A DNA stretch of 64,000 nt from Mesodorylaimus sp. YZB2_4 (lineage: Eukaryota; Nematoda; Enoplea; Dorylaimida; Dorylaimidae), in NCBI GenBank assembly GCA_030248295.1, contig JASANH010001265.1, forward strand, positions 434,001 to 498,000. The letters run 5' to 3'. This document shows positions 1-64,000 of the stretch, piece after piece. The first letter of the stretch is position 1; the number at the start of each line of letters is the position of its first letter. Under the pieces are notes generated by a model. It had not been told where the DNA came from, made no database searches, and saw only the letters and a program-made list of their open reading frames with translations. The translations under genes and the position numbers were made by a program.

Positions 1-129
1 GCTACATGTCCTTTTGCTAAAACTCTCCCGCCCCTAGCATACAAGAAACCTGTTTTCAGGCGCGCTATCGTTACTAGTTTTGTGTTTCGCGCGGCCATGG
101 GCGTCGTATTGGGTCTAGTAAGACTGATG

Positions 130-890
130 AGTAATCCGACTATAACAAAGTGTTGATCGCCTGCGTCGCCGTCTACCCGAGTGCTCATCAAGAAGACACT
201 ATATGAAGAAGACTGGGATGCATTCATCCCTGTTGCTTTGTTCGCATTTCGCACCACCGTGCATTCATCGACTGATTGCGAGTATTCGCCAGGTCAACTC
301 GTGCATGGCTGTGATTTGTCGTTTCATATCAACTCGTTGCTTCAGCTGCGTCACGTAATCGTGACCCAGCTAATGCAGCAGTTGACGGATGCATACAACA
401 TTGTAACAGAAGAAATCGCAAAGTCACAACAAGCTTAAGCCCAGCAGTATAACAAATCAATTCATCGAATACCATTCAAGGTCGGATCATTGGTGATGTT
501 CAAAAGAAACGCAGCGCCGAGAGGCTTGTCGTCAAAGTTACTAAATCGACTTTTGGGGCCTTATAGGATTCTTGCAATGTCTTCGCCTACAACCGCGTGC
601 ATTCGTCCTCTACTTCAGCTTGGATCGGATGAGTTGGTTCACGTAAACCACCTACAATTACTTCGTGGATATGTGTCTGGTCAAGTACAGACACCAGTGG
701 TGCTGCGTCAGCATCGAGACAGGATGCGATCACGGATCATGTGGTTGGCGTTCATGGCATCAAGACGAGTGGGTACATGTTGGAGGAGAGGAAGGAGGCA
801 TTTCTACGCCTGGTGGGCTGACAGCCTTTCCTCCTAGCTCGTTAGTTCAGCGCGAAGATAAGACATGTACCATGGTTCTCGATTTGCATT
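130..890 (+). pseudogene. Decayed Ty3/gypsy pol fragment (integrase C-terminal end)
   Basis: This is a broken piece of retrotransposon integrase. From about 138 the translation reads YNKVLIACVAVYPSAHQED. A short local duplication near 184-215 shifts the frame, and the match continues through an ALFAF / VHSST stretch, an in-frame TAA at 436-438, and then the GPY/F-like module (KVGSLVM, NAAPRGLSSKL, GPYRILAM, TACIRPLL, VNHLQLLRG). The same order of motifs occurs in the better-preserved element at 26.0-29.1 kb, so this is a diverged relative in the opposite orientation. After about 700 the similarity needs more frame changes (DEWV...TPGG...SLV) and fades near 860. No start codon or LTR is visible; the left end may be cut by the window. 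Confidence 0.85.
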
Positions 891-3559
891 GATACTAACC
901 TGCTGTTTTGTGTCTCTGTGTGTGTGCCTTTGGTGGCCCTCTCATAATCAGTCTGGAGTGGGGCCGCCTTATTAAACGATTGCTCTCGTATCGCGTCCCG
1001 CCCCGCCCCACTATCGCCAGTTCACAATGGTCGCTCTGTTGGGCTACCATGTTGCTAGTCCTCTGTCTCTGTCGTTTCCTATACCCTACCTAGCTTTGGA
1101 TTTACCTTACAAGGTTGCCTGGATTAGCCAACATGCTTTTCTAGCGACACCACCAGAGCAGTGTGCTCCCTCGGTTCATCGGTGGATGGCTCACGCTTTT
1201 CTGGAGGGGAAGGCATATACAGTAATATGTGCCTCAGTGCATTCTGTTGTCATAATACATCTAGTGTGCATCGAGACACACAGACCATTTGTATCCTCCC
1301 TGTCAGGGCCCGAGCTCAACTGAGACTGGTTTTCCTATTGTTCTGAGAGATTGGCGCGAATAGCTCCTGGACTGAGAATTGTCAGTATAAAGGCCCTCCG
1401 CGAGTGGAAAGGCCCTACGTGCTGCTTTTATTTCCTGGATACAAAATGCATATAATACGTAGGCTTTTACTGTCGCGAAGCAAAATTATTTATGCCACAA
1501 AGCCAGTGCAGAGACTTTCTGCTTTACTAAACGAGTCGGCTATACGTACCCTGTACTCGTGCTTGCACATAACAACCGATTTCTACGGTTCTCAAACGTA
1601 CAGTGCTCTTTACTTCTCTCTTGGCATTTCCATATGCCCAACCCACCCACAGATTCCTGCGCCCTATTTCTTGGACATAATACCATCAGCCAGTTTGGAC
1701 TGGAGGCCAGGCAAGGGTGGGCGGGAAGGGACGAAGCATATTGTGTCTCGGGAAGCTATGCTTTCCCGACATTTACTACTGTAGGTGGCTGGCATAATCC
1801 TTTCGCGCCCATGCTTGCTTATGCAGCTTGTGAGGTTTGCGGAGCGGAAATGAGTCAGACAGGCGAGGACAGCTAGGCCGTCTGGGGGCACCAGTTCGAA
1901 AGCACCTGGGGGGGACCGACCTGGATCGAATGAACAGGAAGACTAGCCATCCATGATGACTGCAGGTCACAACTCGAAAAGCCACACCCTTACAGTGTGA
2001 CGCTGACAGCATAGTAAAAGAAGTGATATGTGCAACCATATTTCCTGTGTCAGAAACAGGAGCTATACAACACGGAAATGAGAACGCTATGATGGACACT
2101 CATTGTCAGCTGGACAAGAATGGAGCTCGTATGAACACGCATCATACCCATAGACGATAAGACGATCGAGTAGCGACTGATAATGAGATATTATGGACGT
2201 GTGAAGCAGAGACCCGGATTCAGCGATGGAATTAAGAGAGAGTTTCTAGAAGGGTCGACCAAAACCAAGACCTGGATCCGATCCAATGCATTCCCTCGTC
2301 AGCACACCTTCATACTACGTGAGCTTGCAGCCATTTGGAGACCTAGTGTGAATATATGTAAGAATTCGATGCCCTAGAAAAAAAACTGAAAAAAATTTCT
2401 GAAAAAAGTAAATCCCTGAGTAAAAAGAAAACCCTGGCGTGCACCCATCACTAACGTCAATTTTTCGAAGAGCCCAATTTAAATAATTTGGATTGTTTTT
2501 TTGTTATTCATGATGCTCCTAATTACAGTGCGAAACGAAATTGATCTACAAAACGAGCACTAGCGTGTTTTGACTCTTGCAGGCGCGGAGGCAGTTAAGA
2601 ACGCTTAAAAAAGCAAAATTTACTGTGCTTACACACAGCTCAGGCTGAAAAAATGGAAAACTCGGCTTTGCATTTTCTCCCAGGCATGAATAGCAAAGCC
2701 CTCGTCGTAAGTGCCTCGACTGCGCACGGCTAAGCTTCTATTGCGGCAGGCGGAACAGTTGGAAATTGATTGCTATCAAAGTTACGAAAGGAGAGGGACA
2801 GAAACAACAGCTTCAAAGCATTAGCAAGATATTCGTTCGGAAACTCTCCCGCAGAGTTGGTATCACTGTGCACAGAACGTCTGTCAAACTCAAGTAACTC
2901 TGGAAACCATTCCTATGCTGGCGATACATCATGTTTTGCAGGCAAAATGCCCGATGCTCTCATCGCATTGTCATTCCGACCTGGAGCCCAAATTGCGAAT
3001 ACCACAAGGCGGTTTACTAATCATCATGATGACACTGAGTGAGCTACAGCGCTGAAGCCCCAAGTGAGATGATCATACAACTTTTCGAGTCCTTTGGCTT
3101 ATATCTCTTTTTTGAATCAGCCAAAAAGCACCAGCTGCAGAAAAAAGACGTAGTTGGTGCCTTTTGCCCTGCGATTTTTGGCAGATGGTGCGTTTTGGCA
3201 GATGAGAATTAGAAAAGTAGTATTTTCGGGCCTCAGTATTTTGTGTCATATTGTAGATACGGTTGCGTCGTTTTGGCAGATGAAACGTCTGAGTTCTCGA
3301 AGTATGTCTCGGCATTTAATGCACTTTTTGACTGTTAGTGCCTTTGGCATATACAGTAGGTATATTCTCTCGCTTATTTCTTCTAGGTTTCAAAAACTCA
3401 GGAGGCGAGCTCAGCCGTGTGCGAACATAAAGATTTTGAGGGGACTCTCAGCGCATCTCGAGCCTTTCAAGCAATACGAGAAATGCCCTCTTGTAGGCGT
3501 AAATGTCGATGCAGTAAGATACCACGGATAAGCAGTGTTAAAGGTTAACGTGTAGCGTC
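891..3559. other. Unassigned sequence, no supported gene
   Basis: I see no ORF with family features, no paired splice sites around coding-like sequence, and no terminal repeats. Open frames of 60-126 codons occur on both strands, but their composition looks like chance. A short imperfect repeat of TTTTGGCAGATG appears three times between about 3174 and 3284. Part may be degenerate transposon sequence continuing from the integrase fragment to the left. Confidence 0.4.
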
Positions 3560-4037
3560 TTCCACTAATCATATTTGTGTCAGATCTCTTATTTTTATGC
3601 TTCTCTAATCTTTAAAGTTGACGAGAACATTTGGCAAGTGATCTCGCTTTTATCACCAGCCAACTCATGTGCTCCAGATGGCGGTGCACAAAATATAGAA
3701 TGCAAAACATTCCTGCAGGTAATTTAATAACAGCACTACGGCCCTGTGCAGAAAATATTATTTACATTATGCAAGCACCGCTCATCATAAAAACATTTAT
3801 ATTGCCTTGTTTGGGCGTTTTCTAATGATGCCTTATTTCAAAAATCAGTATACCCCTGCCATGTATCGTCGAATGCCGCGTGGTCGAACCTCTGCTGCAC
3901 AGTAGAGTACTAGATACGTAGATATTTGCGAGGACTCACGAATATTGCCTGGATTACTGTGCATTCTCGGAGGAGGTAATGAATTCCGTGCGTCATCTCC
4001 ATGATTGAGCAGCAGGTATGTTATTAAGAGTCAGTTA

Positions 4038-4053
4038 GGGGGGGGGGGGGGGG
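4038..4053 (+). repeat. G16 homopolymer
   Basis: Run of 16 G about 60 bp upstream of peptide gene 1. A second run of 15 G lies in that gene's intron at 4779-4793. Such runs are prone to length errors in both replication and assembly. Confidence 0.9.
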
Positions 4054-4062
4054 CTCAGGAAG

Positions 4063-4095
4063 TATATAGGTATCCGCCAACAGCCATTTCTCATA
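4063..4095 (+). promoter_or_regulatory. Possible TATA box and initiator of peptide gene 1
   Basis: TATATA at 4063-4068 is followed about 30 bp later by TCATAC (4091-4096), and the start codon is at 4116. The layout resembles the clearer TATA/TCAGT pairs of copies 3 and 4, but both elements are weaker here. Inference by position. Confidence 0.4.
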
Positions 4096-4115
4096 CACGT
4101 TGATCGAAAGGCAAG

Positions 4116-5099
4116 ATGTATTTCTCTCACATTGGTATCGGGCTGGTGTTATTTCTACAGCCACTCTTGGCTTGTGCTGAGGAAGCGAATACCGGGGATT
4201 CCAAGTAATGGTTCTGGAGATCTGTTTCTCTTGTTCTTTATGCCCACCAGGACCCCATCGATGCAGTATTAGGAATGTTTGTTAATCGTGTGGGATAAAA
4301 GTCCCGTGTGGGTGATACACGCTTGGCATTCAATAGAGGGGCTCGGGTTTTTGACCAAGGACTGTCTACCATTCCTTAACAACATCAGCATTCTTGTATA
4401 TGAGCAACACCGCAGCCAGTTCTGTACACCCAGCAAGAAATTTATCACTGTCACCAAACTTCTTCTGCCAAGCCTGTATAGCAGTATAGCTGTACCCCGA
4501 ACGTATGAGTTATTTTCTAAAGGCTAAAAATTAAGGCTTCACGTTGGAGCGTTTTGGAGGACTTAGCGGGTAGGCTAAAAAAAAGAATGACGTCAATGTC
4601 ATTGTGATCATATTTTTGAAAAGGCAAAAGCCAAGGGCAATGTTGATGGCTCATCTAACACAAAAAGCTTGGAAAAACATTTCTACAAACTGTAATAATC
4701 GTTTTTGATCAATTATACATATTGCCGAAATTACGGTAGGAGACCATATCCTGAGGTTCCTCCGCATTTATTCTAGTTGGGGGGGGGGGGGGGTTACGGT
4801 AGGAGAGACTGATGGCCACATAAACAAGCGGCTATGTCGGCGAGCTAGGTGCCCCCAAAAAAATCGTGGGCTTTAAATAACCGTCAGCCGAGCCATTTTG
4901 TTTCAGGGGTGGTACTCGAAAATCCATCAAAGTCCTTGGGGCGATGCCGAATCGGAGCTTTGCTCCAGGAGAAGTTCAAAAACGCCAAGAGAAGCAACAG
5001 AAGACCGAGAAGAACAAGAATATACCGCGCATACGCACCAAGGGTGGTATCTTTATCAACTGCTATTTCAGCCCGATTCAGTGCATATTTATTCAATGA
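4116..5099 (+). CDS. Allatostatin C-like prepropeptide, copy 1
   Basis: Two exons: 4116-4204 and 4907-5099, joined across a 702-bp intron (AA|GTAATG ... TTTGTTTCAG|G), giving 93 residues. Exon 1 encodes a signal peptide (MYFSHIGIGLVLFLQPLLAC). Exon 2 holds a charged, Gln/Lys-rich spacer (KRQEKQQKTEKN) and a single C-terminal peptide, GGIFINCYFSPIQC followed by IFIQ. The two cysteines enclose six residues, and CYFSPIQC matches the allatostatin C core CYFNPISC at six of eight positions. Known allatostatin C precursors are secreted, carry one copy at the C-terminus, and act through somatostatin-like GPCRs. The expected disulfide and neuroendocrine role are inferred. A basic site (RTK) precedes the peptide. 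Unlike copies 3 and 4 there is no C-terminal Gly, so no amidation is predicted. Confidence 0.75.
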
Positions 5100-5598
5100 T
5101 TGCTTTCTGGGTCACTAAGAATTAAATGAAGTCCCAGGAAAGTCATGGAGTCATAGCCCCTTGTCAAGACTGTAAGCCCTGCACTGCAACAGTCCTGCAA
5201 CTCTTTTTGCTGGAAGTGCTCAGTAAAGTCGCATTGGTCCTTCATGTCATGGAATTGCGGTTGTGATCGCACTACCGTAATCCTCCATCAACGCATTGAT
5301 AACATCCGGAGTGTCAGCCACGAGAAGCGTTATACAGTATATGCATGTATATCCAATACGATGACAATCAGATAAGAGGCAGGCAACTACACTTACTTAC
5401 AATAGTTTACCCCGTGCGATGAAAACCAGGGGCCTCTCGCTGGAAGAAAAGTGATGTAAATGTCTAGAGAATATAGGGCTGACAAGCATGCGATTCTTGT
5501 CATGACAATTTGTCGAAAGAATAGAGCCCCAAGCATCGACCGATCTGACCCTCAGCCCGGATCCCAATCCCGATCCGTTCCATACTTTGCATCTGCCT

Positions 5599-5627
5599 GA
5601 TCCGATCCGATCCGATCCGATCTGATT
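5599..5627. repeat. GATCC microsatellite
   Basis: Tandem (TCCGA)n ending in a degenerate unit. A related but degenerate GATCCG-rich patch occurs at about 59110-59150. Confidence 0.7.
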
Positions 5628-5887
5628 CTAACTGATCTTAAACCAAAAAATGTAAACAGAATCCTGCACAATCTTGGTTCTTCATTCATTGAGCAAAAAA
5701 ACTCGGAGCTCAGATTGTTTTATATTTCTTAATTTCTACAATAAACGATAGATCTCTTTTCTTTCTTTAGACAAACGAAAGCTTTTTTGGACAAGGAAAA
5801 CCAATTGCTTTCACAGGGCTCCCATCAGCCAGATAGAACAAATTCAAAAGAGGTTATAGAGGGCTTCGAGGCGGGGTGGGAGGAAGG

Positions 5888-5966
5888 TTGGGCCGTCGCC
5901 TAGCGGTTGAGGCGTCTGCCTGTCATGCTAGGTGCCAGCGATGGTTTGACTCCCGCCTGTGTGAAA
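5888..5966 (+). repeat. tRNA-derived SINE-like element (family A)
   Basis: The sequence contains an A-box-like stretch (GCCTAGCGGTTGAGGCGTC) and, about 30 bp on, a B-box-like GGTTTGACTCCCG. It does not close a proper acceptor stem, so it is not a functional tRNA. A second member in opposite orientation lies at 35843-35925. The common stretch is roughly GTCTGCCTGTCA-GC-AGGTG. This fits a tRNA-derived SINE head; the body and tail are not delimited. Confidence 0.55.
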
Positions 5967-6879
5967 ACTTATCAATACATAGTTCTATGTTTCCTAGCCA
6001 TCGAGTGTGATGTGTAGTGCTTGGCTAGGGATAATTACAAAACGACATGACATGAGCTGGCATGGCTTATCCATTTCTCAGATGTATTTAAGCATGTATC
6101 GAAACTAAGTATTTTTATGATCAGTTTTCAAGTTATGTGTAATAATTGATAATTGCAAAGGGAAAGGTTCAAAAAAGCTTTACAGATGAAAAGTGCGCTT
6201 AAATGAGGAAAAAAAGGCTCATTCGCAAAAAACATAAAAATCCTGATCCACGATTGCCCTGATCTTGATCCCAAAAAAATGATCTTGACCTCTTGTTCCT
6301 TATCCATTTCTTAAATTTCCCAACGCAAATGATTTCCCTCTGACCTCGGAAATTCAAGTAAATTTTTATTTTCCCTGAGGAGACTTTTGAGTAAACACTG
6401 TGGATGAAGCTGCTTATTTAAAGCGACACCGCCTGAACAAAGGTTGCAACACAGTGTGATGCTTCGCGCCGATTACTGAGGTATTCGTTGACGAGCGAGA
6501 TCGTAAAAAAACTTCGCGCTGCCCTTAGTACAACGGTTTCAGTACTGCGAACTGTTTTGCGAGCGGTCAAATCAACTACGTAAGCATGAGCTCGGCCACA
6601 AGCCTTCACGTCTTCGCTCGAATGACTTTTAAGGAACTCTAGGCTACGAGTACTACCTAGAAACGAGTTACACTACGAATTTCCTTGGAAAATTCTTCCA
6701 GGGCTCTGTTTGCGTCTGGTAGCCTCCAGTCTCTTGAAATAATTCTATCGAAATAATAGCTCGAGGATAAAATTGGCGGGTCCCAGAAGCTTGGGCAAGA
6801 TAACCAGGAAGCCCATAATTTCTCAATCTTTTTTACCACTCCTGGTCGGTCCAGAGGAAGGTCAATTTTTGGCCCTTTC

Positions 6880-7350
6880 ACCTGCGGGCTAGTGGGACTT
6901 CTTAGTTGACCCTATCTCGCCATCGACTAAGGTCAATGCGGGATGCATTCCCAGCAAGTGTGTGTGAGTCCCTACCTCGCGATGTCGCCGGTTACCCCGT
7001 GGGGCAACCATACCCAGGTCGAGCCCCATACGGGGAGGGGACCCGAATGCAAGAGCCTCCTGCCCCATAAGGTCTCTCCTCGTTTATCGGCCCCGCAGGA
7101 ATGGCGGGTGAGTCACCCTCCGCCAAACGTGCAAGGCGCTGAAGCGCTTGTGTGTCCCACGATCTTAGTGCGCTGAAGCGTTTACGTGAGGAATAAACAG
7201 TGACAGTGAGGCGCAGAGGAAACTTCACTACTTCTCTCGTAGTTTTTCGATCTGCCCCCTACTCTGTCTAAAAATCTGGGAGCCGAACCACGCATCGCTG
7301 CAAGCACTGGGGTGGGGAGGAAGGAACAAAGCCCAAACGCTACTGGTCCG
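6880..7350. other. GC-rich block without identified gene
   Basis: This stretch is clearly more GC-rich than its surroundings and lies in the extra DNA that separates copy 1 from copy 2 of the duplication. Frames of 74-78 codons exist on both strands but show no family motif. An inserted transposon fragment is a reasonable guess only. From 7350 to 7880 nothing is recognised. Confidence 0.3.
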
Positions 7351-9496
7351 CTAACGGTAGGTCACCTCAACCCATACAGTATGAGAGTTGCGCATGGAGA
7401 TTAATCGCGGACCCCTTACAGTACGCGATTTCCGTGACATAGATGTAGATGGCCATAGAATCTGGACAGGTGTAACATGCTTGGGTAGTCTGGCAACCTG
7501 AACACAGTTTGGTCTTGAGCTAACCAAAAAAAGACACTAGGTGCTCGAGCTCTCTAGATGTAGCCTCTTCAGACACCAACTTATGTCATTCTTGACTCAG
7601 GCTGATGCGCACTTTTAATGAGTCATATCTGTTACAGAGTGAAAGAAGCTAAAAAATATATCGATTCAGCTGCGAGCATTCCGAATCGAGCCCAGGATGA
7701 AGGAAAAAGATTTTATTTGCGAAGTGATTTGATTGTTTGCATCTCGATGATCTAACCCGAAAACCCGTCATCAAAACTGTGCACCAAGAACGAGTCACAT
7801 CGTGGGTACGTGCACAAGTTGCCTTAGCTTACTTGAGCATGTAGCTTTTAAGTTTTAAACAGAAACTGGATTGTCGGCAGGGCGTGTATTCTTTAGAGGA
7901 GAAGATATTTCATTATGGGAAATTTCTTGTTTGGGCAGCTCAAGACTGACAGTAAGGCTACAAACCTAGGAGATGAAGACGAGAAGAATCGATTTATGTG
8001 AATCACGTATGCAAATACTGTACGGGTATGTAACTAATGAAAAGCTACGGGATGCTGCGATTTCGTGCTTACATAAAGGAGTTGTCGAAACAGGAATTCA
8101 ACCCTAAACTCGGAACCATTCTATGAATCGCCAGTCATAATACACAAACCAAGATCTGCAGCAGATGTGAGCTTGTAGTTAATTATACTGCCTAAAGTGA
8201 AAATGAACTGTTCTGATGGAATGGCAGGAGACTGCGGAACATTTTTTTCGGTCAAAAATGGCATGAAAAATAACAGTGCTTACGAGATATGAAATGCTTA
8301 GCAAATTCTCGTCTGTTGCGTTAAGCCCCAAACATGAAAGACAGTGAAGATTTTAAGATTTTCATTTTAAGATTTTAAATTAGGTGAAGGAGAAAAAAAA
8401 GAAAAAGAGAAGAAATGTGTCTATTCCAAAAGAAGATTGACGAGGAAAGAAATGAAGCTCATTTACAAAGAAAACTGAATTTGACTTTTTCCTTAAAAAA
8501 CCAAAAAGGCCGGAGAGGTGGGTGGAAGAAGATTATGCTAAAGGACTGAGCGGCGCCCATCGAGTGTCTCCCAAAGAAATTTAGTCGGAAAAATCGAGGA
8601 TCAAAGTTTGCTCAAACTCATAGAACTCATGGAATAAGCAACGCTGATAAGCTAGATACAGTCATTTCCGCGACGAACGTGTGTCGGAAGTGTTGTCTCA
8701 AAATTTTTTGGCTTGAATGAATCCTCGTCTGTACTTCTCCAAGGACTTCTATTTTTATCGCTCCATATGGCCACTCAGCGTGGTCACCTTCGGGTCGAGT
8801 TTACCAGACACCCGGCTGCGTGAAAAAATATTAAGGAAGATCTATACCGCAGCCGTTTTTATAGTCGTGCTCCTCCTCTAGCAAAAATATAATAATTCAT
8901 AGCGTACAGAAACCAGATTCTTTAGCGCTATATACCTTTTTTGCATCTAATTATTTAAAAACCCCGGCTGAAGCTTTGAAATGCAACACTGCAACAGTGA
9001 GGTTAAAACAATAAATGCCCCGAAAATTCTATACGCGCGAATACTCTTCAGACAAAGTTCAGAGCAAATCTCCCACGGGCTGTAAGAGACCATTCAGGTA
9101 TAGTAAATCTACATTAATGATGAATGAGCAGCTCGCTGCACAGTCAGAGCTAATTTTCCCTGTCTTGGATTGAAATCACACTTGACACATTCTGTTGTCC
9201 CAGCCGAATATACCTGACCTGGGGATAAACTAAAAATAATCCTATTAACCAGCGTTTTTATTTACTCACTTACCAAACTAACTCGCATCCCGTTTAAACT
9301 TCAGAAACGACCAGGCTTATGCTTAAGGTTGCTTGCCACCAAGCTGCAACCAAGCTTGCCATAGCATAAGACGACGGTCGGAGTAAGGCGAGCGTAACGT
9401 TTTGACAAATTTTCTGCGAGGTTGTCGCAAATCAACTTTTGCTCGGGGCTGGCAGATGGCATGATGAAGACATAATAAGATGGTTGCAGCTCCGGC

Positions 9497-9530
9497 ACTT
9501 TGAACTTTGAACTTTGAACTTTGAACTTTG
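9497..9530 (+). repeat. (ACTTTGA)n minisatellite
   Basis: Nearly five tandem 7-bp units. The duplicated counterpart near 17130 has only one unit (TACTTTGAAG), so the expansion happened after the duplication. Confidence 0.85.
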
Positions 9531-10133
9531 TCAGCCATACAATCCAGTGCTATATTTTTAAAAAAAGGTTGACTGGCTCAAGCTTTTACGCGCCGTGATC
9601 AATTTTGTCAGAGCCGCCGCTTATCGGATAAACGAAGAAGCTCTGTAGAAGACCTCCGAACTAAACATATTGCTTATCCAGGCGTGCAACGAATGGAATT
9701 GCGGAAGAGTTCGATATGCTGTATGTGATAGATAGAACAGATTATCAAACTTGCTCGAGCATTACCTGATGGAATATACCCCACGCATATATCTAAAAAT
9801 ACATTTCAGAGGTCAGATAAATTTGCCTGCCAATAAAAATTTCACGACAAGATCAAATTAGATCTCCTTTATCTACAAGAGCGAGGCTGAAATATTCGTT
9901 GCTTGAATCTTTCTGTTAACGTACACTGTACAAACCCTGTTAAATAGGTTGTGTGAATTGGTCTGTTAATTATTTTGTCAGTCTCCTGCTGATGCCGTAC
10001 ATGAGCAGAAAACTGCTCTGCCCGAGGCTGTCACTGCACCAGTGTGTAGCCATATTTGAGTGATTTTGATAGGAAATAATTACGCTCTTGATTTTTAAGA
10101 CACGGCCACACCATACCGATTACTTTTTGAATT

Positions 10134-10147
10134 CCCCCCCCCCCCCC
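10134..10147. repeat. C14 homopolymer
   Basis: Run of 14 C near the end of duplication copy 1. Confidence 0.9.
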
Positions 10148-10343
10148 GCCCTTAGCTCGTTGCCGGACCTGCTTACTTAGCATTTATACCCTCATAAGTG
10201 TAGGGCTTTCACAATAAGCGTACATCTAATATAAACGAGTTACACCACTTTACTGGAACGGTTCACTGTACACCACCAGATTTGCCATCGGTCTGACACT
10301 TCCGCATTTTTTGGGGCGAGCTGACCATACAATCTTGCTAAGG

Positions 10344-10381
10344 GCCGAGACATTGACGGGAATGCCCGTCAATGTCTCGGC
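10344..10381. repeat. Perfect 17-bp inverted repeat with 4-nt loop
   Basis: GCCGAGACATTGACGGG is followed by AATG and its exact reverse complement. No ORF or transposon end is evident beside it. It could be a hairpin-forming site, a small non-coding RNA stem, or a fold-back artefact. Confidence 0.85.
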
Positions 10382-11605
10382 AACCAATAATGGGACAATG
10401 AATAACCTATTTTTACAAATTTAGATGAATTAGGAAAATGAATGAACAGAATTTTACAGAACTCTTCAGTCGCACTCGAGATTAATAAAGCGTGATTTAT
10501 TATTCTTGGGAAAATAAGACAGCGTCTGTGGTGTCTTTTCGTTATTAGCCTTATCATAAAGATACTGTACACATCAATGTGTTTTACTTCGAAGGTCTTC
10601 TACAAAACTGTATATGACGCCTTAGCTTGCCTGACTAAAAAGGAATGTCCCGAGGTGTTAGCCCGGAATTGGTATCGCGAAACGTTTTTGTAACAATAGA
10701 ACACATTTTTGAGAATGTTTGCATTTGATATGCAGTCAGTTCTTACTCTGATGCCTTGGGTAAAGCTTGTTGGTCTGCGCTTCAGGATGAGAGGGAACGT
10801 TTGAAATTGACTCAGTTTTATAAATTTTCCCACAGTACTGTTGATTTTGGAAATGCCCGCCTCGTTCACATACAGTATCTGATTTTCCTGTTAGCGCTCG
10901 TACCTGCGAAGCCCATCACCTGGTTGTCCTCAGGCATTTTACTTAGTCTTATAAGCAAAGCTTTATATGTTCCTCCACGCTTTTATGGAATGCTGCGCCT
11001 TCTGAGACGGTTCTTGGAAGTTTCCCACGTTTTTTTTTTTAAATGACATTTGGGTTATGATTTGGGCTATGCATTTTTATGCTTATTTTTTTGTCCTGTG
11101 TCTCTCGCTCCTAGAGTGCATGTATTTGCTTTATGAAGACTAGGTGAATACTCCAGCGTGGGTTAATCAGTGGAGCCTGTCTCTGACTCCAAAAGTTATG
11201 CAAGGTGTCTTCATTATTTGGATTTGTCAAGCCTTGCTAAAGACTAGAGTAAACAGACTTGTCGCTTTGAGACACACTTGGATTTGCAAATTATTTGTCC
11301 ACTATTGTGGGTAATTCGAAGGAATTCTGTTTTTTTAAGGATCACTAGGGAATAACAAAAGATCAAAATTCGGGTGCGTAAAAAAAGGAATCCTCATTGA
11401 AATATTTTCACATAGTCATCTTTACAGCAAAGTCACCATATGTACGGAGGAGTTGCGCGGTTTCTTCCTAAAGGAACTTCAGCTGCCGCTAAAAAATTCG
11501 GGTCAACCGGACCCGAAATTTCAGGTCAGGGACTTTCGGGTCGGGTCGATCGCGATTTGACCGACGGGTCGGCCCGTCGGCTTCAACCCGATTTGATCCG
11601 GTGTC
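10382..11605. other. Unassigned sequence
   Basis: No supported gene. The last part (about 11500-11605) is rich in CGGGT-type repeats and abuts the retrotransposon remnant. Confidence 0.35.
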
Positions 11606-12995
11606 TAGTGGAGTTCGCGCGGCGCAAGCACGACGAGCGGACATCGATGCTAGCGACTGAACCATTGGCACGGCCTTGTGTTGTGTTTTGGGTGAATTCA
11701 TTTTTCGCACCAGGTTTCTGTCTGTCCGCTGCTTACGGTTCTCTTTCTAGTTGGAATGACGATGTTTGGTCCTGAGTGCTCTGTTTCCACCCTAATCGTT
11801 TTGCAAACTCCTCGTTTTGTGCTTTGTTCTCGTGATGAGTTTTCGGTGGCGGTGTCAGGAACGGTGGCATCGATTCGGTTCTCCTGGACTACGCCTGGGA
11901 GGCGAATCGAGTATTGGTCCGGGTCGTCTGGGCCGAGCTTCGTTGGTCAGCCGCTTATCACATAGAGCCGTTGAGGGAGCCAGTGGAATGAGCTCATTCT
12001 ATACCGCCTGTGGTGGGCCCAGCCGAGAATGATGTGGACCCGAGGTATCCAGAATTTCGGGAGCAGCCGGTGGAGGGTGATAGGCTTTCTCAGCGGGAGA
12101 AGGCTTTGTTGCGGTAGTCTCGTCAGTTCTACTGGTCCCTAGCCATACGCACTCTGCGGGAGTTTGATGACTCGAGGCTCTCTGTGGGGCGACTTCGAGT
12201 CTTCGAGCACTCTTATTACTGAACGTTTGGGCAGCCTGTCGATTTTGGGAGGCGAAGTTGTTTGTTTCTCGCTTTGATATTTTGTCTCAACGATTCTTGG
12301 CCTGGTCTGACGTGTAGCCATTCCGCGCTTAGTCCAAAGTCGGCTGCGGAAACATGAATATCAATCGCTGTCGGATCAGGATAGGCGTCTCAGGCACCGA
12401 CGGATGGATCACTAAAGTTGCTCGAGCACGTCGAAGTCCGTTCTTGCTCGTCTTTGGAAACAGTGATAATGTGGAAACGTCCTCGACGGGCGAGCGACGT
12501 CTCCTGTTATGACTACGCTTGGTAGGAGACGGGAAGAGTCAATTTTTCAATCGATTGGGTCCTCATGTCAGGGATGGCTCGCAGAGCGTAGCCCACAGCT
12601 ACGTAGTCCCGCACTCGACCACAGTCTCGATCCAGCCCTCAAGCCCAGGTTTCGCCCACGCCCTACCCTCTACCAAGCTACGATCGCCTCCGCTCATCAA
12701 GACCACAGTCGCCCTATTCGAGTCGGACCTTTCCTTGTGCCAATCATCATCGAAGTCATCGGCCCCAGCGTGTTGAGTGACTTGTGGTGATTTGTTTATT
12801 TGTTTTCTTTCTTTCTTTTTATGCGTCAAACGAGGACGTGCGATAATTTGGTGAGAAGGTGAGGTATTGATAACCTGATTTCAGATATGTTTCGGTGTCT
12901 TGTCTTGTGTGCCTAGATGTGGACTAACTAGGCGTCCTTGTCCTTGTCCTTGGGTTGCCGTCTAGTAAAGTTGCTTGGCGCGTGGCGGATGAACA
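11606..12995 (+). pseudogene. Decayed 3' end of a Ty3/gypsy element (pol end, ORF3 and LTR)
   Basis: From about 11606 the DNA matches, base by base over long stretches, the minus-strand element at 24.6-32.2 kb. It has the end of integrase (GGAGTTCGC.GC..CGCAAGCACG, then TGA), the non-coding spacer, ORF3 (DEFSVAVSGTVASI near 11838), and an LTR ending ...CGTGGCGGATGAACA at 12995. ORF3 here carries stops and frameshifts (TAA near 12219, TAG near 12117). The matching terminal ...TGAACA in both elements fixes the outer LTR edge. The 5' part (gag, most of pol) is missing. This copy shows that ORF3 belongs to the element family and is not a local accident. Confidence 0.9.
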
Positions 12996-14036
12996 TTTTA
13001 CATATGTGACTGTTACAGGCTTTGCTTTATTTTTTTTTACAATAATACCGTGATCACCAGGATTTCAGCTTTGTCAATCTCGAGCGCGTAGTAGGGTATC
13101 AAACGATTGTTGACATCTGATCAGATTTCGTACTAAAAATATAGCTTGTCAACAAATGTCGTGAGTCGTACCGAACGTTCCTTGCACAGAGAAAATGGAT
13201 ACATGAGCAGATGTCGAGAAATTTGTATGAGGTCAGGCATCTCGGGAATCATGTAGAGAGACGGAAATCCCCACCTCCTGCCTGATGAACAATACATACT
13301 AGCATGAGAGCTTAAAGATATACCCTGCAGTTAGTGAATTGTGCAGTACCTTGTATGTGAGCAGCATGTGCGTAGGGTGTACCATTGCTTCGATCTGATT
13401 GCCTGCCCATGGACAAACTAGAAGGAGGACACATTGACAGCATCTTTGAGAAAGATGCTGTGGGGTAAGGAGGGAAACAAGATACAATGTTCGATCTTGC
13501 TTCTTTTTTGCTTTTCACAGATTTTGTGCTAATGTCTAACCTTTCTAGTTGGCGAGATCATCCGACAGTGACCGATCTTCATCAGCTCTCGACCTACATG
13601 CTTTAAGTGGGCATTTTACAAAATTATACTACGCATGAACGTTCCTATGGGTACCTAATAATATACAGCGCTACGCCTTTGTGGAGAAAATATTAATCTA
13701 CAAAATTATGCACCCAGTGTTCATCATACAAATATGATTTGCAGTCTAACTTGGGGCCTTTTCGCATTTTCATACATTACTGGAGCGAATGTCAAAAATC
13801 GACATTCCCGCATTTGTGTAGAAGCAAATGCCACGCGGTCGAGCCTATTAGGTACCTAATGTTTGTCCTGCCGGGCTTACTGTGCATGGTCTCGGGGGCT
13901 ATGCAATTAGTTCCGTGCGTCATATTCATAATAGAGCAGCTCCTGATTAATTAACAGTGATATATTCGGGTGCCATCAAAAAGTATTAAGACATCCAGCT
14001 ATTGTCATTCGACATAAAAGCGGATCGAAAGGCAAT

Positions 14037-14959
14037 ATGTATCTCTCATATGGTATCGGACTGGCCTTATTGCTACAGCCATTTTTGGCTCGCGCGGCGA
14101 GCGAAAATACTGCAGACCCCAAGTAATATCTATAGGTTTTTTTTCATGGCATCCATCAATCGTATACATTAGAAATCAAGGATTAGTGACAAGTTATTAT
14201 CAGTTAGGGATTAGGTTGGTTAAGGGACTGTTTGCTTGGGATAAAAGTCACATCTGACAATGGTCTCTTTTATGAGTAACGCTGATGCAGAGGTTTGGCG
14301 CATAACCGAGGGAGTTAAGGTTTTTAGACGGTTAATAAACCTTTGACTGGGTTACGACACTTCGAGGTTCATGGTACAGTAGTCTCGACCAAGAGCAGAT
14401 ATAAGTAAAAGTCTTAACCTTACTGCACTTTCTAGCAGACATAAGTTTCATGTTAGAAACGCTCACAAACAAAAATCTTGCTGGATATCACAAAAGTTGT
14501 CAGTGCATTAGGCATGTTTAAATCGACAAAAGCTAATGGAGATGTTGCTGACTGTGCAGCAACTAGCAAATAACTCGTGCAGAACCCCAGTAATGGTCTA
14601 TGATCAACTACGACAGGCTCAAAGCAGAAGGGTGAGGATGTGGAGAGACAGGGGGTCACATGACACAAGCGCCTATGTGATGTACAATCGGCTAATTTTG
14701 GTGCTCTGACGCTGACTGGGCTCTAGCTATCTATGTACTAGCCGTGCCATTTTGCTTCAGGACTGGTACTCGAAAACTCTTCAAATTCCTTGAGGCGATG
14801 CCAAGTCGGAGCACTGTTCCAGGGGTCTTTCAAAAACGCCAAGAGAAGCAACAGAAGACCGAGAAGAACAAGAATATGCCTCGCATACGCACTAAAGGCG
14901 GTATCTTCATCAACTGCTATTTCAGCCCTGTTCAGTGCATAACGTTATTTTTCAAGTGA
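14037..14959 (+). CDS. Allatostatin C-like prepropeptide, copy 2
   Basis: Exons 14037-14122 and 14761-14959 with a 638-bp intron (AA|GTAATA ... TTTTGCTTCAG|G), 94 residues. Signal peptide MYLSYGIGLALLLQPFLARA. The spacer again contains KRQEKQQKTEKN, and the C-terminal peptide is GGIFINCYFSPVQC followed by ITLFFK. It is the closest paralogue of copy 1 in intron length, intron position and spacer. The single Ile-to-Val change within the ring is conservative; the tail after the second Cys differs and lacks an amidation Gly. A secreted allatostatin C / somatostatin-type ligand is inferred from the CYFSPVQC ring and precursor layout. TATTAA near 13984 may be a weakened TATA box. Confidence 0.75.
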
Positions 14960-15443
14960 TTATTTTCTGGGCCACTAATTGTAAGAATAGAAGTGGTCAC
15001 AGGACAGTCACGGAGTCTCAGCTTTGAGCCAAGTCGGTAAGCCCTGAACTCTAGCAATAGAGCGACGCTTTCAACTGACAGTTCTAATAAAATTCGCATT
15101 TCCTTGGCCTTTTGATTCTACAAAATGATCCCATTGCCGTAATTCTTGGTCAACGCGGCGACGACTAAACGGGTATGTCAGCTGCTACCCAATACGATGG
15201 CGATCTTATGACTGGCCTTTGCACTTTCTTACAATACCTTGCCTACTCCGCCCAAACCCACAGAATCTCGTTGGAAGAGAACTGAGACAAAGTCCAGAAG
15301 AAATGGGGTTTCCAAGCATTATACAGCGATTCTTGCCATGATAAGCCTGCCGGAAGAGTCCAGTTCAACCTCGATCCTCCAAGGTCGGTCTCGCCGAGGG
15401 CGTCATAAGAAAGGATACATACCATGCAGTGTTATTCGAAAAT

Positions 15444-15458
15444 CCCCCCCCCCCCCCC
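15444..15458. repeat. C15 homopolymer
   Basis: Run of 15 C in copy 2 of the duplication, downstream of peptide gene 2. Confidence 0.9.
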
Positions 15459-15650
15459 ATACCCTAGGACAGACTACCCCACACCAAGTCTTACGAGAGG
15501 CTGACCAGTTCCCTGAACCAGTGCGCGGATAGGCTGGGGAAACTAGTCCACGCCTTACACTACCCCCTCGTCTCTGGGCATTTTGTAATGCAAATGCTAA
15601 CCGAATGGTGACTATTTCCCCCGCGATCAGCTAAGAAGCTGAGAAATCAA

Positions 15651-15679
15651 TCGATTGATCGAAACGATCGATCAATCGA
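15651..15679. repeat. Short inverted repeat rich in ATCGAT
   Basis: TCGATTGATCG and its reverse complement flank seven bases. The whole patch 15646-15683 is built of overlapping ATCGAT units. Confidence 0.7.
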
Positions 15680-17730
15680 TCGAGAGCAAAACGAATCGCG
15701 TCGAGGACGAAAAAACATTTTTAAGCGTCATGGACATTTTTCAGCAATATTTGCATGAAAAGTGTTTTGATGTTTTTGCGCCAATATGCTCTTATCATTC
15801 CGAAAAAACCTTTATTGCAGCAACAACGAGTCACGTGCAGGGTGCAGAAGTTATCAGCTAATCTTTTTAACAGAAATGGCGGGGCTCCTACGCTTATCGA
15901 TATTTCATTACGGGAAGTTTCTAGTTTGAGCAGGACAAGACTGAGGCTAAAAACATTGAGCATGAAGACGAAAAGAATCGATTTGTGCGAATAATGGTGC
16001 AAATACGGGTACGACTAGGAAAAGGTCATGTGGAGGATTTAGAAAGCTTGTGTAAAAAACTAGTCAAGACAGGTATTACCCACACAATAAAAATACGAAT
16101 TCACTGTGCCGCAATTAGAAAACACAAACGCAGCCACGACACCCAACAAGCCCGGATCATCAACAGACACCCGTATGAGCTTGTAATTAGAGTGGGTCAG
16201 AGCCCTGAAGTGAAATACTGTAGGAATGTAAGGCCTTTCTAACATTGCACTGATGCATGACCGGAGACAGAACAGTTCTCGCTGGGACAAAAATATACAC
16301 AGACAACCACACAATCTGGTTTGTAGCCCCAAAATACTGATTACGGTAATGGTGCTGTATTTTAAAGATTTGAATAAGGTGGTGTGAAAAAGGACCGAAA
16401 CAGAAGAAAAAGTTGAATTTTTAAAGCTAGATCGACTTGCTAGATGCTACTCACCACTCGAGGATTTGGAAATTATTAATTTTCTGGAAAAATCAAAAAC
16501 CAATAAGCACCGAATGTGCATGGCGGGAGAAGATTATGCGGCACTATTAAGCACCCACTGACGAAAAATATAATCAAAAAAAGAGTAGGCAAAATCACGG
16601 GTTCTTTTCTGAGGAAAAAATCAAATTTTCAAGGTCGACTTTTCAGTAATTCTTGCCTCAGCTCTGCTTGAAAATAAAAGTGTGAAGCATATGTACTGTT
16701 GCTGTGTGAGTGTGTTGCTGAAATTTTTTAATTCCCAGTTTCTCTCTCAAATTGGTATTGAATTCCGCTTCAAGTGCAGGTTAGTTCTTCTGAGGTTTTT
16801 GGATTGGTCTCACGATAAGACAGTGACAGCGAGGAAACAGGGCAGGCTTTTCGGGACGGGGTGTAAAAACTACTCACCAAAACTCGAACTCGTATACCAT
16901 CAAAACTCAAAGTGACACCCAAACCGTGATTCGAAAACAAAGATAACTATAGGATGGAACTCCAGAAACGGTATTTAATCAACGTAAGTTTCTGATGCAC
17001 AAGTGAGCGCATGAGGACCAGTGGAGTGTAAGCTATCGTAACTATTAGGCTACCTTCCTTCGAGGCTACCAAAAACAAACTTCTGCACGGGCATGATGAA
17101 GACGCGATCGTATGGTCAAACTTCGTATACTTTGAAGTTTTCCAGCCATACATCATGGTGTCGCTCAATATTTTGTAATGAAGGTTGACTCGACTCAAGC
17201 TGTGTCTTATTGCATGCTCATACTGTACATCCCTATTGCCTGGAGCCGCTGATCGGATAAACGAACAAGACCTTTGAACTAAACGAATTGCTTAACCAGG
17301 CGTGCGACAAATGGAATAGCGCAATAATTTGATACGATGTCTCCATGGATCAAACTTGCTCAGGCATCATCTGATGTGATTGATCCATGTATAAATCTGG
17401 TAATACTCGTCAATAGGTCAGTGGGTTTGAAACTTTCAAGACAGCAACGAGTTCGATTATTCTTTATCCACAAGAGCTTTATTCACAGCAGCTCATTAAT
17501 TTGATTGCCTGTTGACGTACAATATATTGCTTGAAACGTCAGACCACGTTAAGCTGATTTTGTGAAATCAGTATGTTCGTTACTTTATTAGTCTCCTAGT
17601 GCTTCCTACACGAAACTGTGCTCTACCCCTGACGTGACTGTGCCTGCACCAATGTGTAACTTAACTTGGGTGATTTTATCAGAGAGAAACACATCGTAGA
17701 TTTTTTTGGCATGGCCAAGCTGATCACCGC

Positions 17731-18514
17731 ACGATTTGGCCACCTGGCTATGTACAGTCACAGCTTGAAGTCCTCCCGACAAAGCAGCGAAACAAGCCTT
17801 ATCGTTAGTAGTACCTGGAACAAGAGATTAGCGCTGAAAGAAAGCGCGCTTGCCAAGAAAGCTAGCAAAAATGTGCCAGCAAACCGATTAGCATCGTTCT
17901 AGACATAATATGCGCCAATGGAACTGGTTACACTTTTACACATCAGTGAAACAGTTGTCTCACCATCATTTTCTTCCACTCATCTTTCTAGTTTCGACTA
18001 ACGATAAGAGGTGGCCAAGTGAATGATACGACCCCGCCAACTGACAATGTACCGAAGGTGTTCATGAAGCCAAAAAAACTTTGAAAGCTGCAGTAGATCT
18101 TGACTTCCGACAAGCCCTCGACGCGCAAATGAATGTATCTACATGTTCTCGCTGTACATTTCTGTCACTGGTCGTGCACCAATTGGTACATTCTGTCACC
18201 ATGACTGACAAAATTACAATGAGCCGTGCGCTTATGCCCCTTCTTTGCTCGCATCATAGCCGCAACTCAGATCCAATTTTCTGTTATCAAATCTAATTCT
18301 TGTTTATCTTGTGTCTGCAGAAACTGACAATAACTACATATGCAAAGCCGGTTTAGACGTGCAGTAATTTATGATCCACTTTATTCGATCACGATTGTCA
18401 CTTTACCATCTGCACTTTGTACAGAAACCCGATTGTTTCAGTATACAGTACATACTACATTTAAGATAGACCAACACTTCGATAAAGCTTTTTAGTCACG
18501 GAAATCAGAGACTA
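17731..18514. other. Unassigned sequence
   Basis: No supported gene. It lies beyond the end of duplication copy 2 and before the inverted peptide-gene remnant. Confidence 0.35.
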
Positions 18515-18662
18515 TCATCCGACATACCCGTACAAGCACTGGATAGGGCTAAAAGAAATTCCTAAGCCTTTCCTACGCATCACCGGGGTTGCTTCCGACA
18601 GCACGTGCCGAACATGGCTGCAACAACGAAAACACTCCGACTCCGAGACATGAAAGATGCAT
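18515..18662 (-). pseudogene. Inverted, internally deleted allatostatin C-like copy (copy 6)
   Basis: On the minus strand, an ATG at 18662 opens a signal-peptide exon MHLSCLGVGVFSLLQPCSAR, clearly akin to copy 4 (LGIGVLLMLQPCLARA). After about 23 codons it meets a stop (GCG TAG). Only some 25 bp farther comes sequence matching the very end of exon 2: AGCCCTATCCAGTGCTTGTA then TATGTCGGATGA, ending at 18515. The intron, spacer and first cysteine codon are gone, so no ring peptide can be made. The promoter region is also present in inverted form (18690-18810), but the TATA box has become TGTAAAA. Confidence 0.85.
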
Positions 18663-18689
18663 CTTCTCGTTTGATTCGCTGTCAGCAGC

Positions 18690-18850
18690 AGACTAACGAG
18701 TCTGCTTAAGGAGACTGCCTTTTACACGCGTTCTACACCAAACGCAGGCTAAATTATACCTTTCTGGCCTAGGGTGTTTGCTTCTGCCATTTCTGTGGTC
18801 TACTTATGTACTGTACAGTGCACATAGTATCTATTGTATCATCCGAGTTA
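18690..18850 (-). promoter_or_regulatory. Degenerate promoter region of the inverted peptide-gene copy
   Basis: Reading the minus strand, this matches the region upstream of copy 4 at 32650-32820. Shared parts include TTGCTTCTGCCATTTCTGTGG, TAAATTATACC and GCAGACTCGTTAGTCTGC against GCAGATTCGTCAGTCTGC. TATAAAA is changed to TGTAAAA (18720-18726). The conserved upstream block may mark control elements or simply shared ancestry. Confidence 0.7.
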
Positions 18851-19699
18851 GGCGGGGTCGTGACATTTTTTAGGGATGCTGCGGCGGACATGTCTTCACG
18901 TATTGACGCTGCCGCACACTGCTGAATTCAAGCTTAGCCACGATTCGGATAGATACAAGTACTAGCTGACGTGAGCCATCAGGGACATCCTGATGCCCCT
19001 TCGATCATGAGTCTGATCTACACCAGTCAAAGTTGCCATATCGCCCCGTGTGCACAAAGCAAGCGGCCAGCATTCCTGGCGCTCGGCTCGGGATATTGAC
19101 TCCGCCCAAAATGAGGAACATCAACCACTCAGGATAATATTTCAGCAGCAGGTATAGTCGAGAGACTTGCCTTTCTACGGTCGGAGTTCGTTCTAAAGAA
19201 TAGAGATTGTCTATCCTCACATCTCCCGTCGCCTGGGTACCCTGGTTGCTAAGGCAACAGATCTACCAAAAAAGGCGTGTCCCTTGCGAAGCTGGCGGCT
19301 TCCACTAGCGAAAATTGGATGTTGTGCGGCGCAGAAAGCTTACGACATGACTGCATAGAACTACTTTTGAAATTTCGACTCGCGTGATTAACGTAAGAAA
19401 ACTATCATTTTCATCCGCAGTATGCAGCCTGATTCAAATTGCAAGGTACCAATCTTGACCTACCCTATCTCGTTGCCTACGGCTGCTGCCGGCAAAACTT
19501 GAAGCAGATGCTAGTAAGTGGGTTCTACTACAAGCCTACTGGCTTTGTTCAAACAGAACCAATGCAAGTGATCAAAAACGAACTTTCGCGAGTTTCAGAG
19601 AGGAATAGAAACTAATCTATCAAGCAGAGGCAGAGACTTTACACCACGACGGTCCTAAATTTCCTCAAGCATGTTGCAGAGGCATTGATTGACTCCTGA

Positions 19700-19846
19700 C
19701 TGACTGGTTATAGACTAACATTGATCTACGTGCTACGCCTGTTGCTGCCTTTGGTCTTCTCCTTGTCAGTCTAGACTTAGGGCTGCCCAAGTAAAAGTTG
19801 CTTCTCCTGTTCCTTCTGATCACGTGGCAGGCTGGCAGGGCTACAG
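19700..19846 (+). repeat. Possible LTR remnant
   Basis: Faint resemblance to the LTR 3' half at 12905-12995: GACTAAC, CCTTGTC, GGGCTGCC, AGTAAAAGTTGCTT and CACGTGGC in the same order. Too diverged to be sure by eye. Confidence 0.3.
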
Positions 19847-20427
19847 CGAGATTTTTTGTGATACAGTATTCATCTCCTTATTTTTCATTTTTCTTGCATA
19901 ATCTCAGATAGCTTATCACCAGCTGAAGCACTCGTAATACTGAGAGCACACTGATTAAAACTGAGAAAGAGGCCTATATAATTGAATAATGGAAATCTCC
20001 TTTTTGGCAACGTTGCTCATTGATCAAAATTTCTTGGCAAACTGCTTTCAACGCTCCTCGCGGATTAAACAATTTATGCCGAAAAAAATTGTTGCGGATA
20101 ATACGTCCTCTACTGTTCTGTTACCGTCTTTGTTCAAATAATGCCTTAAGATGGATCATGTGCAAATGACACTGATTCTGACAGGGCTAAAAATTCAGCC
20201 CTCCTGTACATAGAGTGTTTACTGTATTGAAAGGCCAGTTTGCTGTATCAGCAAGGAGACTTTCCAGTATCCTTGGAGGGGGGTGGGGGGACAGAAGTTA
20301 AATATGAGTATCTATAAAAAGGAAGGCTTACCGAGTATTATGTTTTTCCTGGATCAATAGGTGTCAAACTGAAGCAAAGGACAAACAAAAACGCTGTAGA
20401 AAGTTTGACGTTAGCAAGCGGTTCTGG

Positions 20428-20709
20428 TCAAGCATGTAGACGAGCAGAGTAGCCAGCCGACCTTGAGGTTGGGGTTTTGAATTCAGCCATATAGCCATCA
20501 TGCGCATCCGCTCGCAGTCTTGCAGTCTTCAGTGACGGAGTTGGCAGCAACGTTCTTTTCACACTAGCTAAATTTTTATACCTGGCTCGATCTTTGAAAA
20601 CATCTCTTGGCAAGCGTTCCTTATAAGTCTCAAGACAAATTTTGAGCATCCACTTTTTTACTTTTCTTTTTTTCATTACGAAGAAAAATGCGTATTAGGG
20701 TTTACAGAC
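20428..20709. other. Unassigned sequence (19.9-20.7 kb)
   Basis: An 82-codon frame on the minus strand has no recognisable features and no conserved relative in the window. I see no supported gene between 19850 and 20709. Confidence 0.3.
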
Positions 20710-20840
20710 CAGGGGCCATTTTCACAATCGCCTAGGACATGTCCTAAATATTAGGACACCGTAAGTCCTATCTTACATCATTGCGATTTGATCGTCCTAA
20801 CTTTAGGACATGTCCTAGCTGATTGTGAAACTGGGTCCAG
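20710..20840. mobile_element. MITE with about 35-bp terminal inverted repeats
   Basis: The left end GGGGCCATTTTCACAATC and the right end (reverse complement GGACCCAGTTTCACAATC) form an inverted repeat that continues through CTAGGACATGTCCTAA. The total length is about 131 bp with no coding capacity. A second terminus of the same family (CTGGGCCCAGTTTCACAATC) lies at 39799-39818. Non-autonomous DNA transposon; superfamily not assigned. Confidence 0.8.
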
Positions 20841-21505
20841 ATGCGCACTGTACAGTGTGCGGATCTAACAATAGGTACCAAGCTCTCATGCTATGGCACG
20901 ACATCTGTTGCCCATGTTGCTGTCGATCATGATCGACTGTAATTTCTAACAGGAGCATGAACTCCGAACCTGTTTCGACCTTAAGCCTATCACCTTATCT
21001 CTTCAAAACCAGCCGCCGGAGTGACAAATTATTTACGGCGCATACAGCAACGCAGACGCCTTTTGAAGTCACTGATCTTTTCATCCAATTGTAACATTAG
21101 TGGTAGAACGAACAGAAGGTCGATGAGCTGAGAAAAGCTGTGTTGCGACAGTGTTTTACCTAGGAGAATGATTTCTCGATATTAGAAGTTTCCTAATTGA
21201 ATATATTTTTAATATCTGGCAGCAAAGGACATCATAGAACATCATTCTCCATAATCCTGTTTTCTCATCTCTTAAAATTTACGCCTTGGCTTTGGATGAT
21301 AGAAGGAAAGATTGGAGATTCGCTAAATTTATCAATCGTGATCGAAATATGTAGGCTCCACGTTCGCTGTGAGGACACACAGGTCATAAGCGACCTTTCC
21401 TATCATATTTAAAATCGGCGAAGGGTGGGTTTGACGCTTCTGTATCGGAGAATCAGCGGTAACTCTGTCCGATGCGGTCACGTTACGCGCGCACCTAAGT
21501 ACGGG

Positions 21506-21542
21506 TATAAAAAGAGGCGTCTTCAGCTTGATCCGTCAGTGT
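21506..21542 (+). promoter_or_regulatory. TATA box and TCAGT initiator of peptide gene 3
   Basis: TATAAAAA at 21506-21513, then TCAGT with its A at 21538, exactly 32 bp after the first T of the TATA box. TCAGT is the arthropod initiator consensus. Copy 4 has the same pair at the same spacing. The start codon follows 27 bp after the predicted +1. Confidence 0.75.
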
Positions 21543-21564
21543 GGCACAAAAACGTGGATCGAAG

Positions 21565-21912
21565 ATGGATCTCAAATGCATCGGTTTCGGATGGCTTTTG
21601 CTGCTACAGCCATGCTTGGCGGAGAGCGAGGGAAAAAATGTTGGTGATATCAAGTAATGATGCTGGATGTTCTGCCTCTCTGCCCTGACGCGTATTGGTT
21701 TCAGGATCGGCGTTTCCACAGGCAGTCCAATAAGTCCAAGTTGGGCGTCGGTCGATGCTGGCGTCAAGCCTGTGGTGAATGCTCAAAGACGCCAAGATGG
21801 AGAAATCTTTGGACTAAAGGGCAAGAATAAACTTCTGGCGCGCCTTCGGAGCAGAAATGGCATCTTTATCAATTGCTATTTCAGCCCGGTTCAGTGCATG
21901 TATGTCGGATAA
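21565..21912 (+). CDS. Allatostatin C-like prepropeptide, copy 3
   Basis: Exons 21565-21653 and 21705-21912 with a 51-bp intron (AA|GTAATG ... GGTTTCAG|G), 98 residues. Signal peptide MDLKCIGFGWLLLLQPCLAE. The spacer (KPVVNAQRRQDGEIF...) differs from copies 1 and 2. The C-terminus reads RLRSR|NGIFINCYFSPVQC then MYVG and stop. A basic cleavage site precedes the peptide and the final Gly could be converted to an amide, giving a C-terminal MYV-NH2. The GG of other copies is NG here. The short intron, promoter and YVG ending group it with copy 4. Function as an allatostatin C-type secreted ligand is inferred from the Cys ring CYFSPVQC and precursor architecture. Confidence 0.78.
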
Positions 21913-21919
21913 TTATAAT

Positions 21920-23090
21920 GTTAGAACGCTCACAGTGGCAATGCGTGTTTTTGCCGATGATCGTGAGCAAGTCGAATCTGTAGACATGTTGTCTGTTCGG
22001 CTGCGCACACATGCGGTGGCTGTCAATAAGGTATGATTTGATGCTACATAGAGGATTTTTTAACACCCTATCGAAAACCTGGCACTCCTTCGTCGGCTGT
22101 GACCTGCATAAGCAAAGGAAGCTAGCTCCATACAATCAGCGGTACAACCGAGTGACAGTCAGTACGTTGGTCACATACACGTATTGTAGCCACGCAACAA
22201 AATGGATGGAGTAAGAAAACATAAAGCCAGCTCGTGGTCTCTAGAAAGTGCCTCTCACACTTACCGGCGACTGTTCGACCCACAGCAAGGAACAACAATT
22301 CATGTGATGCACCTGGCGGACCTCCAGTGCGCGGACCCGCATTTGATGGTTGGGGAAAACATGGGCAGACAGAATGCGAGCTCGCCATGGATGTGATGGC
22401 CAGACCAGCTACTCTTCCTGACGTCAACGGCCGTAAAAGGCAGCAAAATTAACAAAACACTACGTTTGGTCCACAGTATTAGTTAACTAGGCGAGTACAA
22501 GAATACTGATTGTGTTATTAAGGTTTGGGATACTGCCTACAGTACGGTACTCGTAACAGAAAGCTTAGCTACTGCAATACTGTGTACTCTCGACGACACT
22601 ACTTATACTGCACGTACAGTAACATGCCTACATATACAGTATACTGTAGGTATTGTACTCCCGAGACCAGCAGTGGCCTGCTGCACTGATGAGTATGTGG
22701 GTGATAATCCTCGTCTTAAGTCCCTTACCCCTTCCCCGTTTATTGGTCATGGGTCCAGGCTAGAATTCTAGCCAGTCTGGATTTGAATGTCTGGCTTTCT
22801 TACGATCAAAACCTGTAACTGATTCGTTTTTTTCCGCTTTTTTCAATGGAGTCGTTCAGGTACATAGAAGCTTGCCTTGTGACCGATCCTCTGCTCTCCA
22901 CCACTCACGGTGAAATGGAAGTTGCAAAGACCTACGATGGACTATGCAGTTTTTGGAGTGTACGTCGGGGGCGACGTGCTTATTAGTCAAAATGTGAGGG
23001 AAGAGAAGACTAGTGTGCGAGAAAAGAGTGCACAATAAATCTCTCATATTTCGCCCCTTACTCCATTTATTGCACGCATTTATCTTTTTT
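21920..23090. other. Unassigned flank of peptide gene 3
   Basis: No supported gene. Many TACTGTA/TACAGTA motifs occur around 22520-22660, some forming short palindromes. Confidence 0.35.
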
Positions 23091-23099
23091 GCCTCGCCG

Positions 23100-23400
23100 T
23101 GACGATAAGACTGTTACAGGCTTTAGTAATAGTTCGGTAAAATAATACCAAGATTTCAGCTCTATCAATCTTAAATGCGTAGTAGGGTATCGATGGCTTG
23201 TTGGTATCTAATCATATTTCATACTAAACTGTAGCTAGCCAACAAGTGCAATGAGCCGTACCAAAGTTCCACGAATTGGCACCGAAAAAAAGATACATGT
23301 TGCAGATGTCGCAAAATCAGCGTGCGACCAGACATCTCAGGAATCATGTTGTGCGACTGATCATCTCCACATGGGTAACAATTACACGCTCCATTAGTTA
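23100..23400 (+). repeat. Duplicated block matching 13010-13310
   Basis: Shares GACTGTTACAGGCTTT, TTTCAGCTCTATCAATCTTA against TTTCAGCTTTGTCAATCTCG, GTAGTAGGGTATC and ATCTCAGGAATCATGT in order. It marks another old duplication in the peptide-gene cluster. Confidence 0.75.
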
Positions 23401-23589
23401 ATCAATGCAGCATGACATTGGGAATCGTGTACGAAATCGCGTCACAATGCGTCTACAGCTTCTGCACAGATGGTTTTCCCAACCTTCGTATGGTTCTCCA
23501 GCAGCACAACTTCATGCAGTTTCTGGTGACATCCCATCAGCACGGTATTATCGACAAGTTAGTGCTAATCTGTAGCAATCGCCTGGTTC

Positions 23590-24640
23590 TCAGCTCTGCT
23601 ACTGTACTCATGTAATAGGCCAGGTCACATCAGTCAAAACTGCCCTAATAAGCGACAATCTCCACCGCCAATTCATCAGGCATGCAGGTATTGCAAACAA
23701 ACGGGTCACGTCATCGACCAGTGCCCCTCCCGAAAGCCTTGCTTAGAGTGCAATCAGTTTGGTCACTGTCGACGTTGGTGTCCTCGGTTGTACATTCGCG
23801 AAGTACCCAGGGGAGACAAGGATTCGCGTGTTTCTATGTCCGATGGACGAGCCTCTTCGTATCAGCGCTATCAACAACTAGCTCCGTCTCATCAGGCTAC
23901 AGCATCGGCACCTCCTCTGAATGCTCCCACAGCGCAGCAATCAGGTCGTTTGAGCATTTTTCTGGCATCGTACGTCCACCGCAGTCTTCTTGACTACCAG
24001 CTTCTTTGGCACAAACGGTCATCTCACATGCTGTCAGGGTGTATGCTCGTGTCAGCCCGTGCTCTGCCGCCGACAAGAACAGTTCATCGTTTCAGCCAGG
24101 CAAGTACAACCGCATTCGGTATTCTACCGCGCTAGCATGCACATTCGAGAGCACTTCTCTGCAACCCAGCATCGTGTACCCACTAATTTTTAGCTCCGAA
24201 TACGTACAGCATGAATTTTACGTTCTTGGTTTGACACCATCAAACCTTTCAAGCCTTTCGTTATCTTCAAGCGTTACGGCTTCTGCTTACTGTCTAACCT
24301 GCTTCGACACCTGCTGGTTTTTTCTCCCTCGTTTAGTATGAAATTTCTGAAACGCAAATGATCTTTCTGCCATTCTTGACGTGACTGATGTGATATTACT
24401 ACGGGCTCTGTGTGCCCGTGGCATCGGGATTCAATCGATGTTATCGAGATCAGGCTTTAGTTTCGGAAGGTACCCGAAGATCATTCATACGTCAAGCCAA
24501 TGTATCTTATGTCCTGTTTTGACATGTACAGTAAGGCCCGAACGCACGGGAGCACCAACCTCCGTATTTTCTTACTCAGGCTGGAGCAGGATTGTGTCTC
24601 ATATTGCGCGATGATTGCTTACGGACCTCTAGGTCCCGAT
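23590..24640 (+). pseudogene. Decayed gag-pol fragment with zinc knuckles
   Basis: From about 23615 one frame reads a zinc-knuckle series: a damaged first knuckle (CNRPGHISQNCP), then CRYCKQTGHVIDQC and CLECNQFGHCRRWC, each C-x2-C-x4-H-x4-C. The second and third match CKYCKQPNHTIDQC and CPVCNVFGHGRKTC of the minus-strand element next door. Farther on, QTVISHAVRVYA matches QTVISHTYNVTYA ahead of the protease. Frame changes and stops follow, and the sequence becomes unrecognisable near 24400. In this relative the three knuckles lie in one frame. Confidence 0.8.
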
Positions 24641-24646
24641 GTAGTA

Positions 24647-24806
24647 TGTTCACCCGCCACGCGCCAAGCGACTTTACTAGACGGCGACCCGGGACAAGAC
24701 TACTTAGTTAGTCCACATCGGCACACACTACGAGACCAGACACAAAAGGTTGAAGGGCATGATTAGAACCAGTTATGAGTAAACATCACGTTATCACTAC
24801 ATCACA
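24647..24806 (-). repeat. 3' LTR (about 160 bp, TGT...ACA)
   Basis: On the minus strand it starts TGTGATGTAGTGATAACG after GGTGAGGG, a possible polypurine tract, and ends GGCGGGTGAACA. The end is supported by the copy at 12995; the start is chosen from the TG dinucleotide and is less sure. Such a short LTR is unusual but known in some Ty3/gypsy lineages. Confidence 0.65.
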
Positions 24807-24910
24807 CCCTCACCAAATTCTCACACGTCCCCGTGTGACGCAAAAAAAAAGAAACGAGAAAGGAAAAAAAAACAAACAAATCACCATAAGTCACGATTGG
24901 ACCGATGACG

Positions 24911-25909
24911 TCAATCATGTTGGGCACGAGGAAGTGTCTGAGTCGAATAGGGCGAACGTGGTCTTGATGAGCGGAAACGATCGTAACGTGGTGGAGGGCT
25001 GGGCGTGGGTGTGGACTGGCGGAGGGCTCGAGGTCTGGATCGGGACCGTGATCGTGATCGCGTTCGGGGCGAGGCACGTAGCTGTGCGCTAAGATCTGGC
25101 TGTGCGGTATCTCTGACAGGAGGACCCAATCGAAGGAAGACTGACCCTTCCCGTCGCCTACCAGGCGTAGTCACGGCAGGAGACGTCGCTCGCCCATCGG
25201 GCGTGTCATCGAGGACGACATCCACTGTACCCAACGACGAGCAATCAGAACGGACTTCGACATCCTCGAGCAACTGTAGTGATCCATCCGCCTGAGAATG
25301 ATCACGCACCTGATCCGACAGGGATTGATATTCACGCTTCCGCACCCGACTTCGGACTAGGCGTGGAATGGCTTCACGTCGGACCATGCCCTGGAATGCC
25401 AAGAATCGTTGACACAGCATATTAAATCGAGAAACAGACAAATTCGCCTCCCAAAATCGACAAGCTGCCCACACGTAATAAGAGTGCTCGAAGGCTCGGA
25501 GTTGTCCCAGGGAGAGCCTCGAGTTATCAAAATCCCGCAGAGTACGTATGGCAGGGGACCTATAGAACTGATGAGACTCCCGCAATAAAGCCTTTTCCCG
25601 CTGAGAAAGCCTATCACCCTCCAAAGGCAGTTCCCAAAATTCTGGAAACCTCGGGTCCAAATCACTCTCGGCTGGGCCCACCAAGGGCGGCATAGAATGA
25701 GCTAACTGAGGCGCCTTCAAGGCACCCCCGACGGCTCCCTGTGATGAGTACAGTTGACTAACAAAGCTCGGCCCAGACGATCCGAACCAAAACTCGATTC
25801 CCCTCCCAGGCGTCGTCCATGAGACCCAAATCGATGCCACCGTTCCTGACACCGCCACCGAAAACTCATCACTAAAACAAAACGCAAAAACGAGGAGCTC
25901 GTTAAACAA
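24911..25909 (-). CDS. Retrotransposon ORF3, unknown protein with Arg/Ser-rich tail
   Basis: An open frame of 332 codons lies downstream of integrase, where some elements carry env. It shows no signal peptide, no membrane segment and no recognised family. The middle is probably helical and charged (EKALLRESHQFY, RFLAFQGMVRREAI). The end is strongly basic, with RSRSRSRSRPR-type repeats and Pro-rich stretches, suggesting nucleic-acid binding. The frame has no ATG before 25693. Its first codons translate a pyrimidine tract that ends TTTTGTTTTAG at 25872, so a spliced message entering at about 25871 is plausible. A decayed homologue at 11.8-12.8 kb keeps the same beginning (DEFSVAVSGTVASI), so the protein is a feature of the family. 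Confidence 0.65.
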   Translation of the reverse strand: MFNELLVFAFCFSDEFSVAVSGTVASIWVSWTTPGRGIEFWFGSSGPSFVSQLYSSQGAVGGALKAPQLAHSMPPLVGPAESDLDPRFPEFWELPLEGDRLSQREKALLRESHQFYRSPAIRTLRDFDNSRLSLGQLRAFEHSYYVWAACRFWEANLSVSRFNMLCQRFLAFQGMVRREAIPRLVRSRVRKREYQSLSDQVRDHSQADGSLQLLEDVEVRSDCSSLGTVDVVLDDTPDGRATSPAVTTPGRRREGSVFLRLGPPVRDTAQPDLSAQLRASPRTRSRSRSRSRPRALRQSTPTPSPPPRYDRFRSSRPRSPYSTQTLPRAQHD

Positions 25910-26044
25910 TTAGGGTGGAAACAGGGCCCTCACAACCAAACATCGTAATTCAGACTAGAAAGAAAAAAACGTTAGCAGTGGACAGACAGAAACCCGGTGC
26001 AAAACAAATAGACACAAAACAGAACGCAAGACCATGCCACTGGT

Positions 26045-29000
26045 TCAGTCGCTTGCATCAATGTCCGCTCGACGTGCTTGCGCTGCGGCGAACTCCTCCA
26101 ACTGAGCCATGGCTGTGCGAATCGCCTTTTTCTGAGAAGCATGCATCGCCTTTGTCTCGAAATATGGCTCGATGTCTTTCAGGTGCACAAAAGCCTGGCG
26201 ATCACGATCATTGAAAAAAAAAACTAATATCCAAGGACCCTTTGTACGCGGTTTTGGACCTTTGGCTTCCGACTCTGGCAGTACACGAGCAGGCCACCAA
26301 GGAATATATTTGAGTTTAGCCCACACCAAAGAGCCAGGTACTAATTGCGAAGTCTGCCCACCGGGCGTGATATTCGGGTCGTGACTCTTCGATTCCTCGA
26401 TTTCCACCCACTGATCGTTCTCAGATTCTGGATCGTCCTCCGGACGTCCTGACACTGACCCCCGATATAGTTGCAAGTGATTCACGTGAATGAGCTTGTC
26501 AGCGCCAGCCCAAAGCAACGGACGAATGCATGCGGTCACTTGCGATGGCATTGCGACAATACGATATGGACCCGAAAAACGATCACATAGTTTGGCAGAC
26601 AAACGTCGTGGTGCTGCATTCCTCCTAAGCATGACCAATGAACCGACTTTAAAAGGAATTTGGTGGGCTGCTCTGTTATACTGTTTAGCCTGCTGTTCCT
26701 GAGCTGCGGAAATCGATTTGCGCACTTCGGTGTAAGCATCGGCTAAACGCTTTTTCAACTGCACTACATAGTCGCGGGCTAAATATTGCTGTGAGTCATC
26801 CGAACCAAAGGCGCGATCGAATGGAAACGGCAAGTCACGGCCATAGACCAGTGAGGCTGGTGAGTAACCCGTGGATGAGTGCACACTCGAGCGAAAGGCA
26901 AATAAGGCAAACGGAATGAATAAGTCCCAATCTTCCTGATGAGCACTTGCGTAGACTGCAATGCTGTCGATCAAAACCTTGTTATACCGTTCGACTTGTC
27001 CATCGCACTGTGGGTGATATGCTGTAGTGGATAACTTGCGGATGTCCAGAAAGCGACAAATACCACGAAACAGATCGGATGTGAATTGAGACCCCAAATC
27101 AGACAATACTGTACGCGGGCATCCAAAGCGACAAATAATATGCTCCACGAAAATCTGTGCGATGGTTTCAGTCCTGCAATCAGGCATTGCGACTGCTTCC
27201 GGCCACTTTGTGAATGCATCGATAAGCACTAAGATGTACTGATTGCCAGCGCGTGTAGTTGTCATTGGTCCAACGATATCCAAACTGATACGTTCGAATG
27301 GATTACCCACTGGGATCGAAACCAAAGGTGCTTTCCCCCACTTATGCGGTGACTTACGACGAGCACAAATCAAACAAGTACGGCAGTAGTTGTGCACATC
27401 CTTACGCATCGATGGCCAATAGACACGGTCCATAAGACGAGTCAAGGTGCGTTCTTCTCCCATGTGACCCGCCAGAGGATCGTTGTGAAATGCTGCCAAG
27501 ACTTCCTGCTTCAGACTGGACGGTAAGGCAAGAATTGAGCTTGTGATACCACGAGATTTGCGACGGCGCGGAAAGCAAAACCGAAGAACTGAGCCCTTAT
27601 CTCCCTGCAGAAAGTATGACTCTGCCAACTTCGCCAGTTCCTCTCTCTCCCCCTCAACGCAGGCACCAGCCTCCACAAAATCGATAATACGCTTCAAAAA
27701 TAGATCTTCTTCTTGCTCTCTTCGCAGCACTGTATCATCCAAGAATGCCAATTCGTCCTCCGCCACGCACTCTTCCCCGTCCTCTCCGACAGATATACCC
27801 GAATCTATAGGTGCCAGCGTTGCGTGGGTGGTACCCGAGATCATGCGAACCATGCGTGAAGAAGGCTCCACAGTAGGAAGGCGAGACAGTGCGTCTGCGT
27901 GACCCTGAGCTGTACCAGGACGATAAAGGACTTGGAAATCATAGCCTTGCAACTGCTCAATAAATCTGCCCCAGCGATGGCTATCCTCAATCTCCTTGGT
28001 CGTATGCCACGCCGTCAATGCTCGATGATCAGTGAAAACCAAGAAAGGGCGCCCATACAGATAAGTTCGAAATTTCTTGATACCAAAGAGCACAGCCAAT
28101 GCTTCTCTGTCGGTAGTGCTGTGGTTCCTCTCCGCCGGAGTCAATGTTCGTGAGGCGTACGCGATCACCCACCGGGTGTTTGGTTCTCCAGGTTGGTACT
28201 GTTCTAAAATGGCACCTAACCCAACTCCGGACGCATCAGTGCTCAATGCAAATGGAAGCTCGAAATTCGGAAAGCGAAGGATTGGCTCAGAAAGTAGAAT
28301 ATCACGCAAGGCCACAAATGCCGAGGCACAGTCCTCAGTCCACACGAAAGGCACACCCTTCTTGGTCAGTTGATACAGCGGAGCGGCGACCACAGAAAAC
28401 CCTTTGATAAACCGACGATAATGATTGACTAAACCCAAGAAAGACGAAACGTCGCCAGGTGACTTCGGTACTGCCATATCACGCAATGGTGCCGTGGTCT
28501 CTGGGTCAGGGCGAATCCCAAGCTTTGAAACGATGTGACCCAAAAATGGTACTTCAGCCTGCGCAAAACTGCACTTGCTTGGTTTGAGTTTCAGGTTGGC
28601 ACCACGAAGACGGTTAAAGACTACTTGCAGATCTTCAAAATGTTGTGCTACCGACTGAGAGAATATGATGAGGTCGTCCAAATAAGCCAATATTTGACGC
28701 CAACTCAACCCCGCCAAGAGAAAGTCAACAGCCCGGGCAAATGTTGCTGGTGCATTAGATAAGCCAAATGGCATTCGTGTCCACTCGTACAAGCCATCTT
28801 CGCAGATGAACGCGGTCTTCTCGCGTGACTTTGGATCCAATGGTATCTGCCAATAACCTGACTGCATGTCACAAACACTGAAAATGACGCTGCCTTGCAA
28901 CTTGTTCAAAAGAGTCTCAATGTGAGGTAGCGGGAAAACGTCCTTCTTGGTGACGGCGTTCAACCAGCGATAATCCACGCAGAAACGCCAGGAGCCATCA

Positions 29001-29070
29001 GCTTTCTTGACTAGAAGAGTCGGGGACGCCCACGGACTGCAAGAGTGAGTCAAGACACCATTCTTGAGGG
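26045..29070 (-). CDS. pol: Ty3/gypsy pol: reverse transcriptase, RNase H, integrase and PWWP-like domain
   Basis: In order on the minus strand: RT with GYWQIPLDP and the active-site YLDD (near 28670); RNase H with LSTDASGVGLGAIL and FTDHRAL; the integrase HHCC finger (HNDPLAGHMG...CRTCLICARRK, about 27350-27490); the catalytic core with LDIVGPM, SDLGSQF and DGQVERYNK; and the GPY/F-like module (GSLVMLRR, GPYRIVAM). The last roughly 65 residues (26159-26344) read GSLVWAKLKYIPWWPARV ... VFFFNDRDRQAFVHLKDIEP, the pattern of a PWWP chromatin-reader domain, in the place where chromoviruses carry a chromodomain. The reading frame is open to the stop at 26045. The frame upstream of about 29072 is offset by one base relative to the protease part, so a complete product is not encoded as read. 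Confidence 0.9.
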
Positions 29071-29072
29071 CC

Positions 29073-30725
29073 TTCTTCAACTTGACGACGTAGTTCCTCT
29101 TGTTTGGCCTGCGGAACCCGGTATGGCTGTCGTTTGACTGGTGCAGCATCTCCTGTGTCAATGTAATGATGGACGCCTGGCATACACCCCAAATCCTTAT
29201 CCGACTCAGCAAAGATGTCTGCGTTTTGACACATCAAGTCCACGAAGGCTGCTTGCTCTTCATCTGTTAGACATGCTGTAGAAATGTTAAACTTTGAACG
29301 CAATCTCTCCACGCGCGCCGGGTCTTGCTTAGCTGGCGGAGGAATAGATTTCAGTGGTTCCTTAAAGCGATCCAAGAGCTCCTTGTAGTGACGCGCAGTG
29401 GTGTCGTCGATCGAGTCGCTGACTTGTAACGAGTCGATTCCAGTCAGACCTACGCTCAACTGCGACCCAGCCACTGCACACTGAGCCTCATGCCCCAAAC
29501 GTGACCGAATATGGGCAGCCAATGACTTCGGCGCCAAACTAACGCCCTCATCCCTCACCGAGGGTTCTCCTTCGATATACTGAGACTGTTCAAGCGTGCC
29601 ACATGGTATGTGATCGGAGAGTGCTAACTCATTCTCTCCAAAATTGACCAAGCACACTGGAAAACGCTGAGCCTCATTCAATTTGACCAAACTCGCGGGG
29701 GCAGCTACATGAAACTGCTTTTGAAAATCGGATGAGGGTATGAAAACCATCAAATCCTTATTCGGACTCTCCGCCTGTGCCCAGAACAATTTCTGACTTC
29801 GGGGTGGAACGACCAAGGACTCAGATGGACCACGGATCAGACGAACATTAGCCTTAGCCCGACAAAGCTCTCGTTGGAAAAACGAAACCATAGTACCGCA
29901 AAACGGATCACGCATCAGACGAATCGACTTGGCGCAATACGATATATCGGCTCCAAACACGTGAAGAAAATCTGATCCAAGAATGCAACCCCGATACGTG
30001 CCACCCATAACATGCATGGGCCATTCCACTGTGATGCCTCTCACTGTGACTCCGACCAAGGCGATTCCCAACAAAGGCACGTCGTCTCCACTAGCTGCCT
30101 TACAACTCCAAATACCCTTGTACAATGTGATCGGTGTGTTTCCCTGGCGCAATGAATCAATATGGATCAAAGATATCTCAGCTCCAGAATCAACCAAGGC
30201 TACAACCTCAACGCCATTCACTAAGATCGACAATTCTGGACCAGAAACCAAACGAGCCAATGATCCTGGTGACTCCGCGTATGTTACATTGTAGGTGTGC
30301 GATATGACTGTCTGAACCAACGAAGGTGAGACTCGTGAAGTATGCGGAGGAGTCAACACCCCTGAGCACATGCTCAAGTGCGAAGGCATCGCTGACCCAG
30401 CGTTAGGCCCTATCGCACACGAGGACGGTTGCTGATAACCACTTTGACCTGGCATGGGCGGCGCGGTAGGGTGGGCATACGGCGGTTGCTGATACATCGG
30501 CTGTGGATATTGCGGATGATAGGATGGCTGCTGCGGATGGGTAGGCTGGTGTGATGAAGCACCATACGATGACTGCTGTAGATTTCCTGTGTTCTGACGA
30601 TTGCCTGACGCGCGAGGACATGTCTTCCTGCCATGGCCAAACACATTGCAGACTGGGCAAGGTTGTCGAGATGGACATTGATCAATCGTGTGATTAGGCT
30701 GCTTGCAATACTTGCATCCCCCCAG
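29073..30725 (-). CDS. pol: Ty3/gypsy pol: zinc knuckles, Pro/Gln linker and aspartic protease
   Basis: The frame opens after a TAG at 30726-30728 and begins with two CCHC knuckles (CKYCKQPNHTIDQC, CPVCNVFGHGRKTC). A Gln/Pro/Tyr-rich linker of about 80 residues follows, then a retroviral-type aspartic protease with LVDSGAEISLI (Asp codon near 30190) and the flap/second-half motif CILGSDFL. The frame runs into the start of RT (KRQPYRVPQAKQEELRRQ) and is then broken near 29069-29075, where one extra G in a GGCC context puts the rest of RT in the next frame. It overlaps the end of gag by about 32 bp in another frame. Confidence 0.85.
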
Positions 30726-32223
30726 CTAGAGCGACTCGACGCGGACAATCACGCTGCAAATGATCGCCATTGCAGATAAAGCAGCGTTTGACCATTTCAG
30801 TGTGTCGAGGTGACTGAGAAGAATGCCCTTTACCTACAAATGCCCCAACTTGAGCGGGTGGATTATATGAAGGTGGCCAGATCGGCTTCGATGCAGAGGG
30901 AGCGTTCTTCAAATATGATTCCCAATGTCGAGCAGACTTGATCAATTCGTCCAACGTACAATTATCGCCCATTCGATCCTGAGCTACCTTATCTGCTATC
31001 TCCGCTCGTAGGTTCACGCGCATCGTATCACGAATCATCTTATCCCGTGCAGGGGATGGAACATCAGGGTACGCCTTTGACGCGAGTGTTTGAAGCTGGG
31101 ACGCGAATTCCTGAACCGATTCTGTTACACCTTGCTTCCTATTACGAAAAGCGTCCACCCGTGTCTGCTCTGTGTCTTCCCGAATATACAACCGACGCAA
31201 GCGAGTGCGAACCACGAGCCAAGTTGACCGCTCACTATGTGGCCACTCCGAGAAATCGATCAATGGTTGACCCCGCAAGTACAGATACAAACCGCGGACA
31301 CGATCGTCGTCGGACCAATCCATCATGATCGCGCCATTCTCATAGGCCACCAACCACGCGCGGAAGTCCTGTGTCGGTAAATTCTCGAATGGAGGGACCT
31401 CTGGCTTGATTGGACGAAACGGTCTTGGCGCCACAGGTGCTGCGACGGACCGAGATGATAATGCCGCGCCCTCCGGGCGTGAATGCACTACTTCAGGCTG
31501 GAGAGCGGGACGACTGTCTGAGAATGGCATTAGATGGACGTGTTCCCTGTTATTCGACAAACGACTACTGCACGAATCAGCATCCTGCCGTTGTGCTAAG
31601 CGAGCCTCCAACTCCCGAATCTTTCCTTCCAGTTCCTGCTGCCTGCAGTGAGCGAGATGCAACTCATTCAGATGACGAATGTTTTCTTCGATTGAGGGAC
31701 GAAGCTGCTCTGCGTCACGACGAGTGATCGGCGGTGTATCACGCAACGGATTACGATTCTGAGGTATCTGGGACCGCGCATCTGGGACAGGATCACCTTC
31801 CAGAGTAGACAAATCGAACTGAGCTGACCCTCGATCACCGCGATTAGGTTGTGTACTACGGCCACCGTTCAAGTCGCGCGCTGACTGCTGCGAAGTAGGG
31901 ACGCCTACACCCGCGGGAGATGTAGCCTGCGAGGGGGGATCCGTATACAGAATAGGAAATCTACACCCGTCCAAAAATGCATCGTCAACAGGAGAGTTCG
32001 GGTTGAGCTGCTTCAACTGAATGCGAAAATACGCGCGAATACGACAGATAAGCTCATCGCGCCCCACGCGTGACTGATCCAACAGATTGTCCATCGAAAT
32101 GTCTTTATGCAGACAGAAATTCACCAGGTACCGCAAAGGCAGGTCACTCAGATCCCGAAGAGCATACTCCCGTGCCAAGTCAACACCATCAGGACCAATA
32201 ACCACATTCGACTGGTCCGCCAC
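30694..32223 (-). CDS. gag: Ty3/gypsy gag (capsid/nucleocapsid)
   Basis: An open frame of about 509 codons. The N-terminal half has a coiled-coil-like stretch (HLNELHLAHCRQQELEGKIR). The capsid-like region contains FRAWLVAYENGAIMM, the retrotransposon-gag pattern WLVVRTRLRRLYI and VQEFASQLQTLASKA, and it ends with one zinc knuckle CFICNGDHLQRDC. This knuckle has three residues between the second Cys and His instead of four. The frame ends seven codons after GGM at 30694. No ATG occurs before codon 44 (32094); the codon at 32223 is GTG and an in-frame TAG lies near 32258, so the authentic start is unclear and may have been lost with the 5' LTR. Confidence 0.85.
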   Translation of the reverse strand: MADQSNVVIGPDGVDLAREYALRDLSDLPLRYLVNFCLHKDISMDNLLDQSRVGRDELICRIRAYFRIQLKQLNPNSPVDDAFLDGCRFPILYTDPPSQATSPAGVGVPTSQQSARDLNGGRSTQPNRGDRGSAQFDLSTLEGDPVPDARSQIPQNRNPLRDTPPITRRDAEQLRPSIEENIRHLNELHLAHCRQQELEGKIRELEARLAQRQDADSCSSRLSNNREHVHLMPFSDSRPALQPEVVHSRPEGAALSSRSVAAPVAPRPFRPIKPEVPPFENLPTQDFRAWLVAYENGAIMMDWSDDDRVRGLYLYLRGQPLIDFSEWPHSERSTWLVVRTRLRRLYIREDTEQTRVDAFRNRKQGVTESVQEFASQLQTLASKAYPDVPSPARDKMIRDTMRVNLRAEIADKVAQDRMGDNCTLDELIKSARHWESYLKNAPSASKPIWPPSYNPPAQVGAFVGKGHSSQSPRHTEMVKRCFICNGDHLQRDCPRRVALAGGMQVLQAA

Positions 32224-32262
32224 CTCCTGATATCTGTGCTAACCCTCTGACACGTAGCATTT

Positions 32263-32785
32263 CAAACTAATGTGCTAATAAAAGGCGGAGGCGTGATTAC
32301 TTTAACTAATCAGAAATGCATGGATGATATTTGAAACTGGGGCTAACGTCTCGCCTGCGTTAGTTCACAGAGAGCATCTATCAATCACACAAATCTGATT
32401 TTCTGGAGACTGAGCATGTCCTGACACAAAACCCACGCAACTGTCTTTTTTCTATGATGTAATTGCGACCTTGCAGAATAAAAATTATCTTTCGTAATTT
32501 TATTTGATAACGATCTTGGATTGCTGCACCCAAGTTATGTCTAAATTATACGCCGAACCAAGATCATTTGCACGTTCTCGACAACTGACACTTACGTCAG
32601 TTATCTCGTGCGCAGTCTCATGCCTGGCCGCCACGTGCTGCTTTAGCCGAGGCAAGACACCTAGTTAGCCGATGATAGATACGGATATACATATATTACT
32701 GAGACCACAGAAATGGCAGAAGCAAATAAACTTCGCTCATTGGGGTATAATTTAGAGACGGTGCTTGGTGCAGAACGAATACGAG
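32263..32785. other. Region between gag and peptide gene 4
   Basis: No gene and no LTR matching 24647-24806 is visible. From about 32650 it corresponds, in inverted form, to 18690-18850 and belongs to the upstream region of peptide gene 4. Confidence 0.5.
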
Positions 32786-32822
32786 TATAAAACGCTGTCT
32801 CCTCAAGCAGATTCGTCAGTCT
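32786..32822 (+). promoter_or_regulatory. TATA box and TCAGT initiator of peptide gene 4
   Basis: TATAAAA at 32786-32792, TCAGT with A at 32818: again a 32-bp spacing as in copy 3, with the same TTCGTCAGT/TCCGTCAGT context. The start codon is 37 bp downstream of the predicted +1. Confidence 0.75.
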
Positions 32823-32854
32823 GCGAGTGTGCGGTCAGCGAATCAAGCGAGAAG

Positions 32855-33228
32855 ATGCGTCTATTATTCCTCGGAATCGGAGTGCTCTTGATGTTGCAGC
32901 CATGTTTGGCCCGTGCTGTTGAAAGGAATGTTGGAGATACTGACAATAAGTACGCATGCCTCCATACTTTGACTCCTGAAGGCTGCCTTTTTGTTTCAGG
33001 GATGGTCTCCAAGACCCATCGTCTGGCGATGTGTTATTACCGACTCGAGTAGAATTGCTGCAAGAAAACATGGTTGCGGTGAGTGCTCTCAAGCGTAAGG
33101 AGAAACAACAAAAGACCGACAAGGCTAACAGTAAGCCGAAGACTAAGCTGCTGACTCGCGTCCGCAGCAGGGGTGGGATCTTCATCAATTGCTACTTCAG
33201 CCCTATTCAGTGCTTGTATGTCGGATGA
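32855..33228 (+). CDS. Allatostatin C-like prepropeptide, copy 4
   Basis: Exons 32855-32949 and 33000-33228 with a 50-bp intron (AA|GTACGC ... TTTGTTTCAG|G), 107 residues, the longest copy. Signal peptide MRLLFLGIGVLLMLQPCLARA. The spacer contains a KRKEKQQKTDKANSKPKTK stretch. The product peptide RSR|GGIFINCYFSPIQC is followed by LYVG and stop, so cleavage after Arg and amidation at Gly are both possible. The ring CYFSPIQC is the allatostatin C type (two Cys, six residues between, CYFxPIxC). TATA and initiator upstream and AATAAA-like signals near 33367 fit an expressed gene. Its promoter and exon 1 also occur inverted at 18.5-18.8 kb and, decayed, at 34.4 kb. Confidence 0.8.
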
Positions 33229-33429
33229 ACTCGTTTGCTAGCGGAAATGCTGGGCCTTTTCGAGGCCTGAAGAGTTAGTCTGGGCTTGATAGGGTTCTGT
33301 GCGCTAAACCTGTATCAGTTTTCTGTGCAAAGTACTGAACCATTGTCTAATACAGAAGACTGAAAATAAAAGAAGGACTAAGAACAAGACTGCACACTCA
33401 TATGGATTTGCCTGTTTGTCGGTTTTTGC

Positions 33430-34370
33430 ATGCACAAGATGAATAAGAGGTTTGTTCATTTTGTAACGAGGAAAATTTTGTCCGCGGATTTGGTTCCAGC
33501 GAAGAACGCGGAAGGCCCTTCAACACGGCATACGTCCAGCATTGCTTGTCGCAATTGCGTCAGTGCATGTTCCCGACAGTCATGGTGACAGGATGTGCCA
33601 GACAGTGCATGACCAGTGACAGAAATAAATACGACATGACGCAGGTAAGCAGACGCTTGATAATGGTGTGTGATTGAAGGAAAAAGCCGGACACCTGGCA
33701 ACCGCATGCTTCGTGATAACTTGCAACATCGAGAATCAAGAGGCGCCAGCGCTACTCACTGAAGAAGTCGTCCTTTGATCTACTGTGATTGCTAAAGCCC
33801 ATCAGCACCATTACGTATTTTCGTGCAAGTCAAAATAGGAATGATAGCCCGCGCCTTCTGTCACCCACTAACTGTCCTTTAAGCGGGGCCAATTTGGGCA
33901 TTGGATTAGCGGTCATCACCAAGTTTATTGCTGTACTCACTTACCTTGCCCTAGTAGCTCATGCTCAAGTGGAGTATCAGGGAAAAGCCAGGCCTTATTG
34001 TAATTTTGCAGCAATGCACGACAATAAAAAATTGTTCAAGAATGTTTTGCATATGGTATGCCCCTCTGTAATGAGGAAATGTAAGTGAGAGCTGAGTGTC
34101 GATGTGCATTGTTCCAAGTGTTAGTGCTGTAATTTTTATAGAGCGCTCACGAGAAGGCACTCCCGGACAGGAGCGCCTGCGTCTTCAGAGTGCCCTAAAT
34201 CAACTCCGGGTTGCATTATGGAAGGATATGTTATGGCCATATTGCGACGATCGATAAGCGGCGATGTTTATCGAGATATGATAACCCAAAGGTAAGAATA
34301 CGTGTGAATTGGGGCAAAGCTTAACACATATCTCGACAACGGACGTTTGTATCATTGATGACGTGAACAT
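33430..34370. other. Unassigned, includes duplicated 3' flank
   Basis: The part 33540-33690 matches 35030-35170 (shared GTGCATGTTCCCGACAG, AATAAATACGAC and TTGATAATGGTGTG). The flank was therefore duplicated together with peptide genes 4 and 5. No gene is supported. Confidence 0.6.
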
Positions 34371-34821
34371 ATGTCCGCCTTCACCTCTGTACTTCACACC
34401 TGTTTTTGCTGTTGCAGCCATGTTCGGCTCGGGCTGTCGAAAGGAATGTCGACGATACTATGTATGCTTTGACTCGTATAAAACTCACTCTTGAAGTAAC
34501 ATAGCTTTTTGTTTCATGAGCGATCTTCGAAGACCAATATCTGTTCAGTTACTACCGCCAACTTGAAGTAGAATGACTCGAGCATCCATGCTCGCGGTGA
34601 GTGCTCACAAACGTCAGGAGAAACAACGGAAGAACAACAAGGACAAGGCTAACGATAAGCTGAAGAGCAAGCTTCTGACAAGTGTGCGCAGCCGAGGCTG
34701 TGTCTTCATCAATTGCTATTTTACCCCTATTCAGTGCTTATACTGTATGTCGGATGATCTCTCACGTGAATGTAGCCCTTGTCGAGGTCCTGCCTGCCCT
34801 CAGTTTTGCGATTTAAACTAA
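34371..34821 (+). pseudogene. Decaying allatostatin C-like copy (copy 5)
   Basis: The order of parts is as in copy 4 but several are broken. From the ATG at 34371 to the CAG of LQP there are 47 instead of 45 bases, so the signal peptide is out of frame with the part that still reads LLLQPCSARAVERNVDD. The intron donor is missing. The acceptor TTTCAGG has become TTTCATG. The spacer (KRQEKQ-like) and ring region remain (FINCYFTPIQC, with Gly-Gly changed to Gly-Cys), and a 4-bp insertion after CLY removes the YVG ending and extends the frame to 34821. No good TATA box is seen. A functional product is unlikely. Confidence 0.8.
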
Positions 34822-35029
34822 CACTGAATCAGTTTTTCCTGCAGAATGCTGGAAGTAAAAAGACAATGGCTATCCAATAAAATATGTCATAAACCTACCT
34901 GACAGTAGATGACAGACTTGCGTTTGTTTGCAGCTACCGCGGACACAAGATGAACAAGAATGGGTTTGGTATGAGGATTTGGTTCAAGCAAAGAAGGGTC
35001 GTACACAAAGAGCACACGTAAACTTATTG

Positions 35030-35170
35030 CTTATGCCAGTGCATGTTCCCGACAGATAATGGCGACAGGATGTACCAGTCGGTGCATGATTAGTGACAGG
35101 AATAAATACGACGTGACGCAAATGAGAAGACGTAATTGATAATGGTGTGCAATCAAAGGAAAGTGGAACC
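35030..35170 (+). repeat. Duplicated 3' flank of peptide gene 5
   Basis: Matches 33540-33690 in order and orientation (see that entry). From here to 35840 no gene is supported. Confidence 0.7.
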
Positions 35171-35842
35171 GTGGCAGCCTCAGGCTATAGCGGTACAAGA
35201 GTCCTACGGAGCGAAATTTCCTGAAGATTGCTCCTCTCATCCATGTTCAAAGCTAGGCTTCTGCGCCGCGCAATATCCGCAGCAGCTACGGAAGTCGTCA
35301 TAACAGTTCGGTTCTCCCTTGTTTGGCAGGTCTGGCTTCCTTTCTTTGAGTACATAATCGCAGGGGAGGTTTGACTGGTGAAGACCAGACTATAATGAGG
35401 GGCACCAAAATGGCACAGAATGTTCGGCTAGAATCTAGACAGCTTGTTGCGCGGGTCAGACGGCGTGTGCCTCTCAGGCTGCGGAAAGCACAATCTTGTG
35501 TGAAAGTTGTTTTTGTGTACTGATTACGAGTATGATTCCACTTCAAAATATATAACGTTTCTTCGTGGTCCGGTAAAGCATGAAGCGGGCATCACGTATG
35601 CGCCTCCTAATGGTTTTTGCTAGCCACCACCAAAGGGACGAGGACAACTCTCTCAAGGCTTACCCAACGTGCGGTGAAACGGCCCCAATATGACGAGATG
35701 ATCGACCTCGAAAACGATAAGCCATATGACGAAGTAAAAAGTTGGAAAGAGCCCCTTTTATTCCCTGTTCCTGTTCCTGTTTTACCACATCACCAAGCGC
35801 ACTTGCGGGTGAAGGGACATATTATACAAGAATTTATGTACC

Positions 35843-35925
35843 GAGCCGCGAGTCGAACACTCGCCAGTAACTGCGCACCTGGCGTGAGAGGCAGATGCAT
35901 AACCCACCAGGCCGCGAGCCCGGTG
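35843..35925 (-). repeat. tRNA-derived SINE-like element (family A)
   Basis: On the minus strand: an A-box-like GGCCTGGTGGGTTATGCATC and a B-box GTGTTCGACTCGCG, with the same spacing and intermediate text as the copy at 5888. It does not fold into a complete tRNA. Confidence 0.55.
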
Positions 35926-36399
35926 GGCTCATTCAACCGTTGAGATACCGCTCTCTCTAAATACATACTGAGATACGCGGCCTTACATAATCTTTGAGCT
36001 CATCATAGCGCATAAAGAAATCATTACTTGTACAAAAAACTGGAGCCTCCTGGCATGAAAACTGGATTCCGATGTACCGGTCCAGTCAGCAGGCATAACA
36101 TAAAACAAGCGACAAGCAAGAGAGTCATTTTTGTGTGCAGCGTCTGCTTCGCCGCGGAGTGCGCATGGGTGATATAATCGACCATGGGCGTGAGCACGAA
36201 GATATAACTATTACTGGCAAAGGCTGACTGCCCCACGTTATCATGTCCTAAAAATACGACAGGATGTGCGGTCGAGACACATTTTCATCCTTAGACAAAG
36301 GTGATTAAGAACGCACGATCATTATGCAGAAAGAACCCAGAAATCTATAATACGTATCTCGAAGTACATCACAATGCACATAATACATGCAAACAACGA

Positions 36400-39121
36400 T
36401 TATTCATCGAAGGCGCTCTCCGCATAGCCCACTGCTATTATGCCTATTGTCAGCACACAAACTGCAACCAACGAAAATGTCAGCGTCACCCGGTCCAGAA
36501 TTTCAGCTAGCCATTCGTACTCAGCAAAAGCGAGATCTTGTTTGCTTAGGATCTGATCCACATTCCTCACCTTCATTATGCATCCCCCTTCGTGATCATG
36601 CGTCGAGAGCCGTCGGATATTAGCCAATGATAAATGACCTAAGCGCTGTCTGTTGTTTTCAATGTTCATCCTGGTAGGGGACAAGTGGATTTCTTCCATG
36701 ATCGGTTCCGAAGAGATATCCTTCAGACTATCCGAATACTAAAGAGGCCATAGACATACTGTAGACAAACCAGAAACCTAAAAGGCCCTCACCTGATGAC
36801 AATCAGTTTGACATAGAGTACAGTCTAGCATGACTGGTTCGCGTTCCATTTTTCTGAGTGCTGGCGGCGGCAAAACGCAAAACAAAGGTGCCAGAACCTG
36901 GAAGAACAGCTGCCTAACGCACGGCGGAACGCGTTTTCCATTTCGACCCATGTTATGAACGGATAATACAATGGCCGAGGCTAATGTGCCCGCCGAGGTC
37001 TGCAACATAATGCCCAATAAGAACCAACCTAAAAGGTAACAACTATGTATGCCGCATGTACTCTCTGAGTGTCAGTTCCTACCTATCAGCGGCACTGATT
37101 TGGAGGTCGTGGGCATTTGATCAGCGACCACTGCAACAAGTTCGAGTCTGCAGATTCACTTCTTTTATCCGCACCACATCTTACTCAGCAGCAAAATAGC
37201 GAAAGCCAACAATGTAGAGATACCCAGATTGATTTTTTCGGTCCTTTCGCCAGTGGTTGTTGATGGTGTGAAGAATCCGACCGTACTTATCACGCTAATG
37301 ATCACTGACGGAATGATCCTATACACAGCATGTCGCTAGTACAACTGAGGGTTTGATTTGATTTACCCTTACAGATTCACGATGTAGTGCAAGGGCTTCC
37401 GCCTGACGACCAGATGCTGGCGTAAAAGGGAAAACGGGTTCGGACAACAAGCATACTTCTCCAGAGTTCTATAAGCCTATTAAATTAGGAATGACCTCGT
37501 ATTATTTAATTTTGTGTAATCATTAAAAGACTAGCCTACTTTGAAACTGATCAACTGCCATTCTTCGCTTTCACTAAAATCTTCCTTGGCCACAAGCTCT
37601 TTTTCTGGGAAGAAGTCGATGGCTGTGGCGTCGTATGTCCAAGAGCCGAATACCATTGTGCATACTTGTTTATCGAAGGGGAAGAATTTCACATTCAAGT
37701 TGCACGTGAATCTATAGAGCGCTGGGTAACGAAATGTAACCAGAGCTGCGTCTGGATCATCAGGATACATTTCAACAATGGCATTTATCCAGCGTTCGGA
37801 ATGCTCGCGTACCATTTCGAGACTAAAAAGACAGTTTTTACAAAAGGTAAAAAAAGACTGTCATGGAAGGCAAGGACCATGTATAATCGAAAGGCAAACG
37901 CATAAACATACTTGTTGTACAAATAAGTATCCGGCAGCCTGAAATGGAAAAGTCATGAGACGAAGGTTTTTTAAACTGATTATGCTACTGATAATACACC
38001 GAAGGACCCTTTATTTGCACCAACCACGTTCGAAAAGAGCCATTGATGGCCGTGAGAGGAACACAGTCAGGCAAGAGAAAAGCTTGTCCATGGAGGGGAC
38101 TGAACCCCATCCCTCCGGTCACTGACAGCCTGTGAGTGGGCCATTTACAGAAGCTCTAAAAAAAGCTAAAAGGTTTCAAAAGGTTTTTCCAATTGCTAAA
38201 AGACCCAATAAATCCCATTTGCAACAGAGCATATGGCCATTGAAACTTAATGAAGCAGAACCATCAATTAGAAAAAGCAATATGGATCAATCTTTCCAGT
38301 CCACAAACTTTATTGAATTTCAGTTTTAAAGCCTCTGCCAGCTATACCTATCTTGAAGGCTGAGAAAGGCGAGAGGGAGAATGAGCAAGGATTTCGAACG
38401 ACACTGCATCTTAAAAGCGTGAATATCAAGAAACAAGGGGATTCGATAAGCTCTGAGCGTACCAGATTTCAGTAAATGGCAACACAATCATAGAAATATT
38501 GGAATATTCTCGAGGATTCCAGGCTTTAGTTGTATCTTTCCACATTTGTGTCATCCAGGCTAAAAAAAACATAGGTAGCGCCTGCCAATGCACTGCACTG
38601 AGGGACCTCACCATATATGACCGCGCACTGATTCCTTTCTTCGATGTCGATAATCTGATACCTAAAAGACACCTGATTCATCCCAAGTCATCGGGGCCAT
38701 GGAAATGGGGCATACAAGTTCATTCTTATGGTCACATTGACTGGCTGGTCCGCCTTCATCGTCGGCCTGGCTCGGTGGTCCTGCTCCTTGGGATTCGTTA
38801 AGAAACGAATAAGTCGCCGCTGGTCTTTCGAGTATCCTTGATCCCGCGTTTCGGACAGGGCGGATCCTACAGTTCAGAAAACGGTTTCGACCAGGTTTTT
38901 AAATACAAATTAATACTTTGAGGGGGGAGGAAGGCCAAAGCAGTGGCCCGACTTCAAAAGCAATGTCTGTTAGTATAGATACTAAAATAAATACATAAAT
39001 GCTTTAATGAAGCCCATGAATTGGTCCATCAATACTTACCATATTTCATCTGCTGCGCTTGCACAGATTTCAGAATATACGCAAATATAATAAAATTGGC
39101 AACGCTGGCTGCTACTTGCAT
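36400..39121 (-). CDS. Nicotinic acetylcholine receptor-type subunit, alpha-like
   Basis: Eleven exons (39121-39040, 38866-38716, 38661-38612, 38559-38463, 37938-37912, 37822-37540, 37476-37373, 37318-37185, 37130-37083, 37028-36793, 36738-36400) join in frame into 516 residues. Visible parts: signal peptide (MQVAASVANFIIFAYILK); ligand-binding domain; Cys-loop C176...C190 with FPFD; vicinal Cys pair (YACCPN, residues 240-241) that marks alpha subunits; M1 (IIPSVIISVISTVGFF); M2 preceded by TEK (EKINLGISTLLAFAILLL), which fits a cation pore; M3; a loop of about 90 residues; and M4 (LTFSLVAVCVLTIGIIAVG). It forms pentameric acetylcholine-gated channels in the plasma membrane. Two exons are very small (27 and 48 bp). 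Introns are mostly 45-65 bp; the fourth (38462-37939) is longer. Confidence 0.93.
38080..38137 (-). repeat. Possible SINE fragment in a receptor-gene intron
   Basis: The minus strand reads GGCTGTCAGTGACCGG then GGGTTCAGTCCCC, an A-box/B-box-like pair within the fourth intron of the receptor gene. Only this head is recognisable. Confidence 0.3.
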
Positions 39122-41160
39122 GGCCAAGACTTCTCGCGCAGATACACAAGAGGAATACTTAAAGCTAAGCAAACCTTTGATCACCCTCCCCCTCGATGGG
39201 CAAGAGCGAAATGGCTTTTAATAAGCTACTGCATCGCCCACCTAACGAGGCACATCACGCTTGGTATGGCAAGATTTAAACTATTGATCGATGGGAATAG
39301 GGGGACAAAGCCGGCATTCGCCATAAACTATGCCAATTCAGCTTAGCCCACGACTTTTCGCTCTCTTGGTCGGCAACACCGTTTGGTGCACTCAGCCAGC
39401 AAAGATTCTGGGAATAATTGGTTAGGTTCTTGCTCTGTGCAGAAAAGAGCTCCTTCGCAGACTGAGCTGAGAGCGAAAAATTATTGTAACGGTACTTGGA
39501 GCTACAGTAACGTTACAGTAACGTTAGGTGCCTATTTAAAGAAGACTGTACGGCAAATTCGTTTGTCAAAATGGATGGGCTGCTATTGTCAAGACGTCGT
39601 ATTAGCAAAATCCGCAAATCTGAAACGCGCTTGTCAGTTTGTCCACTACAGAATTTCAAGGCTCAGCTGACAGTCACTAAAAGACTAAAACTTTGCTTCA
39701 AATTAAAATGAAATTTATTGTCATCACAACAAGCCGTCAGCCTAAATTATTGTTCGCACTGGCGTGAGCCAAGGAGACACCATCTCTCAGAACTGTATCT
39801 GGGCCCAGTTTCACAATCGGCTGGGAACCGAATGCACTGGACTCTCATGCGCTGGCACGAATTTCTGTTCTATATGACCAGGAAAGACTCGCGACGTCAG
39901 TGAGATTAGGCACGAAGGAACAGCGACCCGCATTTGCCCCAATGCGAGTTATGTGGCTATTTGAATGACTATGGGAAATCAAATTTGACGAGTGACTCTA
40001 GGCTGACGAAACATAGCTATGACCATGGAGCTAGTGTATATGGAAATTAATCATTTTTCGAGCACTGAGGTGCGGCTCCAAGATTTCTATTCAGATATAT
40101 CCGAAGCAGAGGGCCCCCTAAAAGAGACATCTGCTTTGTATAAATGTGCAAGACGCGTTTGAATCGAGTATTACTGAATCGTAGCTCAAACTCTCGTGCA
40201 TATCCAAAAACGGTGAAGTAAGTTAACATCAAGCGAAGTTACTCAAATTCAATCTCATCGTGTGGATGAAGCTGAACTATTATTAAGTAGATTATCTTAA
40301 AACAGCGCCTGGGCAAATATACATACCATGTACGAGCAAAAGAGAACACACTGCCATGCGTCTGGGTCCTTATTACTGGAGGGAGTGCTTGCTGGTGGAG
40401 CTTTTGCACCACATCGGAAACCTGCAGTAGCCAACCAAGTCTTCCAGTCTGGCCCAGGGCTGAAACATCACCCTGCCGGCTATGTGCAGAGGATTGCTAT
40501 TCGATCCTCTACAACATCATTTACGGGACACATTCTTCTTTCCATGCTGGCATACTGTAGGTCTTACATAGGTCTTACTGTTACGCATTAGGCCTCTGTC
40601 TTGGTCATCAAAGGGGGGTATGTGCTGTACGTAAGCAGAGTTCGGGATTTTGGAGGGATGATTGAAAACGCATACAGCAGTACGACTGCACAGCATGTCC
40701 ACATCAGCTTTAGAGCGCGAGACTTTTACTGCATAATGTATCTCTTACAGGCTGCGTCACTTGACTGCAGCAGTAAGGACTCACTCGGCTCCCACAGACT
40801 TTTAAGTTTTTTACTTTTTAAATATGTGTTCATATATGGAGATATGTACGTAGGTGCAGCATGTAAAACAATGGGAGAAAATGAGAAAAGGATTAATAAA
40901 AAGAAAAACTAGCCCATTGTGACTAAAAACGAAAACGGAACGACCAGACAAAGCAGGAAAAAGGCCCACATACCCCTCAATTGTGAGTGGTGGAACCGAT
41001 ACCTATTGTAAATCGAAGTTGCAGCGACCTGCTCGACTTGTCTTGGTGTTGGCCATTTTAGTTGGGCTGTGGATGGTCCTGAATTGGAATTCAATGTGCA
41101 GAAGAGTTGGTGGTCCTGATAATGAGAGACCTCGGCTGGATTAAGCAGATTGTATGGAGA
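39122..41160. other. Intergenic, no supported gene
   Basis: It contains a MITE terminus at 39799-39818 (CTGGGCCCAGTTTCACAATC, as in the element at 20710-20840). Open frames are short and without family features. Confidence 0.4.
39799..39830 (+). mobile_element. Solitary MITE terminus
   Basis: CTGGGCCCAGTTTCACAATC is nearly the same as the terminal inverted repeat of the MITE at 20710-20840. The second terminus was not found nearby, so this is a truncated copy. Confidence 0.6.
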
Positions 41161-41179
41161 CTAAGACACCAGCAACCGC

Positions 41180-41300
41180 GGTGGTGCAGTGGTTCGGCGT
41201 TGGTCTACGCGTATCGCTTAGCAGGGAGCGGATGGGCTTCAGCCCCCCCCCCCCCCCGTGATGGAGATCGGTTTGTGAACCGTAAACCGTAAACCCCTCG
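41180..41300 (+). repeat. SINE-like element (family B) with C15 run
   Basis: An A-box-like GGTGGTGCAGTGGTTCGGCG is followed by a degenerate B-box region (GATGGGCTTCAGCCC) that runs into 15 C at 41243-41257. Not a functional tRNA gene. Confidence 0.45.
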
Positions 41301-41434
41301 CTGACCTTGCAAGCCAGGCTGGATGACTCACACAGTACCGTCGAGGTGCTCCGAGGAGACTGAAGCCGAACTAGTAAACAGTCGGCTGGCGAACACCGAC
41401 AGGGTTAAAAGCACACCCGCCATTGTAAGAGGAA

Positions 41435-41472
41435 CCTTCTCTGTGCCTTGTATAGTTAAGGCACAGAGAAGG
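41435..41472. repeat. Perfect 15-bp inverted repeat
   Basis: CCTTCTCTGTGCCTT, eight bases, then AAGGCACAGAGAAGG. It lies about 330 bp downstream of the TBC1D30-like gene's stop codon and could form a hairpin. Confidence 0.8.
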
Positions 41473-41804
41473 AAGATGCCACGCGGATAGCTTCCACACG
41501 GCTTCGCTTGGGATTGACTGATGGACTACGGGCAAAAACGGGTCGCTCAAAAAAGAGAGCCCAAAGGATATTTAAAAAAGAACAAAAAACCAAGCCACTA
41601 CCGCAGTACGCATACCATTGTAGTCGTACGTGGAGAGTAGACCCCGGGACCAGAAATTACTTTATTGCACAGGGAACCCCACAGATCGAGTGCCAAATAT
41701 GTCATTATCACAACAACGACTGATAAATATAGTCTCTAGAAACCAACCCGACCAAGTTATTGTGCAAACGCAGGGGTAAAGTCCTTAAATTATGCTCTCC
41801 AATT

Positions 41805-44800
41805 TCACGAATAAAGGCCCATTCGCTTTCCTCGCTCGATCAAAGCTGTCTGCCGTTTGACAGGGAACGGATTCCTAATGGCGGCTGAGTTTGATCTTCC
41901 GTTCTCTCCAGTTTCGTTTTCTTCGATCGACGATATCGAAGCTAATATTGCTTTGGATTTTTTTAACATGATGGCGTGTGTTGATGACGAAGACGCTCCC
42001 GTGCCGTTGGGTGACATTGAAAAGGTGCAAGTGGACGAACTTGTAGAAGTTGATGAAGTTCGTCCCGAAATGGGAGCGGCTAATGCTGCAGCTTTTGGTG
42101 TGTTTCCATTGCTTATCATTTTTAGGTCCAAGGGTGGTGGTCGCGTGTATTGCTTTTTCTGTTCCGACGGACGAGGCGGTACGGGCGGTGGAGCAGGACG
42201 CGGCGGAACTGGTGGCGGCACCGAATCATTCCACGTTGCATTTCCGTTCACCAGCATGGGCGATTTCCTTGGGTGTTTCGCCAACAGTTTTGTCTGAGTA
42301 TTTTCTTTTTGACAAAATAGCTCGATACAGGAATGCCAACGACGGCTAATTGATTCCGATTTGCTCGAAGTCGATGAGAAATCTCCGACACTATGACGAC
42401 GACGCTTGGTAGTGGCGGTTTCGGAATCAGAACGATGATATCTTGCGGCGAATTTGGGCGAAGTGACAGGAGTCCACAAGCCTGGAGTCGAACCACCGCC
42501 GCTGCTGGTTGGCGTGGAAATCGAAGCGCTGGCGACAGACACTGGCGACGACGGCGGGGAGCCCAACGAAGCGGTAGGCACCGCGCTTCCATCGGCACTG
42601 GCTGAACTATCGTCGCTTCGCAGACGACGCAGATTGAGCTTTGCTGGCTGCTTCGTAGAATCAAGTGATTTCGGTGATGCTTTCGAAGAACGAGACGCCA
42701 CTTGGCCACTCGGCTGCACAACTCGAGACGCCACCGAGACGGCCCCATTCAATGTGCTCGTAGTTCTGGAAAGCAAGCAAATCAGAACGACTCGGTTGTG
42801 GCCGCATCAGCCACTGACATATCCTGTATCTTATACTGCTCAGGTACGTACCTACTTGCACTATTCAGGCTCTGTCTTATTAGTCCCATCATCTCCACAA
42901 TCAATGCTTTACTTACATGGTTTGATTCGATGCTCTACTCAGATACAAATGGTTAAAAATATCCCCGCCGCCATTCTCTTCTGGAGTTCGAGCAGCCGAA
43001 GCTGGACTGGCTGGCGGAATGACAGGCCGCCGCGAGTGGGAAGAATGTCCGTTAGTGTGATGGGATAGAGCGTCTAAAAAATTTCAGTTTATTTAAAAGG
43101 CAGCTGTGCAGAGCAAATCAATCAAGCCTTACTTTGCAGAATTATCGCAGCTTGCTTTTGACGTTGACGAATCAGTTTATATTGTTTTTCCAGTTTACTC
43201 AAATCACTGGCACTTCCGCTAGCGGATGATTCCTGGGCACGATTACTTGCCCCTGAAACGGCTCACAAGATGACAACCAGATGAGTGGCATGGTATGCGC
43301 TCATTCCATACCTTGACCAGGCGGCGTCATGAATCCTCGCCCACCCGACGCTCCGTGTTTCGGCGAACCTGAAACCAGATCCGATCCGCTTTCGTCGTCC
43401 GATTTTAAAATGCTGACCACTTGTTGGCGGAGGAGGCGAAAAGCGGACGAAAATGGCTGTATGTTCCACGTATATCGATCTCTGAGCTCGCTTAATCCAG
43501 GATATGGGAACTCGGCCATGGAGTAGACAACTTGCATTAAGTCGTTACACTGGTCGTTGCTCATGTGAAGCAGTTCTTGGCAGATGACGCCCATTATAGT
43601 GTAGTACGAATCGGCTGTCTTAGCTCGGTAGATGCGTCTGAAAAGATGCCGTGAGCTGAAAGTTTCGAGTCAAGTATGAAAACTGTACTAGGCTGAAAGT
43701 TCCTGGTGTCAATGGTGAACCACAACAACACAAGCACACATTTAGTTCCCCAGCACACGAGTTTTTCCAGGTGTGCATAGTTTGTTGACGCATCTTGCCT
43801 TTCAAGTTCTGCAAAGTCATTTCTACTTACCGCCCAATTTTGGCCCAAATAGCCAAGGCGGCTCTCAATAGAATTTCCGAGCCTTCTAGCATCAAAGAAT
43901 CCCAAATACGAAAGACGGCCTGCTTGGGTAAGCACGTAGCGAATAATGTCAGAAACCACTGCATGCTGAACACGTTTGTCAGGGGTGGCTCGAATTCGCT
44001 TTCTACAACACACAATCCAGATATGTACACACAACGAGCAAACCAATGCCAGGTTAGCGCCACAGGTCAGAAGAGGCTTGTTCCACGTAATGCTTACCTG
44101 AAGACATCTGCAAATGATCCAAATGAGCCGATAATCGTGGCAGGCGTTGATGAACAAGATCGCGCAGCACGGCCATGTCCACCGAGAGAGCACGAAGCGT
44201 CTGATCGAAGTAGCCAGACGGAAGCACGTTTTCGATCAACATAATCATTACCTTAAGTTATAGATGCATCAGAACGAGGTTTCGACAAACACGTGCATAC
44301 ACGCCTGCCAGGCCAAACTCACTTTCAATGCAGTCTCCTCATTATACTCCATCACTTCCAGAATCAGAGCAGCGATCACATTGAACCCCTGACAATAGCC
44401 AATGGTCTTATTGTAACGGGCATAAGCCAACAATACTCGTTTCAATAGCACACGTTCCATATCGCCATTCAGGCCTGACCATCCGGTTCTGTGCAGATCC
44501 TGATATCAAACAAGGGGCATAATCACCTCTTTCAAGCATAAGGTCACATCGATTGCTTACCTTGACTATCTGCAGACTCAGTTCATCATCGTCATCGTTC
44601 ATGCGATCGTTGAAAGCTCGTTTGCTCGTAGCCTCCCAATCCACATTGGCCGTCTTCACGTAATGGTCGGCTAATGTCAGCCATAACTGAAAGCACAACA
44701 GAGATGGTCGTTCACGGGTAAAGAAGCCTCATGGGGAAACTTTAACGTAGATTTAAGATGTTGCCGAAGGATTCGACCATAAAAGCTTTACCCTTTCGAA

Positions 44801-47800
44801 GGCGGTAGTGCACTTCAAGATACGGTTCCTATCTGTGTGCCATAAAGAATACCTTTGCTTTTTTATGTTCCCTACCTTAGATTTCGAGTTACGAGAAGAG
44901 TCATACATCATTTTATTCAGCGCTCGTGTCTGAGCTAGACCACCCGTTCTATTTGCAGTTACTTAAGGTTCGTTGAAAAGTATCCCACTCAATGCTTGAA
45001 AACAAGGCTTTGTAGGTCTATCCTGAAGCTTTTGGTTTCTTTGTGCTGGCTACCCTACAAGTTCCCAGAACATAAAAAAGGCAATGGAACGCTGCAATTC
45101 GTATGCGATAAAACAAAGCTGCACAAATTGTTCTCTTCGCGAAAAAACGAGAGTGATTCTTGATGGCCCGCCAGCTCCTTGACCTTCTATAGATCACAGA
45201 AGCCCTGTACAGTAATTTCCTGATGCCTGATCGACCCATTCCCACGGATCGAATTTAAACCACGGGAGGCTAATCTGAGGCTCAGGTGAATAAACACAGG
45301 TGAAATCATTAAGTTTTTTCTCCTTCGAGCCATTGGAGCAAAGCAAACGGAAAAGCAAATCAAAGTTTCGCAATTCGACTGGCAGCTAGGCAACGAGGAC
45401 GGCGGGGTGACGAATAATGAACAAGCAATCAGAGCCAGGATATTGATTGGACGGATGTCCTGTCATTACCTACTGCACAACTACCCACCCGAACACAGGA
45501 ATGAGGCCTTTTTGAAACGGTGTTTTGCGCAAAATGACATGATTGTACGAAACTTATTACCGGCCGCGTGCCATGAATAATTCTCCACGGGAAGCAAGCA
45601 TGACTTGGTACCCGTGGGTCAGGTAGACCAGAGCAGATAGTGTGCAAGCAGGGTCGCACACTGGAGCGGCCCACTTGCAGGCGATATCAACAGAATCGCA
45701 ATCATCCAAAAACAATTCACTCACTCGTTTTCGAAAATGAAGTGGCATGCCATCGGGGAGTCGAGCCACGCTTTTCATGCCATTCAACCATTGCTCATAG
45801 CCATTCTCGCCCACTGGAGGTTCCAATGTGAATTGTAATTTCGCATCCACGCCTGCAAAATGATCGAACAGCCAATGAGAAACTGAGTGGGAGTCGAACA
45901 ATTTGTATTAAAAAACAGCGCAGCCTGAGTGATCGCGTTGGGATGGTTTTGTTTTTGCGTCAAGTTTCTGATGCTTTACTCATGTTCAGTCTAGTCTTGG
46001 AAGACTAAATGTGTGAAGCACGTAGGCTTGCTGCAGCGGGCGAGGGAGAAAAGAATGCCGGACTGGCATTTCTACAGGACTTGAGTTGTGTATTGTGTGA
46101 TAATAAATAAGGCAAAATGGTCCCCTCTGGCACGATCAGGCAAGAGTTACGTCACCCCCTGTTTATTTATGGTCCATTGTGGACTCCGATGAGGGATACT
46201 TCTCGAATCCGCCCACGCGAGACCCATAGTATCAGCAGTAGGTATCAGCAATCTCACCCACACTACCTCATTCCCAAATCAGCAGAACAGATGGCCGAGT
46301 CGTTTGACTTCCCAATCACTCTTCTGTTTTCTAGTTTTCGAGCCTCACTTACCACATTTTTTCAAAACAGCATTAACACCATCCTTAGCAAACCGACCAG
46401 CCGAACTCAATAATTCCATTGACTTTTTATAATTTTAAATGATGGTAAGGAGACAATTTTTCACGCGTAATAACCAAATGAACGCCGTTTGGCTGCTTGT
46501 TTTCGAACACCTCTTTCACCTCGGACTGACACGATTTGTTGAATAAACAAGCCTTAGAACTGGCTTTATTTGATAAAGCTGTCACGGCTGCGTGGAATAG
46601 AGATGATTTTTTTCGAGCAGCACCTGTCCGGATGACGAATCCCCGAGACCACGAATCGAAGAAATAATACGGATTTAGAAAACGGAGCCTTCCTCTAGTT
46701 CATGCCAATCTGATAGCCGAGAAGGCAGCTATGGCAAGGGCAGAGAAGAATATTATCGCCCTGGGCTATAATTTTGCCGGCGGTCCGTTCCAAGACGAGC
46801 GCAATGGCTTATGGACAGCTAAAATGGAAACTCGATCTAACATGGACAAGATAGACGATAGGGTTTCGACGAGAAAGCAGCCGCGAATGAGGCAAAGAAA
46901 ATAAAAGGGGGAGACGTCGACGCGTGACTTGTCCAACTTGTTTTCTCACCCCTTCGGCCTATCACCACGTAAAGTCATCGGAGGCTTGCAACGACGAACA
47001 GGCCGTTTAGGATAAGAGGAAAAATTACTTGAGGATCTTGCTTAGAGGAACGTGACCGAAACGTAGACGATAAAAGACTGAGTATTAGAGCGGAGAATAC
47101 GAACCACGCTCCGTACAAGGACACTAGGCCGGTCTGAAATCGGATGGTCTGAACGTGTACAAATGGAACCCGCCCAGGGTAGCCCCGCATGATCGATACG
47201 TTCCAACGGCACCCCTGGCTCGGATCGAACGAGTCCAGCTAGATTAAACCAGGCGACGAGCAAGGGAACACCGCAATAGCCGCACCATATGCTTCCTCGC
47301 CCACCAACTGGGCTCTTTTCCGAATCAATAGTAAAAAAGCGTTGGAAAATGGAGATGAGACCAAACCAATGACATCATGCATTATGCTTGAGGAAACGAT
47401 TTTTGACGTCATAGCAGAACAAACTCTGACAGGTTTACGATTCCAAGCCTGGCTAAAATGATTGGCATTCAAGGAAAGCAATCGAAACCATGTGTGGGCC
47501 GAGCAAAGGCGTCTTATTTAGGCTATAGGTGAATAAAAGTAAAAACTCAGGACTGCTTTGTTCGTACCACGGAGAGCTAATTGGATGTGAGGGGGCACAT
47601 TACATAATCACAGACACAGATAGGTAGAGCACGTGGGCTGGCGGTGCTGCTTATAATAATGAGCCTACGCCTTCTGCAATTCGATCTACCACGCCTTTTA
47701 GTACAAGGCGGCAGTTTTTATGAAATCTGGCCTCGCATGGTCGCCTACTTGTATAGACTAGAAAGGGAACGTTTACTCACTTCTTTTGGGAGACATGGCT

Positions 47801-48485
47801 TGCAGTATGGCTGTCATGATGTTGCACCGGGCCCTCATCCTGGAAAATTGGTGTTCGCGGCGTTTCAAATGCTTAATCAATAGGAGCGACGTGGATGCCA
47901 CCTCGGCCCGTAACTGAGTGACCAGCTGAGACAGTTGGAAAGTATCTGAAGCGATAAGTGAGATGAGTTAGTTGGGTCGATAAACACAGAGGGAGGCTGG
48001 CCACCAAATTGGCTGTCCAGGGTTAGGCCGTCTCTACCCAGCCCGTACACATATGTCACGTACAGACCTGAACAGTTCAGACCGAACGCTCTATACGAGC
48101 TACTCTAATCTATGGGTGGCACTAACTGCCCTATACCACCTTGTCACTATCAGGCCAGTCGTGCGTGGGACTTACCCATCATCCATAGTGTTTGCTTATC
48201 AAACTTTGTCACCACGGCCACGTCGTCGTCAACACTTGCTCCCGCTATCGAGCATGCCGACGGTGCTGACCCCACGCCAGATCGTCTGGCGAATATGCTC
48301 CTCCTAGCTGATGCACTTCCACGGCGAATAGCGCAAGAAGAAAAGTGATCAGAGAAATTAGAAGCCGATGTGTCCGTCCACGTGTCCGTGTCCAAATTGC
48401 AGTCAGCAGGAAGATGTCGATCGTCGTAAATATCGTGAAGCAGTCCTTCCAACGAAGTACGACGTTTCTCGATCATGCCGGCCAT
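41805..48485 (-). CDS. TBC1D30: TBC1D30-type Rab GTPase-activating protein
   Basis: Exons 48485-48176, 47945-47781, 45852-45725, 44686-44561, 44499-44323, 44251-44098, 44002-43831, 43637-43312, 43252-43133, 43073-42917 and 42765-41805 join in frame into 931 residues. The start ATG follows an in-frame stop. The N-terminus (RRTSLEGLLHDIYDD), a helical region (LLLIKHLKRREHQFSR), and LQFTLEPPVGENGYEQW lead into a TBC domain with both catalytic fingers: DLHRTG (Arg247) and GYCQGFN (Gln280). ALSVDMAVLRDL, EPPLTNVFSMQWFLTLF and YSMAEFPYPGLSELRDRY follow the TBC1D30 pattern, a family that accelerates GTP hydrolysis by Rab8-type GTPases. The Ser-rich tail carries PPPVPPRP repeats, typical SH3 ligands, and ends RNPFPVKRQ...GLYS. 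The longest intron (47780-45853) shows no gene. Confidence 0.93.
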
Positions 48486-49336
48486 GGCTCTTCAATGATG
48501 CGAAATGAGTTTATTGGAAAGCAAGAAAACAGGTTTCGGAGGGGAATCGCTTACATTCGAAAATGTAAGCATGAATGCGCACGATTCGTTTTGATCGTAC
48601 GATCCCGCTTTGAAAGCTCGCTCTGATTCTGCTAGCACTCTCAAAGACTAGAACCCGCCGCAATGTGCTCGATGGCGAAATGGAGCAGTTGGCTCAATGC
48701 CGCTCTCGATGAGAATGGTCCGAGCAGTCACCCCAGCTTCTGTACAGCTCCAGTACTGTACGCTTGGCCTTACCCTGGAAAACGAAAGCGTAGTATCATG
48801 GACGGGTCGATTAGTTTGCTTTGCTGGCATAAGCGTTCTTATTACGCCGAACTGACGACCAAGTCATTGCAGACAGATATCTTCGCAAAAACGGCTCGTA
48901 TGCCGAGCGTAAGGACTACATGATAGGTATGAAATCGACGCTGCTACTCCCTTTCTAGTCAGGTCTCTCGATGTATGCACATCTGCTGCTGAGGGGGCAC
49001 AGCGGCGACCCGGATAACAAACTATGACTTGCATATCAGCCTACAAGAAAACGGGTTTCTACCCTGAAAGCAACAGCGATTCTTGCGGTCCAGATTTGCA
49101 CTAATCCTAACTCCAGACAAGTCTGCAAGAAAGGACGGGAAGTGTGGGAACGCATCATCTATTCATACACTTTGGGACTTCGTAAAAGATGCTTCATTGT
49201 TGGTTTTCCTGCTTCTTCATGCATGCCATATCTGCACTCGGATACGCAGCACTCGAACCAATGCACGCCATCTGTCAAGGTTCTTGTTTTTTACAGTGTA
49301 AGTACAAGCACTTGAATGCATACAAACCAGCAGATA
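48486..49336. other. Intergenic between TBC1D30-like and arrestin-domain genes
   Basis: About 850 bp. It must hold the promoter of the TBC1D30-like gene and the 3' end of the arrestin-domain gene; no element is distinct enough to name. Confidence 0.4.
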
Positions 49337-52300
49337 TCATGGAAACACTGGCATTGACATTGTTGATGTCTTGTCATCGTCATCTGATAAATTGTATTCG
49401 AGCGGTGGCCAAGCGAAGTATGGGTAGCGGGGTTCATACTCCAGTTGGCCAGGCACCCATTCCACATCGGCGCGTTCACGCACTGTGATCGGGCTGGTAT
49501 TGTCATCTTTGCAGTAACATGGAGGTGGAACTGAAACGAGATGGGGTCATGCGGTGATCGATCTGCGCTGTGGCAACAGCGGATCTTTTGGGTGATAGCC
49601 TGATTGAAAGGCCTGCCTCTCACATAAGATGCGATATATCCACTGTAGGTATATTTGCAGGTTTTCTGATCCACTCAAATGTACTCGTATGCATATGCTG
49701 GGCATTGCCATAAATCATGACGGCACAGTACATACCAATGCCATCGTATAATTTCCAGGACGGCGGTAATGGGAACAAGTCAGTTGGATATTGGCCGCGG
49801 GGCAAAACTGAGAAGTCGATCTTGTATCCTCCTCGAAGTAACGTACCCGCTGATTTCAAAGGTATTGTGCCAATTAAAATGGGCAGAGCAACAGTCACTG
49901 CAGCTGCCTCGTATACCAATCCATAATCGACTTTGACCAATTCAGATTCCTGATCGATTGTGGGCGCGATTGGTGGAATTCGAATACTCTCTTGATCCCA
50001 GATGAGGCCCCAACGTGCACCTAACTCTTCTTTGGTGGTCACTTGGGCCAGTGTCCTGTAGGCAACTCGGTCTCGATTGGCACTGCCTCGATACTTGGAT
50101 TTGTATCGAATGCGTTGGAGAAGGCTTGCTTTGATCTAAAAGAAAGAGAACATGACTTTGGTGGCCAATGACTTGGATCTATGCCATAGGTTCCCCTGAC
50201 CATCGCGCCTACTTGGCCATCTTTGATGCACGGGCAGCATGGTCGAAGGATATTCCTATTTTTTTTTTTTTTTTTAATTCTCGAACATTTATCGTGCCAA
50301 TCGACAGACAATCGACAATTTCAAGCACACTACTAATTTCTAGGTTTGGCTCAACATATTAGGATTCACAAAACGGCCTACCCAAACACAGAAAGGGAAA
50401 AAACTAAGATAACTACATAACTACTCAATACACTTTAGAGATGACAACTTTGCAAAACGTTCTTGGAACATGCTTGGTGTCAGGATATATCTAGCTCGTT
50501 TCGTTAAAACTTTTAATCGTGTTACCAAGGAGTCCCACAGATCTACTACATCCCCTTTATTCTCGTAATCGGTTCTGGCAAACCATATACACCTTTGGGC
50601 CGACTGCACAACCATGTTTGCGATCGAGGTGACATGGTTGCAATTTTTACTTGCTACGCCAAAAATTTTATTCTCCTCACTGACCATCAGGGACGGGTCC
50701 ATTTCGCGCAAGAGGCGCTGCACCCTTTCCCAGAAATGCTCTGCTCGTGGACATTGAACGAAAACATGGTACACATCCTCATGTTTAAGCAGACCAAGCG
50801 CTGTCCTACAGTATTTACAGTTTGCATCAACCTCCGAGAAGTGCGAAGTCTTGCTTCTGGTGTATAATGCTTTGTAGAGCATAGAAAAGTGTATACTGCG
50901 TGTAAGACCATCAACGTATTTCGTTTTATTCAGTCTCCAATATGAGGAAAAATCGATTTTCTCACTTCTCAGCTTTTCCTTCCAGTAGTCCTGCATTGCC
51001 TTTGTGGCCTTTCCGACCTTTTTCCCCATCATATGTTCGTAGAACAACTTTGTCTTAAGGCACTTTGCTTGGTAACTCTTTTCGTCCAAACATATTCTGT
51101 CAAGGTCAATCATAGAGAAATTGGAAGCTATTACAGCCCTGCGAACATCCTTATAAAGATTTGGAGCTCGGATATTTTTTAGGTCCCTCAGCTTGGCATG
51201 TCGCACCTTTTCAAAGAAATAATCAAAGGCTGAATGCCAAGCTGCCTTTTGTTTTGCCAATAGTCTTCGCATAAGGAGCATCAGCCTGAAAGCCATTATT
51301 CTGGTGTTTATATCCGGGTACGCAACTCCACCCTGCTCCTTGCCCCTTTTTAGTATCAACTTATTTATCATATTAACTTTCGATGGATACCAGAAATATC
51401 CATCTATGTGCTTCTCAACACTACGCTGAAAATCGAGTTCTGGAGCAATTACAGATGCTAAATACCAAACTTTGGAGAGAAAGTATGTGTTTACCACATG
51501 AATCCTTCCAAAATAAGACATGTCGCTGTGTGGTGTCTTGCTGCTTAGCGTCCCTATATGCTCTCTCACTGCCCTCCAATTGTCCGTTATTTCCATCCCA
51601 GCCCTGGAAAACACAAACCCGTACACTTTGACCTGGTCCACCAGCAGGTCTACCAAGTCATTAGATATTTCCTTTTCGTTCATGGAGCCTAGAGCCAAGA
51701 TTTTTGTTTTTGCCGGTTTGAGTGTTGCGCCTGACGCATTTCTAAACTTATCGTAAATCTCAACCACACGATGTATTGATCTTGAATCAGCCACTATGAA
51801 ATTGGTATCATCCGCGTAATTACTAATTTTTATTTCTTCGCCTAGTAAGTCTACCCCTTGCACAGTCCTGTCCCTTCTTATAAGATTGGTTACCGTCTCT
51901 GACACAAGGACGTACAACAAGGCCGACAAAGGGCAGCCTTGCCTGATCCCCCTGCTAGGCAAGAACGGCGATGAGATGTTCCTATGATCCCTATTCCTAT
52001 TCCTATGATAGAGTTGTTTCCGACTTTCTTTTGCTTACGTCACGACCTAATGTCTCTGTAGGAGGACAGCCTTACATACGTGTTTTGGATATTCCACGAT
52101 GACATCGCGAGCCTCCTTGTGATTCACAATAAAGGTGCTTCGTGCGTTCAACGTGCTTTTGGTCAGAATCTGCGAAAGAGCACTTTTCCATCACCTTTAG
52201 CCTGTTCCCTCGTGTTTGACAAACGCTCCTATTTTTCTCATAAAAAAGGCAACACTGGTTTAGGACACCGTTTAGAAGTACCCGTTCGGATGTGACGGGA

Positions 52301-53212
52301 GAGCGGGAATGACATTGATGTAAAGGCATCGCCGGTTAGGAAGCATCAAATCGAGGAAAAGGCATGAGGGAAGGCAAAATCGACCTAAGGTTCCTGTTCT
52401 GAAATGCTCTATTTTTTTGCTGTAACACTGGGAACTAGGCACGAAACGAGCCGTTATCGATTCAGGAACTAAGAATCTAGCCCAACACCAGCAGTACACC
52501 CTGGCCTTACCTTTCTGATTTTCTGGCTAGTATTGTTGGCTACATTGACCCAAACGGGGATATGTTCTCCGCAGACGAATCCCGATTTGGGCAATCTGAC
52601 AACCATGGATATCTCGTTCACTTTCATTATTAGGCAACATCCAGAATGCAATCGCACGCTCGATTCGTTCTCCACAGGTTTATCGACTGGACCAGAATCA
52701 CTGATGCGAAGTGAATTCAGGTCACTGGGTTGAATAACTGTGAAAGGTCTCTTTGCTACTCGATCACTTTTCCAAGGCGTTGATAAAGTCACACAGCACA
52801 CGTATCGAATAAACCCATGCTCTCCTTCGAACGTGGTCGGACTTGCAGGGGGTACATCGAACTTAAACGGCAATTCGTAGACACCTAATAACGCATCTCG
52901 TCTTCTTTCACACCTCGAGTCATGTCCGTACAAGGTCACAGTCTTATCGAAAATTATTTGATCTGCTTGGCACATGATGTGTTCAATGGCTCGTTCTTGA
53001 ACGGGCAATTGATAATATCGATCATCAGGCCACGAAGTACGTGCTCGGCCGAGAAATCGAATGCGGACACTTCTGAGCGAGACTAATTCGCCAAACATAA
53101 TGATTACATGGCCTCGAAGTTCCTCGCCCGCATAGACCACACCAGTTGCATTGTCCAGTTCGACATCGAATAATTGCAGATTATCAGTTTTAGGCAACGT
53201 GAAAGTGGCCAT
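49337..53212 (-). CDS. Arrestin domain-containing protein (alpha-arrestin)
   Basis: Three exons, 53212-52511, 50135-49736 and 49530-49337, join in frame into 431 residues. The N-terminal arrestin fold begins with LFDVELDNATGVVYAGEELRG, then VSLRSVRIRFLGRA and GVYELPFKFDVPP. The C-terminal arrestin fold has IRIPPIAPT, VDYGLVYEA and ALPILIGTIPL. The last exon gives a Pro/Tyr-rich tail with one PPxY-type motif (PPCY, residues 370-373) and a near-match PPLEY. In this family PPxY motifs recruit NEDD4-type ubiquitin ligases to membrane cargo. The reading frame of the second exon could run on to a stop at 49620, but a good donor (ATTG|GTATGT) and a matching acceptor at 49531 make the three-exon model better. 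The first intron (2375 bp) contains a LINE. Confidence 0.9.
50260..51997 (-). mobile_element. 5'-truncated LINE with poly(A) tail and 9-bp target duplication
   Basis: It lies in the first intron of the arrestin-domain gene, on the same strand. The 3' end is a run of 17 A on the minus strand (T at 50259-50275). TATTCCTAT at 50251-50259 is repeated at 51998-52006 (and once more at 51992), which fits a target-site duplication. The 5' end falls inside the RT domain, as is usual for target-primed reverse transcription that stops early. Confidence 0.85.
50421..51962 (-). CDS. LINE reverse transcriptase fragment with zf-RVT domain
   Basis: An uninterrupted 513-codon frame, open also upstream to the truncation point. 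It starts in RT with RGIRQGCPLSALLYVL, has the active site NYADD and continues through the thumb region (ALGSMN, VKVYGF, RIHVVNTYFLSKVWY). The C-terminal part carries a zf-RVT finger (CKYCRTALGLLKHEDVYHVFVQC). The endonuclease and the first RT motifs are missing, so no autonomous function is expected. The layout is that of apurinic-endonuclease-type LINEs (L1/Tx1-like); the clade is not certain. Absence of stops suggests a fairly recent insertion. Confidence 0.9.
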   Translation of the reverse strand: MPSRGIRQGCPLSALLYVLVSETVTNLIRRDRTVQGVDLLGEEIKISNYADDTNFIVADSRSIHRVVEIYDKFRNASGATLKPAKTKILALGSMNEKEISNDLVDLLVDQVKVYGFVFSRAGMEITDNWRAVREHIGTLSSKTPHSDMSYFGRIHVVNTYFLSKVWYLASVIAPELDFQRSVEKHIDGYFWYPSKVNMINKLILKRGKEQGGVAYPDINTRIMAFRLMLLMRRLLAKQKAAWHSAFDYFFEKVRHAKLRDLKNIRAPNLYKDVRRAVIASNFSMIDLDRICLDEKSYQAKCLKTKLFYEHMMGKKVGKATKAMQDYWKEKLRSEKIDFSSYWRLNKTKYVDGLTRSIHFSMLYKALYTRSKTSHFSEVDANCKYCRTALGLLKHEDVYHVFVQCPRAEHFWERVQRLLREMDPSLMVSEENKIFGVASKNCNHVTSIANMVVQSAQRCIWFARTDYENKGDVVDLWDSLVTRLKVLTKRARYILTPSMFQERFAKLSSLKCIE

Positions 53213-55219
53213 GCCGCAGCCGTCGACGTCTCTCTCGGACTAGTCTCTAGAGCGTGTTTATGTACATACCTCTTATTCAGCTTTCTTTGAGCCAATCACG
53301 CATTTCATCCATCAAATTAGACGCCATATGACTCGGCTTTTCTCATAGTCATTCGAGACTCGTAGACTTGGCATTTTTCAAGCGTTCGGCAAAGTTTTTC
53401 ATACGGAATGAAAAAGGACCAATTGGCTTATTCGGCTGGAATGAAAAATGAGCTGCGCGTCGAGATTGGCCAGAGCGCCTGTTGCTCTGCTATTGTCGAA
53501 TTATTGATTTTGTGTCTTGGAATAAGAATGTGCAACAAGACAAATATGGCCCCTTGCTTGTAGTTTACTTGAACGGTCTTCGGTTTGAAAGGGCTCAAAT
53601 GGTCTTGGGATTCACTTTCAAGATGCATTTCGTAAATTCTAAGATCGGAATACGGCATTAGAGCCCCGCAGGCCACACCACATGCTGTAATCTGTGCGCA
53701 AGAAAAATGGTAGAAGTTCAATGAATTGTGATTGAAACAGCAGAGAACACGAATTTGAATCAAACCATTTGATTCCCCTGTTCACCTGTCCAATCTTATG
53801 CTTCTTCCTCGCATTGTGATGCTCTGACACGCCCTGCTACATAGTCTCTGAGGTTCACTCTTGCAGTTATCATGTTTTTTCCGTTGAATCTGAGATAACA
53901 AGTACAGTATTATAGTGGACACTAGCAATATGAAGCCCGCTGGATAATACATACAGTCAACGTTCAACTAAGAAATATTGGTTGAATGTGGTTGGACTTG
54001 GTTTAGGCTGACGATGAGTGGAGAGCCTAGTGCACATTTGGGGTATAATTGCCCATTATACCTTTCCCCGACTTTGTGTCGAAAAAGTTCTATCCTTCGA
54101 AAAATTTCTGCCTAAATCTTTTACCGGACAGCAATAAATATTCATAAATCTGGAGCAGTAGAGCCGTTGAGAGGACACAGAGAGAACTCATAAATTCATC
54201 AGTAAAATCCCTCAGTACTTAGGGTTCTAAGGGAGCCAGTCTTGTTTTTTACTGTACAAAGTTTAACGTTATTAGCATTCGAAAACCAATGGAATTTTGT
54301 GTCAATACTTGTGGTTTGTTAAAAATGGTGACGCTTTCATAAAAATCTATAACACAAACTTTGTGCCATTTGCTCGCTCGTTCCGTCCATTCAAGTTGCT
54401 CTTTTATTTGGGCCTATGCCATGTATATCCGATGCATAGTTACCGATACATTCAATGATCTGCAAAGTTCAAAGCAATTTTTTTAGACACTTTACAGTCG
54501 TCGAAAAAGCGTGCACTGCACATGAGCAGCCTCTCATTATCATGAGGCCATTGCGTCTGGGCTTGATGGAGACCAAATGACCTTATTCCCGTCCACTGTA
54601 CTGTACCTCTCCTACTCGATTTCAAAGCCAGCCCCCCTTCCATTTGTCTCACGTCAGATCTGTGTCATTCACTCTAGTTTCTATAAGTTCCTCGAGGCAT
54701 TCCTACCCCATAGACGATCGTGAAAAACGAGAAGGTTGGCATGGGCATCAGTCCAGCCAGCCCGACAAATGCATTAGCAGGAAGAATTACTGTATATGTG
54801 TGCCTGATGTACGCATTTGTTGCTTGTAGTCCTTACACAAAACTAAAATTTCTTGACGGTCGCCAGTTTTTTAGGTATTTGTCCGAATAGCCTCTGTACT
54901 AGATTGTACCAGCGTAGAGAAAAAACGCCACCTTCGCATGCATCGTCTAATATCTCTTTGCTAACATATCTGCCACTGGATTGCACTTGTCAGATATTTC
55001 GCTTTAACTGTTTTGAAACGCTAGCAATCCAATGCGCGTGCTTTCAAATCGATTGAAGCCATTTTACTTTGAAAAACCCAAATGCTTCTGGTGGATAAAT
55101 TATCAAAGCACACGGCCATCATGCTAAGCTACTGGCAGAATCGCACTGCAATATTGTATCTGCTCACAAAAATCTAATCCGCAGCATGATAAAAATGCTA
55201 ATACGTGCCTGCTTTTTGA
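53213..55219. other. Mostly unassigned; possible small membrane-protein exons
   Basis: On the minus strand 53967-53780 reads, after a TTTCTTAG acceptor-like site, a frame with one membrane segment (YYPAGFILLVSTIILYLL) and a basic tail. A second frame, 53697-53428, follows a GCGCACAG acceptor-like site. I could not join the two in frame with good splice sites, and neither matches a family I know. The remainder to 55219 shows nothing supported. Confidence 0.25.
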
Positions 55220-57997
55220 TTATTGTTTCCACCGCACGAACCGTTCACTGTAGAGGGGTGTTCCCGCCAGACTGTCCTCATCGATGTATCTGAACTCGTA
55301 ATCAGCATATAGGGGTGCCAGTTTGGAGTCATCCCTTCGAGGACGGCCGCCGCCTCCTTTCCGCAATTTGGACTTCATACGCACTTCTTCTTCTTTCTGG
55401 TGCACCGTCTCCTTGACCACCTGATCCATATTCGAGTTCAAAGTTTCGATTTCTGTCTGCGGTATTCCATACTGCCGGCCGATGGCCGTCACCAAGTCTT
55501 GTACGGTCAGCCATTTATTACCAAACCAAATGAAAGCATTTTTAGCCCCCTTGATTTTACTGCCCAAGTAATGGACTTGTCTCAGAAAACCGCCAAATAT
55601 CTCGATGGTCAGCGTGGTGATAGCCAGGCCAATGGTAATGTAAACCAGTGTTGGGAACAGATAGTCGTATCGTCTCGGCACAATGTCGCCGAAGCCAACC
55701 GTGGTGATGGTCACAAAACTGAAGTAGCATCCGTCAAAAAAGTTCATTTCTTCCCACAATGGCAGGCATAGAGCGCCCACGACGATGTACAGAGCGAAAC
55801 AAATCAGCAAGCTGATATGGCCCCATGTTTTCGATAATGGTTTCAAATCGATGTCTTTTCGTTTAATTACTTCTTGGAAAAAATGACCAGCTAACCGAGA
55901 AGCTCGACGTTTGTTCACTTTGACCCGTCGTTCCAAATTGCGATAGGCGTGCTCACGTCGGATCACGTCCACAACCATTTCTGCTCCTTCCGAAAGAAAC
56001 CGGCCAATGTTGGCTATGGCCAACATTGTCAGCGGTATCCCGAAAACGCCGTAGAGCATGCAAAATAGACGGCCTTCAAATGTTGCTGGAGTTAAGTTGC
56101 CGTAACCTAAACGGGAATGAATATGGACTCGAGCTAAATGGCATGCTAGGGCATACACTTGCTTGATGCTCTTTGCGTTGAATAGCCTGTACTCGAACTT
56201 TTTGAAACTGCGCCACACTGTATGCAATCAGCTAGCTTACCTTGGGCGTACACAAAAAGGTCAAAAGTGGAAGATCCTGCGTATTTGTGTCACTAGAGTG
56301 TGTGGTGATCTTGGGCTCATACAGCTCATTGGCTCAGCAGCCCCATGTCACTTCACTTTGGGCCACTGTAAACATGACATGGGCATTGAAATATAGGGTA
56401 CTTATCAATATTAGCCTTTGGTGATAGAATATGAGCTAATCCATCGTTTTGTCATGCTTCTTTAGGGTCGCTGCGGGATCACGAAAATATTAATCTTGCT
56501 TGGCTTTGATGACTGAGCCGAAGTTAGGACATAAGAAAGCGGTCCCAACTCGGAGATCCTTGGAAGCTGGTAAAAGAAGGACCTACGAGATATATAACCA
56601 CTATTCGATCCAGGCGGTATCCTGTTAAACTTATTTTTACGTCCATTTCACATGCCTAAGCACCTATATTTCAAGTTCTCACGTTTACTATGTACGATCA
56701 CGCAAGAGACTCGTTAGGGCAATCGCTCAGCGGGCATATTGCATTAGGAGTGACACACAGCAATGGGCGTTTGTGTAAGCAGTAAATTATGCAAGATCAG
56801 AGGTCTTGTTTCGTCCGGGCGTTTCTAGTGTGCACGAGTGTGCACCATTCGTCACATGCCAAATTGCTTTTCTAAATATTATTCTATTGTAACGGTTAGT
56901 ATTGCTGTTCTTGCTTAGGGTCGTCGCACACACATGCAGCATGCCCACAATCGTTTTTTTCTATTGTCTGTTCCATCTATGTGGCACGAATGCACTTGAC
57001 ACGTCCTGTGCAACCTATATCCCTTGTTACGGCTTCCTCGTCCCTCTTGACTCCTCCTCGCTTCCCAACGAAGGCTTTGATCAATGCATGCGTACTTTCA
57101 ACGTAACCGTTCAAACATATTTTGACAGAGTTGCATTTTCCGCTGTCATTCTTACCAATCGTTGTGATGACAGTAAAAGCAAAGAGAACGGCGGCCGAAA
57201 ATGTCCACCGGCTTTCAGTGGCATCCAAGTGTATGCGGGTGATGTTTTCACTTTCCCAGCGAGTATCGATCATGCGGTCCGCTGTGAACATGTTGCTAGC
57301 CCGTATATCGTATCCTCGAATGGACTCTTCCCAGCGCTGCAGCAACTGATAAATCTGCTGTTCGATCTTTTGCGATTGATCAATGCGATCGAGTTCTTGC
57401 TCAGCCCACATATCAGAAAACGTTTCGTCGCCACTGCCACTGCCACTGCCATCTACCATTTCTAGGCCACTATGGAGCGGATCCGAGGACATATCCGGGC
57501 TAACGGACGTTTGTGTAGTGTGATCTAACGCAGCATCGAAGAAGGGTGTTGTGGGCTCGACGTAATACTTAGACTGATAGTAAATCAAGGTGGTCAAATG
57601 ACGGATTTCTCGGCTCAGTCTCATCTTGGCAGCGATTCGAACTTGCTGGTCATGGGGACGCTCCAAATAGTAAAAAATGGTTGCCCCAGTGAGAAGGTAG
57701 AGGGAGACGAGGAGAACGAGGCCGATGTGCGGTAAGAGCAGGCGAAAGAACTAAAGGAGAAAGCAAAGGAATAAACAACGTGTCCGAACAGCATAAGGGC
57801 ATCGGTGAGCCTGCTTGTCCTCATGACGCTCATTTCAGCCGCCCACTAGTTTCGTACTTGGAAGTCTAATCAACTTACCTACATAGATTACCTTGCCTTA
57901 AACATTCCTGATACCCGCCTTGAAAGCTCAACCAAAAAAGCATACTTACAGTCTTCGTTGGTTGAGCCCTGTTGTCTGAGCTTGCCAGTCTCAGCAT
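55220..57997 (-). CDS. Two-pore-domain potassium channel (TWiK-like)
   Basis: Exons 57997-57950, 57750-57156 and 56106-55220 join in frame into 509 residues. M1 is LLLPHIGLVLLVSLYLLTGA. The first pore loop, FTVITTIGYGNLTP, is split by the second intron inside GYG (residues 215-217). M2 is LFCMLYGVFGIPLTMLA. M3 (ISLLICFALYIVVGALC) is followed by the second pore FVTITTVGFGDIVP (GFG at 352-354), then M4 and a cytosolic tail of about 130 residues rich in Lys/Arg. Dimeric K2P channels set resting membrane potential. The extracellular segment between M1 and the first pore is about 150 residues, much longer than the usual cap, with GSGSGSG and an N-glycosylation site (ENIT). The second intron is 1049 bp. 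Upstream TAA in frame supports this start. Confidence 0.92.
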
Positions 57998-59389
57998 TTT
58001 GTCCAACAGATCCTCTTCTCGGTAAGTTTAATAAAGTAGCAGTCATTTAACAGAAAGCAGCATTTCGTTTCGGTTGTCCAGTTGGCGCTATTCTCTTAGC
58101 CGGAAAACCCGGTAGTCAGGCCTCGCCGTGACAGTCCCAAAGGCAAGGCGGACCGGATCTAGGTATCGTTTAACTAAAGGCTAAGCGCATTAGCCTCGTG
58201 GAAGAATGATGAACTGCCTCTCCCCTTTTCAACAAGAACGAGCCCGCTGAAACGTTTTCTCATTTATCTAACCCCGCTCTCATCGCTTGGCGCCCTCTGA
58301 CGGAACAGGAGCCTTGCATGCACTCAGTTCGAGCACGGGTTTGATTAGTTCATTAGCACGATGTTAGCTCAATGAACTGGAAGTGCATGAATCTTCACTT
58401 TCGCCCGACGAATTTTCTCGTTGGTTGTCTAGCCACGATCCATCAGAAATGACCACCAGATAAAGGTGATGAATGGCGGTCAGAAATATACGAGTATACT
58501 GTTAATAAGAAATTAGAAAGACCAAAGCAATGATCGATTCTGGCAATCATTTAGAGATTCCCGCTGTCCTAGGCTGCTTTTTTCTGAGTGCGGTAGGAGC
58601 TAGCTCTTTCCTGGGGATGCCTTAAAATTTTCCACCAACGCCCCTCGATCGAAAAATAAGCAATTGAGTTTATAGTAGCGAGCATAATAGAAACCGGAGC
58701 GCAGCTGATCGGCTTTATGCACTAGACCTGAAACAGATAGAAGGTAATCGGCTTGTGCTCGCGGAGACGAATGCTTAGGCTACATGATGAAGGGCATGCT
58801 CTTGCTGTGGTTTCATTTGCTAGATTCGGATTGGTTTTGCACTAATGGCAATTGCTTGGCACTAATTATAAAAGCAGCTGGAGGCGACTAAAAAACCGAC
58901 GCTCAGGCCTGACACCCTTTTACAGAACCACCTTATTAAAAACGGCAAAAATATATTCGATACTTGTAACAAATTGGGCACTCACGATCAGTGTTCTCAA
59001 CAGTAAGACATATGCGCACACAGCACATTCAAATGAGAGTAAATTTGAAAGTTACCTTGCAATATTGGAATCTTCTTCGAGTTCTGTACTCTATTGTAAT
59101 TTACCAGCAGATCGGATCTGATCTGATTGGATAATCCGATCCGGTCCAGTCGTGATGTGCCCCAAAGCAGAATGCTGGACTCGTGAATTTTGAATATGCT
59201 TGCTGCACACTGGCCAATGCTATTGTTTTACCAATGCAAATATGACCAGTGCATTTGATAGGTCTAATAGGTACACTAGTGGGAGTTACACCAATGCATG
59301 TAACTCCCATGGGAGTTACATGCATTGTATCCCCTTCCACGACGATTTGGCGAGCTCAGAGTTCACTTAAAACACTATCAGCAGGCACA
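57998..59389. other. Intergenic between K2P channel and esterase
   Basis: No supported gene. It contains a GATCCG-rich patch (about 59110-59150) and a perfect palindrome at 59292-59327. Confidence 0.4.
59292..59327. repeat. Perfect 36-bp palindrome without loop
   Basis: CAATGCATGTAACTCCCA is followed directly by its exact reverse complement. A third partial unit (GGGAGTTACACCAATG) precedes it, so GGGAGTTACA-type units occur three times within 60 bp, 60 bp downstream of the esterase stop codon. Confidence 0.9.
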
Positions 59390-62120
59390 TCAATAGAACG
59401 TGGCATAAGAATCTGCATGTTTCATAGTTGCTAGCAACGCTTCTTCCTCTCGTTTCTGCCCGCGCTTTAGACAAGAGCGATGAAACTGTCTGCAGCACCG
59501 TGGTCGTCTCTTCAGAATGAGCGCTATTGCTGCAATGCCCACAAAGAAGAGAATAAGGAGAGCCACGAGCAAAGTTACCCAAAAGGCCGACTTCCAATCA
59601 ACTTCGTCTTGCAAGGATGTTCCATTGACTCGATCGTTTTGTTGAGCATAAGAGAGTAATTTCACGAGTTCGGGACGACTAGGTTTCGAGATGCCAACTG
59701 ATGGGACTATGTAACCCCAAAAGAGGACTCCTTGGTAGTGATAGCCTCTCTGCATGGTAGCTTTGGGCAAGTCAACGCTGAGATAGTTCATATGCATGGG
59801 TGGGGTGCTCAGAGGTGTCCACAGGTCGGGTGGTTCCTGGTTAGGAGTGGGGTGTCCGAACTTGGCAAAGTTGACAAATAATGGGACATATACCGCTTTG
59901 ATGGAGTAGTCGCGATCATCGAAGCGGAAGGGGTGGATGCCTGGAAGATAAAGTAACATTGATCACTGTCTCATGGAGTCCCGTCAGGATCTGCCATTTG
60001 TAATAGCCCTCTCCAGCCCCTAATACTGTATGATTGACGTGTTTGCCTCTCCTTTATCGCCTCCTACGCTGCCATCAGCGCATCAAGGCGGTGGGAGATG
60101 TGACAGACTGAAGTCTCAGGGACCACACTCCTTTATAGCCGCCCTCCAGTTCTCCAGCTATCTCGAAGGCGGCTGAAACATCAAACCGATTGGTCTGATG
60201 TCTCTCTGCAGGGGGAGTGTATCGACCTTCCCAATGCCAAGGAAAACTCTCTCGGGCACTCAAGTCTGGGACGATCGATGCAGACAGTAAATATGACAGT
60301 ACGCACCTATGACGTAGGACATGTCGAACGCGTGCCAAGGTGCTACGCCCTCGAGCCCTCGTTTCTCGTAATCAAAACTATACAAGTATACCGTGCTACC
60401 GGCGTCCGTCAAACTAGCAGCTTCTCGAAATGTTGGGACAAAATACTGCACATCATTCTTCAACTCGGCAGTTTTCTCCGTCCACACGCTAAACTGTTGA
60501 TCCGAGCTTCGATTGGCCCTCAGTTGGTCCATGGCTCCGTCGACGTACTGCCGTTGACACTGTAGAGTCAAGAGGTGCTTATTCCTGGTCACGGGCAGGG
60601 AGGCGACGTACGCCTTGCACAGTTTCGCCAGAGTCACTGCAGTGGCGTTGATGTCTTGGTACTTCTCTTGGCCAATCTCATTCTTAGTAGTGCCGATCAT
60701 AGAATCCACTCGTCGTCTGTTTTTCATCAGAGCGGTCAAGGGGAGAGGGAAGAGTCCTCCGGCACCGTCGAACAGTGGTTGTGTATGCGAGGGAGGCGAG
60801 TCACTCAAGATCTCAGTTGTGTCTTCGTATCCACGATACACATTGATGAGCAAATCAACGGGCACACGTTGCATGCACTGCACTATCTGCTGATCGTACT
60901 TGTGATCCGATTTCCAGTCTGATTTTCTAGCGCAACCCACGTCTTCAGCCAATCGATGGTAGAGGCTGAGGTTGGTGCTCAGAGTTGGCGTGCCACTCAT
61001 GATGATTGCATTGCGGAATAAGCCTTCGGTTTGAGGTGTTAGAGTCAAAAGTGATACGAAGGCGGCACCACTACTATGACCCATTATGGTAACGTGATCC
61101 TCGTCGCCGCCAAACGCATGAATTTCCCGTTGAACCTGCAAGAGATCAGTTGCTTCAAGCGATTCTTGGCAGCTGTGATTGTTTGTCCCGAAGAGGCACC
61201 TTAATCCTGAAATCTCATTTCTTCCTGACTATGTAGAGTGGGAGGAGCAGGTACCAGTCCACTAAACTGGTGTATGTACCAAGCCCAGAAGGTGGTGGCT
61301 TTATGACCGAGGTCTCTGGGATCAAAGCTCCGAGAAAGAGTACTCTTCAGGCAAACTGGAAAGACGGCTGAAACGCCAAATCGACTTCCCCGGGCCTTCC
61401 TGCTAGGGTAGAGCGCCCATTTCCCAGCCCGCCATCAATACTGGTTACATGTACCTAATACAGGAACGGATGAGTACACCCGCCAACGAAGGGTCTGACG
61501 ACACTTACCCATCTCAGTCCTTCAATCACATCATACAATGCATAGTTGCCAACCGCCTCCTGGCTACCCAAACTCCAGAATCCCATCACTCCAAGCCTAT
61601 AGGCCACAGTGACCATAATCAAACCATGTGTTGCAAAATTCTCGACCAGCAACTCCACTGGGAACATGGCAGGCGAATCGAATTCGTAGGCACCACCATG
61701 AACGTAGTAGACGACAGGGCACGCTGACCCGTTCCGGCACGCATACCCCGCAAACACATTCACATATAGACAGTCCTCGCTCAAGTCCGTGATTGGCTGA
61801 TCGATGTGGCTGTGATTCTGCCAGCAGCTTGGTTTGTAGGCCAAGCAATCGACCCTCGAATTCGTCCCATCCGATGGTCCCAAGGGAACTGGTTTCTGGA
61901 ACCGCAGTGGCCCCACTGGAGGCTGGGCGTATGGCACACCCAAGAACACACGTGCACTTGCCCCGGACGGCGTAGCCACGTGGAATCCATGCACGGTACT
62001 CCCATCGCCCAATCTCGCAATTAGTGCCGATATAGAATCAAATTCTTGGGCCAACACCACATTACCAAGGCATAAAAACCAAAATACTCTTTGAATCTCT
62101 TTCGAAGCAGCCATCTTCAT
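59390..62120 (-). CDS. Membrane-anchored carboxylesterase/cholinesterase-like protein
   Basis: Exons 62120-61509, 61135-60307 and 59940-59390 join in frame into 663 residues. I chose the ATG at 62120 because it gives a clean signal peptide (MKMAASKEIQRVFWFLCLGN). Alpha/beta-hydrolase landmarks: VFLGVPYAQPPVGPLRF, SEDCLYVNVF, VVYYVHGGAYEFD, and the nucleophile elbow GHSSGA (Ser225). With Glu357 (TTKNEIG) and His472 (APWHAFD) the catalytic triad looks complete. Near the C-terminus there is one membrane helix (TLLVALLILFFVGIAAIALIL) and a basic cytosolic tail of about 40 residues. This type I layout is shared with neuroligin and gliotactin, which usually lack the triad. Its role is therefore open: hydrolase, adhesion protein or both. 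The two introns (373 and 366 bp) share a diverged similar segment. Confidence 0.9.
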
Positions 62121-62305
62121 TCTTAGTCCTGTCGCATATGCCCTGGAGTACTCGCAACAAGTGCGCATGACGAGGTGGAGATAACGCGCCAAAATGTAAA
62201 CATAGCACAGATTTATTTGTCAGACAAAAGTTTGCAGCATCGTGCTCTCATTGAACGAAAGGAACCGCTATACTCACGTACACAAACGAACTATAAACCC
62301 CGTAA

Positions 62306-64000
<1,695 letters not shown>

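What the first reader, a model, noticed from the sequence alone, without database searches (positions are those of the whole stretch)
4116..34821. A cluster of allatostatin C-like neuropeptide genes: four intact, two broken
Seen: four two-exon genes, each with a signal peptide, a basic spacer and one C-terminal peptide with the ring CYFSP(I/V)QC, all with the intron at the same place and phase (AA|GT, after two bases of a codon). Known: allatostatin C peptides have CYFNPISC-type rings, and insects usually have only a few related genes (C, CC, CCC). Inference: a lineage-specific expansion of this hormone family by local duplication, which I have not seen described.
Basis: partly seen in the sequence, partly recalled or inferred. 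Interest (0 to 1): 0.9.

Follow-up and report, generated by a model that had tools for sequence, protein, structure and literature searches.

The report
Giant nematode allatostatin-C-like peptide family
The window holds four intact and two broken members of a family of about ninety small secreted-peptide loci in what is most likely a dorylaimid nematode, nearly all ending in the same eight-residue ring, which looks like the hormone allatostatin C/somatostatin; so many genes for one hormone-like ring would be very unusual.

Summary
In detail: four intact two-exon genes (signal peptide, phase-2 intron, one C-terminal CYFSP(I/V)QC ring) and two broken copies. The genome is a nematode, most likely Dorylaimida: its COI is nearest to Xiphinema/Longidorus. 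The family is genome-wide: 113 candidate places on 61 contigs, 94 ring loci read, 89 distinct at 95% identity. Pro-regions diverge widely while the ring barely changes (omega 0.44 against 0.05, 17 pairs), so these look like working genes whose product is the ring. Signal-peptide exon models pass a threshold in 42/54 loci against 0/162 shuffled controls, 39 of the 42 in phase 2. The common rings share 5-6 of 8 residues with insect AstC (recalled) and 5 of 8 with C. elegans NLP-99. The phase-0 intron typical of SS/AstC genes is missing; a smaller CYFSPVSC group in the same genome has it in the one gene readable. At least four somatostatin-receptor-type GPCRs exist. Best reading: a huge lineage-specific set of AstC-like cyclic peptides for few receptors. 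Expression, processing and action are unproven.

The parts
4116..4204 (+). Gene 1 exon 1: signal peptide (MYFSHIGIGLVLFLQPLLACAEEANTGDS-)
   Evidence: phase-2 donor AA|GTAATG
4907..5099 (+). Gene 1 exon 2: basic pro-region and ring peptide, stop 5097-5099; ring CYFSPIQC 5061-5084
14037..14122 (+). Gene 2 exon 1: signal peptide
14761..14959 (+). Gene 2 exon 2; ring CYFSPVQC 14915-14938, tail ITLFFK
   Evidence: 88% DNA identity with gene 1 exon 2 over 178 bases
18515..18662 (-). Broken copy A: exon-1 remnant 18662-18579 running into a stop, scrap of exon 2 at 18553-18515
21565..21653 (+). Gene 3 exon 1: signal peptide
21705..21912 (+). Gene 3 exon 2; ring CYFSPVQC 21874-21897, tail MYVG; intron 51 bp
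32855..32949 (+). Gene 4 exon 1: signal peptide
33000..33228 (+). Gene 4 exon 2; ring CYFSPIQC 33190-33213, tail LYVG; intron 50 bp
34406..34757 (+). Broken copy B: exon-1 remnant without start, exon 2 with a stop in the pro-region, ring CYFTPIQC 34714-34737 and a run-on tail

Best explanation
The genes are members of a very large, lineage-specific family of secreted cyclic peptides of the allatostatin-C/somatostatin (NLP-99) kind in a nematode, most likely a dorylaimid. Shown from sequence: a signal-peptide-like exon 1; a phase-2 intron in most models; a fast-diverging basic pro-region; one C-terminal [FY]x-N-C-[YF]-F-[ST]-P-[IV]-Q-C peptide under strong purifying selection; 89 distinct loci read, in tandem groups and singly; a second, smaller group with the ring CYFSPVSC, of which the one complete gene model has the canonical phase-0 intron; at least four somatostatin-receptor-type GPCRs. 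Inferred: the precursor enters the secretory pathway, is cut at basic residues before the ring, the two Cys close an eight-residue ring, and the peptide acts on this small set of receptors in the worm itself. On this reading duplication multiplied where and when the signal is released, not the signal, much as nematodes carry many insulin-like peptides for one insulin receptor (recalled).
For: Family size and reality. Signal-peptide exon and intron phase against shuffled controls. Ring omega 0.049 against pro-region 0.435 at similar dS, 17 non-overlapping pairs. Ring likeness: 6/8 and 5/8 to AstC CYFNPISC (recalled) for CYFSPIQC and CYFSPVQC, 5/8 each to NLP-99 (NLP-99 sequence and its exon layout from PMC13082328 passages). 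SC-type gene with phase-0 intron. SSTR-type receptors. At least one basic residue within 8 aa before the ring motif in 68 of 68 modelled precursors.
Against: The QC genes lack the phase-0 intron that PMC7536072 calls conserved in SS/AstC genes; 45 of 52 models are phase 2. No protein of the big collection, Pfam family or PDB chain matched the precursors tried (one, two and one of them). The ring is short, so homology to AstC cannot be shown by sequence alone; the third common ring, CFFTPIQC, shares only 4/8 with NLP-99. KR/RR sites are missing in 13 of 68 precursors, and in 46 of the other 55 the nearest lies 18-52 residues before the ring motif, so the mature N-terminus is unknown. Three of the four window genes score 6.5-7.6, under the threshold of 8; their models rest on likeness to each other. 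No expression data. The loci outnumber the SSTR-type receptors found by about 22 to 1, though only 8 of 106 receptor rows were read.
Confidence: 0.65

Rival explanations
1. Exported mimic: the peptides are made in pharyngeal glands and delivered by the stylet into prey or host, where the ring acts on somatostatin/AstC-type receptors. Many near-identical ligands would raise dose or give redundancy.
For: About 22 loci per SSTR-type receptor found (the receptor number is a lower bound). Secreted, single cyclic product. Dorylaimids feed by stylet (recalled).
Against: No gland expression data. Exported weapons usually diversify the mature part (recalled), whereas here the ring is the part that does not change. 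GH12, reported from Xiphinema and Longidorus (PMC5664137, passages), gave no match here, so a plant-parasitic lifestyle is not supported.
Confidence: 0.14
2. Convergent ring: an independent nematode secreted-peptide family (signalling or antimicrobial) that reached CYFSPIQC without descent from AstC and uses another receptor.
For: Phase-2 rather than phase-0 intron. No match to any known family for the precursors tried. Basic stretch, 26% K+R in the 25 residues before the ring motif.
Against: The SC-type group in the same genome differs from CYFSPVQC by one residue of eight and has the phase-0 intron in the one gene readable. The FXP motif and ring size fit AstC. Hyper-conserved rings are not typical of antimicrobial families (recalled).
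Confidence: 0.18
3. Mostly dead repeats: copies spread with transposable DNA and are not working genes.
For: Retroelements lie in the window, one of them between genes 3 and 4. Two of the six copies in the window are broken. 4 of 94 loci have fewer than 25 open codons before the ring. 3 of 86 and 5 of 93 search rows have a stop inside the match.
Against: 84 of 89 distinct loci have at least 40 open codons before the ring. Ring omega is 0.049. Splice and signal-peptide structure passes the threshold in 42 of 54 against 0 of 162 controls.
Confidence: 0.03

Closest known systems
C. elegans NLP-99 / receptor NPR-16 (somatostatin/AstC ortholog; PMC13082328, passages)
   Same: Signal sequence in the first exon, cyclic peptide in the second, 6 residues between the Cys, F-S-P in the ring (CEFSPLSC)
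   Different: One specific ligand-receptor pair in C. elegans, against 89 distinct QC-type loci here; ring residues 2, 6 and 7 and the tail differ
Insect allatostatin C / CC / CCC (sequences and numbers recalled)
   Same: Eight-residue ring C-Y-F-x-P-I-x-C; local duplicates
   Different: Few genes in arthropods; Asn at ring position 4 and Ser at 7; ends right after C-F; phase-0 first intron (Drosophila, PMC7536072 passages)
SC-type genes of this same genome (L008, L136)
   Same: CYFSPVSC ring near the C-terminus; secreted two-exon precursor (L008)
   Different: Phase-0 intron, Ser not Gln at ring position 7, HC not NC at the first Cys, tail GVGRG/TVARG; 7-8 places, not about 90
Nematode insulin-like peptide family (recalled)
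   Same: Large ligand family facing very few receptors
   Different: Unrelated fold and receptor class

Membership tests
SS/AstC-type peptide genes | Secreted precursor with a C-terminal ring peptide | tested here: met
   signal peptides judged by a hydrophobicity rule, not by a dedicated predictor
SS/AstC-type peptide genes | Cys pair with 6 residues between (protostome AstC; PMC7536072 passages) | tested here: met
   94 of 94 loci, but fixed by the search pattern, so a selection criterion rather than an independent result
SS/AstC-type peptide genes | FXP motif in the ring | tested here: met
   91 of 94 rings have F-x-P; the exceptions are FRNCYFSAVQC, YINCFFTSIQC and YLNCFFTTIQC (ring list). 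The F was fixed by the pattern; the P was not
[quoted passage not shown]
   QC-type: 45 of 52 models phase 2, 4 phase 0, 3 phase 1; all four window genes phase 2. SC-type L008: phase 0
SS/AstC-type peptide genes | Sequence or profile match to known members | tested here: inconclusive
   No hit in protein collection, Pfam or PDB for the precursors tried; short-peptide searches have low power
SS/AstC-type peptide genes | Activates an SSTR/AstC-R/NPR-16-type receptor | not testable with these tools
   Receptors of that type are present
SS/AstC-type peptide genes | Disulfide between the two Cys | not testable with these tools
   -
Insect AST-C/CC/CCC | Carried by an arthropod genome | tested here: not met
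   COI nearest named hits Xiphinema, Paralongidorus and Longidorus at 82-84%; K2P nearest Trichinella and Trichuris

The most novel reading that the evidence does not exclude
This is among the largest sets of genes for a single neuropeptide-like ring in any animal (comparison from recall): 89 distinct loci read, plausibly more than 100 in all, keeping the product constant while the rest changes. It splits into a canonical AstC group (phase-0 intron, SC ring) and a derived, exploded QC group with its own gene structure. The boldest form not excluded is that the QC group is exported as a somatostatin/AstC mimic against prey or host.
Probability: 0.45. Interest if true: 0.88.

Novelty: new variant of a known kind. 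Interest (0 to 1): 0.73.

Why it matters
Neuropeptide systems usually have one or a few ligand genes per receptor (recalled). Here about 90 loci encode one ring against a handful of receptors of the expected type. That makes it testable whether selection can multiply release sites of a hormone without changing the hormone, and whether stylet-feeding nematodes export it. It also supplies AstC-like peptides for a poorly sampled nematode clade, with a clear gene-structure contrast (phase 0 against phase 2) for tracing their origin.

Tried and rejected
Insect or other arthropod genome: rejected by COI and K2P searches. Tardigrade: a CAHS query gave no match, though that search had no positive control. 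Mermithid parasite, so hormone mimicry in insects: COI is closest to Dorylaimida, and the two mermithid assemblies described in PMC10989877 are 524 and 322 Mb against 145 Mb here. Plant-parasitic longidorid: GH12 gave no match (2 of its 14 control genomes did), weak evidence. Haplotig inflation: 5 pairs reach 95% identity over most of their length; counting each as one leaves 89. Intron-phase artefact: my first modelling script favoured phase 2, so I repeated it without that bonus and with shuffled controls; the precursors still come. SC-type count: the pattern gave 16 sites against 19 in its control, so the number means nothing by itself; the evidence is that 7 of the 16 spell exactly CYFSPVSC and one CNFSPVSC (translated by eye), and that the two which I read (L008, L136) have similar flanks. 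Tree of 68 precursors: few columns, long branches, deep forks unresolved; used only for the statement that the C45 genes fall in a weakly supported group of 12 rows with genes of C1, C34 and C74. Selection test: 17 pairs were taken greedily at 55% protein identity or more and pro-region dS under 1.5; one pair has pro-region dS 0. Pfam and PDB searches of precursors: nothing.
Full report
Observation. I re-derived the genes from the raw sequence. Genes 1-4 splice at GT..AG to open frames of 93, 94, 98 and 107 aa, all with a phase-2 intron. The first two have long introns (702 and 638 bp), the other two very short ones (51 and 50 bp).

Organism. A K2P channel in the window is nearest to Trichinella and Trichuris at 44-48% identity, then to other nematodes. 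A COI frame in the same assembly, read with code 5, is nearest among named hits to Xiphinema rivesi (84%), Paralongidorus (83%), X. pachtaicum (83%) and Longidorus (82%); unnamed contigs reach 86-87%. The genome (145 Mb, 1067 contigs) is therefore most likely a dorylaimid nematode. Glycoside hydrolase family 12, which PMC5664137 (passages) reports from Xiphinema and Longidorus, gave no match here, which leans weakly towards a species that is not a plant parasite. The COI lies inside a 488-kb contig and fragments lie on 14 other contigs, so it may be a nuclear copy.

Family size. Exon-2 protein searches of the whole genome gave 86 and 93 rows; 3 and 5 of these have a stop inside the match. The degenerate 27-base ring pattern gave 166 sites at up to 3 mismatches against 18 for the reversed pattern; of the 100 listed, 85 match exactly. 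Merging the listed places of these three searches gives 113 places on 61 contigs; 64 lie within 50 kb of another. Letters for 14 places could not be fetched. In what I hold, 94 distinct loci carry the ring pattern with 6 or more of 11 positions as in FINCYFSPIQC. Collapsing pairs at 95% identity leaves 89; 84 of these have at least 40 open codons before the ring.

Gene structure. With a scoring that favours no phase, 52 of 54 loci with enough upstream sequence receive a signal-peptide exon model; 45 are phase 2, 4 phase 0, 3 phase 1. In 162 shuffled controls only 56 receive a model and the phases are even (19/19/18). At a score of 8 or more: 42 of 54 (39 of them phase 2) against 0 of 162. Against this, three of the four window genes score under 8 (genes 1, 2 and 3: 6.8, 6.5 and 7.6), in genes 1 and 2 partly because long introns were penalised; their models rest on likeness to each other. 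Signal peptides were judged by hydrophobicity, not by a dedicated predictor. Exon 1 ends soon after the signal peptide; exon 2 holds the basic pro-region and the ring.

Selection. In 17 non-overlapping close pairs, pro-region dS is 0.62 and dN 0.27 (omega 0.435), while the ring has dS 0.73 and dN 0.036 (omega 0.049). One of the 17 pairs (L039/L041) includes the broken copy B of the window. Over an alignment of 33 of the 38 exon-2 sequences, the only invariant columns are N, C, F, P, Q and C of the ring. The ring is what selection sees. That is the pattern expected of a peptide hormone with a conserved receptor rather than of a defence or venom family with a diversifying product (the contrast is recalled).

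What it works like. The consensus ring C-[YF]-F-[ST]-P-[IV]-Q-C has 6 residues between the Cys and the FXP motif, both named as features of protostome AstC in PMC7536072 (passages). C. elegans NLP-99, the somatostatin/AstC ortholog, is GDGYGWNDCEFSPLSCLL with a C9-C16 disulfide, signal sequence in the first exon and peptide in the second, acting on the Gi/o receptor NPR-16 (PMC13082328, passages). CYFSPIQC and CYFSPVQC share 5 of 8 residues with it, and 6 and 5 of 8 with insect AstC (AstC recalled); CFFTPIQC shares 4 and 5.

Is it a member? One defining feature fails. SS/AstC genes share a phase-0 intron in the N-terminal part (PMC7536072); the QC genes here mostly have phase 2. The same passages say that the Drosophila and C. 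elegans genes have a second, phase-2 intron further on, so loss of the first intron is one way to derive the QC structure; this is untested. The same genome also has a smaller group: 7 places spelling CYFSPVSC and one CNFSPVSC among 16 pattern sites, whose total is not above the control of 19. The one full gene that I could read, L008, has a phase-0 intron and ends SKLAAQIHCYFSPVSCGVGRG; a second, L136, ends VAAKLHCYFSPVSCTVARG. I therefore call the SC genes the likely canonical AstC/NLP-99 genes of this worm, and the QC genes an AstC-like group, probably derived, not filed as AstC proper.

Receptors. A somatostatin-receptor query gave 106 rows. I fetched fragments of 8 and compared 4 of these with the PDB. 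L128 (C57) and L132 (C53) match somatostatin receptors best; L127 matches neuropeptide Y receptor 2, and L129 opioid and galanin receptors. L130 (C145) is 66% identical to L128, and L133 (C132) is closely similar to L132 by eye. So at least four SSTR-type receptors exist; the true number is open because most rows were not read.

Mechanism and rivals. Most likely the worm secretes many nearly identical cyclic peptides from different cells onto few receptors. Whether the copies are expressed, and where, is not known. Export to prey or host is a rival that I cannot exclude. Convergence to an AstC-like ring is a second rival, strengthened by the intron phase and weakened by the SC group. After rechecking the controls I moved the best reading from 0.66 to 0.65, convergence from 0.17 to 0.18 and dead repeats from 0.02 to 0.03, because three window genes fall under the model threshold, the third common ring fits NLP-99 less well, and some search rows hold stops.

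Literature. Searches for 'CYFSP' strings, AstC in mites, tardigrades, Ecdysozoa and nematodes, NLP-99 and expansions of neuropeptide genes (20 of 82 papers listed) listed no paper whose title or shown abstract reports such an expansion; one search listed 20 of 24. The library holds only openly licensed papers. Of papers opened, I saw passages of PMC13082328, PMC11603191 (also outline and one section), PMC10989877, PMC9881375, PMC7536072 and PMC5664137; in PMC3890508 the terms searched for do not occur. No whole text was read. A study of tardigrade neuropeptides that reports AstC duplications is recalled, not seen.

Noticed in passing
window 26045-32238 (-): Gypsy-type retroelement between genes 3 and 4; its pol frame (26048-29233) carries a PWWP domain after the integrase (Pfam PF00855, E 8e-15), an unusual chromatin-reading module for such an element (recalled).
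   Followed up: partly
window 50421-62219 (-): A reverse-transcriptase frame (50.4-52.0 kb) and host genes: arrestin (52.5-53.2 kb), K2P channel (55.2-56.2 kb), carboxylesterase family pieces (59.4-62.2 kb; the piece at 59.4 kb is under Pfam's cut-off).
   Followed up: partly
window 37531-37860 (-): Ligand-binding domain piece of a Cys-loop receptor.
   Followed up: no
G000 C73:251439-254674 and 14 other contigs: 21 COI-like rows, most with TGA codons inside, many in large contigs: nuclear copies of mitochondrial DNA or misassembly; the one at C73:253352 is nearly full length.
   Followed up: partly
window 21506 and about 32786: TATA-like boxes (TATAAAA) about 60-70 bases before the start codons of genes 3 and 4 (gene 3; gene 4 by eye).
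   Followed up: no
L004, L070, L072, L079, L091, L112, L113, L119: A subset with longer tails after the ring (often C-W or C-A) and often R or K two residues before the first Cys; may be an older layer of the family.
   Followed up: partly
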